Positions 1 through 64,000 of a stretch of 64,000 nucleotides of DNA are shown in pieces. The notes beneath the pieces were generated by a model that saw only the letters and a program-made list of their open reading frames with translations, did no database searches and had not been told where the DNA came from. The DNA comes from Synechococcus sp. WH 8101. Lineage in GTDB: Bacteria; Cyanobacteriota; Cyanobacteriia; PCC-6307; Cyanobiaceae. The position numbers were made by a program, and so were the translations under genes. Where the stretch lies: positions 248,001 through 312,000 of the forward strand of contig NZ_CP035914.1 in assembly GCF_004209775.1 (NCBI RefSeq), written 5' to 3'. Within the stretch, counting starts at the first letter, position 1; each line of letters begins with the position of its first letter.

Positions 1-1
1 C

Positions 2-229
2 ACCAACCTGCTCGAGCGCGTCAATGAGGAAATTAAACGCCGCACCCGCGTGGTGGGAATCTTCCACAACGACGCTGCGATCGAGCGACTGGTGGGCGCA
101 GTGCTGCTGGAGCAGGACGAGCACTGGCAGCTCGAGGGCCGGCGCATGTTCTCCGCCGAAAGCATGAGCGCCATCCCGTCGCTGGAGGACCTGTCGGCTC
201 AGCCCTGTCTGCAGGAAGCAAGCGCCTGA
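2..229 (+). mobile_element. IS256/mutator-family transposase, C-terminal fragment
   Basis: The reading frame is open from the window edge to a TGA and gives about 75 residues beginning TNLLERVNEEIKRRTRVVGI. Leu-Glu-Arg followed by an Arg-rich stretch and VVGIF is the conserved C-terminal block of IS256-type (mutator-like DDE) transposases, which act on DNA at the element ends. The N-terminal part with most of the catalytic triad lies outside the window, so integrity cannot be judged. It sits beside an abrupt drop in GC content, consistent with an island border. Family assignment is fairly sure; activity is unknown. Confidence 0.8.
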
Positions 230-548
230 ACCAAGGCCCCAGCAGAGCGGTGGCGCAGCGCCCTCCTCAGGGCGCAGCGGCGCTGCTCAGCGCCCGGGGG
301 GCGGCAGCTGAAACCGCACGACCGAGATCAACGCCACAGCCAACAAACAATCCGTCATCCAGGCGAACGACTTGACAAGTCAATCAGCTGGATTCATCGT
401 GAAAAAACGAGGTGGACATGCGCCTCGCGAATGACAGCCCGTCATTCATCCCTGTTCACTCTCAGACCAGGGCAATCGGGTCTCGAGATTTACACCTCGC
501 AAAGGGACGCGGCCTGCCTTTGGCATTGTTACTCCTATTTCTCCTTTT
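230..548. other. Intergenic stretch downstream of the transposase
   Basis: About 320 bases without a convincing gene. The first part is GC-rich and probably contains the terminal inverted repeat of the IS element, which cannot be delimited without the other end. A small inverted repeat (GAATGA ... TCATTC, about 429-446) is visible. From about 520 the sequence turns pyrimidine- and AT-rich, matching the next two genes. No clear promoter was identified. Confidence 0.5.
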
Positions 549-1370
549 GTGAATAAACCTGTAATTTGTTTTTCCCTTGTTTTATACAATCACTCCCTTG
601 ACACCATTTATCCACTGCTTGCTTCTATAAAATCATTTTCTGGCCTTACCACTGATAAGTATAGCCTTATAACTGCTGTTTATGATGGTAGCCCTTCTAA
701 TTTTGCTTCGCCTTCTTTGGCTCAACTAGAATCTGCGTTGAATGGTATCGATTTTTTTTATGATAAGGGCCCCAATCTTGGCTTTGGCGCTTCTAACAAT
801 CGTAATTTTCTTAGGGCTTCCCTTGGTGAGAGAGATTATTTTGTTGTAGTTAACCCTGACATAAGTTTTTTGCCTGAGCAGCTATATCCACTGTTTCAAT
901 GGATCTTCGAGCACCCTGAATGTTCATGCGTTGCTCCTCTTATTCGCCTTCAGTCTGGCGATATTCAATACTCTGCTAAGCACAACCCTACGGTTTTGTC
1001 ACTCTTGCTTGGGCGTTTCCCCTTTTTGTTGAACATGAAACTGTTATACAGGTATAATTTATGGCATAAAAATATGCTTCTTGATTATTCAAAGGAATTC
1101 ATTGTGTCTACCTACTTGTCGGGCTGCTTTCTGATTGTGCCTGTTTGGGCTTATAAGTCGGTAGGCGGCTTTTGCGAGCGCTATTTTCTTCACGTTGAAG
1201 ACGCTGATATTGTTCGAAGGCTCTCTCGGGTTGGCCTTACTCTCCACAATCCACTTGGATTTGTAATCCATGGCTGGGCTAGAGGTTCTCATTTTTCGTT
1301 TCGTCAGAGTCTTTCTTTGGTTAAGTCCTTTTTTGTTTATTGTTGCATTTGGGGCTTTAAGCTGTTTTGA
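549..1370 (+). CDS. Glycosyltransferase family 2, rhamnosyltransferase-like
   Basis: A 273-residue GT-A fold glycosyltransferase, expected to transfer a sugar from a nucleotide donor to a growing surface polysaccharide on the cytoplasmic side of the membrane. Visible motifs are LVLYNHS at the N-terminus, AVYDGSP, the NLGFGASNNRNF block, VVNPDI (acidic metal/donor site) and a late HVEDADIVRRL segment typical of the acceptor-side acidic motif of rhamnosyltransferase-like GT2 enzymes. The start is GTG. Base composition is clearly AT-richer than the rest of the window and T-rich at third codon positions, which suggests horizontal transfer. It leads a run of same-strand genes reaching the WbpM-like dehydratase. 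The exact sugar cannot be told. Confidence 0.8.
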   Translation: MNKPVICFSLVLYNHSLDTIYPLLASIKSFSGLTTDKYSLITAVYDGSPSNFASPSLAQLESALNGIDFFYDKGPNLGFGASNNRNFLRASLGERDYFVVVNPDISFLPEQLYPLFQWIFEHPECSCVAPLIRLQSGDIQYSAKHNPTVLSLLLGRFPFLLNMKLLYRYNLWHKNMLLDYSKEFIVSTYLSGCFLIVPVWAYKSVGGFCERYFLHVEDADIVRRLSRVGLTLHNPLGFVIHGWARGSHFSFRQSLSLVKSFFVYCCIWGFKLF

Positions 1371-1400
1371 TTTGGCTGGATTCTTTGCTGTCTTTTTGTT

Positions 1401-2318
1401 ATGTCTCAATTTGAAATTCATTTGTTTGGAGCAACAACGCCTGCTGGTGAGGCTTTCCTTCGTTCCTGTAATTTATCTCCCCATTTTGGCCCAATCTTTT
1501 GTTATTCAAGATCAAGGTTAAGTGGTTTTGGCGAATTTCGTTACTTGGATCTTGAAAATCCGTCGTCTTTTGATCCTGGCGGCGAATTAAATGCTCCAAA
1601 GATATGGATTAGCTTTAGCCCAATTTGGATTTTTGCACCTTTCCTGAATTCTATTGCGGCTAATTCCCCTGAGCTTCTCTCTGGATTGGGCGGTCTGATC
1701 GCTTGCTCTTCGTCGTCAGTTATTACAAAGCGTTTTTCTTTCAATGGATTTGATCGCAACTTGGTTTCTAGCTTGATAAAGGCAGAGGATGAATTGATCA
1801 ATACGTCTTTCCGTCTCTCCTTTCCTTGTAAAGTTGTCCGGCCAAGTTTGATATACGGTAGGGTAGGAGAATATGGCGACAGTAATTTAACTATCTTGCT
1901 ACATCAGCTCCGTCGATTCCCCTTAATTCCCCTGCCATCCATCACCGGTCTTCGCCAACCAATTCATGCGTCTCAGCTTGCCGCTGTTTTTTTGCGATTC
2001 GCTGAACAACTTAATGATTACGACTGGGATTCCTCCTTTTCAGCGCGTATTTCTATCGGCGGAGATTGCACCCTGACATATTTTGCGATGCTTCGAGCTC
2101 TCCAAATGGCTCAACCATCTGGAGACCCAGCTCGCCGCTGCCATCTGCTGTCGATTCCGAACCGATTGTTCTTTTTGCTGGCAGCTCCACTTTTGATTAT
2201 CTCTCCAAAGTACTACGAAGCGGTGTTGCGTATGGGTGCCAACCTCTCTGGTTTTACGCCCTCTCACAAGGTGCTCGGCTCTGCAGCCGAAAGTTTTCCG
2301 GTTTTGCCGTTGACTTAA
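1401..2318 (+). CDS. NAD-dependent epimerase/dehydratase-like protein (atypical SDR)
   Basis: A 305-residue protein resembling extended short-chain dehydrogenases that modify nucleotide sugars. The N-terminus IHLFGATTPAGEAFLRSC is a degenerate Rossmann GxxGxxG. ACSSSSV corresponds to the strand carrying the catalytic Ser, and VVRPSLIYGR with a following PSITGLRQPIHASQLA block matches the substrate-binding half of epimerases annotated next to WecA-like transferases. The usual YxxxK dyad is not obvious: Lys in SLIKAEDELI is the only nearby candidate. Catalysis may therefore be altered. It shares the AT-rich composition of its upstream neighbour, 30 bases away. Its 3' end nearly touches the next gene, suggesting translational coupling. 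Confidence 0.6.
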   Translation: MSQFEIHLFGATTPAGEAFLRSCNLSPHFGPIFCYSRSRLSGFGEFRYLDLENPSSFDPGGELNAPKIWISFSPIWIFAPFLNSIAANSPELLSGLGGLIACSSSSVITKRFSFNGFDRNLVSSLIKAEDELINTSFRLSFPCKVVRPSLIYGRVGEYGDSNLTILLHQLRRFPLIPLPSITGLRQPIHASQLAAVFLRFAEQLNDYDWDSSFSARISIGGDCTLTYFAMLRALQMAQPSGDPARRCHLLSIPNRLFFLLAAPLLIISPKYYEAVLRMGANLSGFTPSHKVLGSAAESFPVLPLT

Positions 2319-2329
2319 TTATATTGCTT

Positions 2330-3298
2330 GTGTTTCTCGCTGCCTTTATTGCCTCAGTCACGAGTTGGGGGCTCTTGCTGTTGTTGATTCCCCGCTTACG
2401 TCGACTACTGCTTGATCATCCCAACGCCCGCAGCTCCCACAGCCGGCCTACCCCCCGTGGTGGTGGTGTCGCTTTTGTGTTGGTGGCTTGCTCTGCAAGT
2501 GTTCTGGCTTTGATAGTTAGCGCTAGATCCGCTTCGGCGCCCTTAACTCTGCTTGCTGCGCCCTTGATGGCGTTGCCACTTGCCCTGGTGAGTTTTCTCG
2601 ACGATCGCCACAATCTGCCCGTCAGTTGGCGCTTTGGCGTTCAGCTCGCCACAGCCCTGTTGCTGATCCTGGTGAGCCCGCTTGTGGAGCTGTCTTTCGG
2701 CTTTCTTCCACTTATTGCAGTGTTGATGATTGCTATCACCGCGGTGATCAACTTCACCAACTTCATGGATGGCCTGGATGGCCTGGTTGCGGGTTGTTTG
2801 TTTGTGGTCATTACTGCAGCTGCCATCCAGCTTTCGGCTCCCTTGCCTATCTGGGCCCTTGTGGGCGCCTTGCTGGGATTCCTGATCTGGAACTGGAGCC
2901 CCGCCAAGGTGTTCATGGGCGATGTGGGCAGCACCTTTCTCGGTGCCGTGTTTGCCATGCTTGTGCTTCAGGCATCCACCTGGATTGAAGCGCTCGCCTT
3001 GTTGCTGGTGGCCACCCCGCTGTTGGGCGACGCCTGCCTTTGCGTGCCAAGGCGTTTGATGTCAGGCCAGCGGGTGTTTCAGGCCCATCGTCTGCATCTG
3101 TTCCAGCGCTTGCATCAGGCCGGCTGGCCCCATGCCCGCGTTTCTAGCCTCTACATCGCATCTACCGCTGTACTCGCCATCGTCCTTCTTTGGGGTGGCT
3201 TGCTTTGGGTGATCACCCTTGCCGCCCTTGAGCTGCTGATCGGCTTCTGGCTGGATCAAAAGGTTGCGGTTCCCTTTGCTGAGGCATCACGCTCTTGA
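2330..3298 (+). CDS. MraY/WecA-family undecaprenyl-phosphate sugar-1-phosphate transferase (WbpL-like)
   Basis: A polytopic membrane enzyme that should load the first N-acetylated hexosamine phosphate onto undecaprenyl phosphate to start a surface glycan. The family signature is clear: PRGGG near the N-terminus, LDDRHNLP (Asp pair), NFTNFMDGLDGLVAG, the VFMGDVGSTFLGA loop, and a His-rich HRLHLFQRLHQAG cytoplasmic loop. Length from GTG 2330 is about 322 residues, as expected. TTG 2324 is an alternative start. The frame stays open upstream to 2066, but that part overlaps the preceding gene and lacks family similarity, so I excluded it. Composition changes from AT-rich to GC-rich inside this gene, which may mark an ancestral junction. 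It overlaps the next gene by 4 bases. Confidence 0.85.
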   Translation: MFLAAFIASVTSWGLLLLLIPRLRRLLLDHPNARSSHSRPTPRGGGVAFVLVACSASVLALIVSARSASAPLTLLAAPLMALPLALVSFLDDRHNLPVSWRFGVQLATALLLILVSPLVELSFGFLPLIAVLMIAITAVINFTNFMDGLDGLVAGCLFVVITAAAIQLSAPLPIWALVGALLGFLIWNWSPAKVFMGDVGSTFLGAVFAMLVLQASTWIEALALLLVATPLLGDACLCVPRRLMSGQRVFQAHRLHLFQRLHQAGWPHARVSSLYIASTAVLAIVLLWGGLLWVITLAALELLIGFWLDQKVAVPFAEASRS

Positions 3299-5217
3299 AA
3301 CCTGAAGTGTCGCGTTCTTATCCGACCAAGGTCGCTGAACGAGCTGTTCGCTTTCCGCCCACGGCCCGACGGCTGCTGCTGATCGGCATCGACGCCCTGC
3401 TGCTGCCATTGGCGGTGTGGCTCAGCTTCTGGCTGCGACTGGCCCATCCGCTCCATCCCAGCTTTCAGGCTGCCGGCCTTTGGTTGCTGCCAGCGGTGCT
3501 GCTGGTGGGTCTGCCGCTGTATGCCCTCACCGGGCAATACAAAGGTCTCACGCGCTACGTCGGAAGCCGCGCTCTCTATCGGCTTGCTGGCCGCAATGGA
3601 CTGTTGGTGTTGCTGTTGGCGGGCCTTGGCGTGATGCTGCGCTTGCCGATGCCGCCCCGCAGCAGTTGGATCCTGCTCTGGTTGTTGCTTACGGGTTTCA
3701 CCGGAGCGGTGCGTTTTGTCCTGCGCGATCTGCTCCTGTCGCTGCGGTCGGTTGCCCACAAGCAGATCGTGCGTGTGGCGATCTACGGCGCCGGTGAGGC
3801 TGGTGCCCAGCTCGCCGCGGCTCTGCGCCTGGCTGGCAACCACCAGATCGTGTCCTTTCTCGATGATGCTCCAGTTCTCTGGCAGCGCACGATCAACGGT
3901 ATCCCGATCCAACCTCCTCAGGTGCTGAGCCAGATCCAGGAGCAGATCGATCAGGTGTTGCTGGCAATCCCTTCAATGCCCCGCAGCGAACGTCGTCGCA
4001 TCGTGGCTGAGTTGCAACGCCAGGCAATCCCGGTGTTGCAGATCCCCTCGGTGGATGACCTCACCTCCGGCCGGGCGCGCATCGATGCACTCCGTCCCGT
4101 TGCCATTGAAGACCTGCTCGGCCGTGATCCCGTGCCGCCCGTGCCGGAGTTGCTCGGCCCTGGCCTGCGTGATGCGGTGGTCTGCGTCACCGGTGCCGGT
4201 GGCTCGATCGGATCTGAGCTCTGCCGTCAGATCCTGCAACTGAGTCCCAGCATCTTGATCTTGCTCGAAAGCAGTGAACCGTCGCTGTATGCCGTGGAGC
4301 AGGAGCTCCGCCAGCAGTTGCCCGCTTCGGTAAAGCTGCTGCCAGTGCTTGGCAGCGCCGCCGATCCGGCGCTGGTGCAAAGGCTTTTTACAGACCACGG
4401 GGTACAGACCGTGTTCCATGCTGCCGCCTACAAACACGTGCCCCTGGTGGAGGCCAACCCGCTGGCGGGCCTTGCCAACAACGTCGGTTCCACTCGGGTG
4501 GTCTGTCAGGCCGCGGTGGCGACTAGCGTAAGTGAATTGGTGCTGATCTCCACTGATAAAGCGGTGCGTCCCACCAATGTGATGGGGGCCAGCAAACGCC
4601 TGGCGGAGCTGGTGCTGCAGGCGTCGGCATTGGAGCTGTCCCAAAATGCCAAGGCAGCGGGCCAGACCCGTACCCGTTTGGCGATGGTGCGCTTTGGCAA
4701 TGTGTTGGGTTCGTCGGGGTCGGTGGTGCCCCTGTTCCGCCGTCAGATTGCAGCAGGTGGGCCGATCACGCTCACCCACCCGGAGATCATTCGCTACTTC
4801 ATGACGATCTCTGAGGCGGCCCAGTTGGTGCTCCAGGCCGCCACCCTTGCCAAGGGCGGTGATCTGTTTCTGCTGGAGATGGGTGAACCGGTGCGTATCA
4901 AAGACCTGGCTGAGCAGATGGTGCGCCTCAGCGGCCTGTCGCTACGCGATGCCCAGAACCCTACCGGTGAGATCGCCATCACCTGCACCGGCCTGCGCCC
5001 CGGCGAAAAGCTCTACGAGGAGCTGCTGATCGATGCCGAATCCGAACCTACCCAGCACCCCCTGATCTTCCGTGCTCAAGAAAGGGCTCTTTCCCCAGAC
5101 GTGCTTTGGCCTCGCCTCGATGCGCTCGACGCTGCGATCGCGGCCCAGGATGTGGAGGCAGCGCTGGAGTTGCTGGCGGAGCTGGTTCCCGAGTGGCAGC
5201 GGGAGCTGACCGAATAG
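3295..5217 (+). CDS. WbpM/CapD-like nucleotide-sugar 4,6-dehydratase, membrane-anchored
   Basis: A 640-residue protein of the polysaccharide-biosynthesis WbpM/FlaA1/CapD family, which converts UDP-GlcNAc-type sugars to 4-keto-6-deoxy intermediates. The N-terminal about 140 residues form several hydrophobic helices. Next comes a CoA-binding-like Rossmann domain (VRVAIYGAGEAGAQLA), then the catalytic SDR domain with VCVTGAGGSIGSELCRQI, HAAAYKHVPLVE and STDKAVRPTNVMGASKRLAE. Met in place of the usual catalytic Tyr (Ser-Met-Lys arrangement) is characteristic of WbpM. The start is TTG 3295, overlapping the upstream stop in a TTGA arrangement; GTG 3307 is possible. With the upstream transferase it forms a typical O-antigen initiation module. 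Confidence 0.88.
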   Translation: MKPEVSRSYPTKVAERAVRFPPTARRLLLIGIDALLLPLAVWLSFWLRLAHPLHPSFQAAGLWLLPAVLLVGLPLYALTGQYKGLTRYVGSRALYRLAGRNGLLVLLLAGLGVMLRLPMPPRSSWILLWLLLTGFTGAVRFVLRDLLLSLRSVAHKQIVRVAIYGAGEAGAQLAAALRLAGNHQIVSFLDDAPVLWQRTINGIPIQPPQVLSQIQEQIDQVLLAIPSMPRSERRRIVAELQRQAIPVLQIPSVDDLTSGRARIDALRPVAIEDLLGRDPVPPVPELLGPGLRDAVVCVTGAGGSIGSELCRQILQLSPSILILLESSEPSLYAVEQELRQQLPASVKLLPVLGSAADPALVQRLFTDHGVQTVFHAAAYKHVPLVEANPLAGLANNVGSTRVVCQAAVATSVSELVLISTDKAVRPTNVMGASKRLAELVLQASALELSQNAKAAGQTRTRLAMVRFGNVLGSSGSVVPLFRRQIAAGGPITLTHPEIIRYFMTISEAAQLVLQAATLAKGGDLFLLEMGEPVRIKDLAEQMVRLSGLSLRDAQNPTGEIAITCTGLRPGEKLYEELLIDAESEPTQHPLIFRAQERALSPDVLWPRLDALDAAIAAQDVEAALELLAELVPEWQRELTE

Positions 5218-5248
5218 CTTTTTGGGGACTAGAAGTGTGCGTTGATGC

Positions 5249-6331
5249 TCATGAACGGTTGACCGCTTGTTTGCACCAGTTCTGCTGCGTCAAGTACCAC
5301 TTCACGGTTTCAGTTAGGCCTGCCTCGAGGCTGTGACGAGGCTGCCAACCCAGTTCGCATTGAATGCGGCTGGGATCGATCGCGTAGCGGCGGTCATGGC
5401 CGGGGCGATCGCTGACCCGTTGGATCAGCTTGGCGTGGGGGGATCCCTTGGGATGGACCTGATCGAGGCTGGTGCAGATCAGCTCCACAATCTGCCGGTT
5501 TGTGCGCTCGCCAAAGCCGCCCACGCAATAGCTGCGCCCTAGGGCGCCTCGGCAGGCCGCCAGCAGCAACGCATCCACGTGGTCTTCCACGTGCAGCCAG
5601 TCGCGCACATTCAGCCCATCGCCGTAGAGCGGGATCGCTTCGCCGGCGGCGGCTTTGAGGATCACCACCGGGATCAGCTTTTCGGGGAACTGCCAGGGGC
5701 CGTAGTTGTTGCTGCAGTTGGTGAGCACCACCGGCAGGCCATAGGTGTGATGCCAGGCATTCACCAGGTGATCGCTCGCGGCCTTGCTGGCCGAATAGGG
5801 GCTGCGTGGGTCGTAGGGGGTGGTTTCTGAAAAACGCCCTTCGGGCCCGAGGGAGCCGAACACCTCATCGGTGCTGATGTGATGCATCCGAAAGTTCGCC
5901 TTGCGTTCCCCAGCCAGCTGCTCCCAGTGGGCGCGCACCGCCTGCAGCAGATGCAGGGTGCCGATCACGTTGCTGCTGATAAAAGCCTCGGGCCCAGCGA
6001 TCGAGCGATCCACATGGCTTTCCGCCGCCAGATGCAGCACCAGATCCGGGTCGGCCCGTTGCACCGCCTCTGCCGTTGCTTGGGCATCGGCCAGATCTAC
6101 CCGCAGCAGTTGGTAGCGCCCCTCTCCGGCAGGGCCTAGCTCAGTCAGCACATGCTCAATGCTGGTGCAATCGCTGGCGTAGCCCATCTTGTCGAGGTTG
6201 AACACCTGCGCTGTGCTCTCCCGCAGCAGCCGCCGCACCACGGCGCCACCGATGAAACCGGCACCACCGGTCACCAGGATGCGGCGGCGATCGCCCAGCA
6301 GTTCGGCGGCGGTGGTCATGGTCAAGCGCAT
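5249..6331 (-). CDS. rfbB: dTDP-glucose 4,6-dehydratase
   Basis: Second enzyme of dTDP-L-rhamnose synthesis, converting dTDP-glucose to dTDP-4-keto-6-deoxyglucose in the cytoplasm. The NAD-binding motif ILVTGGAGFIGGAVVRRLL lies near residue 18. HLAAESHVDRSI, HISTDEVFG (catalytic Thr-Asp-Glu) and YSASKAASDHLV (Tyr-xxx-Lys) follow, and NNYGPWQFPEKLIP is the family substrate block. Length of about 356-360 residues is normal; a start at the second Met (MTTAAEL) is equally plausible. It is the last gene of the minus-strand rfbACDB operon, overlapping rfbD by 10 bases. It converges on the WbpM-like gene with only 31 bases between, and no clear terminator is visible there. Confidence 0.95.
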   Translation of the reverse strand: MRLTMTTAAELLGDRRRILVTGGAGFIGGAVVRRLLRESTAQVFNLDKMGYASDCTSIEHVLTELGPAGEGRYQLLRVDLADAQATAEAVQRADPDLVLHLAAESHVDRSIAGPEAFISSNVIGTLHLLQAVRAHWEQLAGERKANFRMHHISTDEVFGSLGPEGRFSETTPYDPRSPYSASKAASDHLVNAWHHTYGLPVVLTNCSNNYGPWQFPEKLIPVVILKAAAGEAIPLYGDGLNVRDWLHVEDHVDALLLAACRGALGRSYCVGGFGERTNRQIVELICTSLDQVHPKGSPHAKLIQRVSDRPGHDRRYAIDPSRIQCELGWQPRHSLEAGLTETVKWYLTQQNWCKQAVNRS

Positions 6332-7266
6332 GAGGACGTAGTTGTGGTGGTGGCGGTTGGGATGGAGTGCAGCAACTCACGCAGGGCCTGGCGCCAGGGG
6401 CTGGCGTCCAGCTCCAAGGCCTGGCGGCTGCTGGAGCAATCGAGCAGCGAGTAGCTCGGCCGCTTGGCTGGGGTGGGGTACTCAGCGCTGGTGATCGGCG
6501 TCACCGCCGCCATCCGCTCCAACAGCCCCAGCTCCAGAGCCAGCTCACCCACGGCCACCGCCACATCAAACCAGCTGGCGGCGCCGGCATCACTCCAGTG
6601 CATCAGCGCGGGCAGGCTGTCGCCGGCACTGCTCCGCTGGATCGCCTGCCAGCAGGCCGTGGCAAGAGAGTGGGTGCAGGTTGGGCAGCCCACCTGATCG
6701 GCCACCACGCCAATGGCGTCGCGCTCCCGGTGCAAGCGCAGCATGGTGAGGGCAAAATTGCGGCCCACCGGCCCCATCACCCAGCTTGTGCGCAGGATCA
6801 GCCCCTGGCCAGTCGCAGACAGGATCTCTTCCACGGCATCTTCTCCCCGCGCTTTGCTGGCGCCGTACACCCCCAACGGTGAGCGGCTGTCGCTTGGCCG
6901 GTAGGGCCTGCCCTGCTCACCGTTGAATACGAAATCCGTGCTCAGTTGCAGGAGCCGCCCCCCTTGATCGCGCAGGGCTTCCGCGAAGGCTCGTGGTGCC
7001 TTGGCGTTTATCATCTCGGCTACATCGGGTTCGCTTTCGGCTTTGTCCACGGCCGTGTAAGCGCCGGCATTGAGCACCCAGTTGGGTTGGTGCGTTTCCA
7101 CGGCCTGGCGGCAGGCCGCCGCATCCGCAAGATCAAGGCCGAGCATCCCCTGGCCTCCGTTGCGGCCCGTGGTGATCAGCTCAATGCCCTCGGGCACCGA
7201 GGCGATCACCGCCTGGCCTAACTGGCCAGCGGCTCCGGTGAGCAGCACCCGGATCGTCTGGTCCAT
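6322..7266 (-). CDS. rfbD: dTDP-4-dehydrorhamnose reductase
   Basis: Final step of dTDP-L-rhamnose synthesis, the NADPH-dependent reduction of dTDP-4-keto-L-rhamnose. The start [20 protein letters not shown] carries the Rossmann GxxGxxG. LNAGAYTAVDKAE, STDFVFNGEQGRPY and YGASKARGED (Tyr-xxx-Lys) are diagnostic, and FALTMLRL with VADQVGCPT is the conserved later block. The length is 314 residues. The ATG at 7266 overlaps the rfbC stop (TGATG), so translation is coupled. The frame is open further upstream, but only as an antisense-free overlap with rfbC, so I did not extend it. Confidence 0.94.
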   Translation of the reverse strand: MDQTIRVLLTGAAGQLGQAVIASVPEGIELITTGRNGGQGMLGLDLADAAACRQAVETHQPNWVLNAGAYTAVDKAESEPDVAEMINAKAPRAFAEALRDQGGRLLQLSTDFVFNGEQGRPYRPSDSRSPLGVYGASKARGEDAVEEILSATGQGLILRTSWVMGPVGRNFALTMLRLHRERDAIGVVADQVGCPTCTHSLATACWQAIQRSSAGDSLPALMHWSDAGAASWFDVAVAVGELALELGLLERMAAVTPITSAEYPTPAKRPSYSLLDCSSSRQALELDASPWRQALRELLHSIPTATTTTTSSCA

Positions 7267-7856
7267 CAGGGAAACACCTCGCCAGCGGCCTGGGCGTCCG
7301 ACAGGGTGGGGGCCTGAGCGTCTTTCTCCGACAGGCTCACGGTCGCGCTGCCCAGTGTCTCCAGGGGCCAGCTGATTGCCAGGGCTGGGTCGTCCCAGCG
7401 GATCGCCCGTTCCTGGTCCCGGCTCCAGTAGCCCCGGGTCTTGTATTGCACCTCCGCCACATCGCTGAGGGTGAGAAAGCCGTGGGCGAATCCCTCCGGC
7501 ACCCACAGCTGCTGCTGACTTTCGGCGCTCAGCTCCACACCGGCCCATTGCCCGAAGCTGGCTGAGGAGGCGCGCAGATCCACCACCACATCGAGAATCC
7601 TGCCGACGCTGGCCCGCACCAGCTTCGCTTGGGGGGCTGCCGGCAGTTGGTAGTGCAGCCCGCGCAGAACGCCCTGTGAGGAGCGGGAGTGGTTGTCTTG
7701 CACGAAGGCCACGGGTTCGCCGACCGCTGCATCGAAGCGGCGTTGATTCCAGCTCTCGAAAAACCAGCCGCGATCGTCGCCAAAGCGTTGGGGTGTGAGC
7801 AGCAGCGGGCCGCTCAGGCACTGCCCCTGGGCGCTAACGATGGGTTCAGCTTGCAT
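7266..7856 (-). CDS. rfbC: dTDP-4-dehydrorhamnose 3,5-epimerase
   Basis: A cupin-fold epimerase acting on dTDP-4-keto-6-deoxyglucose, the third step of the rhamnose pathway. The family hallmarks are [10 protein letters not shown] near residue 27, [18 protein letters not shown] (catalytic His in the RGLHYQ motif), [12 protein letters not shown], and [14 protein letters not shown] with the second conserved His. Length is 196 residues, typical. It overlaps rfbA by 11 bases upstream and rfbD downstream, giving one tightly packed transcription unit. Confidence 0.95.
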
Positions 7857-8886
7857 GGGTCGGCCTGCGCAGGCTGCTCTGCAGAGCGGTGTGATCGCTC
7901 ACGTTGTCTTCCAGCAGCTCTAAAAGATAGGTGCCGTAGCCGCTCTTCTTCAGTGGTTGGGCCAGAGCGGTGAGTTGCTCGATGTTGATCCAACCCTGGC
8001 GCCAGGCCACCTCCTCGGGGCAGCCCACCTTCAAGCCCTGGCGATGTTCCAAGGTGCGGATGTAGCCGCTGGCGTCGTTGAGCGAATCACAGGTGCCCGT
8101 ATCGAGCCAGGCCATGCCCCGGCCCATCAGTTCCACCTGCAGGAGGCCGTCGTTGAGATACAGCTGGTTGAGATCGGTGATTTCCAGTTCCCCCCGGGCG
8201 GAGGGCTGCACCTGCTGGGCCCTCTCCACCACAGAGGCGTCATAGAAATAGAGACCCGTCACGGCGTAGCGGCTCTTGGGCTGTTGGGGTTTCTCCTCGA
8301 TGCTCAGCACCCGGCCTTGGTCATCAAATTCCGCCACGCCATAGCGCTCGGGATCACTGACGGGATAGGCAAACACCGTGGCGCCTTGCGCCTGGGCGTT
8401 GCTGCTGCGCAGCTGGGGCACTAGATCGTGGCCGTGGAAGAGGTTGTCGCCCAGCACCAGGGCGGCGGGCCGTCCACCGAGAAAGTCGGCGCCGATCAGA
8501 AACGCCTGGGCCAGGCCATCGGGGGAGGGCTGAATCGCGTACTCGATCACCATCCCCCAGCGGCTGCCATCCCCCAGTAGACGTTGAAAGGCCGCCTGAT
8601 CGTGGGGTGTGGTGATGATCAGCACCTCGCGGATCCCCGCCAGCATCAAGGTGCTGAGCGGGTAATAGATCATTGGTTTGTTATACACCGGCAACAGCTG
8701 CTTGCTCACCGCCTGGGTGATCGGATGCAGCCTTGAGCCACTGCCGCCGGCGAGGATGATGCCTTTGCGAGCGCTGGAAGGGCCCACGGATTCAGCGATG
8801 TGCAGCTCTATTTCAGCATAGGTGTTGCGGTGGGGCGCCTCCTGGAGGCCAGGTTGGCCGCTGAGAGCGAGGTCGATTGCGGCCAT
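7846..8886 (-). CDS. rfbA: Glucose-1-phosphate thymidylyltransferase
   Basis: First enzyme of the dTDP-rhamnose pathway, making dTDP-glucose from dTTP and glucose-1-phosphate. The nucleotidyltransferase signature [16 protein letters not shown] is followed by [29 protein letters not shown] and [17 protein letters not shown], all diagnostic of RfbA/RmlA. The ATG start at 8886 gives 346 residues, about 30-50 longer than usual at the N-terminus. A GTG at 8787 (13 residues before the signature region ends in family length) would give a more standard 313-residue protein, so the start is uncertain. It heads the rfbACDB operon and is divergent from the vapB-like gene across about 130 bases that must hold both promoters. 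Confidence 0.94.
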
Positions 8887-8887
8887 G

Positions 8888-9018
8888 GCTGAGGGTTCCA
8901 GCCGTCGAATTGATTCCCTGTGATCAAATTATGCGTTGATGGGCATGCAGCGGTTGTTGCTGAAGCTGTGTTGGGGGGTTCAGTAGCTGGGTCTAGCGTG
9001 GTGTCAGATGAGTGATGC
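8888..9018. promoter_or_regulatory. Divergent intergenic region between rfbA and the first toxin-antitoxin module
   Basis: This 130-base gap separates the minus-strand rhamnose operon from the plus-strand antitoxin gene, so promoters for both should be here. An AT-rich patch around 8925-8940 is the only candidate core promoter region I see. No palindromic operator could be identified with confidence. Confidence 0.35.
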
Positions 9019-9021
9019 TTG

Positions 9022-9258
9022 ATGCGCACCACGCTCCAGTTGGATGACGATGTGCTCGATGCCGCACGCGTTCTTGCCCGTCAGCGGCACCTCAGTGTTG
9101 GTGCGGTGATCAGTGAGTTGGCGCGCCAGGCCTTGCGCCGGCCTGCTGGGCCGGAGGAGCCGCCATCGGAGCGATCCGGGTTGCCGCTCCTGCCGATCAC
9201 CTCTTCAGGTGGTGTGGTTGATCTCAACCTGGTGAATCAGCTGCGGCGAACGTGTTGA
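9022..9258 (+). CDS. VapB-like ribbon-helix-helix antitoxin
   Basis: A 78-residue protein beginning MRTTLQLDDDVLDAARVLAR. An RTTL-type beta strand followed by a helix with LDAARVLARQ and SVGAVISELARQAL is the ribbon-helix-helix fold used by VapB antitoxins to bind the operator as a dimer. The C-terminal tail (residues about 45-78) would wrap the toxin. ATG 9022 is preferred over TTG 9019. Its stop overlaps the start of the downstream PIN-toxin frame (GTG 9252), the usual vapBC coupling. Because that toxin is frameshifted, this antitoxin may be an orphan. Confidence 0.8.
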   Translation: MRTTLQLDDDVLDAARVLARQRHLSVGAVISELARQALRRPAGPEEPPSERSGLPLLPITSSGGVVDLNLVNQLRRTC

Positions 9259-9669
9259 TCGCCTTGCTGGATCCCCAGCACGTGCATCACGAGCCTGCTC
9301 ATCGCTGGTTCCAGGCCAACGCCAGCCGTGGCTGGGCGACATGTCCGTTGACCCAGAACGCCCTGCTGCGCATCCTCAGTAATCCCCGCTATCCCAACAG
9401 CCCCGGTGGCCCGGCCTCGGTGATGTCGTTGCTGCAGGGGATGCTCTCCCATCCAGGCCACCTGTTCTGGCCTGACCTCCTCTCCTGGTCCGCTGATGGC
9501 GAGCTGCAGGCTGAGCTGCTTCTTCATCACGGCCAAATCACCGACACCTAATCTCCTCGCCTTGGCTGTGCACCAAGGAGGCTGCCTGGTGAGCTTCGAT
9601 GCACGCCTGAGCACCCTTGCGGTGCCTGGTGGTGGCGAGGCGCTTTGCCTGATTGATCCCCAGGCGTGA
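9252..9669 (+). pseudogene. VapC-like PIN-domain toxin, frameshifted
   Basis: The frame starts LIALLDPQHVHHEPAHRWFQ, the first PIN strand with its conserved Asp. It continues through CPLTQNALLRILSNP, the region of the second acidic residue, to a premature TAA at 9549-9551. Reading on with one base removed at that point restores the expected family C-terminus: TYLLALAVHQGGCLVSFDARL, the strand and helix carrying the last acidic residues, ending at TGA 9667-9669. A single +1 insertion within TAAT therefore inactivates the toxin, unless it is a sequencing error. PIN toxins are Mg-dependent ribonucleases. The intact antitoxin gene is immediately upstream. Confidence 0.78.
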
Positions 9670-9679
9670 ATCAGTGGCA

Positions 9680-9774
9680 CTCGCAGATCGAGAGAGAGAA
9701 CAAGCGGCTCGCCGAGCTCAACGCCAAGCTGAGTGCAATCTCGTCATTGGAGGAGTACGGCGGGTTTGCTTGAG
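9680..9774 (+). repeat. 95-bp direct repeat, copy 1 (C-terminal gene fragment)
   Basis: This segment is about 94% identical to 10705-10799, with six differences seen by eye. It encodes QIERENKRLAELNAKL and then SAISSLEEYGGFA followed by a stop. Five of the six differences are silent in that frame, so both copies descend from coding sequence that diverged under selection. This copy begins 10 bases after the broken vapC-like gene and has no start codon of its own. Its parent gene's 5' part is missing here. Confidence 0.85.
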
Positions 9775-9844
9775 GGTGCATCGACCGCACCTGCAAAGCC
9801 CACTTCGGGATTAGCTTTAAAGCGTCTTCCGAGGGCTGAAAGCC

Positions 9845-10078
9845 GTGGCCGAATGGCTCGTCAACCTGCAGGTGGAGCAGCTTCCTGAGGGCTGTTACTT
9901 GGCCACTTGCGCCAGCATTCCTGGTTTGGTCGCCCAGGGTCGCACCCTCACCGAGACCCTTGAAATCGCGCGAGACGTCGCCAGGGAGCTGCACGAAGCA
10001 CGCCTTGAGCGCGGTGAACGCGAAGCCCCACCGGCTCTTGCACAGTCCTTCGAGCTTCCCGTGGTGCTCAGTGCGTGA
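9845..10078 (+). CDS. hicB: HicB-family antitoxin
   Basis: A 77-residue protein with the partial RNase-H-like HicB fold: WLVNLQVEQLPEGCYLATCASIPGLVAQGRTLTE. This matches the typical pattern in which a strand pair leads to the PGL(V/W)AQG turn and a helix TLEIARDVARELHEA. HicB neutralises the HicA mRNA interferase and usually represses the operon. The start is GTG 9845. The stop overlaps hicA in a TGATG arrangement, so the two are co-translated. The order hicB-hicA is the less common one. Confidence 0.85.
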   Translation: MAEWLVNLQVEQLPEGCYLATCASIPGLVAQGRTLTETLEIARDVARELHEARLERGEREAPPALAQSFELPVVLSA

Positions 10079-10395
10079 TGGGGCGCCTCTCCGGTTTTCG
10101 CTACCGCGATGTGGTGAAGCGTCTGAAGCGCTTTGGCTTTGCTTTCGATCGCCAGGCCGCAGGCTCCCACGAGATTTGGTACCAGGCATCTGGCCAGCGC
10201 TACACCACCATCCCCAACCACCCAGGTGACCTGCCTGAAGGAACCCTCCGGGCCATCCTTCGCCAAGCCGGCGTGAGTGTGGATGACTTCCTTTCGCATT
10301 CATTCTCCGTGCTCGAAGGCCTCGGGTTTGGTGGTTTTGGCGGTTTAGGTCGCCGGCCTTGTGAAAGCCACTCGTCAGTACAGGTGTATTATTAG
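10078..10395 (+). CDS. hicA: HicA-family mRNA interferase toxin with extended tail
   Basis: The double-stranded-RNA-binding-like HicA fold is visible: SGFRYRDVVKRLKRFGFAFDRQAAGSHEIW with the catalytic His in GSHEIW. TTIPNHPGDLPEGTLRAILRQAGVSVDDF is the second half, ending in the helix that closes the domain. HicA toxins cleave mRNA in the cytoplasm. The domain ends near residue 80. A further about 25 residues rich in Gly and Ser (GLGFGGFGGLG...) run to the stop and are not typical, so the original stop may have been lost. ATG 10078 is chosen over GTG 10075. Confidence 0.83.
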   Translation: MGRLSGFRYRDVVKRLKRFGFAFDRQAAGSHEIWYQASGQRYTTIPNHPGDLPEGTLRAILRQAGVSVDDFLSHSFSVLEGLGFGGFGGLGRRPCESHSSVQVYY

Positions 10396-10415
10396 CTGAG
10401 CGGCGATGGCTCGGC

Positions 10416-10799
10416 GTGGGTAGGGTTTGGTTCTTCGGCATCCAGGGCTGGATCACCCTGATCCTGGGCGGTCTGCTCGCGCTGATCACGCTTTTCACGT
10501 CGTACAGCCATGTCCACCTCCCCTTCCTCGGCACCATCGCCCTCAATCAGCAAATCGGAGTACTACTCCTCCTTGCCTTGGTTCCGGCGCTTGTTGGCGA
10601 CGCTGAATTGGCGACCCGTTGTCGACTACGAGCTGAGAGAGATCGCGCACGAGCAGCGGATGTAGCCGTAGGCCGGCGAAGCCGTAGCGGCTGAGGAGCG
10701 AGATCTCGCAGATCGAGAGAGAGAACGAGCGGCTCGCCGAGCTCAACGCCAAATTGAGTGCAATCTCGTCATTGGAGGAATACGGCGGGTTCGCATGAG
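10416..10799 (+). pseudogene. Small membrane protein with coiled-coil C-terminus, frameshifted
   Basis: From GTG 10416 the frame gives MGRVWFFGIQGWITLILGGL and two hydrophobic segments (about residues 8-28 and 43-62), then an Arg/Ala-rich helix (TRCRLRAERDRARAADVA) before an in-frame TGA near 10692. The sequence beyond, in another frame, encodes EISQIERENERLAELNAKLS and ends SSLEEYGGFA, a natural coiled-coil continuation that is the second copy of the 95-bp repeat. One frameshift around 10680-10692 would unite them into a roughly 125-residue membrane protein. I do not recognise the family. The same C-terminus at 9680-9774 shows that at least two related genes existed. Confidence 0.6.
10705..10799 (+). 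repeat. 95-bp direct repeat, copy 2
   Basis: Partner of 9680-9774, in direct orientation and 1,025 bases away, so that hicBA and the membrane-protein 5' part lie between the two copies. The coding content is QIERENERLAELNAKL then SAISSLEEYGGFA and a TGA. Recombination between the copies would excise hicBA. Confidence 0.85.
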
Positions 10800-10821
10800 G
10801 TGGTTTCGCCCGAAAGGGTGC

Positions 10822-11166
10822 TTACTGGAGCTCAAGCCAGTCGCGAAGAGCGAGATCCAAGTCGGCCATGGCTGAGGCCTCCAGCCGTCCAACCATGCTC
10901 CCGATCGCTGCAGCAGGCACGGTGAAGAGCTTGTCGGCCATCAGTTGAGACGGCTTGCGCAGGCCGTTGCCTGGGCTTGGCGCCACCGGAATTCGCACGA
11001 GCGGTGCATCGATCAGGGTGCTGGTGAGCGGGCAGAGCGTGATGCTGGGATGTCGCTCGAGCCATCGATTCGCCTGCACGACTACCGCCGGCCTTGGTTT
11101 CCCGGAGTACACCCCTGGGCTGGCAACGGTTACCACAAGCCCCCGTTCCAGTGGCATCCGCCTCAT
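10822..11166 (-). CDS. MazF/PemK-like mRNA interferase toxin
   Basis: A protein of about 114 residues starting MRRMPLERGLVVTVASPGVY. GKPRPAVVVQANRW is the conserved beta-barrel motif of MazF/PemK endoribonucleases, CPLTSTLIDAPLVRIPV is the middle strand pair, and PSQLMADKLFTVPAAAIGSMVGRLE corresponds to the family S-x-x-x-D-K block ending in the final helix. The Met at 11166 forms an ATGA overlap with the upstream antitoxin stop, so I chose it over ATG 11175. It is likely a sequence-specific ribonuclease kept in check by the upstream RHH protein. Confidence 0.82.
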   Translation of the reverse strand: MRRMPLERGLVVTVASPGVYSGKPRPAVVVQANRWLERHPSITLCPLTSTLIDAPLVRIPVAPSPGNGLRKPSQLMADKLFTVPAAAIGSMVGRLEASAMADLDLALRDWLELQ

Positions 11167-11390
11167 GCCGTCCAATCAGCCCAGTCGGGCAGCTGTTCGC
11201 TCCAGTGGGCCGAGCTGCTGTGTTCAGCAATCAAAGCCGACTGGCGCCTGGCTTCATCGCCATCCCCGAAGCGCTCCACATACTGCGCAATCGCTTCTCG
11301 TACGCAGGCGCTTCGACTCTTGCCAAGGCTGCGCGCCAGTCGGTCAAGCCGCTGTTCAAGCTCAGGTTCCACGCGCACGCCGATCGCCAT
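11163..11390 (-). CDS. Ribbon-helix-helix antitoxin partner of the MazF-like toxin
   Basis: A 75-residue protein, MAIGVRVEPELEQRLDRLAR, with a short strand (IGVRVE) and two helices (ELEQRLDRLARSLGKS; ACVREAIAQYVERFGDG). This is a CopG/RelB/ParD-type DNA-binding fold followed by an acidic/Trp-rich tail (HWSEQLPDWADW) that probably contacts the toxin. ATGA coupling with the toxin gene supports a two-gene operon. About 150 bases separate it from the divergent next module. Confidence 0.8.
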   Translation of the reverse strand: MAIGVRVEPELEQRLDRLARSLGKSRSACVREAIAQYVERFGDGDEARRQSALIAEHSSSAHWSEQLPDWADWTA

Positions 11391-11537
11391 CCTTGCTGCG
11401 GGTTGAACGTTTTGTTCAACAATCCTAGTCCTGCTTCTCGCTCTGGCTGCGACTCTCGCCCCTGGTCCCGCGTCCTCCCGCGGGTCCTACCGTTTGCCAT
11501 CTGGTATTACGCTTGATCGGTGATCTGCTCAGGTGCC

Positions 11538-11792
11538 ATGGCTGTCATCTCGCTCAAGTTGTCCGACGAGCTCGACCAGCTGTTGTCTGAGCAGGCCCAG
11601 CGCACCCATCTCAGCAAATCCGAGCTCATGCGCCGCGCCCTCCAGGCCTATCTGCGGGTGGCGAATGGGTCGGCATCCGACTCTGAACCCTCAGCTGGTG
11701 ATCTGCTGGCCGACCTGATTGGCTGCTGTGCAGATGCCCCGCCCGATCTCTCCACGAATCCTGTCCACTTGGCGGGCTTTGGGGAGCGCTGA
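11538..11792 (+). CDS. Ribbon-helix-helix antitoxin (second VapB-like)
   Basis: An 84-residue protein from ATG 11538, MAVISLKLSDELDQLLSEQA. The strand VISLKL and helices DELDQLLSEQAQRT and SKSELMRRALQAYLRV form the RHH fold with the typical HLSKSELMRRAL second helix. The remaining tail is flexible and acidic. The frame is open to 11520, but the internal ATG is better placed. Two bases after its stop begins the PIN toxin, so the pair is an operon. Confidence 0.82.
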   Translation: MAVISLKLSDELDQLLSEQAQRTHLSKSELMRRALQAYLRVANGSASDSEPSAGDLLADLIGCCADAPPDLSTNPVHLAGFGER

Positions 11793-11794
11793 CG

Positions 11795-12202
11795 ATGGCG
11801 GTGCTTCTGGATACGGGCCCTTGGGTTGCCCTGCTCAGCAGTAATGACACGCATCATCAATGGGCTGTGCAGCAATTCCGTCAGCTCACGCCCCCTTTGC
11901 TCAGCTGTGAGCCCGTGGTGGCGGAGACCTGTTTTTTGTTGGCCCGTTCAGGCTTTGATCCTGCTTTGGCCCTTCAGTTCATCGAGCGTGGTGTGGTGCA
12001 GCTGCCGTTTGTGCTGCAAGACCAGATCACGGCTGTGAGCTCGCTCTTCAAGCGCTACGACAACGTGCCGGCCTCACTGGCCGATGCGGCCTTGATTCGC
12101 CTCTCCGAAATCCACGACGCTCCGCGTCTGCTCACAACCGACAGCGACTTTCATCTCTATCGCCGCCATGGCCGCCAGGTGATTCCCCTCATCACTCCCT
12201 GA
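11795..12202 (+). CDS. PIN-domain ribonuclease toxin (VapC-like)
   Basis: A 135-residue intact PIN domain. LLDTGPWVALLSSNDTHHQW supplies the first Asp, SCEPVVAETCFLLAR the conserved Glu, and ASLADAALIRLSEIHDAPRLLTTDSDF the last two acidic positions. The domain cleaves RNA in a Mg-dependent manner, likely tRNA or rRNA in VapC relatives. It is directly downstream of its RHH antitoxin and, unlike the toxin at 9252, has no frameshift. Confidence 0.85.
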   Translation: MAVLLDTGPWVALLSSNDTHHQWAVQQFRQLTPPLLSCEPVVAETCFLLARSGFDPALALQFIERGVVQLPFVLQDQITAVSSLFKRYDNVPASLADAALIRLSEIHDAPRLLTTDSDFHLYRRHGRQVIPLITP

Positions 12203-12277
12203 TTCGCAGTTCGTTCTGGAGGAACGCCGATGAGGAGCGAGAACGCGCGGCTTGCCTAGCATGAGCAAGCCCGCCGG

Positions 12278-12510
12278 ATGTCGGCGATGACCTTATGGGA
12301 CGCCTTGGCACCCTTGCGCTTGCCTGCAGATCTGCGGCTGACCCCAGAGCAGTTCGAATTGGTGTGTGCAGAGAATCGCGAGGCCGTGCTCGAGCTGGCT
12401 GCCGATGGACATGTGATCGCCATGACACCCACAGGCAGCGAAACCAGTGGACGCAACAGTCGGTTGGTGATGCGGTTGCTGCTCTGGGCGAAATCTGGGC
12501 GGGCTGAACG
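12278..12510 (+). pseudogene. Uma2-family (DUF820) endonuclease-like, N-terminal fragment
   Basis: The frame MSAMTLWDALAPLRLPADLR, LTPEQFELVCAENREAVLEL and GHVIAMTPTGSETSGRNSRL matches the start of cyanobacterial Uma2/DUF820 proteins, a restriction-endonuclease-like fold. The central PD-(D/E)xK region should follow but is absent. After about LLLWAKSG the sequence runs into the amidase-like gene and the frame decays to a stop at 12622. I interpret it as truncated by deletion or by insertion of the amidase segment. Confidence 0.7.
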
Positions 12511-12536
12511 ACTGACTCTCCACAACCATCAGCCCC

Positions 12537-13460
12537 ATGGCTCCCACTCTCTATCTGCACTGGACCGCCACCGGATACAACTGGATCCGGCCCGGCCACT
12601 ACCACGCGATCATCAGCGGTGATGGCCGGGTGCATCGGCTCCATGCCTACAGCGTGGACTTGCCCGCCCACACCTATGCCCGCAACAGCAACAGCGTCGC
12701 CCTCTCCTGCGCCTGCATGGGCGGCATCCCCGATCCCTGGACCCAGCCACCCACGCCACCCCAGCTGCAAGCGCTTTGCGAGGAGGCGGCCGCCATCGCC
12801 CGCAGCTGGGGCTGGAGCGCTGAGGACATCACGATCCGCACGGTGATGACCCACGCGGAAGCCGCCTCCAACCGCGACGGCCGCGTCATGCACGACAACT
12901 ACGGCCCCGTGATCTGGGGCGGCACCGGCGAGCGTTGGGATCTGCTGCAGCTCCAGAAGAACGGCCCCACCGATGGTGGCGATCAGCTGCGCGCCCGCAT
13001 CCGCGCCATCCTCGCTGGCACCGATGCTTCGCCTTCGGCAACGCAGCCTGGGCAGCTGTCCGGGTCGCCGCTGCAGTTCCGCGGCAGCACCACGATTCAG
13101 GCCCGCGGTGAGGCGCTCACGGTGCAGAGCGATGCCCATGGCACCTCCTGGGCCCTGGTCTCTGATCTGCTCGCGCGCTACGGCATCGCCTACGCCTGGG
13201 ATGCCAATGGCCGCCGCGTCTTGATCGGTGCCCTCGATGTCCCCCCCACCTACCGCGACGATTCGGTGCAGGCGTCGGTGGGCTGGCCATTGTTCACCAT
13301 GACCCTGGAAACCGCCAGCGCCCCGGTGATCCTCACCGGCATCCTCCGCCCCTCCGAAGCGGGCGATCGCGCCTGGTGCCGCGTGGTGGAATTCGCCGAA
13401 GAGTTCGGCATCACCGTGCGCTTCGAGCCGCTGGAGCTGGGCGAACGGCGCGGCGGCTGA
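12537..13460 (+). CDS. N-acetylmuramoyl-L-alanine-amidase-like protein
   Basis: A 307-residue protein. The first about 145 residues, with LYLHWTATGYNWIRPGHYHA, a strand GDGRVHRLH, ARNSNSVALSCACMGG and MTHAEAA, look like the amidase_2/PGRP fold. The His in LHWTA, the His in YHAII and the late His in MTHAEA could form the zinc site. The C-terminal half (about 170-307) has no family I recognise. No signal peptide is visible, so it may be a phage-type lysin or an effector. It lies between a truncated Uma2 gene and the giant surface gene, and could be a prophage remnant. It converges on the giant gene with 36 bases between. Confidence 0.65.
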   Translation: MAPTLYLHWTATGYNWIRPGHYHAIISGDGRVHRLHAYSVDLPAHTYARNSNSVALSCACMGGIPDPWTQPPTPPQLQALCEEAAAIARSWGWSAEDITIRTVMTHAEAASNRDGRVMHDNYGPVIWGGTGERWDLLQLQKNGPTDGGDQLRARIRAILAGTDASPSATQPGQLSGSPLQFRGSTTIQARGEALTVQSDAHGTSWALVSDLLARYGIAYAWDANGRRVLIGALDVPPTYRDDSVQASVGWPLFTMTLETASAPVILTGILRPSEAGDRAWCRVVEFAEEFGITVRFEPLELGERRGG

Positions 13461-13496
13461 GCCAGCGGTGCTTGCCCAGTTGTGGTGAACCAGTGA

Positions 13497-14420
13497 TCAG
13501 AACTTCCAGCGGAAGCCGCCGCCGTAGTTGATCGATTCGGTGCTGCCGGGTGCGAGCTGACCCAGACCGTTCACGTACAGGCTGAGCTTGTCGTTGACCA
13601 CCACATCGAGGCCCAGGCCCAGATTCCACCAGGAGGAGGGTGCGGCCACACCGGCCACGGTGAACGAGGCAGCCGGTGCCGCGGTGAACTGGGCGGTGAG
13701 GTCGCGGTTGGTGTTGCCCAGATCCCAGGCGTAACCCACGCTCACCCGGGGGATCACGGTCATGCCGTTGGTCTGGAACGGCTGCTTGAACTCCACGCCG
13801 AGCTCGAGCGGAACCGAGCTGTACGACACGTTGTCGTAGCGCAGGGAGTAGCTGGCTTTGCCTGGATCGGGGGAGGCGATCAGCGGGTTGCCGGGCTGTT
13901 GGTAGGCGCGGTTGTTCGACGACGTCGACTCGGAGTAGCTGTTCTGGTTCAGCTGCAGCCAGCTGATGCCCAGCGACGGGATCAGGCTGCCCTGGTTGCC
14001 GGTGTTGATCACCTGGCTCAGTTGCAGCGTGCCGCCCAGGGCGGTGCTGCTGCTGCTGCCTTGTTCCGTGGCGGGGTAGCCAGGAATGTTCACCTGACGG
14101 GTGATGTCGGTGTTGAAGCCGCCCACCCCGAAGGCGCCCGAGAGCCAGGTGGCCGAGCCGAGCCGTTGCTTGGCATACACCATGCCGCTCCAGCCTTCCG
14201 TTTCACCGAAGGTGTTTGGTTCGCCGGTGGTGGTCCAGAGGTTGTCGAAGCGACCGGCGAGGCCCACCAGGGTGTTGCTGCCGATCAGGGTGTCAGCGCC
14301 CACGGTGGTGTTGAACGCCGTGGTGTTGTAACCGGCCTGATCGGAGCTGCCGCTGCCGGGGGTGCTGGCATCAGAGCCACCCGCATTCACCCAGCTGCGC
14401 CACTTGCCGCAATCGGCCGG
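13497..14420 (-). other. C-terminal autotransporter beta-barrel domain
   Basis: The last about 300 residues alternate hydrophobic and polar residues in strand-length blocks, for example NTLVGLAGRFDNLW, GWSGMVYAKQRLG, TWLSGAFGVGGF, LGGTLQLSQVI, PRVSVGYAWDLG and KLSLYVNGLGQLA. The terminal Phe is the Omp85/BAM recognition residue. A helical linker (TAALIFAQETKGDLNALYRQ region) precedes it, as in classical type V autotransporters, where a helix threads the barrel. Confidence 0.8.
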
Positions 14421-17400
14421 ATCGCCGGTGTAGGTCTCGCCCGGCTGAAGTTGCTGCACCTCGGCGATGCAGCGCTGCAACTGGTTGAGCACCGCCGCGT
14501 TGAGGGCGTTGCTCACGTCCTGCTGGAAGGCGAGGCCCGCGGTGATCGTGGCCTGGGGGAAGGCCGCCGAGGTGGCGCCGGAGAGCTGGCGATACAGCGC
14601 ATTGAGGTCGCCCTTGGTCTCCTGGGCAAAGATCAGGGCCGCGGTGGATTCAAACTTGGCGGTGCTCCCCTTGGCCTGGATCTTGTTCACCGCCTTGCCC
14701 ACAGCGGTGCTGTTGGGATCGAGTCCGCTCGGGGCGTAATCCACGGTGTAGCGGAAGCTCAGATCCTGGTTGTTGTCGATCAGATCGAAGCTGAAGGAGG
14801 CCACCGCCGACTTGGGTGCCACCAGCTTGAGATCGCCGATGGTGATCCCATCCAGGGCATCAACGATGCCTTCTGAGATGAAGGTGCCCGGCATGGCCTG
14901 GCCCACCTGGTTGGCGAGCAGGTTCACGGTGCCGTTGAGGTTGGCGCGGTAGCGGGTGGTGAGGTTGTCGGTTTCGCCGGAGCGAAGCACCAGATCCGCC
15001 TCATACACCGAGGTGTCGGTGGTGTCGTAGTTGGCGTTCACCACCAGGTTGCCGATCCGGTATTCCCCGTTGGGATTCACCACACCACGCTGAATCAGCG
15101 TCACGTTGCCGTTCGCATCCACCAGCTGGGATTCGAGGCGGGCGTTGGGCGCGTTGTAGATGTCGCGGGTGATGCCGGGAAGAATGATGTCGCCGGAGAT
15201 CTCGCCGAAGTTGCTGATTTCGTCGGGACCGCCCGGGCCGGTGATGGCATTGCTGCTGCCATCGCTGCCGCCGATGATCGTGCCGTAGTTGATCACGCGC
15301 TCCACCCGGTCGGTGGGCAGGTTGATCGCCGAGCCGCCGTCACCACCCTGGATCAGGGCACCTGCGGCGTTCTCGACGCGCAGGTTGCCGCTGATGACGC
15401 TGGTGCTCTTGGTGATGCCCACGCCGCCCTGGCCGGTGGCACGGATCACACCGCTGTTGCGCACCACCACCTCACCGGCAGGAGCGGTGCCATCGGTGAA
15501 GCCCTCGGTGATCGCGCTCACCGAACCATCGGGGTTCTGATAGAGGTAGGCGCCACCGGTGGCGTTCTGGAACAGCAGGGCCACGGCGTTGGTGCCGGAG
15601 GCGGTGATGCTGCCGCTGTTGTCGATGGTGATGTCGCCGGAGCCACCCGTGGGCTTGCCGAGCAGGCTGGCGCTGTTGTCCTTGCTGACGCCGCCGAACA
15701 CGAAGCCACCACCGCCGGCGATGGTCTGGGCGACTACGGCGTGGGCGCCGGTGCCGCTGGTGCTGATGGCGCCGGTGTTGGTGAAGCTGATGTCGGCCGA
15801 ACTGGAGTCGGCATTGGTGTTGTTGAGGCTCACGGCACCGGAATCGGAACCGCTGACGCCGCCACCACCGCCGATGGTCTGCAGCAGCATCCCGAAGCTG
15901 TTGTCGCCGCTGGTCACGATCGTGCCGCTGTTGCTCACGTTCAGGGCACCGCTGGCTGTGGTGGTGCCGCTGTGGTTGGCCGCCGCGAAGTTGGCGCTGC
16001 TGCCGCCGGTGGTGTAACCACCACCACCACCGATGCTCTGGAGCACCACAGCGGGCGACTGGTTGCCACTGGTGCCGATTACACCACCGTTGTTGCTCCA
16101 GGTGATCGCACCGGCACCGGCATCGGAGCCGAGGGTGCCCGTTCCGCCGGCACCCAGCTGCACCGAGCCGCTGGTGGCTGAGGCGAAACCACCGCCACCA
16201 CCGATGCTCTGGAGCACGAGGGCGGGGCTGGTGTTGCCGCTGCTGCTCACCCGGGCATTGCTGCTGAGGCTCAGGTCGATGGCCGCTGCAGAGCTGTTGC
16301 CCACGTTGAGGTCGGCACCGCTGCGACCGGCCGTGAAGTTTCCGCTCACCACACCCACACTGCCGCCGCCGCCGCCGATCGTCTGGGCGAGAAGGGCGGG
16401 GGCATTGGCGCCGCCGGAGCTGATGCTGCGCTCGAGGCTGAGGGTCAGCGCGCCGGCGCTGCGATCGCCACGGCCGAGGCCGCCGAGAGTGGCATCGCCG
16501 CCCACGTTGGCCGCCGTGCCGCCACCGCCGCCGAGGCTCTGGGCGAGCACGGTGGTGCTGCCGTCGCCACTGCTGGAGAGCGGCGCGTTGATCGTGAGGT
16601 TGAGAGCACCGCCACTGGCGATCGGTGTGCCCAACGGCACGGAGGTGCCGCCGAGGTTGGCATCGCTGCCCACGCTGCCAACGCGTCCACCACCGCCACC
16701 GATCGATTGCAGCAGCAGGGCGCTGGCATCGTTCCCAGTGGTGGCCGCCGCCACCTGGTTGGCGAGGCTCAGATCGGCGCCGGAGGAGGTGCCGCGATAG
16801 AGGCCACCCAACTGGGCAGTGGCGCTGGTGCTGCCGGTGTAACCGCCACCGCCACCGATCGACTGGAAGCTGAAGCCGCTGGAGCCCTCACCTGTGGTGA
16901 CGATCCGGCTGCTGCCGCCGGCACTGAAGCTGAGGCTGCCGCCGCTGCCTTCCGTGCCATTGCTGCCGCCGCCGAGCAGCAGAGCACCGCCGCTGATGGT
17001 GTTGTTCGGGAACACCAGACCGCCGCCGCCACCCACCGACTGGAGCACGAAGGCGGGCGACTGACTGCCGGTGGTCACGATCGAGCCGTTGCCGCCATCG
17101 CTGGCGAGGTTGAGCGAGACGCTGCCGGCGTTGCCACTGCCGCCATCGGCGCCGAGGCTCACCGAACCACTGGCGCTGCCGGCGCGGCCGCCACCGGCAC
17201 CCACCGACTGGCCGAAGAGGCCGATCGATTGATCGCCGCTGGTGCTGATCGTGCCGGTGCTGCTGATGCTCACATCGCTGGCATCACCGGAGCCGCCGCC
17301 ACTGGTGCCCATGCTGAGGGCCGTGCTGGTGCCACCCACCAGGCCGCCACCACCACCGACGCTTTGCACCAGCAGGCCATCGCTGCCAAAGCCGCTGGTG

Positions 17401-20400
17401 CTCACATCGCCACTGAGGTTCACACTCACCGCACCGGCATCGAGGCCTGCGCTGGTGCGGGCGCCGGCCGTGGCACTACCGCTGTTGATCGGTGCGTAAC
17501 CACCGCCGCCACCGATGCTCTGGGCGATCAGGGCCGGCGAGAGGGCGCCGAATGTGGCGAGGCTGTCGTTGATCGTGAGCGTCACAGCGGCGCCGGTGTT
17601 GCGGGTGGCGCCATCGCCGCCGGCGGTGAGGTTGGTGGCTTCCGCACCCTCGAGGCCGAAGATCGCACCGCCACCGCCACCGATCGATTGGGCCACCACC
17701 GCCGCGGAGTTGCTGCCGGCGGTGAGGATCGGCGCGCTGCTGCTGAAGCTGATGCTGTCGGCGTTATTGCTGCCGACCACCGAGCCGCCCAGGTTGATCG
17801 CATCGCCGCCGCTGCTGGTGGCATAGAGGCCGCCACCACCGATCGACTGAAGGATCACGCCACTGGAGTTGTTGCCCGTGGTGGTGATCGCACCAGTGCT
17901 GGTGAAATCGATCGCCGAAGCGCGGCTATCGCCGAAACCGCTGCCGCCGATGCTGATCGCAGTGGGGGCGCTGCCGGTGAGGCCACCGCCGCCGCCGATC
18001 GACTGGATCGTCACGCCCGGTGAGCTGATGCCGCTGGTGCGCACCGGCGCCGCGCTGCTGGCGCTGATCGCACCACCGTGGGCATCACTGAGGAGCTCGG
18101 AGCTGCTGCCCACGCTCAAGCTGCCGTCCACTTGGGCGATCAGGCCGCCACCACCACCGATGCTCTGGAGCACCACGCCGGGGCTGTCGTTGCCCTGGGT
18201 GGTGACGCTGCGTTGCAGCTGGGTGAAGCTGAGGCTGCCGCCACTGCCGTCGACGCCGGCGCGCAGGGTGCCGCCAAGCGTGGCATCGCCGCCCACATCG
18301 GCGGCCACACCACCGCCGCCACCGATCGATTGCAGCACTGCGCCGGGGCTGTTGGCCCCCACGGTGAGCACCTCAAAGGGAAGGATCAGCTCAAGATCGG
18401 CGCCGGTGACCGTACCGGTGCTGAGGCCGCCGAGCTGCACGCTGCCGTTGGGCACGCTGCCGATCCAGCCGCCACCGCCACCGATCGACTGATGGATCAC
18501 GCCGGGGGAGAAGGCGCCGGTGGCCTGCAGGGTGCCGCCGGCATTGATCAGGGTGAGCGTGCCGCCGGAGCCGGCGGTGCCGTTGCTGCCACCACCGAGC
18601 ACAACGGTGCCGCTGCCGGCGCTGTCGCCCAGGCCCACCTGGCCGCCACCACCACCGATGGATTGCATCAGATAAGAGGGCGAGTAAGCGCCGCCGGTGG
18701 CGATCACGCCACCGGCGTTGTTGAGGGTGACGTTGCCGCCATCACCGCTGCCGCCGTTGGCCCCCAGGGTCATGGAGCCGCTGGCAGAGCCGACGCGACC
18801 GCCGCCGCCGCCCACCGACTGCGCCACCACACCGATGCTGTAAAGGCCGCTGGTGCTGATCGTGCCGCCCTGATTGTTGACGGTCACATCGCCGGCGTTA
18901 CCGCTGGCATCGATCGCACCCATCACCAGATCGGAGCTACTGGAGCCGGCGATACCGCCACCAGCGCCCACCGACTGGGCAATCACGCCCTCGGAATTGT
19001 TGCCGAGGGTGGTGATCCGGCCCCGGTTCTCCACGCTGACGTTGCTGGCGTTGGCGATGCCGCCATCCATCCCCAGGCGCATGCTGGCGCCGTTCTGGGA
19101 GGTGAAGCCACCGCCACCACCGATACTCTGGGCGATCACACCCTGCGACTGAACACCGGCGGTGATCAAGTTGCTGCCGCCGCTGAAGTAGAGGTCAACG
19201 GCGCCGCTGCCGCCGATCTGTTGGCCGGCACCGCCGAGTTCCACCACGGCCGCGCTGCCGCTGCCGTCGCCGCCGACGTAACCACCACCACCACCGACTG
19301 ACTGGGCGATCACGGCGGGGGACGAGAGACCGGTGGTCTGGATGCGGGAATTGAATTTGGAGGTGAGGCTGACGTTGCCGGCTGTGTTGGTGCCGATCAC
19401 ATCACCGCCCAGGCTCACCGAACCGCTGGAGGTGAAGGCCACACCACCGCCACCACCGATCGATTGCAGGGTGAGGCCGGGGCTGTTGCGGCCTTCGGTG
19501 CTGATCTGCCAGTCGCGACTGATCGCCTGAACATCACCAGCGGAGGTGTCGGCGACGCTGATGGTGCCGAGATTGAGCTGATCGCCGGCCACATCGGCGG
19601 CATAACCGCCACCGCCGCCGATCGACTGGAGCACCACGCCAGGACTTTCGGCGCCCTGGGTGATCGCGGTGAAGGGTCCGTTGAGGGAGATCGCGCCGGC
19701 ACGCAGTGAGCCGATGCCGTTGCCACCCAGGGTGAGATCACCGGCAACGCTGTTGACGCTGCCGCCACCGCCGCCGATCGATTGCACCACCAGAGCGGCG
19801 GAGTCGTCGCCCGTGGAGGTCATGGAGGCGCCGGCATTGCTGATCACGCGGATGGCGCCGCCGTCGGCGTTGCCGATGCCGTTGGTCATGCCGAGGCTGG
19901 CATTGCCGCCCACCTTGCCGAGGCGACCACCACCACCACCGATGGCCTGCACCAGCATCACCGGAGAGGTGGAGCCGGTGGTGATCAGATCGCCCTGGAT
20001 GTCGATCAGGATGGCTTGCTCAACCGGTTGCTCGGGGCAGCCGCCGAAGGCACAGGCCACCGGATAGAGCATGCCGCTGCTGCCAGCGATGCCCAGGTTT
20101 CCGCTGCTGCCGGAGCTGCCGAGCGTGGCGTCGGTGGCGAGATCACCGGCGAAACCACCACCGGCGCCGATCGATTGCACCACCAGGCCAGGGCTGATGT
20201 TGCCGGTGGTCTGCAGCTGGCCCTGCAGGATCACATTCACGGCACCGCCGGTGCCGGAGTTGAGATCGCTGGCGCCAAGGGTCGCCGAGCTGAGGCTGTC
20301 CACCAGCGACCAACCACCACCACCACCGATCGATTGCAGAACGGCGGCGGCGGACCGGAGCCCGCTGGTGGCGATCGTGTTGCCGCCATTGGAGGTGAAG

Positions 20401-23400
20401 TTGATGGCGGCGGCGTTGGCATTGCTGCTGTTGCTGCTGCCGAGCTGGATCAGGCCGCTGTTGGCCGATTGCAGTCCCTGCACGGCACCACCACCGCCGG
20501 CGAGGCTCTGCAGCAGCACGGCGGGAGAGGCAACGCCGGCGGTGACGATGTTGGCGTTATTGGTGACGGTCACAGCGCCGCTGTTGGCGCCGCTGGCGGA
20601 CCGGCTGCCAAGGATGAGGCTCTGACCGGTCACTCCCTCGCTGAGCAGGGCGGCCAGACCACCGCCGCCGCCCACTGACTGGGCCACCAGACCGGCGGCG
20701 TTGTTGCCGGCGGTGCGGATTGCACCGCCGCTGGTGAGGCTGACGGCGCCGCCGCTGCTCAGCAGGGGGTTCTCGGCACCCAGCCAGCTGGAATACAGCG
20801 AGGTGTTGATGCCGGCAATGCCGCCGCCACCGCCGACGCTCTGGCTCACCAGGCCACTGCTGTTTTCACCCAGGGTGGTGATGCTGGAGCTGCTGGTGAT
20901 GGTCACAGCGGCACCGCTCTGGCTCACGCTGCTGGTGCTGCTGCCCAACTGCAGCTCACCATTCACATTGCCGATGCGGCCGCCGCCACCACCGATGCTC
21001 TGGGCCAGCAGGCCCGGAGCGTTGTTGCCCTGGGTGCTGATCGCTCCGCTGCTGCGCCCGGTGATGGCGCCGCCATCAAGGGAGCTGCCGCTGCTGGCAA
21101 TGTCGGTCGCACCGAGCAGGGCGGCGCCGTCCACGTTGTCGGCCATGCCGCCGCCGCCGCCCACGCTCTGCAGCACCAGGCCGATGCCGTAGTTGCCGCT
21201 GCTGCTGATCGCGCCGCTGTAGTCGGCGTCGATCGCACCGCCGGTCATGCTGCCGCTGCTTTGCGACGCCCCCAAGCGAGTGATGTAGCGGGAGGAGCCG
21301 GCGTAACCGCCGCCACCGCCGATGCTCTGACTCACCAGCACCGGCGAGTTGTTGCCCTGGCTGATCAGGTCGGCATCAATGGTGAGGCTGATGCTGCCGC
21401 CATCGCCTCCATCGCTCTTCAGTGAACCGAGCAGGGAGTAGGTAGATCCCTGATCGATCAGCACCCAGCCACCGCCGCCGCCGATGCTCTGCGTGAGCAC
21501 CACCGAGGAATTGGCGGCCTGGGTGCTGAACTGACTGCCACTGGCGTTGAGATTGATCGCACCACCACCACCATCACCACCACCACCGGGACCGGTGATC
21601 AGAGCGGTCAGTCCGTCATCGATGTCGTTGAGGAAGGAAAGCTCGTAATTTTCGTTGGTGCTGATGTTGGGCAGCAGATTGAGCCAGGCCTGTTGCCAGG
21701 CGGCCGCGATATCGACCAGGGCAGCGCTCACACTGCCCTGGCGGCCCATCAGGATCGCGCCGGCATCGGTGGCATCAAGATCCGTATCTCCGATGAAGCC
21801 GCCGCCGCCGCCGATGCTCTGCAGGATCAGGGCCTGGGAGCCGATTCCTTCGGTCTGGAGAATGCCGCTGGTGTTGATCGTCAGATTACCCGCTTGCGCA
21901 GATCCGGACCCATTGCTGCCCAGCTTGATGAAGTTGGGGTTGTTGCTCAGGGGGATGTAGGCACCAGCACCGGCGATGCTCTGGCCGAGCAGGGCGGGGG
22001 AGGCGATGCCCACCGTGGTGATGTCGGCTGTGCTGTTCAGAGTGATCGCACCGCTGTCGGCGATGGCCTGGCCGCGGCTGCCCACATTCACGAGTTGGTC
22101 TGTACGCCCCACGGAGCCGGTGATGGCGCCACCGCCACCGGCGCTCTGCAGGATCAGGCCAGGGGAGTAGTCACCGACGGTGCTGATGCGGGAGCTGTTG
22201 ACGGCACTGATCGCCCCACCGCGGGCACTGCCGCTGCTGATCTGGGAGCCAACGTTGAGGTCACCGCGCACATCAGCGATGAAGCCACCGCCGCCACCGG
22301 TGCTCATCATCGCCAGACCGCTGGCACCATCGCCCTCGGTGCGGATCAGAGCACCGGTCTGCCGGACGTCGATCGATCCAGCGTCCGCCACCACGGCCGA
22401 CTCGGTGACCGTGCCCATCTGCACCTTTTGAGCTGCACCCCCAAAGACGGTGCCACCGCCACCGCCCAGCGACAGCACATTGACGCCGACCGAGGTGTCG
22501 CCGCTGGTGCCCACCGAACCGCTGTTGCGCAGGCTGATCGACCCACCGGAGAGATTGCCAGCCGCATCAAGGCTGCCCATGCGCATTTCGTTGGTGTAAG
22601 CGCTGATCGCACCGCCACCACCGCCGACACTCTGCAGCCGGATGGCATGGGAATCAGATCCCACGGTGACCACATCGGCACTGTTGGAGACATTGAGGTC
22701 GCCGGCCTGGGCATTGGTTCCGCCGCGACTCCCGAGCCTGGCGTTCGCAGTGGTTTCGCCGGTGAGGGCCGACCAGCCACCGCCACCAGCCACGCTCTGA
22801 ATGAGCATGCCGGGTGAACTGTTGGCGTTGGTGCGGATCAGGGCCGAGGTGTTGGTGATGGTGAGATCGCCAGCATTCCCTTCATTGCTGAAATAGGAGG
22901 AGAGGTACAAACGGTCGCTGCTGCCGAGGCTGATGTCGGGATTGACATAGGCATTGGCACCGCCACCACCGCCGATGCTCTGGGCCAGGAGGCCGATCGA
23001 GCCCTCGCCGCTGGTCTGCAGGTTGCCGCTGTTGGTCACCACCACATCGCCCGCTTCCGCCAGTTGGGCATACAGCGCTCCGAGGAACAGCTCATCGTTG
23101 CTGTCGGCGCTGGAGAAACCACCGCCACCACCGATGCTCTGGGCCAGCAGGGCACTGGAGCCGATGCCATTGGTGATCACCTGGCCGCTGTTGTCGACGC
23201 TTACGTTGCCGGCGCTGGCCCGGCCAGGGCCGTTCATGCCGTTGGTGAGAATGCCGTTGAGGATCAGGCCGGTGACGCCACCACCCCCGGCAACGCTCTG
23301 GGCGATCACGCCCGGAGAGGTGCTGCCGATGGTGAGGATCTCAGCCCGGTTGGTGAGCTCCACCGCACCGGAATTGAGCGTGTAATCGCTGCCGAGCTGG

Positions 23401-26400
23401 GGAATGGGAACTTCGGTGAGTTGATTCCGGTCATACGCACCACTGCCCAGACGCCCGCCGAGGTTCTTGGTCTGCTGGGAGCCGAGATAGCCGCCACCGC
23501 CGCCGATGCTCTGGCTCACCAGGGCAGGAGATCCTTCGCCGCGGGTCACAATCGCAGCACCGCGGTTGGTCACGCTTACATCGCCACCATTGGCTGTCAC
23601 GCTGCCGCCGGAACCGTCAAGCCCCAGGCCCAGATCGCCGTAGACCTGGTTGGCGAGGCCGCCACCGCCACCGATGCTCTGGGCGATCAGACCGGCGGCG
23701 CCGTTACCGGAGGTGCTGATCGAGCCTGTGTTGGTGAGGTCAAGCGAGCCACCACTGGCCTGGCCTGTGCTATTCAGCATGCCCATGCTGATCGAGCCGG
23801 CGCGGTTGCCGATCACGCCGCCACCACCACCGATCGACTGGGCCGTGATGCCAGCGGCACTCAGGCCTGTGGTGATGATGTCGGCGCTGTTGGTGATGGT
23901 GAGATCGCCAGCCGAAAGCGTCCCCGACGACTCCTGGGCACCCAGCTGGCTGATGGTGTTGCTGCTCACATTGCCGGCAACCCAGCCGCCGCCGCCGCCG
24001 ATGCTCTGCACGAGCATGGCGCGGGCGTAATCGCCTTCAGTCTGGATCAGGGCGCCGGTGTTGCGCAGGCTGATGGCACCACCAGTGCCGTTCACCAGGC
24101 CTTCGGCACCAAGCACGAGGTTGTTGGCGAGTTGCTCTTGTCCGAGCCGGCGGATGTTGCCGCCACCACCACCGATGCTCTGGGCGATCAGGCCGGTGGA
24201 GGAGGTGCCTGTGCTGATCAGGTTGCCGCTGTTGGTGATCGTCAGATCGCCAGCAGCGGTGTTGCGGGAGTTGAGATCACCGAGGGTGATCGGCTCCTGC
24301 ATCAGCGCGTTGGCGTAAGTGGTGGTGAAACCACCGCCACCGCCGATGCTCTGCACCGTCAGCAGGGGTGCCGTGATGCCGGTGGAGCTGAGATCACCGC
24401 TGTTGTTGACGGTCACATCACCAGCGCTGGCATTCTCCAGGCGTTCACCGCCCAGGGTGAGCGTGTTGCCATTGGTGAGACTCACCACACCACCACCGCC
24501 GCCGATGCTCTGGGCCAGCAGCACCGTGGCCGCATTGCCACTGGTGCTGATCGTGCTGCTGTTGGTGACCGACACGTTGCCGGCCTGGGTGTTGCTGAGG
24601 TCCTCGCCACCGAGTTGGGTGGTGCTGGCGGAGCTGCCCAGATAGCCACCACCGCCGCCGATGGTCTGGGCGATCAGGGCGAAAGCACCATCACCACGGG
24701 TTTCAATCGCTTGCCCCCGGTTGTTCACGCTGACGTCGCCAGCACTGAGCGAACCTTCACCGTTGCCGAGGGTGCCGCCCAGGCGCACATCGCCGCTGTC
24801 GCTGCCGGCGACGCTGCCGCCACCACCGCCGATGCTCTGCACAAGCATCGCGCTCGACACATCGCCGAGTGTGAGCACGGAACCGCTGTTGCTGACCGAC
24901 ACGGAACCACCGCTGGCATTGCCGGTGAGGTTGAACCCACCCAGCAGCAGACCGCCGGAAGCGGAGCTGATCACCCCACCGCCACCACCGATGCTCTGCA
25001 CGGTGAGTGCGGCCGAAGCATCACCCGACGACACAAGATCGGCCGTGTTGGTGACTTCGATGGCGCCGCCATTGGCGGAGTCGCTGTTGTTGCGGGCGCC
25101 GATGCGGGTGTTGGCCAGGTTCTGGGCACTCACCAGGGCATAGCCGCCACCGCCGCCGATCGATTGCACCGTGAACACAGGGGAGAAATCCTGCAGGGTC
25201 TCCAGGCGTGACGCGATGTTGTTGATCGTGACGTCGCCGGCATTGGCGTTGACCGAGCCGAGGCTGCCGACGCGCACTGTGTAGTCATTGGTGCCGGCGG
25301 TTTCGGAGATATAACCACCACCACCACCGATGCTCTGGGCGATCAGGGCGGCGGAACCGTTGGCGGCCGTGAGCAGGTCACCGCTGTTGGTGAGTGTGAT
25401 GGCGCCACCCTGGGCGCGGGTGTTGCTGGCCCCGGAGGCATCAGCGCCGAGAATCACCTGGTTGCCGGTGTCGGTGGCGGAGGCACCACCACCACCGCCG
25501 ATGCTCTGCACCACGAAGGCCGCCGCATTCAGGCCCTGGGTGGCGATGGAGGACCGGCTGGTCATGGCCACGTCGCTGGCCGAACTGACGCTACTGGCGC
25601 GCAGAGTGCCACCGAGAGTCAGGTCGTCTCCAGCCGTGATCCCGGTGAAGCCACCACCGCCGGCGATGCTCTGCACCAGAAGCCCGGTGCTGTTCTCGCC
25701 CTGGGTGACGATCGTGGGCACCGTATTCGTGACGGTGATCGCCCCGGAGCTGGTGACCCCACCCATGTCGGCGCCGAGTCGGGCATTGCCGCCCACGTTG
25801 CCGATCCAGCCGCCACCGCCGCCGATGCTCTGGATCACCATCGCCGGAGAGCTGTCGCCTCGGGTGACGAGCAGATCGGCTTCGGTCACCACGCTCAGAT
25901 CACCGGCTGTGGCGACGCCCGAGCTGGTGCTGCTCATGCCGAGCACCGCATTGCCCAGCACCTGACCACCCAGGCCGCCGCCGCCGCCGATGGTCTGCAC
26001 CACAAGGGCAGCGGAGTTCAGACCGCTGGTGCCGATGGCGCCGCTTTGGCGTAGGCTCACCGCACCGGCAGAGAGGGCTCCGCTCATGCTGCTAGCACCC
26101 AGGGTGACGTTGCCCAGGGCGTTGCCGGTGACGCCACCGCCACCGCCGATGCTCTGGATCACAGCACCGGTGGAGTAATCCGCCGTGGTGATGATCGTGC
26201 TGTTGTTGATCACCGACACGTTGCCGGCGCCCAGGCTGGTTCCGCCCTGGCTGCCGAGCTGGGCATCGGGGCTGCTGCGCAGCAGCGACCAGCCACCACC
26301 GCCGCCGATGCTCTGGGCGATCAGGCCGGGGCTGTAGGCACCGGCGGTGACGATGGCGTTGCCCGTGTTGTTGAGGGTCACATCGCCGGCGATCGCCTGG

Positions 26401-29400
26401 CCAAGGTCGCTGCCCGCCAGCGTCACGTCGTAGCTGGCGAGGGCATTGGTTTCGGCGATCACACCGCCGCCACCGGCGATCGACTGCAGCAGCAGGGCCG
26501 GTGAGCCGTTGCCGCTGGTCTGGAGCACGCCGCTGTTGCGGACCGTGACGTCACCGGCATTGGCAAGAGCGCTGCCGCTGGCACCAAGACGGCTCAGAGT
26601 GCCCGTGATCTTGGCGGCGGCACCACCACCGCCACCGATGCTCTGGGCCACGAGGCCGGCAGCATTGACGCCTTGCGTGGTGATGCCGGCCCTGTTGGTG
26701 ACCGTCACGGAGCCGCCTTGGCTGGAGCCGCTCATCGATCCGCCCAGGATCAGGGCGTCGCCGTAGGTCTGGCCTGCGAGTCCGCCACCGCCACCGATCG
26801 ACTGGGCCATCAGACCCATGGAATCAGCCCCTTCGGTGCTGATCTGGCTGCGGTTGGTCACCACCACGTTGCCGGCGTTGGCACTGCCGCTGCCGCTGGC
26901 GCCCATCGTCACGTTGCCCGTCACCTGGGCGGTGCTGCCGCCGCCGCCGCCGATTGATTGGGCCAGCAGCGCCGGGGAGGCGGCCCCGGTGCTGGTGAGT
27001 GCTGCGCCGCTGAGGGTCACCGACACATCACCGGCATTGGCAGTGCCAAGGAGGTTGATCGCGCCCAGGTTGAGAGTGCCGTTGATCGATCCGGCCCGAC
27101 CGCCGCCGCCGCCGATGCTCTGCACATTGACCAGGGGGCTGAAGTTGCCGGTGCTCAGGATCGAGGCCGTGTTCGTGAGGGTGACGGCATCAGCGTTCTG
27201 TGCTCCACCACTGCCCATGCTGCCCATCTGGGCGTCGCCGTTCACGGCGCCGGAGTAACCGCCGCCGCCTCCCAGCGACTGCAGGGTGATGCCTGCCGAG
27301 GTGTTGCCCGTGGTGATGATCTCAGCGTTGTTGGTGAGCGTGATCGCGCCACCGTTCATGGCGCTGGTGCTGTTGATCGCACCGAGCTGAAGATCACCCT
27401 CCACAGGGCCTACCCAGCCACCGCCGCCGCCGATGCTCTGGGCTGAGATCGCCGGACTGAACTCCCCGCGGGTAATCAGTTGGTCCCCGTTCGATTGGAT
27501 GTTGATGTCTGCACCGGAGAGGTCGGCGCTGCTGCTGCCCGACACGCTGCCGAGGCTGACGGCGCCACCCCGAGTCTGGGCGACGCGGCCACCACCGCCA
27601 CCGATGGACTGGGTGAACATCGTGGGGGAGTAATCCGCCAGGGTCACGAGGGTGCCCCGGTTCACCAGGCTCATGGCCTGGCCGCTCTGCACACCCTCGG
27701 CGTTGCGGGAGCCGAGCGCCACCGTGCCGTTGGCACTGTCGAGGCTGCCGCCGCCGCCACCGATGGCCTGATACAGGATGGCTGGGGAGAACTGGTCATT
27801 CGACACCAGGGTGCCGGTGTTGATCAGGCGGGTCGTTCCGGATTGGCCATCCGCACCGTTGCTGCCAAGCACGGCGTCGCCGAAACCACTCTGGGCGTCA
27901 CCACCACCACCGCCGATGCTGTGGAGATACACCGGAATCGACGACGGTCCATAGGTGGCGATGTTGCCCGTGTTGGTAAGTACCACGTTGCCGGAATCGC
28001 CGCCGGCTCCACCGCTGCCACCGAGGGAAATGGTGCCTTCATTGACGCTGGCGGTCGCCCGACCGCCGCCGCCGCCGATGCTCTTGGCCACCACGCCGTA
28101 GGAGCCTTCGCCGTAGGTCTCAATTGAGCCGTTGTTGGTGATGGTGATATCACCGGCGTTGCCACCGTTGCCACCGCTGGCCCCAAGGCTCAGGGCGTCG
28201 CGGGTGCTGCCCACATCGCCACCGCCACCACCGATGGCTAGAGCCATGAGGCCGATGCCGGTGCTGCCAGTGGTGATGATGGTGCCGTCGTTGGTGATGG
28301 TGATATCACCGCTGTTGCCACCGCCGCCGCCACTGCCGCCGAGGGACACGCTCAGGGGAGCCGTGCTGGAGAGGGAGCCACCACCGCCGCCCACTGACTG
28401 GGCGTAGAGCCCGTAGGCCGCATCGCCGGTCACGGTGATGGACCCACTGTTGTTGACGGTCACGTTGCCGGCGTTGCCGCCGTCGCCACCGCTGCCACCG
28501 AAGCTGAGCGACGCCGTGGTTCCTTCCGAGGCGACCGCCGAATTGATGCTAACCCGACCACCGCCGCCACCGATGCTCTGGCTGAGCAGACCGTGCGACT
28601 GGCTGCCGGTGGTGACGATCACCCCGGAATTGGTGACGTTGACGTTGCCGCCGTTGCCACCACTGCCACCGCTGCCGCCCACCTGGAGGGAGCCACTGAA
28701 GCTGTTCTCGCTGTCATCACCCGGTGCGGCCAGGCTGGTGGCACCACCGCCACCACCGATCGACTGCACATAGAGACCGATGGAATTGGCACCGGTGGTT
28801 TGCAGCCTCGCGGCGTTGGACACGGTGACGGTTCCGCCGGATCCACCGGATCCACCGGATCCACCGATGGTGCCGTTGAGGCTGAGGGTGGAGCTGGCGG
28901 TGCCATCCACGAAGCTGGTGGCATCGCCGCCGCCGCCACCCACCGACTGGATGAACATGGCTGAGGCTGAGCTGCCAGTGGTGCTGATCAGGCCGTCGCG
29001 GGTGGTGATGTTGACAGTGTTGCCATCTCCACCGGAGCCGCCGCTGCCGCCGATGGCGACGCTGAGGCCCACATCGCCGCCTTGCACATTGTTGGTGCTG
29101 CTGCCGGCGCTTCCGCCGCCACCGCCCACAGATTGGGCAAACAGGCCCCGGGCGTTATCGCCGGAGGTGCCGATGCGCAGATTGCCCATGGTCAGGGTCA
29201 CTACACCGCCCTGACCACCACCGCCGCCAGAACCGGAAACCGAGGAGGCCAGGCCGCCGAGTTGGGCTGATGTGGTGCTGTTGGAAGCCGCTTCCGTGAC
29301 GGAACCGCCCTGACCACCACCGCCACCGACCGACTGGAGGAAGACGCCGTGGCTGCCGCTGCCGCTGGTCACCACGGTGAGCGTGTCGGCGATGCCGTTC

Positions 29401-32400
29401 TGCAAGGTCACCCGGTTACCGCTGGCGCCGTTTCCACCGGAACCACCCATGGAGAAACCGGCACCGGCGGAATAGCTGGCGTTGCCTGATCCGGAGGCGG
29501 CACTGGTCACGGCCCCACCGGCACCACCACCGCCACCGATGGATTGCAGCAGGACGCCCATGGCCTGGTCGCCGCTGGTGCTGACCTCGCCGCTGAGCTG
29601 GGCCAGCACCTGGCCGGCCTGGCCGCCGCTGCCTCCGGAACCGCCTACGCCGCTTGCGGCGCCAAAGGAGAAGGTGGAGTTGGCGGAATCAGCTGAGGAT
29701 GCTGCGTTGGAGGTGATCGAACCACCCTGGCCACCGCCGCCGCCGATCGATTGCAGCAGCAGGCCATGGGAGACGTTGCCGCCAGTCACCACAGTGCCGT
29801 CGGCGTAAAGGCTCACATTGCTCGCTTGGCCGCCGCTGCCTCCGGCGCCACCCATGGCGAAGGAGGCGGAGAGGTTGCCACCGGCGGATGCCGCCGAGTT
29901 GACGGATCCACCAGCACCACCGCCACCGCCGATCGATTGCAGGAAGATGCCGATGGCGTTATCGCCTGCTGTCTGCACAGCGAGATCAGCAATCTGACCG
30001 CTGCTGCCGAGTTGCACCGTGCTGGCTTGGCCGCCATTGCCACCACCGGTGGTGAGGGCGCCGCTGGCCCCGAAGGAGAAGTTGCTGTTGGAGGCGGAGG
30101 TGCTGACGTTGCTGCCGATCACCGAGCCGGCCGTGCCACCGCCGCCACCGATCGACTGCAGCAGGATGCCGTGAGCGCCATCGCCGGTGCCGAGCGTGCT
30201 GTTGCCGGTCGCGACCGTGAGTCGGCTCGGCGTCAACAAGCTGACGCGGCCACCTGAACCACCGCTGCCGCCGGCGCCGCCCATGGCGAAGGAGGCGGAG
30301 GCCGTGATGTTGGCATTGCCCGCTCCGGTGGCGTCGTCGGTGACGGAACCGCCGGCGCCACCACCGCCACCAATCGATTGGGCAAACAGACCGATGGAGC
30401 TGTCTCCTTCGGTGACGATGAGCCCGGAAAGGGAGGCATTGACGGTCTGGCCCCAGCCACCACCACCACCATTGGCACCGACCGCACCGCTGGCGCCAAA
30501 GGAGAAGCTGGAATTCGCAGAGGTGGCTTCTGAGGAGGCATTGGAGGTGACGGAACCACCCTGACCGCCACCGCCACCGACGGACTGGAGGAGGATGCCG
30601 TGGGAGCTCATGCCGGCGGTGAGGAAGGTGCCGTCGGCGTAGAGATTCACATTGCTGGCACTGCCGCCATTGCCGCCGGAACCACCCATGGCGAAGGAGG
30701 CGGAGAGGTTGCCACCGGCTGCAGCGGCGGAGTTAACGGAGCCACCGACACCACCACCGCCACCGACGGATTGGAGGAAGACACCGATGGCGTTATCGCC
30801 GACGGTTTGAACACCGAGATCCGCGAGGAGTGAGGAGCTGCCGAGCTGAACGGACCCACCGCTGCCGCCAGCACCGCCCTCACCGGCGAGGGAGACCTGA
30901 CCACCAAAGGAGAAGTTGGTGTTGGAGGCATTGGTGGTGGCATTGCTGCCGGTGATGGAACCACCCTGACCGCCACCGCCACCGATGGACTGGAGGAGGA
31001 TGCCTGTGGCGCCATCACCGGTGCCAAGGGTGCTGTTGCCGGTGACCACCGTGAGACTGCGGCTGCTGGGTACCAGCAGGCGGACACGGCCGCCAGCACC
31101 ACCGACGCCACCGGAGCCGCCCATGGAGAAGGAGGCGGAGGCGGAGATGTTGGCTCCACCGGCACTTGCGGCATTGACGACGGAGCCACCGGCGCCACCA
31201 CCGCCACCGACGGACTGGGCGAAGAGACCGATGGCGCCATCGCCGAGGGTCTGAATGGTGCCGGCGACGGAACCACCGATGGCGCCGCCGGATCCACCAC
31301 CACCACCACTGCCGGAGACACCGGCGGAGGCGCCAAAGGAGAAGCTGGAATTCGCAGAGGTGGCTTCTGAGGAGGCATTGGAGGTGACGGAACCACCCTG
31401 ACCACCACCGCCACCGACGGACTGGAGCAAGACGCCCGTGGATGAGGCGCCGGCGGTGAGGAAGGTGCCGTCGGCGTAGAGATTCACATTGCTGGCACTG
31501 CCGCCATTGCCGCCGGAACCACCCATGGCGAAGGAGGCGGAGAGGTTGCCACCGGCTGCAGCGGCGGAGTTAACGGAGCCACCGACACCACCACCGCCAC
31601 CGACGGATTGGAGGAAGAGGGCATTGGCGTTGTCACCGCCGGTCTGCACTGCGAGGTTGGCGATCTGACCGCTGCTGCCAAGCTGCACAGCGCCGCCGAC
31701 ACCACCACTGGCTCCCGTGCCGGCAAGGCCGCCGGAGCCACCAAAGGAGAAATTGGTGTTGGAGGCGTTGGTGGTGGCATTGCTGCCGGTGATGGAACCA
31801 CCCTGACCGCCACCGCCACCGATGGACTGGAGGAGGATGCCTGTGGCGCCATCGCCGGTGCCGAGCGCGCTGTTGCCGGTGACCACCGTGAGACTGCGGC
31901 TGCTGGGTACCAGCAGGCGGACACGGCCGCCAGCACCACCGACGCCACCGGAGCCGCCCATGGAGAAGGAGGCGGAGGCGGAGATGTTGGCTCCACCGGC
32001 ACTTGCGGCATTGACGACGGAGCCACCGGCGCCACCACCGCCACCGACGGACTGGGCGAAGAGACCGATGGCGCCATCGCCGAGGGTCTGAATGGTGCCG
32101 GCGACGGAACCACCGATGGCGCCGCCGGATCCACCACCACCACCACTGCCGGAGACACCGGCGGAGGCGCCAAAGGAGAAGCTGGAATTCGCAGAGGTGG
32201 CTTCTGAGGAGGCATTGGAGGTGACGGAACCACCCTGACCACCACCGCCACCGACGGACTGGAGCAAGACGCCCGTGGATGAGGCGCCGGCGGTGAGGAA
32301 GGTGCCGTCGGCGTAGAGATTCACATTGCTGGCACTGCCGCCGCTACCACCGGCGCCACCCATGGCGAAGGAGGCGGAGAGGTTGCCACCGGCTGCAGCG

Positions 32401-35400
32401 GCGGAGTTAACGGAGCCACCGACACCACCACCGCCACCGACGGATTGGAGGAAGACACCGATGGCGTTATCGCCGACGGTTTGAACACCGAGATCCGCGA
32501 GGAGTGAGGAGCTGCCGAGCTGAACGGACCCACCGCTGCCGCCAGCACCGCCCTCACCGGCGAGGGAGACCTGACCACCAAAGGAGAAGTTGGTGTTGGA
32601 GGCATTGGTGGTGGCATTGCTGCCGGTGATGGAACCACCCTGACCGCCACCGCCACCGATGGACTGGAGGAGGATGCCTGTGGCGCCATCACCGGTGCCA
32701 AGGGTGCTGTTGCCGGTGACCACCGTGAGACTGCGGCTGCTGGGTACCAGCAGGCGGACACGGCCGCCAGCACCACCGACGCCACCGGAGCCGCCCATGG
32801 AGAAGGAGGCGGAGGCGGAGATGTTGGCTCCACCGGCACTTGCGGCATTGACGACGGAGCCACCGGCGCCACCACCGCCACCGACGGACTGGGCGAAGAG
32901 ACCGATGGCGCCATCGCCGAGGGTCTGAATGGTGCCGGCGACGGAACCACCGATGGCGCCGCCGGATCCACCACCACCACCACTGCCGGAGACACCGGCG
33001 GAGGCGCCAAAGGAGAAGCTGGAATTCGCAGAGGTGGCTTCTGAGGAGGCATTGGAGGTGACGGAACCACCCTGACCACCACCGCCACCGACGGACTGGA
33101 GGAGGATGCCGTGGGAGCTCATGCCGGCGGTGAGGAAGGTGCCGTCGGCGTAGAGATTCACATTGCTGGCACTGCCGCCATTGCCGCCGGAACCACCCAT
33201 GGCGAAGGAGGCGGAGAGGTTGCCACCGGCTGCAGCGGCGGAGTTAACGGAGCCACCGACACCACCACCGCCACCGACGGATTGGAGGAAGACACCGATG
33301 GCGTTATCGCCGACGGTTTGAACACCGAGATCCGCGAGGAGTGAGGAGCTGCCGAGCTGAACGGACCCACCGCTGCCGCCAGCACCGCCCTCACCGGCGA
33401 GGGAGACCTGACCACCAAAGGAGAAGTTGGTGTTGGAGGCATTGGTGGTGGCATTGCTGCCGGTGATGGAACCACCCTGACCGCCACCGCCACCGATGGA
33501 CTGGAGGAGGATGCCTGTGGCGCCATCACCGGTGCCAAGGGTGCTGTTGCCGGTGGAGACCACCAGTCGACCGGGCACCGACAGATTGATGCTGCCGCCA
33601 GCACCACCGTTGCCGCCGGTCCCGCCCATGGCGAAGGAGGCCGACGCAGAGATATTGGCGCCCCCGGCGGATGATTCCGCTTGCGTCACTGAGCCACCGG
33701 CACCACCACCGCCACCGACGGACTGGGCGAAGAGGCCATAGGACTGATCGCCCTGGGTGCCGATCTGACCAATCAGGCTGCCATTGATCGCGCCGGCATT
33801 GCCGCCACCACCACCCTCACCGGCAACGCCGGCGGAGGCGCCGAAGGAGAAGCTGGAATTAGCCGTTTTCGCTTCTGAGGAGGCATTGGAAGTAACGGAG
33901 CCACCGGCACCGCCACCGCCACCGATCGATTGCAACAACACACCTGTGGCGTATTGGCCCGATGTCAGGAAGGTGCCGTCTGCGAACACGCTGACGTTGC
34001 CGGCGCTGCCTCCGTTGCCGCCGGCGCCGCCCATGCCGAACGACACCGAGAGGTTGCCGGCCGATGAGCCGTTGGTGGTGGAGGAGCCGATGCCGCCGCC
34101 ACCGCCAACCGATTGGAGCAGCATCGCGGTGGCGTTGTCACCGAGGGTGGTGACGTTGACATCAACCAGGTTGGAACTGGAGCCGAAGCTGACAGCACCA
34201 GCCGAACCACCCGATCCACCGGTGCCACCAACCCCAGCTGAAGCTCCGAAGGTGAAGCTGGCATTGGAGTCGGTGGTGGTGGTGGATTTGACATCACCGG
34301 CCCGACCACCGCCGCCACCCAAACTTTGCAGGGTGATGCCCACCGAAGAGTCGCCACGGGTGAGCACATTGATCGGCTTCAGCCCAATCAGGCTGACGGC
34401 TCCACCAGAGCCACCGGATCCACCGGAGCCGCCCATCGCGAAGGACGCCGAACCAGACACACTGCTGCCGCCGGATGCCGACGCATCACTGAGAGCAGAG
34501 CCACCGGCACCACCGCCACCGCCGACGGATTGGAGGAACAGACCATCGGAGGAGGCGCCGCTGGTGACGACGTTGCCGCCATAACCAACCGAAACGGCCC
34601 CGGCGTTGCCACCACCACCGCCATTACCGGAGACGCTGACACTGGCGCCAAAGCTGAACGTCGAATTGCCGGAGCTGGAACTTGAGCTGCTGCTTGAACT
34701 GGAACTGGACGATGAACTGCTGTTGCCTGAGGGGGCGCTGGCGCTAGAGCGGGTGGTGGTGCTGCCGCCAGCACCGCCACCACCACCGATCGACTGGGCA
34801 ATCAGACCTGCGGCGTTATCGCCTGCGGTGAGGATGTCGGCCAGAGTGTTGACGGTGACGTTGCTGGCGTTTCCACCAGCGCCGCCCTGGGCGCCCATGC
34901 TGAAGTTCACGTTCAGGGCGCCGCCCTGATTGTTGGCGCTAGCGCCACCACCGGTACCACCACCGCCACCGACGGATTGGGCCAGGAAGCCCGTGGCACT
35001 GTCGCCAGCTGTGGTGACAGCCAACACCAGTGGATTGCTGCTGCCGTTGCCGACGGTCACCGTGCCGCTATCGCCACCGGTGCCGCCCTTGCCGCCGACG
35101 TTGGCGCTGGCACCAAACGAATATTTGGATTCAGATTTGTTGTAGCTGGTGTTGCTGGTACTGCCGCCGGCACCACCACCGCCGCCGATCGATTGAGCGA
35201 CCAGGCCCGATGCGAGCGAGCCGGAGGTGGTGATCGTGAGCCCGTTGCCGGTGCTGTCAGGCCGCACGGTCACCGAAGCACCCGATCCACCCTGGGTCCC
35301 GGCGCCGCCCAGATTGACGTTCACGCTGCCCTGAATCGTGTCGCTGCCCGATTTGGAGGCCGTGAGGTTGAACGATTCGCTGCTGCCGCCGGCGCCACCG

Positions 35401-38400
35401 CCACCACCCACCGATTGGGCGAGCAGGCCAGTCGCCGAAGCGCCGAGGGTGGTGATCGCACCCGACACATTGACCAGCACGTTGCCGGCATTGCCACCGG
35501 GGCCGCCGTCGCCACCCACATTGGCGCCGAGGCTGATCGGCTTTCCTGCCTTAGAGATTGTGGCCTGATAGCTGGTGGAGGAGCCACCGGTGCCACCACC
35601 GCCACCCACCGACTGGGCCAGGATGCCGTAGGAAAAATCTCCGGCGATCACATCACCGTCATCGTTAGAGAGACCGGTGGAGATGATGCTGCTCGACGAC
35701 ACGGTGACGGAGCCGGAATTGCTGCCACTACCGCCAGAACCACCCAGATTCACGCCACCGGTGATGGCCATCTGATTGGAATTGCTTGCGGTCGCCTGCA
35801 GGTTGAGGGTGCTGCCACCGCTTCCGCCGCCGCCGCCGATCGACTGGGCCACAATGCCGCCAGCGAAATCACCCAGGGTTGTGATCCTGGGAGCTGTGTT
35901 GGTGACCGTGACCGAGGCCGCCGAGCCACCAGCACCACCGGTGCCACCGATGTTGACGCCGATGTTGACGGCAGCATCGGAATTGGACGCACTCAACTGA
36001 GCGTTCGTCGCCGTCCCACCGGCGCCGCCACCGCCCCCCACCGACTGGGCGAAGAGTCCGTAGGCGAAATCGCCATACACCACATCGCCGTAGGTGCTGT
36101 TGCTGAGCAGCGTCCCGGTGCTGATCGTGCCGCTGTTGTTGATGGTGACGCTGTCGGCATTGCCGCCGGAGCCGCCGTCACCACCGACGTTGGCGCCGGC
36201 ATTGATCGTTTTCCCCTTTGAGGAGAGGCCCAGCTGCACATTGACGGCCTGACCGCCACTGCCGCCCTGGCCACCGAGAGATTGACCGTAAACGCCTGCA
36301 CTCAGGTTGCCGATGGTGAGGATGTCGCCACTGTTGGTGATGTTCACGGCACCGCCGGTGCCGCCGTTGCCCCCACTGCCGCCGAGATTCACACCGAAAT
36401 TGGCGGCGTTGGATTGCGACAGGCTCAACTGGCCGCTGTAGGTGTTGCCACCGGCGCCACCGCCACCACCCACCGACTGGGCGTAGATGCCGTAGGCATT
36501 GTTGCCATACAGCACCTCATTAAGGATGGTGCCGGTGGTGATGGCTGCCGTGTTGCTCACGGTCACGGCACCGGCATTGGAGGCTGGGCCACCGTCGCCA
36601 CCGATGTTGACCCCGGCATTGAGGGCCTGACCATTACCGCCACCGGCGATGCTCGCCTGGATGTTCAGCACGCTGCCGCCGACGCCACCGCCGCCACCGA
36701 TCGACTGGGCCAGGATGCCCGTAGCGAAATCGCCAAGGGTGCGGATGCTGGAGCCCGTGTTGCTCACGCTGACGGAGCTCGCATTGCCTCCTGCGCCGCC
36801 GGTGCCACCGAGGTTTACGCCGGCATTGACCGTGGGTTGGCCACTGAAACCGGCAGAAAGCTGAGCTGAGATGGCGCTGCCGCCGGCACCACCACCACCG
36901 CCCACCGACTGGGCAAAGATGCCATAGCCATAGCCGCCGAAAAGTTGACTCTCACCGTTGACGTTGTTGGTGAGAACGGTGCCTGTGCGCAGGTTGCCGC
37001 TGTTGGTGACCGTGACGGATCCAGCGTTGCCGGCAGCAGCCCCTTTACCACCCACGGCTGCTCCGGCGTTGATGGCGGTTCCACTGCTCGACCCCGACAG
37101 CTGGGCATTAATCACACGGCCACCGGAGCCGCCGCCACCACCAAGCGATTGGGCATAGATCGCGGCCGCCTGATCGCCAAGGGTGGTGATCGAGCCGCTG
37201 TTGCTGATCGAGACGTTGCCGCTGTTGGACCCCGTGCCTCCATCTCCTCCAAGGCTGACGCCGACGTTGACTGAGGCATCCTGCGATAACGACAGGGTGC
37301 CACTGATGGCCTGGCCGCCGGCGCCACCGCCGCCGCCCACCGACTGGGCGTAGATGCCGTAGGCGTTGTTGCCATACAGCGTGTTGTAGGTGCCGTTGTC
37401 GAAGATCGTGCCGGTGCTGATGTCGGCGAGGTTGCTCACACTCACATTCGAGGCGGTGCCGCCGCTGCCACCCTTGCCGCCCAGGGTGACGCCAGCCGAC
37501 ACGGCGGTTTGTCCTCCGGAGGCCTGAATGTTGAGGGCGCTGCCACCGGCACCACCGCCACCGCCGATTGACTGGGCCAGGATGCCCGTAGCGAAATCGC
37601 CCAGGGTGGTGATCGAGGCACCGTTGTTCGTCACAGAAACGGAGCCGGCGGTGTTGCCGCTGCCGCCACCGCCACCGATGGCGACGCCTGTGCTGACAGA
37701 AACCTCAGTTCCAACCGCCACGTTGGCCTGCAGCACACTGCCGCCGGTGCCGCCACCGCCACCCACCGACTGGGCGTAAATGCCATAGGAATAGATGCCG
37801 GCGAGGTAGGCATCCAGACCATCAGCAGCGGGGATGACGCTGCCGGTGCTGATGGTGGCGTTGTTGGTGACCGACACATTGCCGGCGTAACCACCGCTGC
37901 CACCTTGGCCGCCAACGGTGGCCTGGGCGCTCACCGGGACTCCACCTGAGCCGGAGAGGGACGCGGTCAGCGCGGAGCCACCATTGCCGCCGCTGCCGCC
38001 CACCGATTGGGCAAAGAGACCGGCGGATTGGTCGTTGAGGGTGGTGACGGAGGTACCGGTGTTGTTGACGGTGACGTTGCCGGCGAAGGCACCGCTACCC
38101 GCCTTTCCGCCCACGGTGGCGCCGACGCCCACGCTGGCGCTGCCGCCCACCTGGAGCTGCCCGGTGATGGCGTTGCCGCCGCTACCACCGCTGCCGCCAA
38201 CGCTCTGGGCGAACAGGCCAGGAGCATTGGTGCCTTCGGTGCGCAGCAGGGAGCTGTTGCTCACGCTCACCGTGCTACCGGAACCACCACGGCCACCGGT
38301 GCCGCCGAGGGTCACGCCCACGTTCACGGCGCCATCGCCCCCAGCAAGCTGGAGAGTCATGGCACTGCCGCCGGCACCACCGCCGCCGCCCACCGACTGG

Positions 38401-41400
38401 GCATAGATAGCCGCAGCATTGGCTCCAACGGTTTCGATGGAGCTGCCAGTGGAGCTCACGGTGACGCTGCCGCCGCTGCCGCCGCCGGATCCGCCACCGC
38501 CGATGGTGGCCCCGGCGTTCACGCCCGCACTGCCAATGGCGATGGAACCACTGATCGCATTGCCGCCGGATCCGCCACCGCCACCCACCGACTGGGCGAA
38601 AATGCCATAGGACTGACTGCCTTGGGTGCGGATGCTGCTGCCACTGGTGACGGTCACCGCGCTGGCATTACCACCGCCGGAACCAGAGCCGCCCACGGCC
38701 GCACCTGCATTCACGCCTGCTGCACCACCCGAGGCACTCACGCTCAGGACGGAACCGCCGGCGCCGCCACCACCGCCCACCGATTGGGCGTAGATACCAG
38801 CCGATTGATTACCAAGGGTGGAAATCAATCCGGAGCTCGTCGTCACCGTGACGCTGCCTGCATTGGCACCGCTGCCTCCGGTGCCGCCCACCGACCCACC
38901 CACGTTCACGCCGGCACTACCACCGCCGGAGAGTTGGATGTTGAGGGAAGAACCGCCCTGGCCACCACCGCCGCCGATCGACTGGGCCAGGATCCCCTGG
39001 GAGAAATCACCGAGGGTGCTGATCAGGTCATCATCAGCAAAATCTGCCGTGACGGTGACATTGCCGGAGTTGACACCGCTGCCACCGGAACCGCCGATGC
39101 CGAAATTGGCGCTGACACCGGCGGTGCCGCCAATGGCCACGCTTCCGGTGATCGCCGAACCGCCCTGGCCGCCGCCACCACCGACCGATTGGGCCAGGAT
39201 GCCGGGGGAGTAGCTCTCGCCTTCGATCAGGCCAGTGCGGATCGATCCGTCGCTGTAGGTGAGATTGACGTTGCCGCCGGCACCACCACCACCACCGGAT
39301 CCGCCAACGCCGACGGCAACGGAACCACTGGCCACCGGATTGGCACTGAAGGATCCGGTGATGGCCGAACCGCCGCTGCCGCCACCACCACCGATGGACT
39401 GAATCAGGATGCCCGGCGAATAGCTGCGGGAGGTGCTGAGATCGCCGCTGATGTTGCCGCTGGCGCTGCCGGCAGAACCGCCCGAAGATCCTGACCCACC
39501 GACACCGACGCCGATGCTGGCGGTGATCGAGCCTGAAGCGGAAATGGCGCTACCACCACTGCCGCCGCCACCGCCGATGCTGCTGATGCTCACGCCTGGC
39601 GAATAGGCGCCGGTGGTGGTGATCGCTGAGCCGCTGAAGTTGGCCGACACGCTGTTGCCACTGCCCCCGGCGGAACCGGAACCACCCACCGAGGGGGCGA
39701 CGGCACCGGCACCGGCGGAGATGCTCAGGCTCTGACCGCCACTGCCGCCGCCGCCGCCGATGCTGGCGGCATTCAGGCCGGGAGACTGGAATCCAGACGT
39801 GCTGATCGTGCCATCGGCAAAGACATTGACCGGGCCGGAATCACCACCACTGCCACCTTTGCCACCCACGCCGACGCTGGCGCTGATCCCAGCACTGAAG
39901 GAGATGGCGCCTGCGCTGCCGCCGGCGCCACCGCCACCGCCAATGCTGGTGGCACTGATGCCTGGCGAGAAATCACCACGCGTGGTGATGTCTGCAGAGA
40001 ACGGCGACCCGCTGGCGCCCACATTGACGGTGCCGCCCGTGTTGCCGGATCCGCCACTACCGCCCACTGCGACGGAGACGGAGAAACCAGCACCGACAGA
40101 ACCGGACGTGGAGCTGCCGCCGTTACCGCCGCCGCCGCCGATGCTCTGCACCAACAGGCCAGGGGAGCTGTTGCCAGAAGTATTGATCGTGATGGGGTCA
40201 GCATCTGCAGGTGCGGTGACCTGAGCTGTTCCACCCTTGCCGCCGGCGGCACCATTGCCACCCACGGCAACAGAGATACCAACGCCCGCTGAGCTGGCAT
40301 TGCCGCCATTACCGCCGCCGCCGCCGACCGATTGCACGATCACCCCAGGGGCATAGTCCTGGAAGGTGGTGACGCTACCGCCGGAAAGCTGGGCGGACGC
40401 AGTGCCGCCGTCACCACCGGTGCCGCCCTCGGCACCGAAGGCGATGATTCCGTAACTGGTGCCGGCACTGCCGCCGCCGCCACCGATCGACTGCACCAGG
40501 ATGCCGGAGGAGAGGGTGCCGGCACTGGCGGGACCTGTGGTGATCGATCCGCCTGAAAAGGTGAGTGAGGCCGTGCCGGCATTGCCGCCTGCACCGGCCG
40601 TGGAGGACGACCCCAGCGTGATCGCAGACACCATGCTGCCGATGGCACCACCGCCGCCGCCGATCGATTGAACGATGATCCCCTGAGAGCTATCGCCATT
40701 GGTGATGATGGTGCCGGCGCTCATCGACGCGGAGGCCGTGGCGCCATCACCGCCGGCTCCCCCTTCACTCGAGCCCAGATTCACGATCGACACGGAGCCG
40801 GGGACGGAACCGCCGCCGCCACCGACCGACTGCGCGTTGATGCCCGGCACGTTGTTACCGGTCGTGCTGATCGTGCCGGTGTTGCTGGCGTTCACGTTGC
40901 CGGCGTTACCGCCGGTACCACCAGTGCCGCCATAGGTGACGATCAATCCGCCGCTACCGGAGGCGCCACCCTGGCCGCCCACCGATTGCACCAGGATGCC
41001 GGCGCCGCCGGCGTCACCGGCAGAGTTGACAGTGATCGTGCCGGCATTGGTTCCGGTGGCCAGGCCGGAAAAACCGCCCGTGCCACCTGTCCCACCGGAG
41101 CCGAAAGTGCCGCTGCCGCCTTCGCCACCGATGCCACCGGTGTTCTGCGAGAGCACACCGATCGCACCACCGTTGTCGGAACTGGTGGAGCTGTTGCTGA
41201 CGCTTACTGAGGCACCGCTCTGAATCGTGATCCCTGCCGTCTGACCGGTGGAGCTGCCGCCGGCTCCTCCAGGACCACCACTAGAGAGGCCAGCGCCACC
41301 GCCATCCCCGCCCTGTCCGGAAATCGCTGAGGCCTGAACGCCGACCAGTTTGTTGGCGTTGGCTGAGAGCGAAATCGAGCTGCCGCTCGACATCGTGACG

Positions 41401-41783
41401 GAGACATTGCCTGGCGAGCCACCCGTTCCGCCCGCACCGCCGTTGCCGACGGACGTGCCACCCGTACCGCCGTTACCTCCTGTGGATTCGGAGCCCAGGC
41501 CCCCACCCTCGGTGCCGGAGATCGCTCCGTAATTGCCAGTGACCGTCTGGGTGATGTTGGGCCCCTGACCGCCGCTACCACCGGTTTCGCCGGTGCTGCT
41601 CCAGGGGTCATAACCCTTATTGGAGCCGTTGCTACCGGTTCCGTAGAGGTAGGGGTCTGACGGTGGAGAGGTGTAGGAGCCTGAGCCGACATTCTGAGTC
41701 TGGGCGAGCACGCTCGTCGTCTTCCCCGCCAACAACATGAAGGCGGGAAGGAGAGCCAGTGCCGAGGATGCTCGCCGATTCAA
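13497..41783 (-). CDS. Giant autotransporter-like repeat surface protein (9,428 residues)
   Basis: A single uninterrupted frame of 28.3 kb. An N-terminal signal peptide (cleavage predicted after VLA, residue 27) is followed by about 9,000 residues of Gly/Ser/Asn/Thr-rich repeats. The recurrent unit reads roughly V-T-x-x-G-x-I-x-T-x-G-x-x-S-x-G-(I/L)-x-x-Q-S-(I/V)-GGGGG-x-(A/G)-G. This resembles stacked beta-helix rungs of autotransporter adhesins. The final about 300 residues look like an outer-membrane beta-barrel ending in Phe (FRWKF). Up to residue about 4,450 the spacers are long and GGxGG-rich; beyond that they are shorter. The start is TTG, six codons after an in-frame stop. The likely role is a huge surface-anchored layer, filament or adhesin; this is inference. 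It is divergent from a Tic22-like gene. No transporter gene is adjacent. Confidence 0.85.
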   Translation of the reverse strand: MNRRASSALALLPAFMLLAGKTTSVLAQTQNVGSGSYTSPPSDPYLYGTGSNGSNKGYDPWSSTGETGGSGGQGPNITQTVTGNYGAISGTEGGGLGSESTGGNGGTGGTSVGNGGAGGTGGSPGNVSVTMSSGSSISLSANANKLVGVQASAISGQGGDGGGAGLSSGGPGGAGGSSTGQTAGITIQSGASVSVSNSSTSSDNGGAIGVLSQNTGGIGGEGGSGTFGSGGTGGTGGFSGLATGTNAGTITVNSAGDAGGAGILVQSVGGQGGASGSGGLIVTYGGTGGTGGNAGNVNASNTGTISTTGNNVPGINAQSVGGGGGSVPGSVSIVNLGSSEGGAGGDGATASASMSAGTIITNGDSSQGIIVQSIGGGGGAIGSMVSAITLGSSSTAGAGGNAGTASLTFSGGSITTGPASAGTLSSGILVQSIGGGGGSAGTSYGIIAFGAEGGTGGDGGTASAQLSGGSVTTFQDYAPGVIVQSVGGGGGNGGNASSAGVGISVAVGGNGAAGGKGGTAQVTAPADADPITINTSGNSSPGLLVQSIGGGGGNGGSSTSGSVGAGFSVSVAVGGSGGSGNTGGTVNVGASGSPFSADITTRGDFSPGISATSIGGGGGAGGSAGAISFSAGISASVGVGGKGGSGGDSGPVNVFADGTISTSGFQSPGLNAASIGGGGGSGGQSLSISAGAGAVAPSVGGSGSAGGSGNSVSANFSGSAITTTGAYSPGVSISSIGGGGGSGGSAISASGSITASIGVGVGGSGSSGGSAGSASGNISGDLSTSRSYSPGILIQSIGGGGGSGGSAITGSFSANPVASGSVAVGVGGSGGGGGAGGNVNLTYSDGSIRTGLIEGESYSPGILAQSVGGGGGQGGSAITGSVAIGGTAGVSANFGIGGSGGSGVNSGNVTVTADFADDDLISTLGDFSQGILAQSIGGGGGQGGSSLNIQLSGGGSAGVNVGGSVGGTGGSGANAGSVTVTTSSGLISTLGNQSAGIYAQSVGGGGGAGGSVLSVSASGGAAGVNAGAAVGGSGSGGGNASAVTVTSGSSIRTQGSQSYGIFAQSVGGGGGSGGNAISGSIAIGSAGVNAGATIGGGGSGGGSGGSVTVSSTGSSIETVGANAAAIYAQSVGGGGGAGGSAMTLQLAGGDGAVNVGVTLGGTGGRGGSGSTVSVSNSSLLRTEGTNAPGLFAQSVGGSGGSGGNAITGQLQVGGSASVGVGATVGGKAGSGAFAGNVTVNNTGTSVTTLNDQSAGLFAQSVGGSGGNGGSALTASLSGSGGVPVSAQATVGGQGGSGGYAGNVSVTNNATISTGSVIPAADGLDAYLAGIYSYGIYAQSVGGGGGTGGSVLQANVAVGTEVSVSTGVAIGGGGGSGNTAGSVSVTNNGASITTLGDFATGILAQSIGGGGGAGGSALNIQASGGQTAVSAGVTLGGKGGSGGTASNVSVSNLADISTGTIFDNGTYNTLYGNNAYGIYAQSVGGGGGAGGQAISGTLSLSQDASVNVGVSLGGDGGTGSNSGNVSISNSGSITTLGDQAAAIYAQSLGGGGGSGGRVINAQLSGSSSGTAINAGAAVGGKGAAAGNAGSVTVTNSGNLRTGTVLTNNVNGESQLFGGYGYGIFAQSVGGGGGAGGSAISAQLSAGFSGQPTVNAGVNLGGTGGAGGNASSVSVSNTGSSIRTLGDFATGILAQSIGGGGGVGGSVLNIQASIAGGGNGQALNAGVNIGGDGGPASNAGAVTVSNTAAITTGTILNEVLYGNNAYGIYAQSVGGGGGAGGNTYSGQLSLSQSNAANFGVNLGGSGGNGGTGGAVNITNSGDILTIGNLSAGVYGQSLGGQGGSGGQAVNVQLGLSSKGKTINAGANVGGDGGSGGNADSVTINNSGTISTGTLLSNSTYGDVVYGDFAYGLFAQSVGGGGGAGGTATNAQLSASNSDAAVNIGVNIGGTGGAGGSAASVTVTNTAPRITTLGDFAGGIVAQSIGGGGGSGGSTLNLQATASNSNQMAITGGVNLGGSGGSGSNSGSVTVSSSSIISTGLSNDDGDVIAGDFSYGILAQSVGGGGGTGGSSTSYQATISKAGKPISLGANVGGDGGPGGNAGNVLVNVSGAITTLGASATGLLAQSVGGGGGAGGSSESFNLTASKSGSDTIQGSVNVNLGGAGTQGGSGASVTVRPDSTGNGLTITTSGSLASGLVAQSIGGGGGAGGSTSNTSYNKSESKYSFGASANVGGKGGTGGDSGTVTVGNGSSNPLVLAVTTAGDSATGFLAQSVGGGGGTGGGASANNQGGALNVNFSMGAQGGAGGNASNVTVNTLADILTAGDNAAGLIAQSIGGGGGAGGSTTTRSSASAPSGNSSSSSSSSSSSSSSSSSGNSTFSFGASVSVSGNGGGGGNAGAVSVGYGGNVVTSGASSDGLFLQSVGGGGGAGGSALSDASASGGSSVSGSASFAMGGSGGSGGSGGAVSLIGLKPINVLTRGDSSVGITLQSLGGGGGRAGDVKSTTTTDSNASFTFGASAGVGGTGGSGGSAGAVSFGSSSNLVDVNVTTLGDNATAMLLQSVGGGGGIGSSTTNGSSAGNLSVSFGMGGAGGNGGSAGNVSVFADGTFLTSGQYATGVLLQSIGGGGGAGGSVTSNASSEAKTANSSFSFGASAGVAGEGGGGGNAGAINGSLIGQIGTQGDQSYGLFAQSVGGGGGAGGSVTQAESSAGGANISASASFAMGGTGGNGGAGGSINLSVPGRLVVSTGNSTLGTGDGATGILLQSIGGGGGQGGSITGSNATTNASNTNFSFGGQVSLAGEGGAGGSGGSVQLGSSSLLADLGVQTVGDNAIGVFLQSVGGGGGVGGSVNSAAAAGGNLSASFAMGGSGGNGGSASNVNLYADGTFLTAGMSSHGILLQSVGGGGGQGGSVTSNASSEATSANSSFSFGASAGVSGSGGGGGSGGAIGGSVAGTIQTLGDGAIGLFAQSVGGGGGAGGSVVNAASAGGANISASASFSMGGSGGVGGAGGRVRLLVPSSRSLTVVTGNSTLGTGDGATGILLQSIGGGGGQGGSITGSNATTNASNTNFSFGGQVSLAGEGGAGGSGGSVQLGSSSLLADLGVQTVGDNAIGVFLQSVGGGGGVGGSVNSAAAAGGNLSASFAMGGAGGSGGSASNVNLYADGTFLTAGASSTGVLLQSVGGGGGQGGSVTSNASSEATSANSSFSFGASAGVSGSGGGGGSGGAIGGSVAGTIQTLGDGAIGLFAQSVGGGGGAGGSVVNAASAGGANISASASFSMGGSGGVGGAGGRVRLLVPSSRSLTVVTGNSALGTGDGATGILLQSIGGGGGQGGSITGSNATTNASNTNFSFGGSGGLAGTGASGGVGGAVQLGSSGQIANLAVQTGGDNANALFLQSVGGGGGVGGSVNSAAAAGGNLSASFAMGGSGGNGGSASNVNLYADGTFLTAGASSTGVLLQSVGGGGGQGGSVTSNASSEATSANSSFSFGASAGVSGSGGGGGSGGAIGGSVAGTIQTLGDGAIGLFAQSVGGGGGAGGSVVNAASAGGANISASASFSMGGSGGVGGAGGRVRLLVPSSRSLTVVTGNSTLGTGDGATGILLQSIGGGGGQGGSITGSNATTNASNTNFSFGGQVSLAGEGGAGGSGGSVQLGSSSLLADLGVQTVGDNAIGVFLQSVGGGGGVGGSVNSAAAAGGNLSASFAMGGSGGNGGSASNVNLYADGTFLTAGMSSHGILLQSVGGGGGQGGSVTSNASSEATSANSSFSFGASGAVGANGGGGGWGQTVNASLSGLIVTEGDSSIGLFAQSIGGGGGAGGSVTDDATGAGNANITASASFAMGGAGGSGGSGGRVSLLTPSRLTVATGNSTLGTGDGAHGILLQSIGGGGGTAGSVIGSNVSTSASNSNFSFGASGALTTGGGNGGQASTVQLGSSGQIADLAVQTAGDNAIGIFLQSIGGGGGAGGSVNSAASAGGNLSASFAMGGAGGSGGQASNVSLYADGTVVTGGNVSHGLLLQSIGGGGGQGGSITSNAASSADSANSTFSFGAASGVGGSGGSGGQAGQVLAQLSGEVSTSGDQAMGVLLQSIGGGGGAGGAVTSAASGSGNASYSAGAGFSMGGSGGNGASGNRVTLQNGIADTLTVVTSGSGSHGVFLQSVGGGGGQGGSVTEAASNSTTSAQLGGLASSVSGSGGGGGQGGVVTLTMGNLRIGTSGDNARGLFAQSVGGGGGSAGSSTNNVQGGDVGLSVAIGGSGGSGGDGNTVNITTRDGLISTTGSSASAMFIQSVGGGGGDATSFVDGTASSTLSLNGTIGGSGGSGGSGGTVTVSNAARLQTTGANSIGLYVQSIGGGGGATSLAAPGDDSENSFSGSLQVGGSGGSGGNGGNVNVTNSGVIVTTGSQSHGLLSQSIGGGGGRVSINSAVASEGTTASLSFGGSGGDGGNAGNVTVNNSGSITVTGDAAYGLYAQSVGGGGGSLSSTAPLSVSLGGSGGGGGNSGDITITNDGTIITTGSTGIGLMALAIGGGGGDVGSTRDALSLGASGGNGGNAGDITITNNGSIETYGEGSYGVVAKSIGGGGGRATASVNEGTISLGGSGGAGGDSGNVVLTNTGNIATYGPSSIPVYLHSIGGGGGDAQSGFGDAVLGSNGADGQSGTTRLINTGTLVSNDQFSPAILYQAIGGGGGSLDSANGTVALGSRNAEGVQSGQAMSLVNRGTLVTLADYSPTMFTQSIGGGGGRVAQTRGGAVSLGSVSGSSSADLSGADINIQSNGDQLITRGEFSPAISAQSIGGGGGWVGPVEGDLQLGAINSTSAMNGGAITLTNNAEIITTGNTSAGITLQSLGGGGGYSGAVNGDAQMGSMGSGGAQNADAVTLTNTASILSTGNFSPLVNVQSIGGGGGRAGSINGTLNLGAINLLGTANAGDVSVTLSGAALTSTGAASPALLAQSIGGGGGSTAQVTGNVTMGASGSGSANAGNVVVTNRSQISTEGADSMGLMAQSIGGGGGLAGQTYGDALILGGSMSGSSQGGSVTVTNRAGITTQGVNAAGLVAQSIGGGGGAAAKITGTLSRLGASGSALANAGDVTVRNSGVLQTSGNGSPALLLQSIAGGGGVIAETNALASYDVTLAGSDLGQAIAGDVTLNNTGNAIVTAGAYSPGLIAQSIGGGGGWSLLRSSPDAQLGSQGGTSLGAGNVSVINNSTIITTADYSTGAVIQSIGGGGGVTGNALGNVTLGASSMSGALSAGAVSLRQSGAIGTSGLNSAALVVQTIGGGGGLGGQVLGNAVLGMSSTSSGVATAGDLSVVTEADLLVTRGDSSPAMVIQSIGGGGGWIGNVGGNARLGADMGGVTSSGAITVTNTVPTIVTQGENSTGLLVQSIAGGGGFTGITAGDDLTLGGTLRASSVSSASDVAMTSRSSIATQGLNAAAFVVQSIGGGGGASATDTGNQVILGADASGASNTRAQGGAITLTNSGDLLTAANGSAALIAQSIGGGGGYISETAGTNDYTVRVGSLGSVNANAGDVTINNIASRLETLQDFSPVFTVQSIGGGGGYALVSAQNLANTRIGARNNSDSANGGAIEVTNTADLVSSGDASAALTVQSIGGGGGVISSASGGLLLGGFNLTGNASGGSVSVSNSGSVLTLGDVSSAMLVQSIGGGGGSVAGSDSGDVRLGGTLGNGEGSLSAGDVSVNNRGQAIETRGDGAFALIAQTIGGGGGYLGSSASTTQLGGEDLSNTQAGNVSVTNSSTISTSGNAATVLLAQSIGGGGGVVSLTNGNTLTLGGERLENASAGDVTVNNSGDLSSTGITAPLLTVQSIGGGGGFTTTYANALMQEPITLGDLNSRNTAAGDLTITNSGNLISTGTSSTGLIAQSIGGGGGNIRRLGQEQLANNLVLGAEGLVNGTGGAISLRNTGALIQTEGDYARAMLVQSIGGGGGWVAGNVSSNTISQLGAQESSGTLSAGDLTITNSADIITTGLSAAGITAQSIGGGGGVIGNRAGSISMGMLNSTGQASGGSLDLTNTGSISTSGNGAAGLIAQSIGGGGGLANQVYGDLGLGLDGSGGSVTANGGDVSVTNRGAAIVTRGEGSPALVSQSIGGGGGYLGSQQTKNLGGRLGSGAYDRNQLTEVPIPQLGSDYTLNSGAVELTNRAEILTIGSTSPGVIAQSVAGGGGVTGLILNGILTNGMNGPGRASAGNVSVDNSGQVITNGIGSSALLAQSIGGGGGFSSADSNDELFLGALYAQLAEAGDVVVTNSGNLQTSGEGSIGLLAQSIGGGGGANAYVNPDISLGSSDRLYLSSYFSNEGNAGDLTITNTSALIRTNANSSPGMLIQSVAGGGGWSALTGETTANARLGSRGGTNAQAGDLNVSNSADVVTVGSDSHAIRLQSVGGGGGAISAYTNEMRMGSLDAAGNLSGGSISLRNSGSVGTSGDTSVGVNVLSLGGGGGTVFGGAAQKVQMGTVTESAVVADAGSIDVRQTGALIRTEGDGASGLAMMSTGGGGGFIADVRGDLNVGSQISSGSARGGAISAVNSSRISTVGDYSPGLILQSAGGGGAITGSVGRTDQLVNVGSRGQAIADSGAITLNSTADITTVGIASPALLGQSIAGAGAYIPLSNNPNFIKLGSNGSGSAQAGNLTINTSGILQTEGIGSQALILQSIGGGGGFIGDTDLDATDAGAILMGRQGSVSAALVDIAAAWQQAWLNLLPNISTNENYELSFLNDIDDGLTALITGPGGGGDGGGGAINLNASGSQFSTQAANSSVVLTQSIGGGGGWVLIDQGSTYSLLGSLKSDGGDGGSISLTIDADLISQGNNSPVLVSQSIGGGGGYAGSSRYITRLGASQSSGSMTGGAIDADYSGAISSSGNYGIGLVLQSVGGGGGMADNVDGAALLGATDIASSGSSLDGGAITGRSSGAISTQGNNAPGLLAQSIGGGGGRIGNVNGELQLGSSTSSVSQSGAAVTITSSSSITTLGENSSGLVSQSVGGGGGIAGINTSLYSSWLGAENPLLSSGGAVSLTSGGAIRTAGNNAAGLVAQSVGGGGGLAALLSEGVTGQSLILGSRSASGANSGAVTVTNNANIVTAGVASPAVLLQSLAGGGGAVQGLQSANSGLIQLGSSNSSNANAAAINFTSNGGNTIATSGLRSAAAVLQSIGGGGGWSLVDSLSSATLGASDLNSGTGGAVNVILQGQLQTTGNISPGLVVQSIGAGGGFAGDLATDATLGSSGSSGNLGIAGSSGMLYPVACAFGGCPEQPVEQAILIDIQGDLITTGSTSPVMLVQAIGGGGGRLGKVGGNASLGMTNGIGNADGGAIRVISNAGASMTSTGDDSAALVVQSIGGGGGSVNSVAGDLTLGGNGIGSLRAGAISLNGPFTAITQGAESPGVVLQSIGGGGGYAADVAGDQLNLGTISVADTSAGDVQAISRDWQISTEGRNSPGLTLQSIGGGGGVAFTSSGSVSLGGDVIGTNTAGNVSLTSKFNSRIQTTGLSSPAVIAQSVGGGGGYVGGDGSGSAAVVELGGAGQQIGGSGAVDLYFSGGSNLITAGVQSQGVIAQSIGGGGGFTSQNGASMRLGMDGGIANASNVSVENRGRITTLGNNSEGVIAQSVGAGGGIAGSSSSDLVMGAIDASGNAGDVTVNNQGGTISTSGLYSIGVVAQSVGGGGGRVGSASGSMTLGANGGSGDGGNVTLNNAGGVIATGGAYSPSYLMQSIGGGGGQVGLGDSAGSGTVVLGGGSNGTAGSGGTLTLINAGGTLQATGAFSPGVIHQSIGGGGGWIGSVPNGSVQLGGLSTGTVTGADLELILPFEVLTVGANSPGAVLQSIGGGGGVAADVGGDATLGGTLRAGVDGSGGSLSFTQLQRSVTTQGNDSPGVVLQSIGGGGGLIAQVDGSLSVGSSSELLSDAHGGAISASSAAPVRTSGISSPGVTIQSIGGGGGLTGSAPTAISIGGSGFGDSRASAIDFTSTGAITTTGNNSSGVILQSIGGGGLYATSSGGDAINLGGSVVGSNNADSISFSSSAPILTAGSNSAAVVAQSIGGGGGAIFGLEGAEATNLTAGGDGATRNTGAAVTLTINDSLATFGALSPALIAQSIGGGGGYAPINSGSATAGARTSAGLDAGAVSVNLSGDVSTSGFGSDGLLVQSVGGGGGLVGGTSTALSMGTSGGGSGDASDVSISSTGTISTSGDQSIGLFGQSVGAGGGRAGSASGSVSLGADGGSGNAGSVSLNLASDGGNGSIVTTGSQSPAFVLQSVGGGGGLVFPNNTISGGALLLGGGSNGTEGSGGSLSFSAGGSSRIVTTGEGSSGFSFQSIGGGGGYTGSTSATAQLGGLYRGTSSGADLSLANQVAAATTGNDASALLLQSIGGGGGRVGSVGSDANLGGTSVPLGTPIASGGALNLTINAPLSSSGDGSTTVLAQSLGGGGGTAANVGGDATLGGLGRGDRSAGALTLSLERSISSGGANAPALLAQTIGGGGGSVGVVSGNFTAGRSGADLNVGNSSAAAIDLSLSSNARVSSSGNTSPALVLQSIGGGGGFASATSGSVQLGAGGTGTLGSDAGAGAITWSNNGGVIGTSGNQSPAVVLQSIGGGGGYTTGGSSANFAAANHSGTTTASGALNVSNSGTIVTSGDNSFGMLLQTIGGGGGVSGSDSGAVSLNNTNADSSSADISFTNTGAISTSGTGAHAVVAQTIAGGGGFVFGGVSKDNSASLLGKPTGGSGDITIDNSGSITASGTNAVALLFQNATGGAYLYQNPDGSVSAITEGFTDGTAPAGEVVVRNSGVIRATGQGGVGITKSTSVISGNLRVENAAGALIQGGDGGSAINLPTDRVERVINYGTIIGGSDGSSNAITGPGGPDEISNFGEISGDIILPGITRDIYNAPNARLESQLVDANGNVTLIQRGVVNPNGEYRIGNLVVNANYDTTDTSVYEADLVLRSGETDNLTTRYRANLNGTVNLLANQVGQAMPGTFISEGIVDALDGITIGDLKLVAPKSAVASFSFDLIDNNQDLSFRYTVDYAPSGLDPNSTAVGKAVNKIQAKGSTAKFESTAALIFAQETKGDLNALYRQLSGATSAAFPQATITAGLAFQQDVSNALNAAVLNQLQRCIAEVQQLQPGETYTGDPADCGKWRSWVNAGGSDASTPGSGSSDQAGYNTTAFNTTVGADTLIGSNTLVGLAGRFDNLWTTTGEPNTFGETEGWSGMVYAKQRLGSATWLSGAFGVGGFNTDITRQVNIPGYPATEQGSSSSTALGGTLQLSQVINTGNQGSLIPSLGISWLQLNQNSYSESTSSNNRAYQQPGNPLIASPDPGKASYSLRYDNVSYSSVPLELGVEFKQPFQTNGMTVIPRVSVGYAWDLGNTNRDLTAQFTAAPAASFTVAGVAAPSSWWNLGLGLDVVVNDKLSLYVNGLGQLAPGSTESINYGGGFRWKF
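30493..33555 (-). repeat. Tandem 837-bp (279-residue) near-identical repeats inside the giant gene
   Basis: The same sequence recurs with an exact 837-base period: copies at 30493-31329, 31330-32166 and 32167-33003, and a partial copy at 33004-33555. Period and boundaries were read from matching anchors such as the GCGCCAAAGGAGAAGC element. The period is a multiple of three, so the frame is kept. Copies are almost identical except for a diverged patch in the second (about 31610-31760) and alternative versions of a short segment near each GGGGG motif. Outside these limits the homologous units are much more diverged. Confidence 0.9.
34671..34721 (-). repeat. Run of 17 serines in the giant protein
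   Basis: Seventeen consecutive Ser codons on the minus strand, using TCC, AGC, AGT, TCA and TCG in mixed order. This is the only long homopolymer of one amino acid in the protein other than Gly runs. It sits between beta-helix units, just before GNSTFSFGAS in protein order. It may be a flexible spacer or a site for glycosylation. Confidence 0.85.
41703..41783 (-). other. Signal peptide of the giant surface protein
   Basis: The N-terminus has MNRR as a basic n-region, then a hydrophobic stretch ALALLPAFMLLAG, and TSVLA before QTQN as an AxA-like cleavage site. This predicts Sec export. No extended signal-peptide region of the kind seen in many large autotransporters is present. Confidence 0.75.
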
Positions 41784-41917
41784 TGCGGGAATCGCATTTC
41801 AATTCGGCAGAGATTAATGGCACAGCGGGGGGCTGCCATCGCTTTTGTTTCGAGATGCCGCCAGTTCCCGGAGTGGTTTCAGAGCAGCTGATCACTGCTT
41901 GAATCCCCCCAGTCGCC
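41784..41917. promoter_or_regulatory. Divergent promoter region between giant gene and Tic22-like gene
   Basis: 134 bases separate the two divergent starts (TTG 41783 minus, GTG 41918 plus), so promoters of both must lie here or overlap the coding ends. On the minus strand a five-codon mini-frame (ATG CGA TTC CCG CAT TGA) ends in a TTGA overlap with the giant gene's TTG start, which could couple translation. I see no clear -10/-35 pair. Confidence 0.4.
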
Positions 41918-42673
41918 GTGAATTCCTTGGCCACACGACTTGCTTGTGGGCGAGCCGCTTTGGGCTCGTTAGTGATCGCTGCGGGATTCGGCGCAGGAGG
42001 GCTGTTTTCAGCGGCCCGAGCGCTTCCCCCCGAGCAGGTGGATCAAGCCTTTGCCACGGTCACGGTCTTGACCCCGGTCACGGCAGCCGGCGAGGTGAGA
42101 GCCCTGAAAGACGTGGGCATGGTGGCGTTCTTCTCCCCTCTGGCTGCCGATCTTTTTGCCAAGAACTGGCGCCAGCGTCAGCCCGGCGAAGCTGAGTTCC
42201 GGGTGGCGCCTCTGGCTCTCACCACGTTTGAGGCGGCGTATCTTGCGGCGCGCCAGAAGGATGAAGCGCTGCAGCGGGCCTACCTGCCCGATCCTGCCCA
42301 GATTCCGGCTGTGGTGGGTTTGCTGCAGCAGCAGGGTGTTCAGCCCGAGCAGGCCAGAAATTTGGCCCGGCAGCAGCCCTACGTGCTGTGCCCCGACCCC
42401 TTGGTGCGGATCACCCCAACGGCTCAGGGGGCTGACCGCAGCACGTCATCTCGCACGGTGGTGCCCTGTGCGTTCTCCTTCACCACGATGGCTCTGTTGG
42501 TCAACCAGAGCAACGTCTCAGCCAAGCGCCCCACCGTGCTGAAGGCCTATTCGCTCGATGAGATGGTGCGCTTCCTTTCCAATGAGAACGGGGAGGATGC
42601 CCGCAACTTGGTCATCACCTCCCCGATCCCCCGTTCCTCCAGCCCGGCTCAGGCGGCCTCGTCTTCCGATTGA
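41918..42673 (+). CDS. Tic22-like periplasmic protein
   Basis: A 251-residue protein with an N-terminal signal-like segment (AALGSLVIAAGFGAGGLFSAARA). It then shows VGMVAFFSPLAADLFAKNWR and EFRVAPLALTTFEAAYLAAR, which parallel the Tic22 pattern in which a strand plus helix is followed by V-x-P-(V/L)-(S/A)-L and a Tyr-containing helix. Two Cys (VLCPDP, VVPCAF) could form a periplasmic disulphide. Cyanobacterial Tic22 relatives are periplasmic chaperones linked to outer-membrane biogenesis. The divergent pairing with a giant outer-membrane protein fits that role, by inference. The start is GTG. Family assignment rests on pattern only. Confidence 0.55.
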   Translation: MNSLATRLACGRAALGSLVIAAGFGAGGLFSAARALPPEQVDQAFATVTVLTPVTAAGEVRALKDVGMVAFFSPLAADLFAKNWRQRQPGEAEFRVAPLALTTFEAAYLAARQKDEALQRAYLPDPAQIPAVVGLLQQQGVQPEQARNLARQQPYVLCPDPLVRITPTAQGADRSTSSRTVVPCAFSFTTMALLVNQSNVSAKRPTVLKAYSLDEMVRFLSNENGEDARNLVITSPIPRSSSPAQAASSSD

Positions 42674-42978
42674 GCGGCGTCAACCTGAGCTCCATCCACT
42701 GTGGCGATCGGCTCCAGGCCAGCGGCGGTGATCAATTGCGTGAGCGTGACCGTCATGCTCTGCTGAGCTGATGCGAGCTGACGCAGGCGAAAGCGGTGCT
42801 CATTGAGTTCGTTCTCACAGCGGATGAGGTCGTTGAGCACAACCACAGCATCGGCGGGCAGGGCTTCCATCGGATAGACCCGACCGTCGAGGGTGAGGGT
42901 CTGCTGACCGCCATCGGCAGACGTTGGGTTCAGGGCTTCCGCCTGCACCATCTCTGAGGCGTTCTCGTGGTCGCTCAT
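42649..42978 (-). CDS. DUF6447-like small protein
   Basis: A 109-residue acidic protein. The segment QTLTLDGRVYPMEALPADAV followed by a helix (LNDLIRCENELNEHRFRLRQ) and AQQSMTVTLTQLITAAG resembles the DUF6447 pattern seen in marine picocyanobacteria and their phages: a LxLDGxxY strand pair, then a long helix. Function is unknown. Its 3' end overlaps the convergent Tic22-like gene by 25 bases. It is preceded on the same strand by the dioxygenase-like gene 37 bases upstream, so the two may be co-transcribed. Confidence 0.6.
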   Translation of the reverse strand: MSDHENASEMVQAEALNPTSADGGQQTLTLDGRVYPMEALPADAVVVLNDLIRCENELNEHRFRLRQLASAQQSMTVTLTQLITAAGLEPIATVDGAQVDAAQSEDEAA

Positions 42979-43015
42979 GGTTGTTGAGGTTCAACGGATG
43001 AAAAGATGACGAACC

Positions 43016-43861
43016 TTAGGTGAGTTCTTTTCGAGGGCTGCAGCGAATCCAGGGATTGTGATGGCTCGGCACGGGGTCACCCTCCCGCAAGCCAGGGAAG
43101 CAGGAACGATGAAGGCCCTCGCGCAGGAGGTGGGATTGGCCGCGCAGACTCTGCGGAGCCAGGCTCATGGCCGGGGCCAGTCGCAGCACTCCTTCTCCGC
43201 AGCCATACACGGCCACAATCGCCAGCCGTTCAGTGGCGGCCTCGTGGCAATCGCTGCCATGCAGGGTCCAGCCGTCGTGGTAGCTGCAATCCCCGGGCTT
43301 CAGGCCCAGCGTCGTCGTGTGGTCACGCCCATCGGCGGTCCAGGTGCGTCGATTTTTTCTGTGGCTGCTGCTGCTGCTGCCCCCATCCAGCAGCTCACAG
43401 CAGGGATGGGGCGCGCGCCAGTATTCCAATGGTGCGTCGGCCTGGGATCGGATCGAACTGAGGGGGATCCAGATTGTGAGGAACTCGCAGCCTTCCACCG
43501 GAATGAACAGGGCATCCTGGTGCCAGGGGGTCAGTTCACTGCCGGGTCGCTTGCAGTAGGTCTGATCGCGCAGGAGCCACACCCGATCGCTGCAGAGAAG
43601 ATCGGCGGCCAGTTGCGCTGGTTCTTCCTCGAGCAGCCAGCGCTCCAGTTCCGGGTGATCTTTCCAGAGATTTTCGCGAAAGTCCCAGTGCTGGCCGTAG
43701 CCCCGCACGCTTGCTTCGAGTGAGCTCTCTGAAGCTGATGGCTGCTGAATCAGGGAGCGGATCCGCTCCACTTTGTTGGCTGCGCAGAATTCGCGCATCA
43801 CCCCCTGGCGATCGATCCAGGCTGCAGCAGGCACGCTCAGACAGCAAGAGGCTGTCATCAT
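43016..43861 (-). CDS. Phytanoyl-CoA dioxygenase-like Fe(II)/2-oxoglutarate oxygenase
   Basis: A 281-residue protein from the ATG at 43861. The metal triad is visible: H114 and D116 in PWHQDALFI, and H201 in GWTLHGSD. R212 (ATERLAIV) is positioned to bind 2-oxoglutarate. LTIWIPLS and GLKPGDCSYHDG are typical PhyH-superfamily strands. Such enzymes hydroxylate small molecules, sugars or side chains; the substrate here is unknown. The frame is open to 43927, but that would overlap the divergent gene. The divergent 642-residue gene starts only 20 bases away, so the pair must share a regulatory region lying inside one another's 5' ends. Confidence 0.78.
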   Translation of the reverse strand: MMTASCCLSVPAAAWIDRQGVMREFCAANKVERIRSLIQQPSASESSLEASVRGYGQHWDFRENLWKDHPELERWLLEEEPAQLAADLLCSDRVWLLRDQTYCKRPGSELTPWHQDALFIPVEGCEFLTIWIPLSSIRSQADAPLEYWRAPHPCCELLDGGSSSSSHRKNRRTWTADGRDHTTTLGLKPGDCSYHDGWTLHGSDCHEAATERLAIVAVYGCGEGVLRLAPAMSLAPQSLRGQSHLLREGLHRSCFPGLREGDPVPSHHNPWIRCSPRKELT

Positions 43862-43881
43862 GGCGCTCCTGAGGTTGTTGC

Positions 43882-45810
43882 ATGCGCCCCACCTGGGACT
43901 CCTTCTGGCATGGTTCGCCGGCCGCATCGGCGTTGCTCGAACCCCTGAATCCCTCCTCGGTGCAGCGCAACTTTCTCTGCGGTCTTTCGCCTTTCGATGC
44001 CCCGGCCATCGGTTTGGAGCTTTCCAAACGGGGCCTGCGTCGCCGCCCCCACATGGCGGCCCTGATCCTCAGCAACCGACTCCAGCGCTGGCAATCCATC
44101 CTCGCGCCGTTTCTCGATGGCGCCGGCCGTTGTTCCGGAGGACTCTCGCCCCGGGATCTGCAGGGCCTGTTCGAGCCGATTGCGGGCCTTCAGGCGGAGA
44201 CCTGGCTGGAATTCACCGAGGCTCCCCGCGTCCGCGTCGGCCAGCCGTTTCTGCTGTTCCGTCGCCTCGCCGATTCCATGCCTCAGGCGAGGGTGGGCGT
44301 ATGGCTTCAGCGCTGGCATGCCGGCCTCGCCCCAGCGCTGCGTTCCAGGCTGCCTCTGCCCTCCGGTGATTGGTGGGCCGATCTGGCTCCGCTGTCGCTT
44401 GGATCCCTCGATCAGGTGGGGGTGGATCTCCATCCCGGCCGAGAGGAATGGCGGTTGCTGTTCGCCGTGCCATCGCCCCAGGCTCTGTTGCAGCAGTTGG
44501 ATCTGGCGCCGCTGCTCCGGGAGGCGTTGCAGGGGTTTCCACTGGCTCTGGCGCTCGGTAGTCGCCAACGGTTTCGGGATCGCTACGCCCTCGAGGTGTT
44601 TCCCCTCTATCGCCTGCAGCACACGATCACCGGTCATCCGGGGCCGATTCCCACGGGCTCTGAGCAGTGGCCGCGATGGCCAGCCCATCCGGCCCTCCTT
44701 TCGGCTCGAAAGCTCGACGCGCTCGCCAAGCTCGGGCTGTATCACCCATCCCTCTCCTGTGGTTCCCGGAGGGTTGCGCTCCGGGGCGGACTCAGTCATC
44801 AGAAACTGGTGTTTGAGGCCTCCGCGTTGGTTGACCACAAGGCCTACATGGGGGCGATGGTCAGTGCTCCCATCGCAACGAGCTGGGATCACGCCCTCGC
44901 CTGGTTGGCCCAGGCCGATCAGGGCTGGGGTGGCTTTGCTCTGCGTCCGGGATTGTCGGATCAGTGGGTGCCTCTGGCCTGTCTCACTCTGCTGGCTGAC
45001 TGGCGAGAGCATGCCCGCCTGAAGGCGGCCTATACCCGTCAGCAGCGTGCGCTGGAGTCTCTTCTCGAATGTCCCCGTCCGGTGGGTTACAACCGCCACA
45101 CGCCCGTGGATGGCGACAGTTCGATCTGGCTGCGCCGCTGTCTGCTCGCTCTCGACCGCGCCTCATCTCCAGAGTTGGATCACTGGCTCGAGCAGATCTG
45201 GCGAGCGGATGAGGGAGTGCGCACTTATCCCGACCCTGGCCCGATCGCGGCCTTCATTCAGCGACCCGTGGCTCAACTCAAGGGATGGTGTGCTCCTCAC
45301 GACTGTGTGCTGGCCAATCTCGCCAGCGACCCGGGCCTCCCCCATGCGGCTGAGGCACTCCAGCTTCTGCGTCAGCGTCTCGATCAGGGCCTGTTCCGCA
45401 GCACCTGGTGGCCCCATGACGGCCTGATGCTCAGCCTGCTGCCGCGCGGCTGCTTGCCGCGTTTGCTGGTGCGGAGTATTCAGGCTCAGACGCTCACGCC
45501 TGCCGTGCGAGCGGCGATGCCCGAAGAGGCGGCGGAGCGCCTCGAACGCTTTGCTCAAGCGCTGTTTCTGCTGCGTCACGGCACCACCCCTGAGCAGCAC
45601 CTGGCCAGTGAGAAGTTGGATCGACTGATCACCGCACCGGACGCCTTTCAGTCGTTGCTGGTGATGCAGCTTCCCGATCCGAACATTGTGGATCCGGCGA
45701 ATCAGGCCAACTGGCGCTGGGCTGGTGACCGGGAAGGGGGCCTGGCCCCTGACCCCCATGGCTATCTCGCTGCTGCGTTGTTGCTGAGCGCTCAGGTGCG
45801 ATCCAAATAA
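43882..45810 (+). CDS. Unknown protein with alpha/alpha-toroid (prenyltransferase/squalene-cyclase-like) C-terminal half
   Basis: A 642-residue protein. The N-terminal about 330 residues match no family I can name; they contain alternating strand/helix blocks such as GVDLHPGREEWRLLFAV and HQKLVFEASALVDHKAYMGA. The C-terminal half has repeats like those of terpenoid-cyclase/protein-prenyltransferase toroids: WGGFALRPGLSDQWVPLACL (about residue 349), GYNRHTPVDGDSSIWLRRCL (about 402), GVRTYPDPGPIAAFI, GWCAPHDCVLANLA (about 468) and TWWPHDGLMLSLL (about 507). His/Cys in GWCAPHDC and Asp in VDGDSS could be catalytic or metal-binding. No signal peptide is seen. It overlaps the convergent Nif11-like gene by 19 bases. 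Confidence 0.6.
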   Translation: MRPTWDSFWHGSPAASALLEPLNPSSVQRNFLCGLSPFDAPAIGLELSKRGLRRRPHMAALILSNRLQRWQSILAPFLDGAGRCSGGLSPRDLQGLFEPIAGLQAETWLEFTEAPRVRVGQPFLLFRRLADSMPQARVGVWLQRWHAGLAPALRSRLPLPSGDWWADLAPLSLGSLDQVGVDLHPGREEWRLLFAVPSPQALLQQLDLAPLLREALQGFPLALALGSRQRFRDRYALEVFPLYRLQHTITGHPGPIPTGSEQWPRWPAHPALLSARKLDALAKLGLYHPSLSCGSRRVALRGGLSHQKLVFEASALVDHKAYMGAMVSAPIATSWDHALAWLAQADQGWGGFALRPGLSDQWVPLACLTLLADWREHARLKAAYTRQQRALESLLECPRPVGYNRHTPVDGDSSIWLRRCLLALDRASSPELDHWLEQIWRADEGVRTYPDPGPIAAFIQRPVAQLKGWCAPHDCVLANLASDPGLPHAAEALQLLRQRLDQGLFRSTWWPHDGLMLSLLPRGCLPRLLVRSIQAQTLTPAVRAAMPEEAAERLERFAQALFLLRHGTTPEQHLASEKLDRLITAPDAFQSLLVMQLPDPNIVDPANQANWRWAGDREGGLAPDPHGYLAAALLLSAQVRSK

Positions 45811-46055
45811 GCCTGGAAGTCGTTCATGCCGAAGAGGTCGTCGATGCCGCCCTCCACCAGTAGATCGAGGTCGTCGTCGCTCATCGCCAGGATCTGCTCC
45901 GCCTGGGCGCGAAGCAGATCGGCCGCCCTCACCTGAAATCCCTTGTCCCTGGCCAGGCTCAGCACCCCTTGGAGGTCGAGGCTGCTGAGCTGGTCCTGCA
46001 GGTCCGGGTTGCTGTCGATGCTGTTGAGAAAAGCCTCGAGATCTTGGCTGGCCAT
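45792..46055 (-). CDS. Nif11-leader-like small protein, possible RiPP precursor
   Basis: 87 residues: MASQDLEAFLNSIDSNPDLQ, a helix with VLSLARDKGF, then AADLLRAQAEQILAMSDDDL ending LLVEGG at residues 69-70. This follows the Nif11 leader pattern (LxxFL, D-x-x-LQxxL, A-x-x-x-GF, LSD-x-x-L-x-x-x-GG). After the GG lies a 17-residue segment IDDLFGMNDFQAYLDRT that would be the core peptide. It has no Cys or Ser and only one Thr, so lanthionine chemistry is unlikely. It may be a standalone Nif11 protein. Its promoter region (46056-46126) is shared with the divergent glycosyltransferase. Confidence 0.68.
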   Translation of the reverse strand: MASQDLEAFLNSIDSNPDLQDQLSSLDLQGVLSLARDKGFQVRAADLLRAQAEQILAMSDDDLDLLVEGGIDDLFGMNDFQAYLDRT

Positions 46056-46126
46056 GGGAAGGCAGGTGGGCGCTCTGGTCTGAATCCTGTCATCAGTGCG
46101 ATTGGCGCCCCATAGGATCGAGCCAC

Positions 46127-47011
46127 ATGGCTGAAAGCAACGTGCATCTCCACTTTCTGATCCCTTGTTACGGCGGTCAGATCTCGGAAGTCACCTTCAC
46201 CAGCTTTGTGCGTTTCATCGCCAGGGCACCGCAGTGGGGACTCGAGTGGAGCCTGGACACGTTGGTGAATGAAAGTCTGATTCCCCGTGGCCGGAATGCG
46301 CTGGTGGCCAGGGCGATGAACAATCCCCGGGCGACCCACCTGATGTTTGTGGATGCCGATATCGGCTTCGACCCTGAATACATCCTGATGCTGCTTCAGG
46401 AGGATGTCGATGTGATCGGGGGCGGCTACCCCAAAAAAAGTCTGCCGATCGATTACGTGATCAATCCGCTCCCTGATGGCGAGGTGGATGACACCAAAGC
46501 GGAGGTGGAGCGGATCGGCACCGGTTTCCTGCTGCTGAAGCGTGACGTGTTCACACGGATGGCGGAAGCGATGCCGGAGCTCCGTTACACGGACGACTGT
46601 GGCCTCGATCCCTCCATCAACACCCATCTCCATGCCTTCTTCGAGTGCGGGCTGTTCGGTGAAAAAGTGTTCATGAGTGAAGACTGGCTCTTCTGCAATC
46701 GCTGGCGCTCCCTTGGGGGCAGGATCTTTATCTCCAAGCGTTTTGCCCTCACCCACGTGGGCAGCTATGCCTTTTCGGAGGCCTCGCAGGCGGCTTTGTT
46801 ATCGCGCCTGAGTTCCCAGATGGCAGTCAATCCGGCCTCGGCCGGTTCGGTGGCAGCGACTGCCGTTGTCGACCAGCCGGTGAAAGACGCGAAACCCGGC
46901 AAAGCAGCCAAAACCAGCAAAACCAGCAAAACCACCGCCAAAACCACTTCCAAAACCACGGCTGCGGCCCGGCGTCGCACCAAGCCGGCCGACAGCCGCC
47001 CGGCAGACTGA
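46127..47011 (+). CDS. Glycosyltransferase-like (GT-A) protein with Lys/Thr-rich tail
   Basis: 294 residues. The N-terminus [19 protein letters not shown] resembles the first GT2 strand. [20 protein letters not shown] supplies the DxD donor/metal motif, and [17 protein letters not shown] the acceptor-side Glu-Asp. [16 protein letters not shown] is the strand before it. From about residue 244 the sequence becomes a low-complexity basic tail with repeated Lys-Thr-Ser-Lys-Thr units ending [13 protein letters not shown], coded by an imperfect AAAACCAGC repeat. The tail may bind nucleic acid, polyanionic glycan or membrane. Function is inferred from fold only. hisS follows 26 bases later. Confidence 0.7.
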
Positions 47012-47037
47012 GCGCCGGTTTGTCGCTCAGCCCTTCC

Positions 47038-48336
47038 ATGACGCAACTGCAAAGCCTGCGCGGCATGGTGGATCTGCTCCCGGAGCAGACCCGGCGCTGG
47101 CAGGCGGTGGAGGCTGTAGTTCGGGCTCAGATGCAGCGGTGGTGCTGTGAAGAGATTCGAACGCCCCTCCTCGAAGTCACCGAATTGTTTGCCCGCGGCA
47201 TCGGCGAGGGCACCGATGTGGTGGGCAAGGAGATGTATTCCTTCATCGATCGGGGTGATCGCTCCTGCACGCTTCGGCCGGAGGGAACGGCCTCCGTTGT
47301 GCGCGCGGCCCTGCAGAACGGCCTCCTCGCCCAGGGGGTGCAACGCCTGTGGTACGGCGGCCCGATGTTCCGCTACGAGCGTCCCCAGGCTGGCCGACAA
47401 CGCCAGTTTCACCAGATCGGGGTCGAATGGCTCGGCGTCTCCACAGCCGCCAGCGATGCCGAGGTGATCGCCCTTGCCTGGGATCTCCTCGCGGAACTGG
47501 GCGTGACGGGTCTGGCCCTGGAGGTCAACAGCCTGGGCACTCCGGAAGACCGGAAGCTTTATCGCAGCAGGCTGGTGGCCTGGCTGGAGGAGCGAAGCCA
47601 CGCCCTCGATTCCGACGCTCAGCAGCGGTTGCAGACCAATCCCTTACGCATTCTCGACAGCAAACACCCCCAGACCAGGGCGTTGCTGCAGGACGCTCCC
47701 ACCCTCGAGCAGAGCCTTGCTCCGTCCAGCCGGGCTCGCTTTGATGCCGTGCTCGAGGCGTTGCAGGATCTGGCGATTCCTGTGCAGCCCAACCCCCATC
47801 TGGTGCGTGGTCTGGACTACTACGGTCACACCGCCTTTGAAATCACCAGCAACCAGCTGGGTGCCCAGGCCACCGTGTGTGGAGGCGGTCGTTACGACGG
47901 CTTGGTGCAGCAGTTGGGTGGCCCGCCGACACCGGCCATCGGCTGGGCCCTCGGCATGGAGCGCCTTTTGTTGGTGCTCGAGGCGGCGGCCCAGGTTGAT
48001 CCAGCTGGCCGAGCTGCTCAATTGGTGCGTGTCCAGGGGCCAGTGGCTTACGTGGTGCATCGCGGCGAGGCGGCGGCTCGCCAAGCTCTGCTGCTTTCTC
48101 GCGGTTTGCGTCAGCGCGGTGTGGCCGTGGAGCAGGATGCCTCCGGATCGGCGTTTGCCAAGCAGTTCAAACGGGCTGATCGCAGCGGCGCTGACTGGGC
48201 GCTCGTGTTGGGTGATGCCGAAGTGGAACGGGGCGTTGTGAAGCTCAAGCCCCTCCAGGCTGATGTCGGCGAGATGGCCCAGGAGGAGCTGCCGGTGGCC
48301 GATCTCGATCGACTCGCCCTTTGCCTTGGCCATTGA
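47038..48336 (+). CDS. hisS: Histidyl-tRNA synthetase
   Basis: Class II aminoacyl-tRNA synthetase that charges tRNA-His. Motif 2 appears as [36 protein letters not shown] is the ATP/acceptor region, [12 protein letters not shown] and [14 protein letters not shown] are the histidine-specific motifs, and [14 protein letters not shown] is motif 3. The C-terminal anticodon-binding domain follows (about residues 330-420). The ATG at 47038 ([20 protein letters not shown]) is preferred over an in-frame TTG at 47020. Length is 432 residues, normal. Two bases after its stop the next gene begins. Confidence 0.96.
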
Positions 48337-48338
48337 GT

Positions 48339-49235
48339 ATGCAGAAAGCTCAGAAGCCTCCCTCAGACCTGCACCGCGCCGCGATCGGGCCCAAGGGAGC
48401 GGCGGCGGTGACGCCTTATCACCGCGAACCGCTCGAGTGGCTGGCGCGTTGTCATCGCAGCTGTGTGGAGCAGCGGGGTGGCTGGGCTCTGCGTCACGTG
48501 ATGGTGGCTGACGGGCATCCGCGCGATGAGGTGGATGCCTGGGAAGTGGAGCACATTCGCTTGCCCCGGGCCCATGCCGACAACGGCAACACCCCACGCT
48601 GCCTCGGTGCGATTTCCGCGATCAATCAGGGCTACTGGCCGATCCTGTTTCTCGATGCCGACAACTGGTATCAGCCCTGGCATCTCGACAGCGTGGTCGC
48701 CTTGCGTCACCGCCATCCTGTTGCTGATGTGCTGGCGATGGGTCGTCAGTGCGTGCTCCCCGACGGCACTCCCATCCCCGGCCTGCCCGACGAGGATCTC
48801 GAGCATCGCCATGTCGACACGTCCTGCTACGTGTTCTATCCCTCCGCTTTTCGTGCCCTTCCCCTGTGGGGGATGATGCCTCCGGCTCTCGGCCCTGTGT
48901 GCGACCGTTTCATGTTGGGATCACTTCACGAGCTCGGCCTCGTGATCGCCGGCACCCATCACCCAAGTGTCGTGTTCACCACCCACTACAGCTGGGGCTA
49001 TCAGGCTCTGGGTCAGCCTGTTCCCGGCGACGTGCATGACGTTGACTGGAAGCGGGTGAATGCCGGCTTTGATCCGGTCGAAGTGTTTCGCCGCACCGGC
49101 CTCTCCGTTCAGCTCACGCGGCCGTCGGTCGGTGCGCCTCTGCAGGCGTCCTCCCAGGGATCAAGCGTCAGTGGTCCTCCCCTGGATGCCGCCATGACAA
49201 AGCCAACAATGATGACCCCGCGCCCCACGGCATGA
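48339..49235 (+). CDS. Glycosyltransferase family 2-like protein
   Basis: About 298 residues from ATG 48339. AVTPYHREPLEWLARCHRSC, GWALRHVMVADG, RGDNGNTPR-like spacing (HADNGNTPRC) and PILFLDADNWYQPWHLDSV show the GT-A fold with its DxD-type DADN. DTSCYVFYPSAFRALPLWG fits the acceptor side. A Ser/Pro/Thr-rich tail ends the protein. The donor is probably a UDP sugar, since UDP-glucose dehydrogenase and an epimerase follow, overlapping by ATGA. An in-frame TTG at 48321 inside hisS was rejected as start. Confidence 0.72.
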   Translation: MQKAQKPPSDLHRAAIGPKGAAAVTPYHREPLEWLARCHRSCVEQRGGWALRHVMVADGHPRDEVDAWEVEHIRLPRAHADNGNTPRCLGAISAINQGYWPILFLDADNWYQPWHLDSVVALRHRHPVADVLAMGRQCVLPDGTPIPGLPDEDLEHRHVDTSCYVFYPSAFRALPLWGMMPPALGPVCDRFMLGSLHELGLVIAGTHHPSVVFTTHYSWGYQALGQPVPGDVHDVDWKRVNAGFDPVEVFRRTGLSVQLTRPSVGAPLQASSQGSSVSGPPLDAAMTKPTMMTPRPTA

Positions 49236-50668
49236 CACCTCCTTTGATCCGCACCATCTGCTGCATCGGCGCCGGCTATGTGGGCGGTCCGACGATGGCG
49301 GTGATCGCCGATCGCTGCCCGGCTGTGCAGGTGACGGTGGTGGACATCAACCAGGCCCGCATCGATGCCTGGAACGCCGAGGATCTCAGCAAGCTGCCGG
49401 TGTATGAGCCGGGGTTGGATGCGGTGGTGGCCCGGGCCCGCGGTCGCAATCTCCACTTCTCCACCGCCGTGGAAGAGCAGATCGCCGCAGCCGACATGGT
49501 GTTCATCTCCGTGAACACCCCCACCAAAACGAAGGGGCTCGGGGCCGGTCAGGCCAGTGACCTGCGTTGGGTCGAGGCCTGCGCCCGCAGCGTCGCCAAA
49601 GCCGCCACTGGTCACACAATCGTGGTGGAGAAAAGCACCCTGCCGGTGCGCACCGCCGAGGCGGTCCAGTCGATCCTTGCTGCTGCCGACCCCAACGGCG
49701 GCGCGCGTAGTTTCTCTGTGCTTTCCAATCCGGAGTTTCTGGCGGAGGGCACCGCCATTCGCGATCTGGAGGCGCCCGATCGGGTGTTGATCGGCGGTGA
49801 GGATCCTGCTGCGATCGAAGCCCTCGCCGCCATCTACGCCAGCTGGGTGCCCGATGAGCGGATTCTGCGCACCAATCTCTGGAGCAGTGAGCTGTCCAAG
49901 CTCACCGCCAACGCCTTTCTGGCGCAGCGGATCAGCTCGATCAACAGCATTGCCGCCTTCTGTGAAGCCACCGGCGCCGATGTGCGGGAAGTGGCGCGGG
50001 CGATCGGTACCGACAGTCGCATTGGCCCGAAGTTTCTCCAGGCGGGGCCGGGGTTCGGCGGCAGCTGTTTCCAGAAAGACATTCTCAATCTGGTGTATCT
50101 CTGCCGCCATTTCGGTCTGCCCGAGGTGGCCGACTACTGGGAGTCGGTGGTGCAGCTCAACACCTGGCATCAGCACCGCATCGCCAAGCTGGTGGTGCAG
50201 AAGCTGTTCGGCACCGTGACCGGTAAACGGCTGGCGATCCTGGGGTTCGCCTTCAAGGCCGACACCAACGACACCCGCGAGGCGCCGGCGATCCGCATCT
50301 GCCGTGATCTGCTCGAGGAGGGGGCCCAGCTGGCGATCCATGACCCGAAGGTGGAACCGGATCAGATTGAGCGCGACCTGCGTTTGCCTGCCAGTGAGGC
50401 ACCCGATGCGGAGGCGGGCCCCACCCGGGCGGCCCTGAGCGGTGAGGGAACCTGGTGGAGCAGTGCTGCGGTGGAGGATGCCTTGGCGGGCGCCGATGCG
50501 GTGTTGATTCTCACCGAATGGCAGCACTACCGCTCACTCGATTGGGCGGCCCTGGCACCGCTGATGCGTCAGCCCGCCTGGGTTTTTGATGCCCGCTCGG
50601 TGGTGGATCCGGCGGCAGTGGCCGCGGCGGGTCTGAAGTTCTGGCGCATCGGCGAGGGCCAGGCATGA
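49232..50668 (+). CDS. ugd: UDP-glucose 6-dehydrogenase
   Basis: Oxidises UDP-glucose to UDP-glucuronate with two NAD. The N-terminal Rossmann ICCIGAGYVGGPTMAVIA, MVFISVNTPTKTKG, VEKSTLPVRTAE, LSNPEFLAEGTAIRDL, and the catalytic Cys near residue 279 in GFGGSCFQKDILNL are all present. The C-terminal domain has LGFAFKADTNDTREAPA and HDPKVEPD. The length of 478 residues suits the animal-type UGD subfamily, which has the longer form. It is translationally coupled to both neighbours (ATGA overlaps at 49232 and 50665), forming a UDP-uronic-acid supply module. Confidence 0.95.
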   Translation: MTPPLIRTICCIGAGYVGGPTMAVIADRCPAVQVTVVDINQARIDAWNAEDLSKLPVYEPGLDAVVARARGRNLHFSTAVEEQIAAADMVFISVNTPTKTKGLGAGQASDLRWVEACARSVAKAATGHTIVVEKSTLPVRTAEAVQSILAAADPNGGARSFSVLSNPEFLAEGTAIRDLEAPDRVLIGGEDPAAIEALAAIYASWVPDERILRTNLWSSELSKLTANAFLAQRISSINSIAAFCEATGADVREVARAIGTDSRIGPKFLQAGPGFGGSCFQKDILNLVYLCRHFGLPEVADYWESVVQLNTWHQHRIAKLVVQKLFGTVTGKRLAILGFAFKADTNDTREAPAIRICRDLLEEGAQLAIHDPKVEPDQIERDLRLPASEAPDAEAGPTRAALSGEGTWWSSAAVEDALAGADAVLILTEWQHYRSLDWAALAPLMRQPAWVFDARSVVDPAAVAAAGLKFWRIGEGQA

Positions 50669-51717
50669 GTCATGAGCGTTCCAGGCCGGTGCTGGTCACC
50701 GGTGCGGCCGGCTTCATCGGCGCGGCCCTGTGTCAGCGCCTGCTGGAGCGCGGTGATCGGGTGATCGGCATCGACAATCTCAACAGCTACTACGACCCGG
50801 CCCTCAAGCGGGCCCGTCTGGCTCAATTGGAGGCCGTGGCAGCAGCACCTGGCGCCGGCAGCTGGCGTTTTGTGCCGATCGCTCTTGAGGATGCCGACGC
50901 CCTGATGGCGCTGTTCGCTTCGGAGCGTCCGGCTGTGGTCGTCAATCTCGCCGCCCAGGCCGGGGTGCGGTATTCGCTCGAGAATCCTGCCGCCTACATC
51001 CAGAGCAATCTGGTGGGCTTCGGGCACATCCTTGAGGGCTGCCGCCACCACGAGGTGGAGAACCTGGTGTATGCCTCCAGCAGTTCCGTGTATGGCGGCA
51101 ACCGGAACCTGCCCTTCCACGAGCAGCAACCGGTGAATCACCCGGTGAGCCTTTATGCCGCCAGCAAGAAGGCCAATGAGTTGATGGCCCACACCTACAG
51201 CCACCTCTACGGTCTGCCGGCCACCGGTCTGCGCTTTTTCACGGTCTATGGCCCCTGGGGCCGCCCCGACATGGCACCGATGTTGTTTGCCAAGGCCATC
51301 CTGGCCGGTGAGCCGATCAAGGTGTTCAACCACGGCCGCATGCAGCGGGACTTCACCTACATCGACGACATCGTGGAAGGGGTGTTGCGCTGCTGCGACA
51401 AGCCCGCCACCGCCAATCCCAGCTTCGATCCGCTCGCTCCCGATCCCGCCACGGCGGCAGCGCCCCATCGGGTGTTCAATATCGGCAACAGCGAGCCGAT
51501 TGAGCTGCTGCGCTTCATCGAAGTGATGGAGCAGGCCTTCGGCCGGGAGGCGATCAAAGACTTCCAGCCGATGCAGCCCGGTGATGTGGTCGCCACCGCC
51601 GCCGACACAACGGCCCTGGAGGCTTGGGTGGGGTTCCGCCCTTCCACGCCGATTGCCGAGGGAGTGCAGCGCTTCGCTGAGTGGTATCGGAGCTTTTACA
51701 GCCCCCTTCAGTCGTAG
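50665..51717 (+). CDS. UDP-glucuronate 4-epimerase-like NAD-dependent epimerase
   Basis: 350 residues. VLVTGAAGFIGAALCQRLLE is the NAD-binding site, GIDNLNSYYDPALKRARL the family-specific loop, NLAAQAGVRYSLENP a substrate block, YASSSSVYGGNRNLPF carries the catalytic Ser, and YAASKKANELMAH the Tyr-xxx-Lys. FFTVYGPWGRPDMAP and YIDDIVEGV are typical of UDP-glucuronate 4-epimerases (LspL/GAE type), which make UDP-galacturonate. Placement directly after ugd supports this substrate. The 3' end overlaps the convergent next gene by 10 bases. Confidence 0.88.
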   Translation: MSHERSRPVLVTGAAGFIGAALCQRLLERGDRVIGIDNLNSYYDPALKRARLAQLEAVAAAPGAGSWRFVPIALEDADALMALFASERPAVVVNLAAQAGVRYSLENPAAYIQSNLVGFGHILEGCRHHEVENLVYASSSSVYGGNRNLPFHEQQPVNHPVSLYAASKKANELMAHTYSHLYGLPATGLRFFTVYGPWGRPDMAPMLFAKAILAGEPIKVFNHGRMQRDFTYIDDIVEGVLRCCDKPATANPSFDPLAPDPATAAAPHRVFNIGNSEPIELLRFIEVMEQAFGREAIKDFQPMQPGDVVATAADTTALEAWVGFRPSTPIAEGVQRFAEWYRSFYSPLQS

Positions 51718-52172
51718 AAGCGTTTGCCGTCGACCCTTTTCTGACGATGGCGGCGCGCTTCACGTCGGGTGTATTCGCTCACTGTGGGGTTGGCCGCGAT
51801 CGGATCCACATGGGCGACCTGCTCCCACAGCTCTCGCGGCGCCCAGCGCACGGTGTGCTCCACCCGGTCGTGTTTGGTGATGTGGCACCAGCGGGAAGAG
51901 CCGCATTTGGGGCAGAAGAGCTCTTCCAGCCACTCATTGCTCAGCACCAGAACCGGGTAGGCATTGATGACCAGCTGGGCTCTCTTGGCTGACATTCCAC
52001 GCCGTTGCAGTTCCTCGGCACTGAGCAGGTGGAGGTAGTACTTCTTGCCGTTCCCTTCGATCTTCTGATCGGGATGGGCCGGACAGAACAGTTCCCTGCG
52101 CTTGGGTCGGCGGTTGCGACGGTTCCGGGTTGGCTCGCTCTGATCAGCACATCCCTGAGGGGAAGTGACCAT
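51708..52172 (-). CDS. Conserved cyanobacterial hypothetical protein with zinc-ribbon-like cysteines
   Basis: A 154-residue basic protein. Paired cysteines (LFCPAHPD and LFCPKCGSSRWCHI) suggest a zinc ribbon. The N-terminus is Arg-rich (RNRRNRRPKRREL) and the C-terminus RREARRHRQKRVDGKRFYD is strongly basic, hinting at nucleic-acid binding. I do not recognise a named family. It lies downstream of, and on the same strand as, the psb operon, but is separated from it by the terminator at about 52270. Confidence 0.7.
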   Translation of the reverse strand: MVTSPQGCADQSEPTRNRRNRRPKRRELFCPAHPDQKIEGNGKKYYLHLLSAEELQRRGMSAKRAQLVINAYPVLVLSNEWLEELFCPKCGSSRWCHITKHDRVEHTVRWAPRELWEQVAHVDPIAANPTVSEYTRREARRHRQKRVDGKRFYD

Positions 52173-52265
52173 GGTCAGCTTGCAGCAAAATCCAGCCTAT
52201 GAGGCCGAGGTGACATCGACTCTCCTCTCGCTGAAACCGATCAGGACCTATGCGTCATTGGCATC

Positions 52266-52296
52266 AAAAAACCCCCGGATCCTGGGATTCGGGGGC
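52266..52296 (-). terminator. Rho-independent terminator of the psbEFLJ operon
   Basis: On the minus strand a CCCCCG/CGGGGG stem with a loop of about 12 bases (which can itself pair through CCCAGG-type bases) is followed directly by six T residues. It lies about 30 bases past the psbJ stop, as expected for an operon terminator. Confidence 0.85.
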
Positions 52297-52324
52297 TGAG
52301 ATGTGGGTTCCGATGGGCTGAGGT

Positions 52325-52525
52325 TCAGGCGGAACCGACGCCGGTGTAGGAGCCGTAGAAGAACAGTCCCACCACGAAGATCACGGCCATGCCGCCGGCA
52401 GTGGCCACGAGCCAGAGGGGAAGGGCACCTTCAGTCCAGCGGGAGCGCCAGGCCACCGCAGGGCGACCGTCGGGGAGGCGATCGGGGATGCGACCGTCAG
52501 GCAGGTTGGATTTCTTGCCGCTCAT
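52325..52525 (-). CDS. psbJ: Photosystem II protein J
   Basis: 66 residues. [20 protein letters not shown] is the invariant stromal N-terminal segment of cyanobacterial PsbJ, followed by the single transmembrane helix [20 protein letters not shown] and the end GSYTGVGSA. PsbJ sits next to cytochrome b559 in photosystem II and affects plastoquinone exchange. It is the last gene of psbEFLJ. Confidence 0.97.
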
Positions 52526-52537
52526 GGGGTCAGTTCC

Positions 52538-52657
52538 TCAGTTGAAGAAATAGCTGGAGAACAGGATCCCGGTGGTGAACACCAGCAGCAGCCCCAGATA
52601 AAGGCTGGTGCGGTTCAGTTCCACCGGCAGGTTGTTCGGATTCGGGTTGCGCTGCAT
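52538..52657 (-). CDS. psbL: Photosystem II protein L
   Basis: A 39-residue protein read directly from the minus strand: [20 protein letters not shown] then [19 protein letters not shown]. The [15 protein letters not shown] motif and one transmembrane helix identify PsbL, needed for photosystem II dimer assembly and secondary quinone function. It lies 12 bases upstream of psbJ and 21 downstream of psbF. Confidence 0.97.
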
Positions 52658-52678
52658 GGGAAGTGTCCGAGGAGGAAG

Positions 52679-52816
52679 TCAGCGGCGGATGAACTGCATC
52701 GCAGCCAAAGCACCGAGGAAGAACACCGTGGGAATGCCCAGGGTGTGCACAGCGAGCCAGCGCACCGTGAAAATCGGGTAGTTGCGCGGCGTGGATGTGG
52801 CGGAGGATTGGGTCAT
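52679..52816 (-). CDS. psbF: Cytochrome b559 beta subunit
   Basis: 45 residues: [20 protein letters not shown] followed by [20 protein letters not shown] and QFIRR. The His in LAVHTLGIP is the haem ligand contributed by the beta subunit of cytochrome b559 in photosystem II. A single transmembrane helix. It lies 3 bases downstream of the psbE stop. Confidence 0.97.
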
Positions 52817-52819
52817 GGC

Positions 52820-53068
52820 TTATTGCAGGCGCAGGTCGAGCTGGGACTTGCCTTCATAGCGTTGGCTCACAACGGGAGCCTTGCTTTCCGAGGCCTGGAA
52901 ATAGGCGTCGGGGCGGGGTGTGCCGAAGGCGTCGTAGGCGAGGCCAGTGGACACGAACAGGAACCCGGCGAGGAAAATCGCGGGCAGGGTCACGGCGTGG
53001 ATCACCCAGTAACGGATGCTGGTGATGATCTCAAAAAACGGGCGTTCCCCGGTGGAGCCGGCGGCCAT
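52820..53068 (-). CDS. psbE: Cytochrome b559 alpha subunit
   Basis: 82 residues: [20 protein letters not shown], then [20 protein letters not shown] with the haem-ligand His, and a lumenal tail ending [11 protein letters not shown]-like ([12 protein letters not shown]). With PsbF it forms cytochrome b559, essential for photosystem II assembly and photoprotection. It is the first psb gene in the operon, about 90 bases after ycf48. Confidence 0.97.
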
Positions 53069-53158
53069 GGCTTCGGGCGTATCAGCTTGGCGATCCTAAG
53101 GCGCGATGCCGGAGCGCCGAGGCTGGCTGAGGTGCTTGGTTACACAGCGTTGTGGCGC

Positions 53159-54151
53159 TTAGCCCTGCCAGCGCAATAGCACACCCCGTTCGCCGAGCAG
53201 GAAGGTCTTGCCGTCGCTTTCTTCGAATCGGGTGAAATTGGTCGGCTGTTCAGCGCCCACGGGATCCCGTTGCCAGCTCTCGCCGCCATCGCGGCTCACC
53301 AGCAGGGTGCCGTTGCCGCCACCGGCCCAGATGGCACCGTCGGGGGTCCAGGCCAGATCCATGTAGCCGTAGCCATTGGTGATCGGAATGATCGGTTTGC
53401 TCCAACTTTCGTTGTTGCCGCGCTCGGTGTTGAAACGGATCTGGGCGCCGCGCGCCAGCATCCAGAGATTGCCGTCGGGCTGATAGCCGATGCTCTGAAG
53501 GCGCTGGCTGCTTACCCGTTGGTGCACTTGCCATACCTCCTGGCCGGGATCCCAGCTGGCATAGAAGTTGCCCAGGCTGCTCACGCTCACGTAGCGACCG
53601 TCATCACTGCGGCGCAGATCACGCACGGCGCCGGCGGCATCGCTCACTTCCGCTTCCCAGCTGCCGCCGCCATCGCGGGTGCGATACACAGCCCCCACGT
53701 TGGTGGCCAGCTCGGCGCTGTTGGGGCCGAGGGCCGTGATCAGATAGGGCTCACCAGGCAGCTTGGTGTCGAGGAACAGACGGGTCCAGTTGTTGCCGCC
53801 GTCGGTGCTGTGCATCAGCAGCCCGGGCTGGCCGGCGATCCAGCCGTCTTTCCCATCGAAGTCGATGCTGATCAAACGGAAGTTCTCTTCTTCTGGCAGG
53901 TCCAGGCTGCGCTCACTCCAGCTGCTGCCGCCATCGTTGGTTTCCAGAATCATCCGATTGCTGCCCACCAGGAAGCCGTGATTGGCATCGGTGAAGGCCA
54001 CATCGAGAGGATTGGCTTTGGTTTGCAGGTCAATCGCCTGCCAGGGACTGGTTTCCGCCGCCGCCAGGCGGGTGGAAACGCAGCCGCCGAGGCCGAGGCC
54101 GAGGCAGGCCACGAGCAGCAGGTGGAACAGGGGATGGAGCAGGCGCTTCAT
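53159..54151 (-). CDS. ycf48: Photosystem II assembly factor Ycf48 (HCF136)
   Basis: A lumenal seven-bladed propeller protein that binds newly made D1 during photosystem II assembly and repair. From the ATG at 54151, MKRLLHPLFHLLLVACLGLG is a lipoprotein signal, with lipobox LGGC making Cys the probable lipidated residue. The body shows repeated propeller blades with FTDANHGFLVGSNRMI, NDGGSSWSERSL, DGKDGWIAGQPG, STDGGNNWTRL and SRDGGESWQRDP. About 330 residues, normal. It lies between rubA and psbE, the conserved cyanobacterial order. An upstream frame to 54178 is unlikely. Confidence 0.95.
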   Translation of the reverse strand: MKRLLHPLFHLLLVACLGLGLGGCVSTRLAAAETSPWQAIDLQTKANPLDVAFTDANHGFLVGSNRMILETNDGGSSWSERSLDLPEEENFRLISIDFDGKDGWIAGQPGLLMHSTDGGNNWTRLFLDTKLPGEPYLITALGPNSAELATNVGAVYRTRDGGGSWEAEVSDAAGAVRDLRRSDDGRYVSVSSLGNFYASWDPGQEVWQVHQRVSSQRLQSIGYQPDGNLWMLARGAQIRFNTERGNNESWSKPIIPITNGYGYMDLAWTPDGAIWAGGGNGTLLVSRDGGESWQRDPVGAEQPTNFTRFEESDGKTFLLGERGVLLRWQG

Positions 54152-54185
54152 GACGGTCGCGACGTGGGGCTGAGTCAACGAGGAC

Positions 54186-54590
54186 TCAGCGGAGGGAGTA
54201 CAAGGAGAGGAAAAAGGCGAAGGCGAGGGCGAGGCTGCCGAAGATCAACACATTCTTCTGGCCGGGCGTGAGCCGGTTCACCCCGAGGCCGTAGTTGAGG
54301 TTTTCTTCGAATCCACTGGCCTTGGTGCGCGGACCGATGTCGCGGAAGGCCCCCACCTTGCTGCGACACACCGGGCAGCGGAAGCTGATCGCGTCGAGAT
54401 CCTCGAAGGCGGTGCCGGCGGTGATTCCCAGCTTCTTCACCCCCTCATCGGGGTCATACACATAGCCGCAGCTCCGACATTCGAAGCGGTGGGTGCGGGG
54501 ATCGCTGCTGACGTTGTCCTGTTCGGGAGCTTCGGTTGGCTGCTCCGGCACGGGAGCGCTCGGATCCTGCGCTGGGGTCTCGTCGCTCAC
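54186..54590 (-). CDS. rubA: Membrane-anchored rubredoxin
   Basis: 134 residues from GTG 54590 (VSDETPAQDPSAP). The rubredoxin domain has FECRSCGYVYDPDEG and FRCPVCRSK, giving the four Cys ligands of the iron site. A C-terminal transmembrane helix (NVLIFGSLALAFAFFLSLYS) anchors it to the thylakoid. RubA is required for photosystem II (and in some strains photosystem I) assembly. The frame is open to 54782, but that overlaps the divergent ndhC and lacks similarity. It starts the rubA-ycf48-psbEFLJ operon. Confidence 0.95.
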   Translation of the reverse strand: MSDETPAQDPSAPVPEQPTEAPEQDNVSSDPRTHRFECRSCGYVYDPDEGVKKLGITAGTAFEDLDAISFRCPVCRSKVGAFRDIGPRTKASGFEENLNYGLGVNRLTPGQKNVLIFGSLALAFAFFLSLYSLR

Positions 54591-54685
54591 CGCTGCTCGG
54601 CCTGGCCACACAACTCTATCGGGGGGCTTAAGGCAACAGAGTGCGGCAGCGAGTGTCAGACTGCCCCGAGATCGGGCCTGCCCAG
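54591..54685. promoter_or_regulatory. Divergent region between rubA and ndhC
   Basis: Ninety-five bases separate the two divergent operons (photosystem II assembly and NDH-1), so both promoters should be here. ndhC has an in-frame upstream extension (54641) that probably is not translated. No clear motif was identified. Confidence 0.4.
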
Positions 54686-55048
54686 ATGTTCGCGCTGCCG
54701 GGTTATGACGCCTTTCTCGGGTTTTTGCTGATCGCGGCAGCGGTTCCGGTGCTGGCGTTGGTGACCAACAAGCTGTTGGCACCGCGTAGTCAGCAGGGGG
54801 AGCGCGAGCTCACCTATGAGTCCGGCATGGAGCCGATCGGTGGCGCCTGGATTCAGTTCAACATCCGTTACTACATGTTCGCGTTGGTCTTCGTGATCTT
54901 CGACGTGGAAACGGTGTTCCTCTATCCCTGGGCGGTGGCGTTCCACCGGCTGGGTCTGCTGGCTTTCATCGAAGCCTTGATCTTCATCGCCATCCTTGTG
55001 GTGGCGCTGGCCTACGCCTGGCGCAAAGGCGCCCTCGAGTGGAGCTGA
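54686..55048 (+). CDS. ndhC: NAD(P)H-quinone oxidoreductase subunit 3
   Basis: A 120-residue membrane subunit of the photosynthetic NDH-1 complex, proton-pumping arm. [20 protein letters not shown] starts the first of three helices. [21 protein letters not shown] (conserved Glu/Asp loop), [20 protein letters not shown] and a third helix follow. The ATG at 54686 matches family length; the upstream frame to 54641 is not used. The stop is 3 bases from ndhK. Confidence 0.96.
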
Positions 55049-55051
55049 CCG

Positions 55052-55831
55052 ATGCCTGACCCAACCACTTCTTCGCTCCCCACCACGCCATCCATCGATG
55101 CCGTACGCGACCTGCGGGCTGCCAGCTGTGGACCCGTCGCCGGTGCTGCCGAGGGAGCGCCGGCAGTCACGAGCGATCTGAGTGAGAACGTGATCCTCAC
55201 CAGCCTTGATGACCTCCACAACTGGGCCCGCCTCAGCAGCCTCTGGCCCCTGCTTTACGGCACCGCCTGTTGCTTTATCGAGTTTGCGGCCCTCATCGGC
55301 TCCCGCTTTGATTTCGACCGATTTGGTCTGGTGCCTCGTAGTTCACCACGCCAGGCTGACCTTTTGATCGTGGCCGGCACCGTCACCATGAAGATGGCGC
55401 CGGCACTGGTGCGGCTCTATGAGCAGATGCCGGAACCCAAGTATGTGATTGCCATGGGGGCCTGCACGATCACCGGTGGCATGTTCAGCGCCGACTCCAC
55501 CACAGCAGTGCGCGGGGTCGACAAGCTGATCCCCGTCGATCTCTATCTCCCCGGCTGCCCGCCCCGCCCGGAGGCGATCTTCGATGCGGTGATCAAACTG
55601 CGCAAGAAAGTGGCCAACGAATCGGTGGCGGATCGCCGTCAACTGCAGCAGACCCACCGCTATTGCACGGTGCAGCACAGCATGCAGCGAATCGACCCCG
55701 TCGTGACCGGTGCCTATCTGCGGGCCGAAACCCAGCTGGCGGCCCTCAAGCCTGGGGTCGGTCTGGCGATGCCAGCCGTGCCCAACACCGAACCTTCCGA
55801 GACCGCCACCGCACCCGCCGAATTGTCATGA
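55052..55831 (+). CDS. ndhK: NAD(P)H-quinone oxidoreductase subunit K
   Basis: A 259-residue 4Fe-4S subunit of NDH-1 in the peripheral arm. [14 protein letters not shown] provides the paired Cys ligands, [21 protein letters not shown] the third, and [19 protein letters not shown] the fourth. The N-terminal about 45 residues are a variable extension rich in Ala/Ser. ATGA overlap with ndhJ. Confidence 0.96.
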
Positions 55832-56388
55832 GCGCGACTCCCGACAACAAGCCCGCAAGCGAAGCAGCGGCAGAAACCACCGTTCCAGCAGCACCTGAGC
55901 CTGGCCCTGTCAGTCAGTGGCTCAGTCAGCAGGGATTTGACCATGATCTGCTGCCTGCCGATCACATCGGCACGGAAACCATCGGTGTTGAGGCGATGTT
56001 CCTGCCGGTGATCGCCGCCGCACTCAAGAGCCACGGGTTTGATTACCTCCAATGCCAGGGCGGCTACGACGAGGGCCCCGGCGAGCGGTTGGTCTGCTTC
56101 TACCACCTGGTGGCGATGGCGGATGTGGTGGAGGGGCGCTGCGATGCCGTGCGTGAAGTGCGCCTCAAGGTATTTCTGTCCCGCGAAGGTCAGCCCAGCG
56201 TGCCCAGTCTTTATGGCCTCTTCCGTGGAGCGGATTGGCAGGAGCGGGAAACCTTCGACATGTTCGGCATTCAGTTCGAAGGCCATCCCCATCCCAAGCG
56301 TCTGCTGATGCCGGAAGACTGGAAGGGCTGGCCGCTGCGCAAAGACTATGTGCAGCCCGATTTCTATGAAATGCAGGACGCTTATTGA
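55828..56388 (+). CDS. ndhJ: NAD(P)H-quinone oxidoreductase subunit J
   Basis: A 186-residue 30-kDa-type NDH-1 subunit. [20 protein letters not shown] is a variable start, then the conserved body with [39 protein letters not shown] and [20 protein letters not shown], ending in the [23 protein letters not shown] block. The ATG at 55828 overlaps the ndhK stop. The end of ndhJ is 30 bases from the convergent peptidase gene, with no clear terminator. Confidence 0.96.
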
Positions 56389-56418
56389 CCGGCGTGCGAA
56401 CTCATCGGATGATCGCAA

Positions 56419-59400
56419 TCAAGCCAGGTGAAACGTGATGTCGTTGAAGTCTCCATCGTAGCTGCTGGTTTGAGATGGAAGGAGATCTTCAAATCCGAAA
56501 TAGCCATCTCCAAAGTTTAGAAACTGAATGGCTTGGTTAGGATTGGCGGCCGCTATTGAGTACAGGGTGGTTTGAGTGCCTGCATCGTTTGTTGTGAGCA
56601 GAATGGCTCCATAGGACTGATCGGCTTCAAAGCGTGTCGACAAGCTGGCTTTCTTGTTGAAGGTTTTCAGGTCGGTTAGGGGAGCGATGAGCCGGTCCAG
56701 AGCCAGATTGCGGTAGTCCTCGGAGTCGCTTGGACTGATCAGCCCTTCGGATGTTTGAAATGCACCCGTCAACGTGTCCACTTGAAAGAATCCTAGTTGA
56801 GCTGTGTTAGCACTTGTTCCCTCGATCCATATCTCCAGATTGATGTCGTTATCGGGGCTCCAGATTCCCGAGGAAAAGGTCTGTGTGCCTCCGTTTGTCT
56901 TGGCTTGCAATGCTGTACTTCTGTTAATATCAAGGCTGCGATAGCTTGCGTTAATTGCTTGGCCTTCTTGAAGATCGCGAAGGCCCTCAATTTGATCCGT
57001 GCCGGTCATCTCAACAATTGAACTCGTATCTTGTAAGTCTTGATTGACGTTCACTTGCCCCCATGATTTGATGCTGGTTTCGACGTCGACGAGAGAATCT
57101 TTCAGAGGAGTGGTGTGATTCCCATAATGATCGATCAAGAGTGAGATGTTGCTGGAGGCGTTGCTGTTGAAGGTATCGGAGGGATCTTGGTCGAATTTAA
57201 TCTCAAATTTATAGGTCGTATTGCTGTCAAGCTTGATGTATTCGTCGATTGTGACGTTTGACCGAAATGTGTTTGAGTTATTGTTTTCAGTGTCAGTGAT
57301 GGTGAGTTCTGTGAGCCCTGCGCTGCTCGAAAGTAGAACGATATCGGTTGTGAAAGTTCCTGGTGTGCTGGGATTGATGGGCGGGGCTACGGGTGTTTCG
57401 TAGTAGATAACTTGCGTTTGGTTTTGTCCGATTGAGAAATTGAACAAGCTTGGCGCCGTGATCGGAGTGGTTTTATCATTGATCGTGACGTCATCGTCGC
57501 CGTTAATATCACCATTCGGGGGAGTTGATACATTGTTGTCATCCTGATCTTTGGCGTAGCCTTGAAGGCTTTGATTGCTGATCCTCAAATCGAAATCGTA
57601 TCGTGCTGAGATGGTTCGGTCTGGCGTGATTACCACCTGGTCTCCGGCGTTAATCGTTTGATTCTTTTGAGATGGATTGAGGTTGTTGCCAGAAAGAATG
57701 AGTGTTCCTTCCTCCTTGATCTGCGTGTTCCAACGCGCCTTTTCTGTTCCTTCGGAGCTTCGGATGGTTATGGAAGCGCTTCCAGCCTGACGCAGATTGA
57801 GAATATCAAGATGGAATTCTAGGTCTGCAATCGATGCTCCCTCTATCCGTGGAAGTTTGATTTGAGTTTGATTGATTGCTGCATCATTAGATGTGTAACT
57901 TAAGTAACCATCGATTTGTAGGGCTAGCCAGGCTTCTTTCCCTTTGGCTTGTGTGATTTCAGCGTCAAGCCGGATCGCTTTCGAGCTCTCAAAGCCACTG
58001 TTGGTCTGGACTTCGGCCAGAAGTGGTAAGACACGGTTGATGACGCGTGACCATCCTGTTGCTTGCTCAAAGCTTGGGGCCGTTTCCGTGAAGCGATCGA
58101 GGGGATCCTTGGCATATTGATTGACATAATGATCATCTTTTATCCACTGATCAAATGCTGTTGGGAGTGTGATGGTTAGGCCAGAACTAGCATTCAGGCG
58201 AAACCCTTCTTGTGGTTTATAGTTTTGGTTGTTGGCGACGATTGTATTCTCTAGGGCTTGGAGGATTTTGTTGGAAGCATTGATTAGTGCTGTGGATGCT
58301 CCGGGTGTTGAGCGGCTGATCAAGGCGACATTGCCAAGATCCTGTAAAAAGCCAAGATAATAGCCGGTCCCCTTCTGGCGAATGGATTTCAATAGATTGA
58401 TGAGGAAAGTATCGCTGCTTAGGATGAATGCATTCGCGTAATCGCGAATGGCGCCGTTCAACGGCGCAAGAGTCGTTGTGTCTGATAGTGAAAGCGTGTT
58501 GTGGGAACCATTGCGCTCGCTGTAGGTGTTCACGAAGGCCAGCCCAAGTGTTTTGGAATTTTGCTCGATGCCTTCTTGGTTGGATTGCTTGCTGTCAAGA
58601 CTCAGATTGCTGAGAGTCCGTAAGTAGTCGAATCCATTCCCTGGAATCGTTTCCTGAGAGGCGAGGAAGTAGCGCGTCGTGGAACTCAGCTCAGTCAGGG
58701 TTTCGATGCCTGCCATCAGGCATTCGTCATAGGCGACCAGCCCAAAACGCGATTGATTCGATAGGTTGCTACTGATAGCGCTTTTGAGCGAGTTCGCTAA
58801 TTGGTAAACCTCGAGTGATCCGTCCTCTTGGTCTCGGTCATCATCTGGTCCGTCTAAATTGCCCCCTCCCAGATAGCTATTGCCATGATTGCTCAAAAAA
58901 ATTGCGTGAGGATTGCTGCCGAAATATTCTTGTGTGTTGCTCTGTCTAAGCAGGTGGTCGAACGACTGCGGCGATCCTGTGAGCATCTCCTTAGTTATTG
59001 TAAATGTTGTGCTGAGGCCAAGCGTTATATCGCTGAATTGGGGATACGAGTTGAAGAATTCTTGTAAATAAGAATTATATGTGTCGGGATGAGTTTTTTT
59101 GACGCTGCTGCCGGTTTTGTTGAGTAGTAGTTGGATGAGATTAGAGTATTTCCGGTAGTGATCTGAGTCTTCTGCGTAATTTTTAATGTTCCGGATGGTA
59201 TCTTCTGCTGCGGCGGATCTTTGAACGATGCCTATTCCTGTATATGGCCAGCTTGGTTGACTAAAGCCGTCTTCAGAATCATTGTGAATGCCGTCCCAGC
59301 CTGTGGGAAATATCGCAGTATCGGGTTCTCTTCCTGCTGCCTGGTCAAGCAGGATGAGAGTGCTGAACTGATCTGGATTAATGTTCAGGGCAAGCTCGAT

Positions 59401-59481
59401 CTCGGCCAAGTTCGTTGCCAAGCCTTGGGCAAGATCAACGCTGGTAAAATAATTCGCGATTTTATAAGTTTCACCGGCCAT
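56419..59481 (-). CDS. C11 (clostripain-like) cysteine peptidase with DUF4114-like C-terminus
   Basis: 1,020 residues. The clan CD dyad is visible as H199 (AIFLSNHGNSYLGG) and C254 (GLVAYDECLMAGIETLTEL), each after a hydrophobic strand, as in clostripain/gingipain-like peptidases, which often prefer Arg or Lys. The middle (about 500-850) has beta-rich domains and an acidic NGDINGDDDVTIND-like Ca-binding element. The end GYFGFEDLLPSQTSSYDGDFN resembles DUF4114, common in large exported cyanobacterial proteins. There is no N-terminal signal, so type I secretion is the likely route. It is clearly AT-richer than its neighbours and rich in Asn/Thr/Ser, consistent with acquisition. It sits alone between ndhJ and the YvcK-like gene. 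Confidence 0.8.
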   Translation of the reverse strand: MAGETYKIANYFTSVDLAQGLATNLAEIELALNINPDQFSTLILLDQAAGREPDTAIFPTGWDGIHNDSEDGFSQPSWPYTGIGIVQRSAAAEDTIRNIKNYAEDSDHYRKYSNLIQLLLNKTGSSVKKTHPDTYNSYLQEFFNSYPQFSDITLGLSTTFTITKEMLTGSPQSFDHLLRQSNTQEYFGSNPHAIFLSNHGNSYLGGGNLDGPDDDRDQEDGSLEVYQLANSLKSAISSNLSNQSRFGLVAYDECLMAGIETLTELSSTTRYFLASQETIPGNGFDYLRTLSNLSLDSKQSNQEGIEQNSKTLGLAFVNTYSERNGSHNTLSLSDTTTLAPLNGAIRDYANAFILSSDTFLINLLKSIRQKGTGYYLGFLQDLGNVALISRSTPGASTALINASNKILQALENTIVANNQNYKPQEGFRLNASSGLTITLPTAFDQWIKDDHYVNQYAKDPLDRFTETAPSFEQATGWSRVINRVLPLLAEVQTNSGFESSKAIRLDAEITQAKGKEAWLALQIDGYLSYTSNDAAINQTQIKLPRIEGASIADLEFHLDILNLRQAGSASITIRSSEGTEKARWNTQIKEEGTLILSGNNLNPSQKNQTINAGDQVVITPDRTISARYDFDLRISNQSLQGYAKDQDDNNVSTPPNGDINGDDDVTINDKTTPITAPSLFNFSIGQNQTQVIYYETPVAPPINPSTPGTFTTDIVLLSSSAGLTELTITDTENNNSNTFRSNVTIDEYIKLDSNTTYKFEIKFDQDPSDTFNSNASSNISLLIDHYGNHTTPLKDSLVDVETSIKSWGQVNVNQDLQDTSSIVEMTGTDQIEGLRDLQEGQAINASYRSLDINRSTALQAKTNGGTQTFSSGIWSPDNDINLEIWIEGTSANTAQLGFFQVDTLTGAFQTSEGLISPSDSEDYRNLALDRLIAPLTDLKTFNKKASLSTRFEADQSYGAILLTTNDAGTQTTLYSIAAANPNQAIQFLNFGDGYFGFEDLLPSQTSSYDGDFNDITFHLA

Positions 59482-59595
59482 AGTAATTTGTTTTTAATCT
59501 CAAATTAGCTCGCGGGAGAGTGTTTCGTCTCTTTGTGGACGCTTTGCTGATTGGCTGTTTTGGGGTCTGGCTGTTGGAGTCCTGGTTTGGTTGTT

Positions 59596-60948
59596 TTAAG
59601 TGTTCAGCGAGAGTTTCTCTGCCTTGTGTTTTCGGTAAAATCGCATCACCGCCAGGGCCAGGCTGCGGGGGTCGTGGCGAAGGGTGGCTGTCGGTCGCGC
59701 ACCCTGCAGGGGTGCTTCCATCACGTCGTAACCTTCGGCTTCGAGATGTTGTCGGTCGCAGATCACCGGTTCGGCGCCCCGTTGGCGGTAAAGACCGATC
59801 AAGGGAGTTTCGGCCAATTCCTCTTGAGCCAGCACAGCACCGAAGAGGCGGTGGCTGACGCCGAGTGAGGCCAGCTGGGCCTCAATCGCTCGCAGATGGC
59901 CAGCCACATCCAAACCATCCGTTTCACCGGGCTGGGTCATTAGGTTGCAGATGTAGAGGCGCGGCGCCCGGCTGCGCTGGATCGCCGTGACCAGTTCCGG
60001 CACGAGCAGATTCGGCAGCAACGAGGTGTAGAGACTGCCAGGACCAAGCAGGATCAGATCGGCATGGGCAATCGCCTCCAGGGCCCTGGGTAGAGCCGGT
60101 GGCTGCTCCGGCAGGCAACCCAGGCGCACGATCGGGCTCGGGGCATGGCCAATCGCCGATTCACCCTCAATCCGGCTGCCGTCTTCCAGCTCAGCCCACA
60201 GACGCACATCCACATTGGTGGCGGGCACCACCTGCCCTTGCACCGCCAGCACCCTGCTGGAGGCGGTGATCGCCGTTTCCAGGCTGCCTGTGATCGCCGT
60301 CAGCGCTGAAAGAAACAGATTGCCGAAGCTGTGGCCCTCGAGGCCACCGCCAGCGGAAAATCGATATTGGAACAGTTTGGTCAGCAGGGGCTCCTCGGTG
60401 GAGAGGGCTGCCAGGCAGTTGCGGATATCGCCGGGGGGTTGCACACCCAGCTCCCTGCGCAGCACCCCACTGCTGCCACCGTCGTCGGCCACGGTGACAA
60501 TCGCGGTGATGTGGCTGCTGTAGCGCTTCAGGCCGCTGAGCAAGGTCGAGAGGCCTGTGCCACCTCCAATGGCCACGATGTTGGGGCCCCGGTTCAATCT
60601 GCTTTTCGCCCGCAGGGCATCCACGAGCACGGTGTCTTTTTCTGGGGCCAGGGCCTGTTGAATCGAGCCGAAGCTGCGGCTCTGCCCCCAGAGCACCAGG
60701 CCGATCCCCAGCAAGAGAACGAGAGGGCCGGTGATGCCGCGGGGCATCACCCGGGTGATCCAGCTCAGGGCTTCCTGGATCGCCCAGAGGGTCCAGTAGA
60801 TCGGTTGGAGATCGGCCCAAACCGCCGCTCCGAGCAGGGCCAGCACCAGACCGATGCCGGAGGTCAGCACCCAGCGCTTCACCACCAGGCCCGGCTGCAG
60901 CCAGCGCACGGCGCGGCGAGACCGGCTCATCAGATCCCTTTGGCGCAT
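59596..60948 (-). CDS. YvcK/CofD-like protein (gluconeogenesis factor family), membrane-anchored
   Basis: About 450 residues from ATG 60948. The family body is NIVAIGGGTGLSTLLSGLKR, TVADDGGSSGVLRRELG, PPGDIRNCLAALS, GHSFGNLFLSALTAITG and ADLILLGPGSLYTSLLPNLL, as in YvcK, which binds UDP-sugars and influences cell-wall and carbon metabolism. Ahead of it lie two hydrophobic helices (WVLTSGIGLVLALLGAAVW; GITGPLVLLLGIGLVLWG), the cyanobacterial membrane-anchored variant. The frame extends to 61353 but is antisense to the ABC gene there, so a start at 60948 (or 60930) is preferred. Confidence 0.88.
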   Translation of the reverse strand: MRQRDLMSRSRRAVRWLQPGLVVKRWVLTSGIGLVLALLGAAVWADLQPIYWTLWAIQEALSWITRVMPRGITGPLVLLLGIGLVLWGQSRSFGSIQQALAPEKDTVLVDALRAKSRLNRGPNIVAIGGGTGLSTLLSGLKRYSSHITAIVTVADDGGSSGVLRRELGVQPPGDIRNCLAALSTEEPLLTKLFQYRFSAGGGLEGHSFGNLFLSALTAITGSLETAITASSRVLAVQGQVVPATNVDVRLWAELEDGSRIEGESAIGHAPSPIVRLGCLPEQPPALPRALEAIAHADLILLGPGSLYTSLLPNLLVPELVTAIQRSRAPRLYICNLMTQPGETDGLDVAGHLRAIEAQLASLGVSHRLFGAVLAQEELAETPLIGLYRQRGAEPVICDRQHLEAEGYDVMEAPLQGARPTATLRHDPRSLALAVMRFYRKHKAEKLSLNT

Positions 60949-61135
60949 CACCTGCTGCTGCCGCCGTTGGCTGCGGCGACTATCGCGGCGTGGGTTGCGC
61001 TGGGTAGGGGGGATCGACGATGTCAAACGGTCGGCCGCAGTTCGGAGCCACTGGGCTGACTGTAAGGACGCTGGGCCACTGCACCACCCTTGGCAGGCAG
61101 AGGCAGGATGGGCCTGTTCCCGCCGCCAGATCCTC

Positions 61136-61960
61136 GTGCCCAGTCCGTCGGTGCCCAGTCCGTCGGGGCCCAGTTCCGCCGTGGCCACTCCGGTGGTGGA
61201 GATGCGCAACCTCACCATGCAGTGGGGACCGAAGCCGGTGCTGGATCGGGTCAATCTGACGATGCAGCCCGGCGAGCGGTTGGCGGTGGTGGGCCCATCC
61301 GGCGCTGGCAAGTCGACCGTGTTGCGGCTGCTCGCAGGTCTGCAACTGCCCACATCCGGCGACCTGCACTTGTTCGGTCAGCCCCAGATCTATCGCCGCC
61401 TCGATCAGCGCCAACCCCCGGACGTGCGCCTCGTGTTCCAGAACCCGGCCCTGTTGGCGTCGTTGACCGTGGAGGAGAACGTGGGCTTTCTTTTGAATCG
61501 ATTGGGGCGCTTGCGGCCGGCGGAGATCCACACGCGGGTGATGCAATGTCTCGATGCGGTGGGCTTGCACGATGTGGCCGACAAATACCCCGGTCAGTTG
61601 AGTGGGGGTATGCAGAAACGGGTCAGCTTCGCCCGCGCTCTGATTGACGATCCGGATCGGCAGGAGGGGGCGATGCCCCTGTTGCTCTACGACGAGCCGA
61701 CGGCGGGTCTGGATCCGGTGGCCTGCACCCGCATCGAAGACCTGATCATGAAAACCACCACCGTTGCCAACGGTTGCTCGGTTGTGGTGAGTCATGTGCG
61801 CAGCACGATCGAACGCTCGGCTGAGCGGGTGGTGATGCTCTATGCCGGACAGTTCCGCTGGGATGGCTCGATCGAGGAGTTCCGTCAGACCGACAACCCC
61901 TATGTGCGTCAGTTCAGGACGGGTAGTCTTCACGGGCCGATGCAGCCCTCTGAGCACTGA
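61136..61960 (+). CDS. ABC transporter ATP-binding protein, MlaF/TGD3-like
   Basis: Walker A is VGPSGAGKSTVLRLLAG, the signature is YPGQLSGGMQKRVSFARAL with the Met-Gln-Lys-Arg form typical of MlaF lipid-transport ATPases, Walker B is LLLYDEPTAGLDPV, and the switch His is in VVSHV. With the MCE gene 5 bases downstream it should energise glycerolipid transport between membranes. No permease (MlaE) gene is present here. Start is uncertain: GTG 61136, GTG 61151, GTG 61181 or ATG 61202. The first three lie in a 15-bp tandem repeat (VPSPS units) that may be non-coding. The frame upstream to 60854 overlaps the YvcK-like gene and is rejected. Confidence 0.88.
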   Translation: MPSPSVPSPSGPSSAVATPVVEMRNLTMQWGPKPVLDRVNLTMQPGERLAVVGPSGAGKSTVLRLLAGLQLPTSGDLHLFGQPQIYRRLDQRQPPDVRLVFQNPALLASLTVEENVGFLLNRLGRLRPAEIHTRVMQCLDAVGLHDVADKYPGQLSGGMQKRVSFARALIDDPDRQEGAMPLLLYDEPTAGLDPVACTRIEDLIMKTTTVANGCSVVVSHVRSTIERSAERVVMLYAGQFRWDGSIEEFRQTDNPYVRQFRTGSLHGPMQPSEH

Positions 61961-61965
61961 TCCCC

Positions 61966-62850
61966 ATGCGTCGCAGCGTTCGAGAAGCGATCGTCGGTTT
62001 TTCCATCGTGGGAGCGATTGCGGCCTTCGCCGGCACCATGCTCTGGATGCGTGGCATTCGTCTCGGTGCGGAGACCTGGACGGTGACCGTCAGTTTTGAC
62101 GATGCCGGCGGCCTGGATGCACGCTCCCCGGTCACCTACCGAGGCATCCTGGTGGGTTCGGTCCGATCGATCAACGTGACCCCGCAGGCCGTGGTGGCCA
62201 CGCTCGAGATCAATGAACCCGACCTGCGTCTGCCTCTGCCGGTGACGGCCACCGTGGGTGCTGCGTCGCTACTTGGTGGCGACGCCCAGGTGAATCTGAT
62301 CAGCCAGAACAAGCCATTGCCGGCCGATGCGCCGCGGCCCAAGTCGAAGCGCTGTTCAGGAAGCCCTGTTCTGTGCGACGGCGCCAAGATCAGCGGCGTG
62401 GAGGCTCCCAGCCTGGATACGGTCACTGCCTCGATGCAGCGGCTGCTGCAACAGGCCGAGAAGGAGAAGCTGGTGAGCAACCTGGTGGGGTCCACCAAGC
62501 AGTTCGATGCCACGGCCGAAGACGTGCAGAAGCTGATCGAGCAGCTCAGCCGCGAAGTGGCCAGGGCTCAGCCCACGATCAACAACCTCAACAAGGCCAC
62601 GGCGGAGGCCGCTGAAGCTTCGGTGCACATCAAGAACATCGCCGCTGCCTTCGACAATCCTCAAACGGTGAATCAGCTCAAGCAAACCGTGAGCAATGCC
62701 CGTTCGATGACGCAGAAATTCGATGCGGTGGGCGGTGATGTGGAGAAGCTCACCTCCGACCCCACCTTCATGAAAGCGGTGCGGGATGTGACCATCGGTC
62801 TGGGAGCCTTCTTCCAGGAGCTTTATCCCGCCCAGACCAGCCAACCCTGA
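61966..62850 (+). CDS. MCE-domain protein (MlaD/TGD2-like)
   Basis: A 294-residue lipid-transfer protein. The N-terminal signal-anchor EAIVGFSIVGAIAAFAGTML is followed by the MCE/MlaD domain (WTVTVSFDDAGGLDARSPVT, YRGILVGSVRSIN). A long helical region (about residues 150-290) with ASMQRLLQQAEKEKLVSNLV and NNLNKATAEAAEASVHIKNI may form a coiled-coil tunnel extension. It probably projects into the periplasm, anchored in the inner membrane. It is coupled to the ATPase gene upstream. Confidence 0.9.
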   Translation: MRRSVREAIVGFSIVGAIAAFAGTMLWMRGIRLGAETWTVTVSFDDAGGLDARSPVTYRGILVGSVRSINVTPQAVVATLEINEPDLRLPLPVTATVGAASLLGGDAQVNLISQNKPLPADAPRPKSKRCSGSPVLCDGAKISGVEAPSLDTVTASMQRLLQQAEKEKLVSNLVGSTKQFDATAEDVQKLIEQLSREVARAQPTINNLNKATAEAAEASVHIKNIAAAFDNPQTVNQLKQTVSNARSMTQKFDAVGGDVEKLTSDPTFMKAVRDVTIGLGAFFQELYPAQTSQP

Positions 62851-62879
62851 AGCCGCTGGTTGGTTTCACCTGCTCGTTG

Positions 62880-64000
62880 TCACACCGAGCTGATCGCCTC
62901 CATGGCGATGGCGGCAATCGCTTGGTCGCTGGCCTTGGGCAGTTGCACATATTTGCCACCGGCGGCTTCGGCCAGGTCCTTGCCCATGCCGCTGCCGATG
63001 AACTTGCGCTCGGTGTCGATCACCAGCAGCTTGATGCCCAGTAGCCGGTAGCGGCTCGCGACATCCAGCACCTCCTGTTTGAGGTCGGGCTTCTCCTCCC
63101 CCTCCAGCTGGGGCTGGCCAAGAGACGTGCTCAAGGGCACATTGCCGCGGCCGTCGGTGATCGCCACCACCACCACCTGGCCGAGATCGCCCGTGGCCAG
63201 AGCATTGGCCCCTACCCGGGCTGCCTGGGTGAGGCCATGGGCCAGCGGTGAGCCGCCACCGCAGGGCATCGATTCCAGCCGCCGTCTTGCGGCGGTGATT
63301 GAGCGGGTGGGGGGCAGCAGCACCTCCGCCTGGTCGCCACGGAAGGGGATCAGGGCCACTTCGTCGCGGTTTTCATAGGCCTCGGTGAGCAGCCGGATCA
63401 CGGCGCCCTTGGCGCTCTGCATCCGGTTCAGGGCCATCGATCCGCTGGCATCCACCAGGAAGATCACCAGGGCACCGGCCTTGCGCTGCAGCAGCTTGGC
63501 GCGCAGGTCGGCCTCTTCCACGATCACGGTGCGCTCGGGTTGGCGTGCCCGGCGCGCTTTCTGGTAAGGCGCCGCCGCGCGCAGGGTGGCATCCACGGCG
63601 ATCCGGCGTACGGGGCCGCGGGGCAGCATCGGTTTCACGTAACGGCCGCGGCTGTCGCTGAACACCACCGAACGGCTGCCGCTGCTGCCGCTTTGGCTCT
63701 TGGCGGCGTTGAACAGCAGCAGATCCGGATCGATCGCCACCGCTTCTGGATCGAGCATGAACTCTTCGGGCACCGAGGGAGGCGCTTGGTCTTCTGGAGA
63801 GTCGTCCTCCGGGCTGTCGTCTTGGTCTGGATCGTTGTCGTCGCTGCTGTCGTCGTCGGGCGGGTCGCTCTCGTCTTCACCGGATCCTTCCGGCGGTGGC
63901 GGTTGATTCTCCGGGTTCTGATCCCCCGCCTCCGGTGGCGGCGGGCTCTGGTCCTGCGGCTGCTCGGGGGGAGGTGGCGGCTCCATCTGCTGATCCGGTG
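62880..64000 (-). CDS. chlD: Magnesium chelatase subunit D, 3' part
   Basis: ATPase/VWA subunit of magnesium-protoporphyrin chelatase in chlorophyll synthesis. The frame is open to the window edge, so the N-terminal AAA-like domain is missing from view. Visible are a Pro-rich and acidic linker, then [20 protein letters not shown] and the VWA domain with the MIDAS motif [14 protein letters not shown], ending [20 protein letters not shown]. The MIDAS and linker order is that of ChlD rather than ChlI. It converges on the MCE gene, 29 bases apart. Confidence 0.95.

Follow-up and report, generated by a model that had tools for sequence, protein, structure and literature searches.

A 9,428-residue repeat protein of Synechococcus sp. 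WH 8101 is best read as a giant type Va autotransporter

Synechococcus sp. WH 8101 encodes a giant acidic protein whose best reading is a type Va autotransporter, given its barrel profile matches, its terminal aromatic residue, a modelled stretch of its passenger and the Omp85 gene of its host. We propose that this protein probably forms a long, acidic, cell-attached rod, that its gene belongs to a surface-sugar cluster and that it serves mainly as a shield or spacer. The gene was studied within a 64,000-nucleotide stretch of contig NZ_CP035914.1 (the window; positions 248,001 to 312,000). Its features are collected in Table 1.

The giant gene and its barrel anchor

A sequence-only reading of the window had described the gene as a single uninterrupted frame, and this description holds. 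The gene starts with TTG, remains open throughout and contains a single stop, the terminal one, and the five alternative frames of the same DNA contain 57 to 459 stops each. The host genome consists of one contig of 2.63 Mb, in which the PF03797 matches come from the giant gene only. Residues 1-28 resemble a Sec signal peptide, and both the start position and this signal-like segment are kept in relatives, with TTG as the start codon in genome G018 and GTG in genome G019. The passenger contains 2 cysteines and has 348 acidic versus 145 basic (K+R) residues, corresponding to a net charge near -200.

Table 1. Features of the giant gene (window positions) and of its sphingomonad relatives (plasmid positions)
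Feature	Position	Strand	Details
Giant autotransporter gene (best reading)	13497..41783	(-)	9,428 aa, 864 kDa, pI 4.1
Signal-peptide-like N-terminus, residues 1-28	41700..41783	(-)	NRR, hydrophobic core, VLA-Q; by eye
Gly/Ser-rich N-terminal region, residues 29-263	40995..41699	(-)	ahead of first scored repeat
Passenger, residues 264-8736	15576..40994	(-)	139 units of 53- to 65-residue QS[IV]GGGGG repeat
Tandem 279-aa block x3, residues 2758-3594	31002..33512	(-)	four repeats each; 92.5-97.4% DNA identity
Passenger stretch modelled as beta-solenoid	18462..19313	(-)	pLDDT 86.3, pTM 0.88
Conserved pre-barrel linker, residues 8979-9100	14484..14849	(-)	homologous to sphingomonad autotransporters
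Autotransporter beta-barrel, terminal Phe	13500..14396	(-)	PF03797, TIGR01414
Sphingobium baderi giant	NZ_CP128178.1, 105177-126590		about 7,137 aa; annotated hypothetical protein
Novosphingobium sp. RL4 giant	NZ_CP141945.1		open frame 6,093 aa

The Pfam search that the sequence-only reading had proposed for its claimed outer-membrane barrel ending in Phe returned PF03797 at the C-terminus with 137.3 bits (E 9.9e-40, cut-off 26), and the protein ends in ...GGGFRWKF, with an aromatic final residue. The TIGR01414 profile also matched (53.2 bits, cut-off 16) with a 367-residue C-terminal piece that includes part of the linker, but it was unmatched when a 729-residue C-terminal piece was scanned. 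Together, the two profile matches bear out the autotransporter architecture of the earlier reading. The AlphaFold2 model of the barrel, computed from a three-row alignment, had a pLDDT of 29.5, and a PDB sequence search with the C-terminal 729 residues gave a chance-level match only. The host genome contains one Omp85 (BamA-type) gene (156.6 bits) and one TamB gene (178.3 bits).

The repeat passenger

GGGGG runs occur 133 times in the giant protein, at a median distance of 57 residues. A repeat HMM, derived from 119 of the 126 inter-motif intervals of the protein (the remainder fell outside 45-80 residues), detects 139 units across residues 264-8736 and none in one composition shuffle. These counts are close to the order of 150 repeats suggested earlier. 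As a control, the HMM found no repeat unit in ten of eleven frames of other autotransporters from the phylum, most of which end at locus edges and thus represent mainly the barrel; the eleventh frame, with 6 units, is itself the giant of genome G241.

What is the fold of the passenger? No family was matched by short passenger pieces (279-434 residues), of which six were scanned against Pfam and six against NCBIfam. Pieces of 1,500 to 1,928 aa also matched nothing in Pfam or NCBIfam, barrel included; this second blank means little because the long pieces missed even the barrel, and the short passenger pieces carry the weight. A structure model of a 284-residue stretch, out of about 8,500 passenger residues, is a solenoid of short strands with high scores (Table 1); it was computed from 11 segments of the giant protein itself, each five repeats long and aligned in register. 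In VIA-align, the best match of this model is the Vag8 passenger, with an rmsd of 2.0 over 130 residues and a Z of 10.1. Next come a serine-rich repeat protein with a Z of 8.8, a bacterial antifreeze protein with 8.4 and Fap2 with 8.3; a Z near 8 may reflect merely a common arrangement. In Foldseek, no match of the model in PDB or BFVD reached an E below 0.01 (best PDB match, E 0.1). A beta-helical passenger had been expected from the sequence, and the modelled stretch, with Vag8 as its nearest structure, agrees with this expectation. The model suggests that the passenger is a beta-solenoid, a fold that is extended beyond the modelled stretch by repeat homology.

The matched structures also bear on the length of the predicted rod. 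In the five best structural chains, the matching stretches comprise 111 to 190 residues and span nearly the whole model. A coil of the antifreeze protein has 19 residues, and this coil size and the lengths of the matched stretches together imply about six coils per five repeats. Such a geometry suggests about one coil per 53-residue repeat. Given the beta-helix rise of 0.48 nm per coil, 139 x 0.48 nm would yield a rod of ~67-70 nm. The sequence-only reading had envisaged a rod hundreds of nanometres long, a figure that should probably be lowered to ~70 nm in view of the matched stretches.

Selection along the gene

The relative in G018, a 9,151-aa frame in a single-contig genome, is collinear with the giant over 9,144 codons. 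It lacks one 279-residue block, and the other internal indels comprise one or two residues. Over these codons, the Nei-Gojobori dN/dS ratio is 0.118, with values of 0.108 and 0.138 in the two passenger halves, 0.046 in the linker and 0.080 in the barrel. The ratio is below 0.25 in all 19 segments of up to 500 residues each, and the raised values of 0.22-0.25 at residues 3001-4000 perhaps result from misalignment of block copies. The strong selection on the open frame that had been postulated is thus seen as purifying selection along the whole gene. Copies 1 and 2 of the block in the window share 97.4% DNA identity, and the first copies of the window and G018 share 93.5%; since identity is higher within than between the genomes, one block copy probably arose after the split.

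An assembly artefact was the objection that the sequence-only reading had raised against itself. The frame might reflect repeat collapse or expansion in the assembly, or a decaying gene that G+C-rich repeats alone keep open. Block copies as similar as those of the tandem array could be miscounted by assembly, and in genome G006 a frame change interrupts a relative close to its start. However, G018 is a second single-contig genome, and its collinearity and low dN/dS ratio contradict an artefact, as do further giants in separate assemblies. We therefore consider an artefactual or decaying frame highly improbable.

The low ratio of the linker is compatible both with a passenger that stays attached and with one that is cleaved after export and released to the medium or matrix. 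Some autotransporters do release their passengers, but inspection by eye recognised no cleavage motif in the linker of the giant, and we regard cleavage as unlikely.

Relatives in cyanobacteria

A linker-barrel profile matched 26 of 400 genomes of the family at E 1e-3 and exceeded 300 bits in only seven, namely the window's own genome (G000), G006, G008, G012, G018, G019 and G241. Because so few genomes of the family carry a relative of this strength, the giant appears to be dispensable in the lineage. Giant relatives, with frames of 4.7-10.8 thousand residues, are found in a further five genomes of the genus and in one of another genus. The frames in G012 and G008 reach contig ends, so that their lengths are minimal values. 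The repeats themselves, at E 1e-10, occur in 10 of 400 family genomes, which adds G011, G027 and G282, whose frames are small or partial. In the phylum sample, repeats occur in 6 of 386 genomes, one of them (G608, with a 4,170-aa frame that has PF03797) from another family, and PF03797 of any kind occurs in 66. Family f43 of this sample, from a separate class of the phylum, has PF03797 genes in many genomes, with six matches apiece in two. A viral origin of the giant was rejected: a pattern matched 26 stretches in viral contigs, and none of these encoded a relative of linker and barrel.

Within the genus, the match is absent from some genomes, and other genomes have one giant or two or three loci. 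G019 encodes a giant with a type-A N-terminus (10,770-residue frame) and one with a type-B N-terminus (7,451), and its third locus contains a 4,754-residue barrel-bearing frame that adjoins a repeat frame with a masked stretch. G006 encodes a type-B giant of 7,858 residues alongside a type-A giant of 8,643, the latter being the split frame mentioned above. Identity among N-termini is 0.69-0.94 within type A, 0.85-0.94 within type B and 0.47-0.54 between the types, whereas the C-terminal 450 residues cluster by genome (1.00 in G006, 0.97 in G019 and 0.72-0.73 between the two). The paralogues of G006 (L032-L035) share 3,054 identical bases at their 3' ends. Since the N-termini group by type but the anchors by genome, the pattern suggests that the anchors were homogenised by gene conversion in the two genomes that bear on it. 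An assembly effect may lie behind the identical anchors of G006.

Two further observations concern these loci. The type-A split of G006 lies at L034 (G006:C1:274822-275158), near the 5' end, and is either real or a sequencing error. The paralogue loci of G019 are L026-L029, which combine type-specific N-termini with anchors that are near-identical within the genome.

Relatives in sphingomonads

In a tblastn search with the last 450 residues, five plasmid records matched. Three are Achromobacter autotransporters with about 25% identity, and the other two, from Novosphingobium sp. RL4 and Sphingobium baderi, show about 40% identity over the linker (104 residues, E 3e-7). The latter two plasmids encode giants that have the QS[IV]GGGGG repeat in common with the cyanobacterial protein, with 101 HMM units in Sphingobium and 62 in the portion of the Novosphingobium frame that was examined; the profile matches number 30 and 23, respectively. 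Their linker and barrel are homologous to those of the giant (hhalign probability 97, E 5e-11, 357 columns), although just 28% of residues are identical over these columns. A tblastn search of plasmids with a passenger piece gave no match, probably as a result of simple-repeat masking, and the repeat profile found two plasmids. We consider transfer between the phyla likely.

The sphingomonad giants differ from the cyanobacterial one in that they are shorter, lie on plasmids of Alphaproteobacteria and have a second long frame downstream. The Sphingobium giant is directly followed by a 2,175-aa frame (L075 9291-15818) with no Pfam match, and the Novosphingobium giant is also followed by a long frame, of 1,850 codons.

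Proposed function

How could a protein of this size act at the cell surface? We propose that the Sec system would export the giant protein and that the BAM complex would insert its C-terminal barrel. The passenger would then thread out and fold one coil at a time, giving a beta-helical rod about 70 nm long with roughly 140 coils. The rod would presumably lie on the cell surface and stay attached, uncleaved, and the acidic rod would cross the polysaccharide layer and extend outside it. Its main role would be to shield or space the cell from grazers, phages and other cells.

The genes around the giant fit a cell-surface gene cluster, with nucleotide-sugar genes on both sides: rhamnose-pathway-like genes and a family-4 glycosyltransferase gene lie to its left, and genes for UDP-sugar dehydrogenase and epimerase lie to its right. 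This cluster may be an O-antigen cluster. Upstream of the giant lies a PhyH-family dioxygenase gene (43016-43927, minus strand). G019 and G006 have kept this gene region beside their giants, and it was not found in the examined part of G018.

As an alternative to shielding, the giant may act mainly in adhesion. Its repeats would in that case stick to those of neighbouring cells or bind particles and thereby produce aggregates or biofilm, in the manner of self-associating autotransporters. Beta-helical autotransporter passengers are often adhesins, the autotransporter adhesin Fap2 is among the structural matches, and relatives occur in sphingomonads of rhizosphere soil and activated sludge. However, Pfam and NCBIfam detected no adhesin domain in the pieces scanned, and a passenger with so strong a net negative charge would not be expected to self-associate simply unless cations take part. 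A mainly adhesive role is possible but less probable than the shield or spacer that we favour.

Comparison with known giant proteins

Bordetella Vag8 and Fusobacterium Fap2 have a beta-helical passenger like that predicted for the giant, with 21% identity over the aligned residues. Both also have a C-terminal barrel, but they are far shorter and have been studied in bacteria of animals.

SwmB of Synechococcus WH8102 (10,791 aa) is likewise a giant surface protein of a picocyanobacterium, and it is compared here by its description. Published work reports roles of SwmB in swimming and predation resistance (PMC9387257, PMC4949707), its detection with other giant proteins in exoproteomes (PMC4949707) and the placement of swmB in an island (PMC7522525). 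The word autotransporter does not appear in the main text of PMC4949707. The four giants described in PMC9387257 have cadherin-like, lectin-like or RTX repeats, unlike QS[IV]GGGGG. Other giant ORFs of marine Synechococcus, given as 5-84.5 kb in PMC2441476, resemble this gene in being very long and in belonging to the same organism group. Searches of open-licence papers yielded none on a class of QS[IV]GGGGG repeats joined to an autotransporter anchor. Thus, giant surface proteins were already known in Synechococcus, and the combination of this repeat with an autotransporter anchor suggests a new variation.

If the proposed reading is correct, small and ecologically important phototrophs export a type V secretion cargo of great length, which raises the question of how one barrel can pass a chain of about 8,500 residues. 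The patchy presence of the giant within the genus would also provide a genetic handle on giant-protein protection against grazers and phages. In a broader scenario, one class of giant beta-helical autotransporters would move horizontally between picocyanobacteria and sphingomonads and build a palisade of ~70-nm rods above the surface polysaccharide. Gene conversion would keep the anchors of paralogues in one genome near-identical, and passengers would diversify as four-repeat blocks are gained and lost, which would make the shield evolvable. This scenario is doubtful as a whole; its anchor-conversion pattern is directly testable across more genomes.

Other features of the window

ARAGORN predicted a tRNA-Ser at 34155-34227 (minus strand), inside the giant frame, which has no Rfam match and is probably spurious. 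At 56419-59481 (minus strand), the window encodes a 1,020-aa clostripain-type peptidase (PF03415) with DUF4114, and the G+C content there is 50% compared with about 65% around it. The gene at 11795-12202 (plus strand) encodes a PIN-domain protein that may be one partner of a toxin-antitoxin pair.
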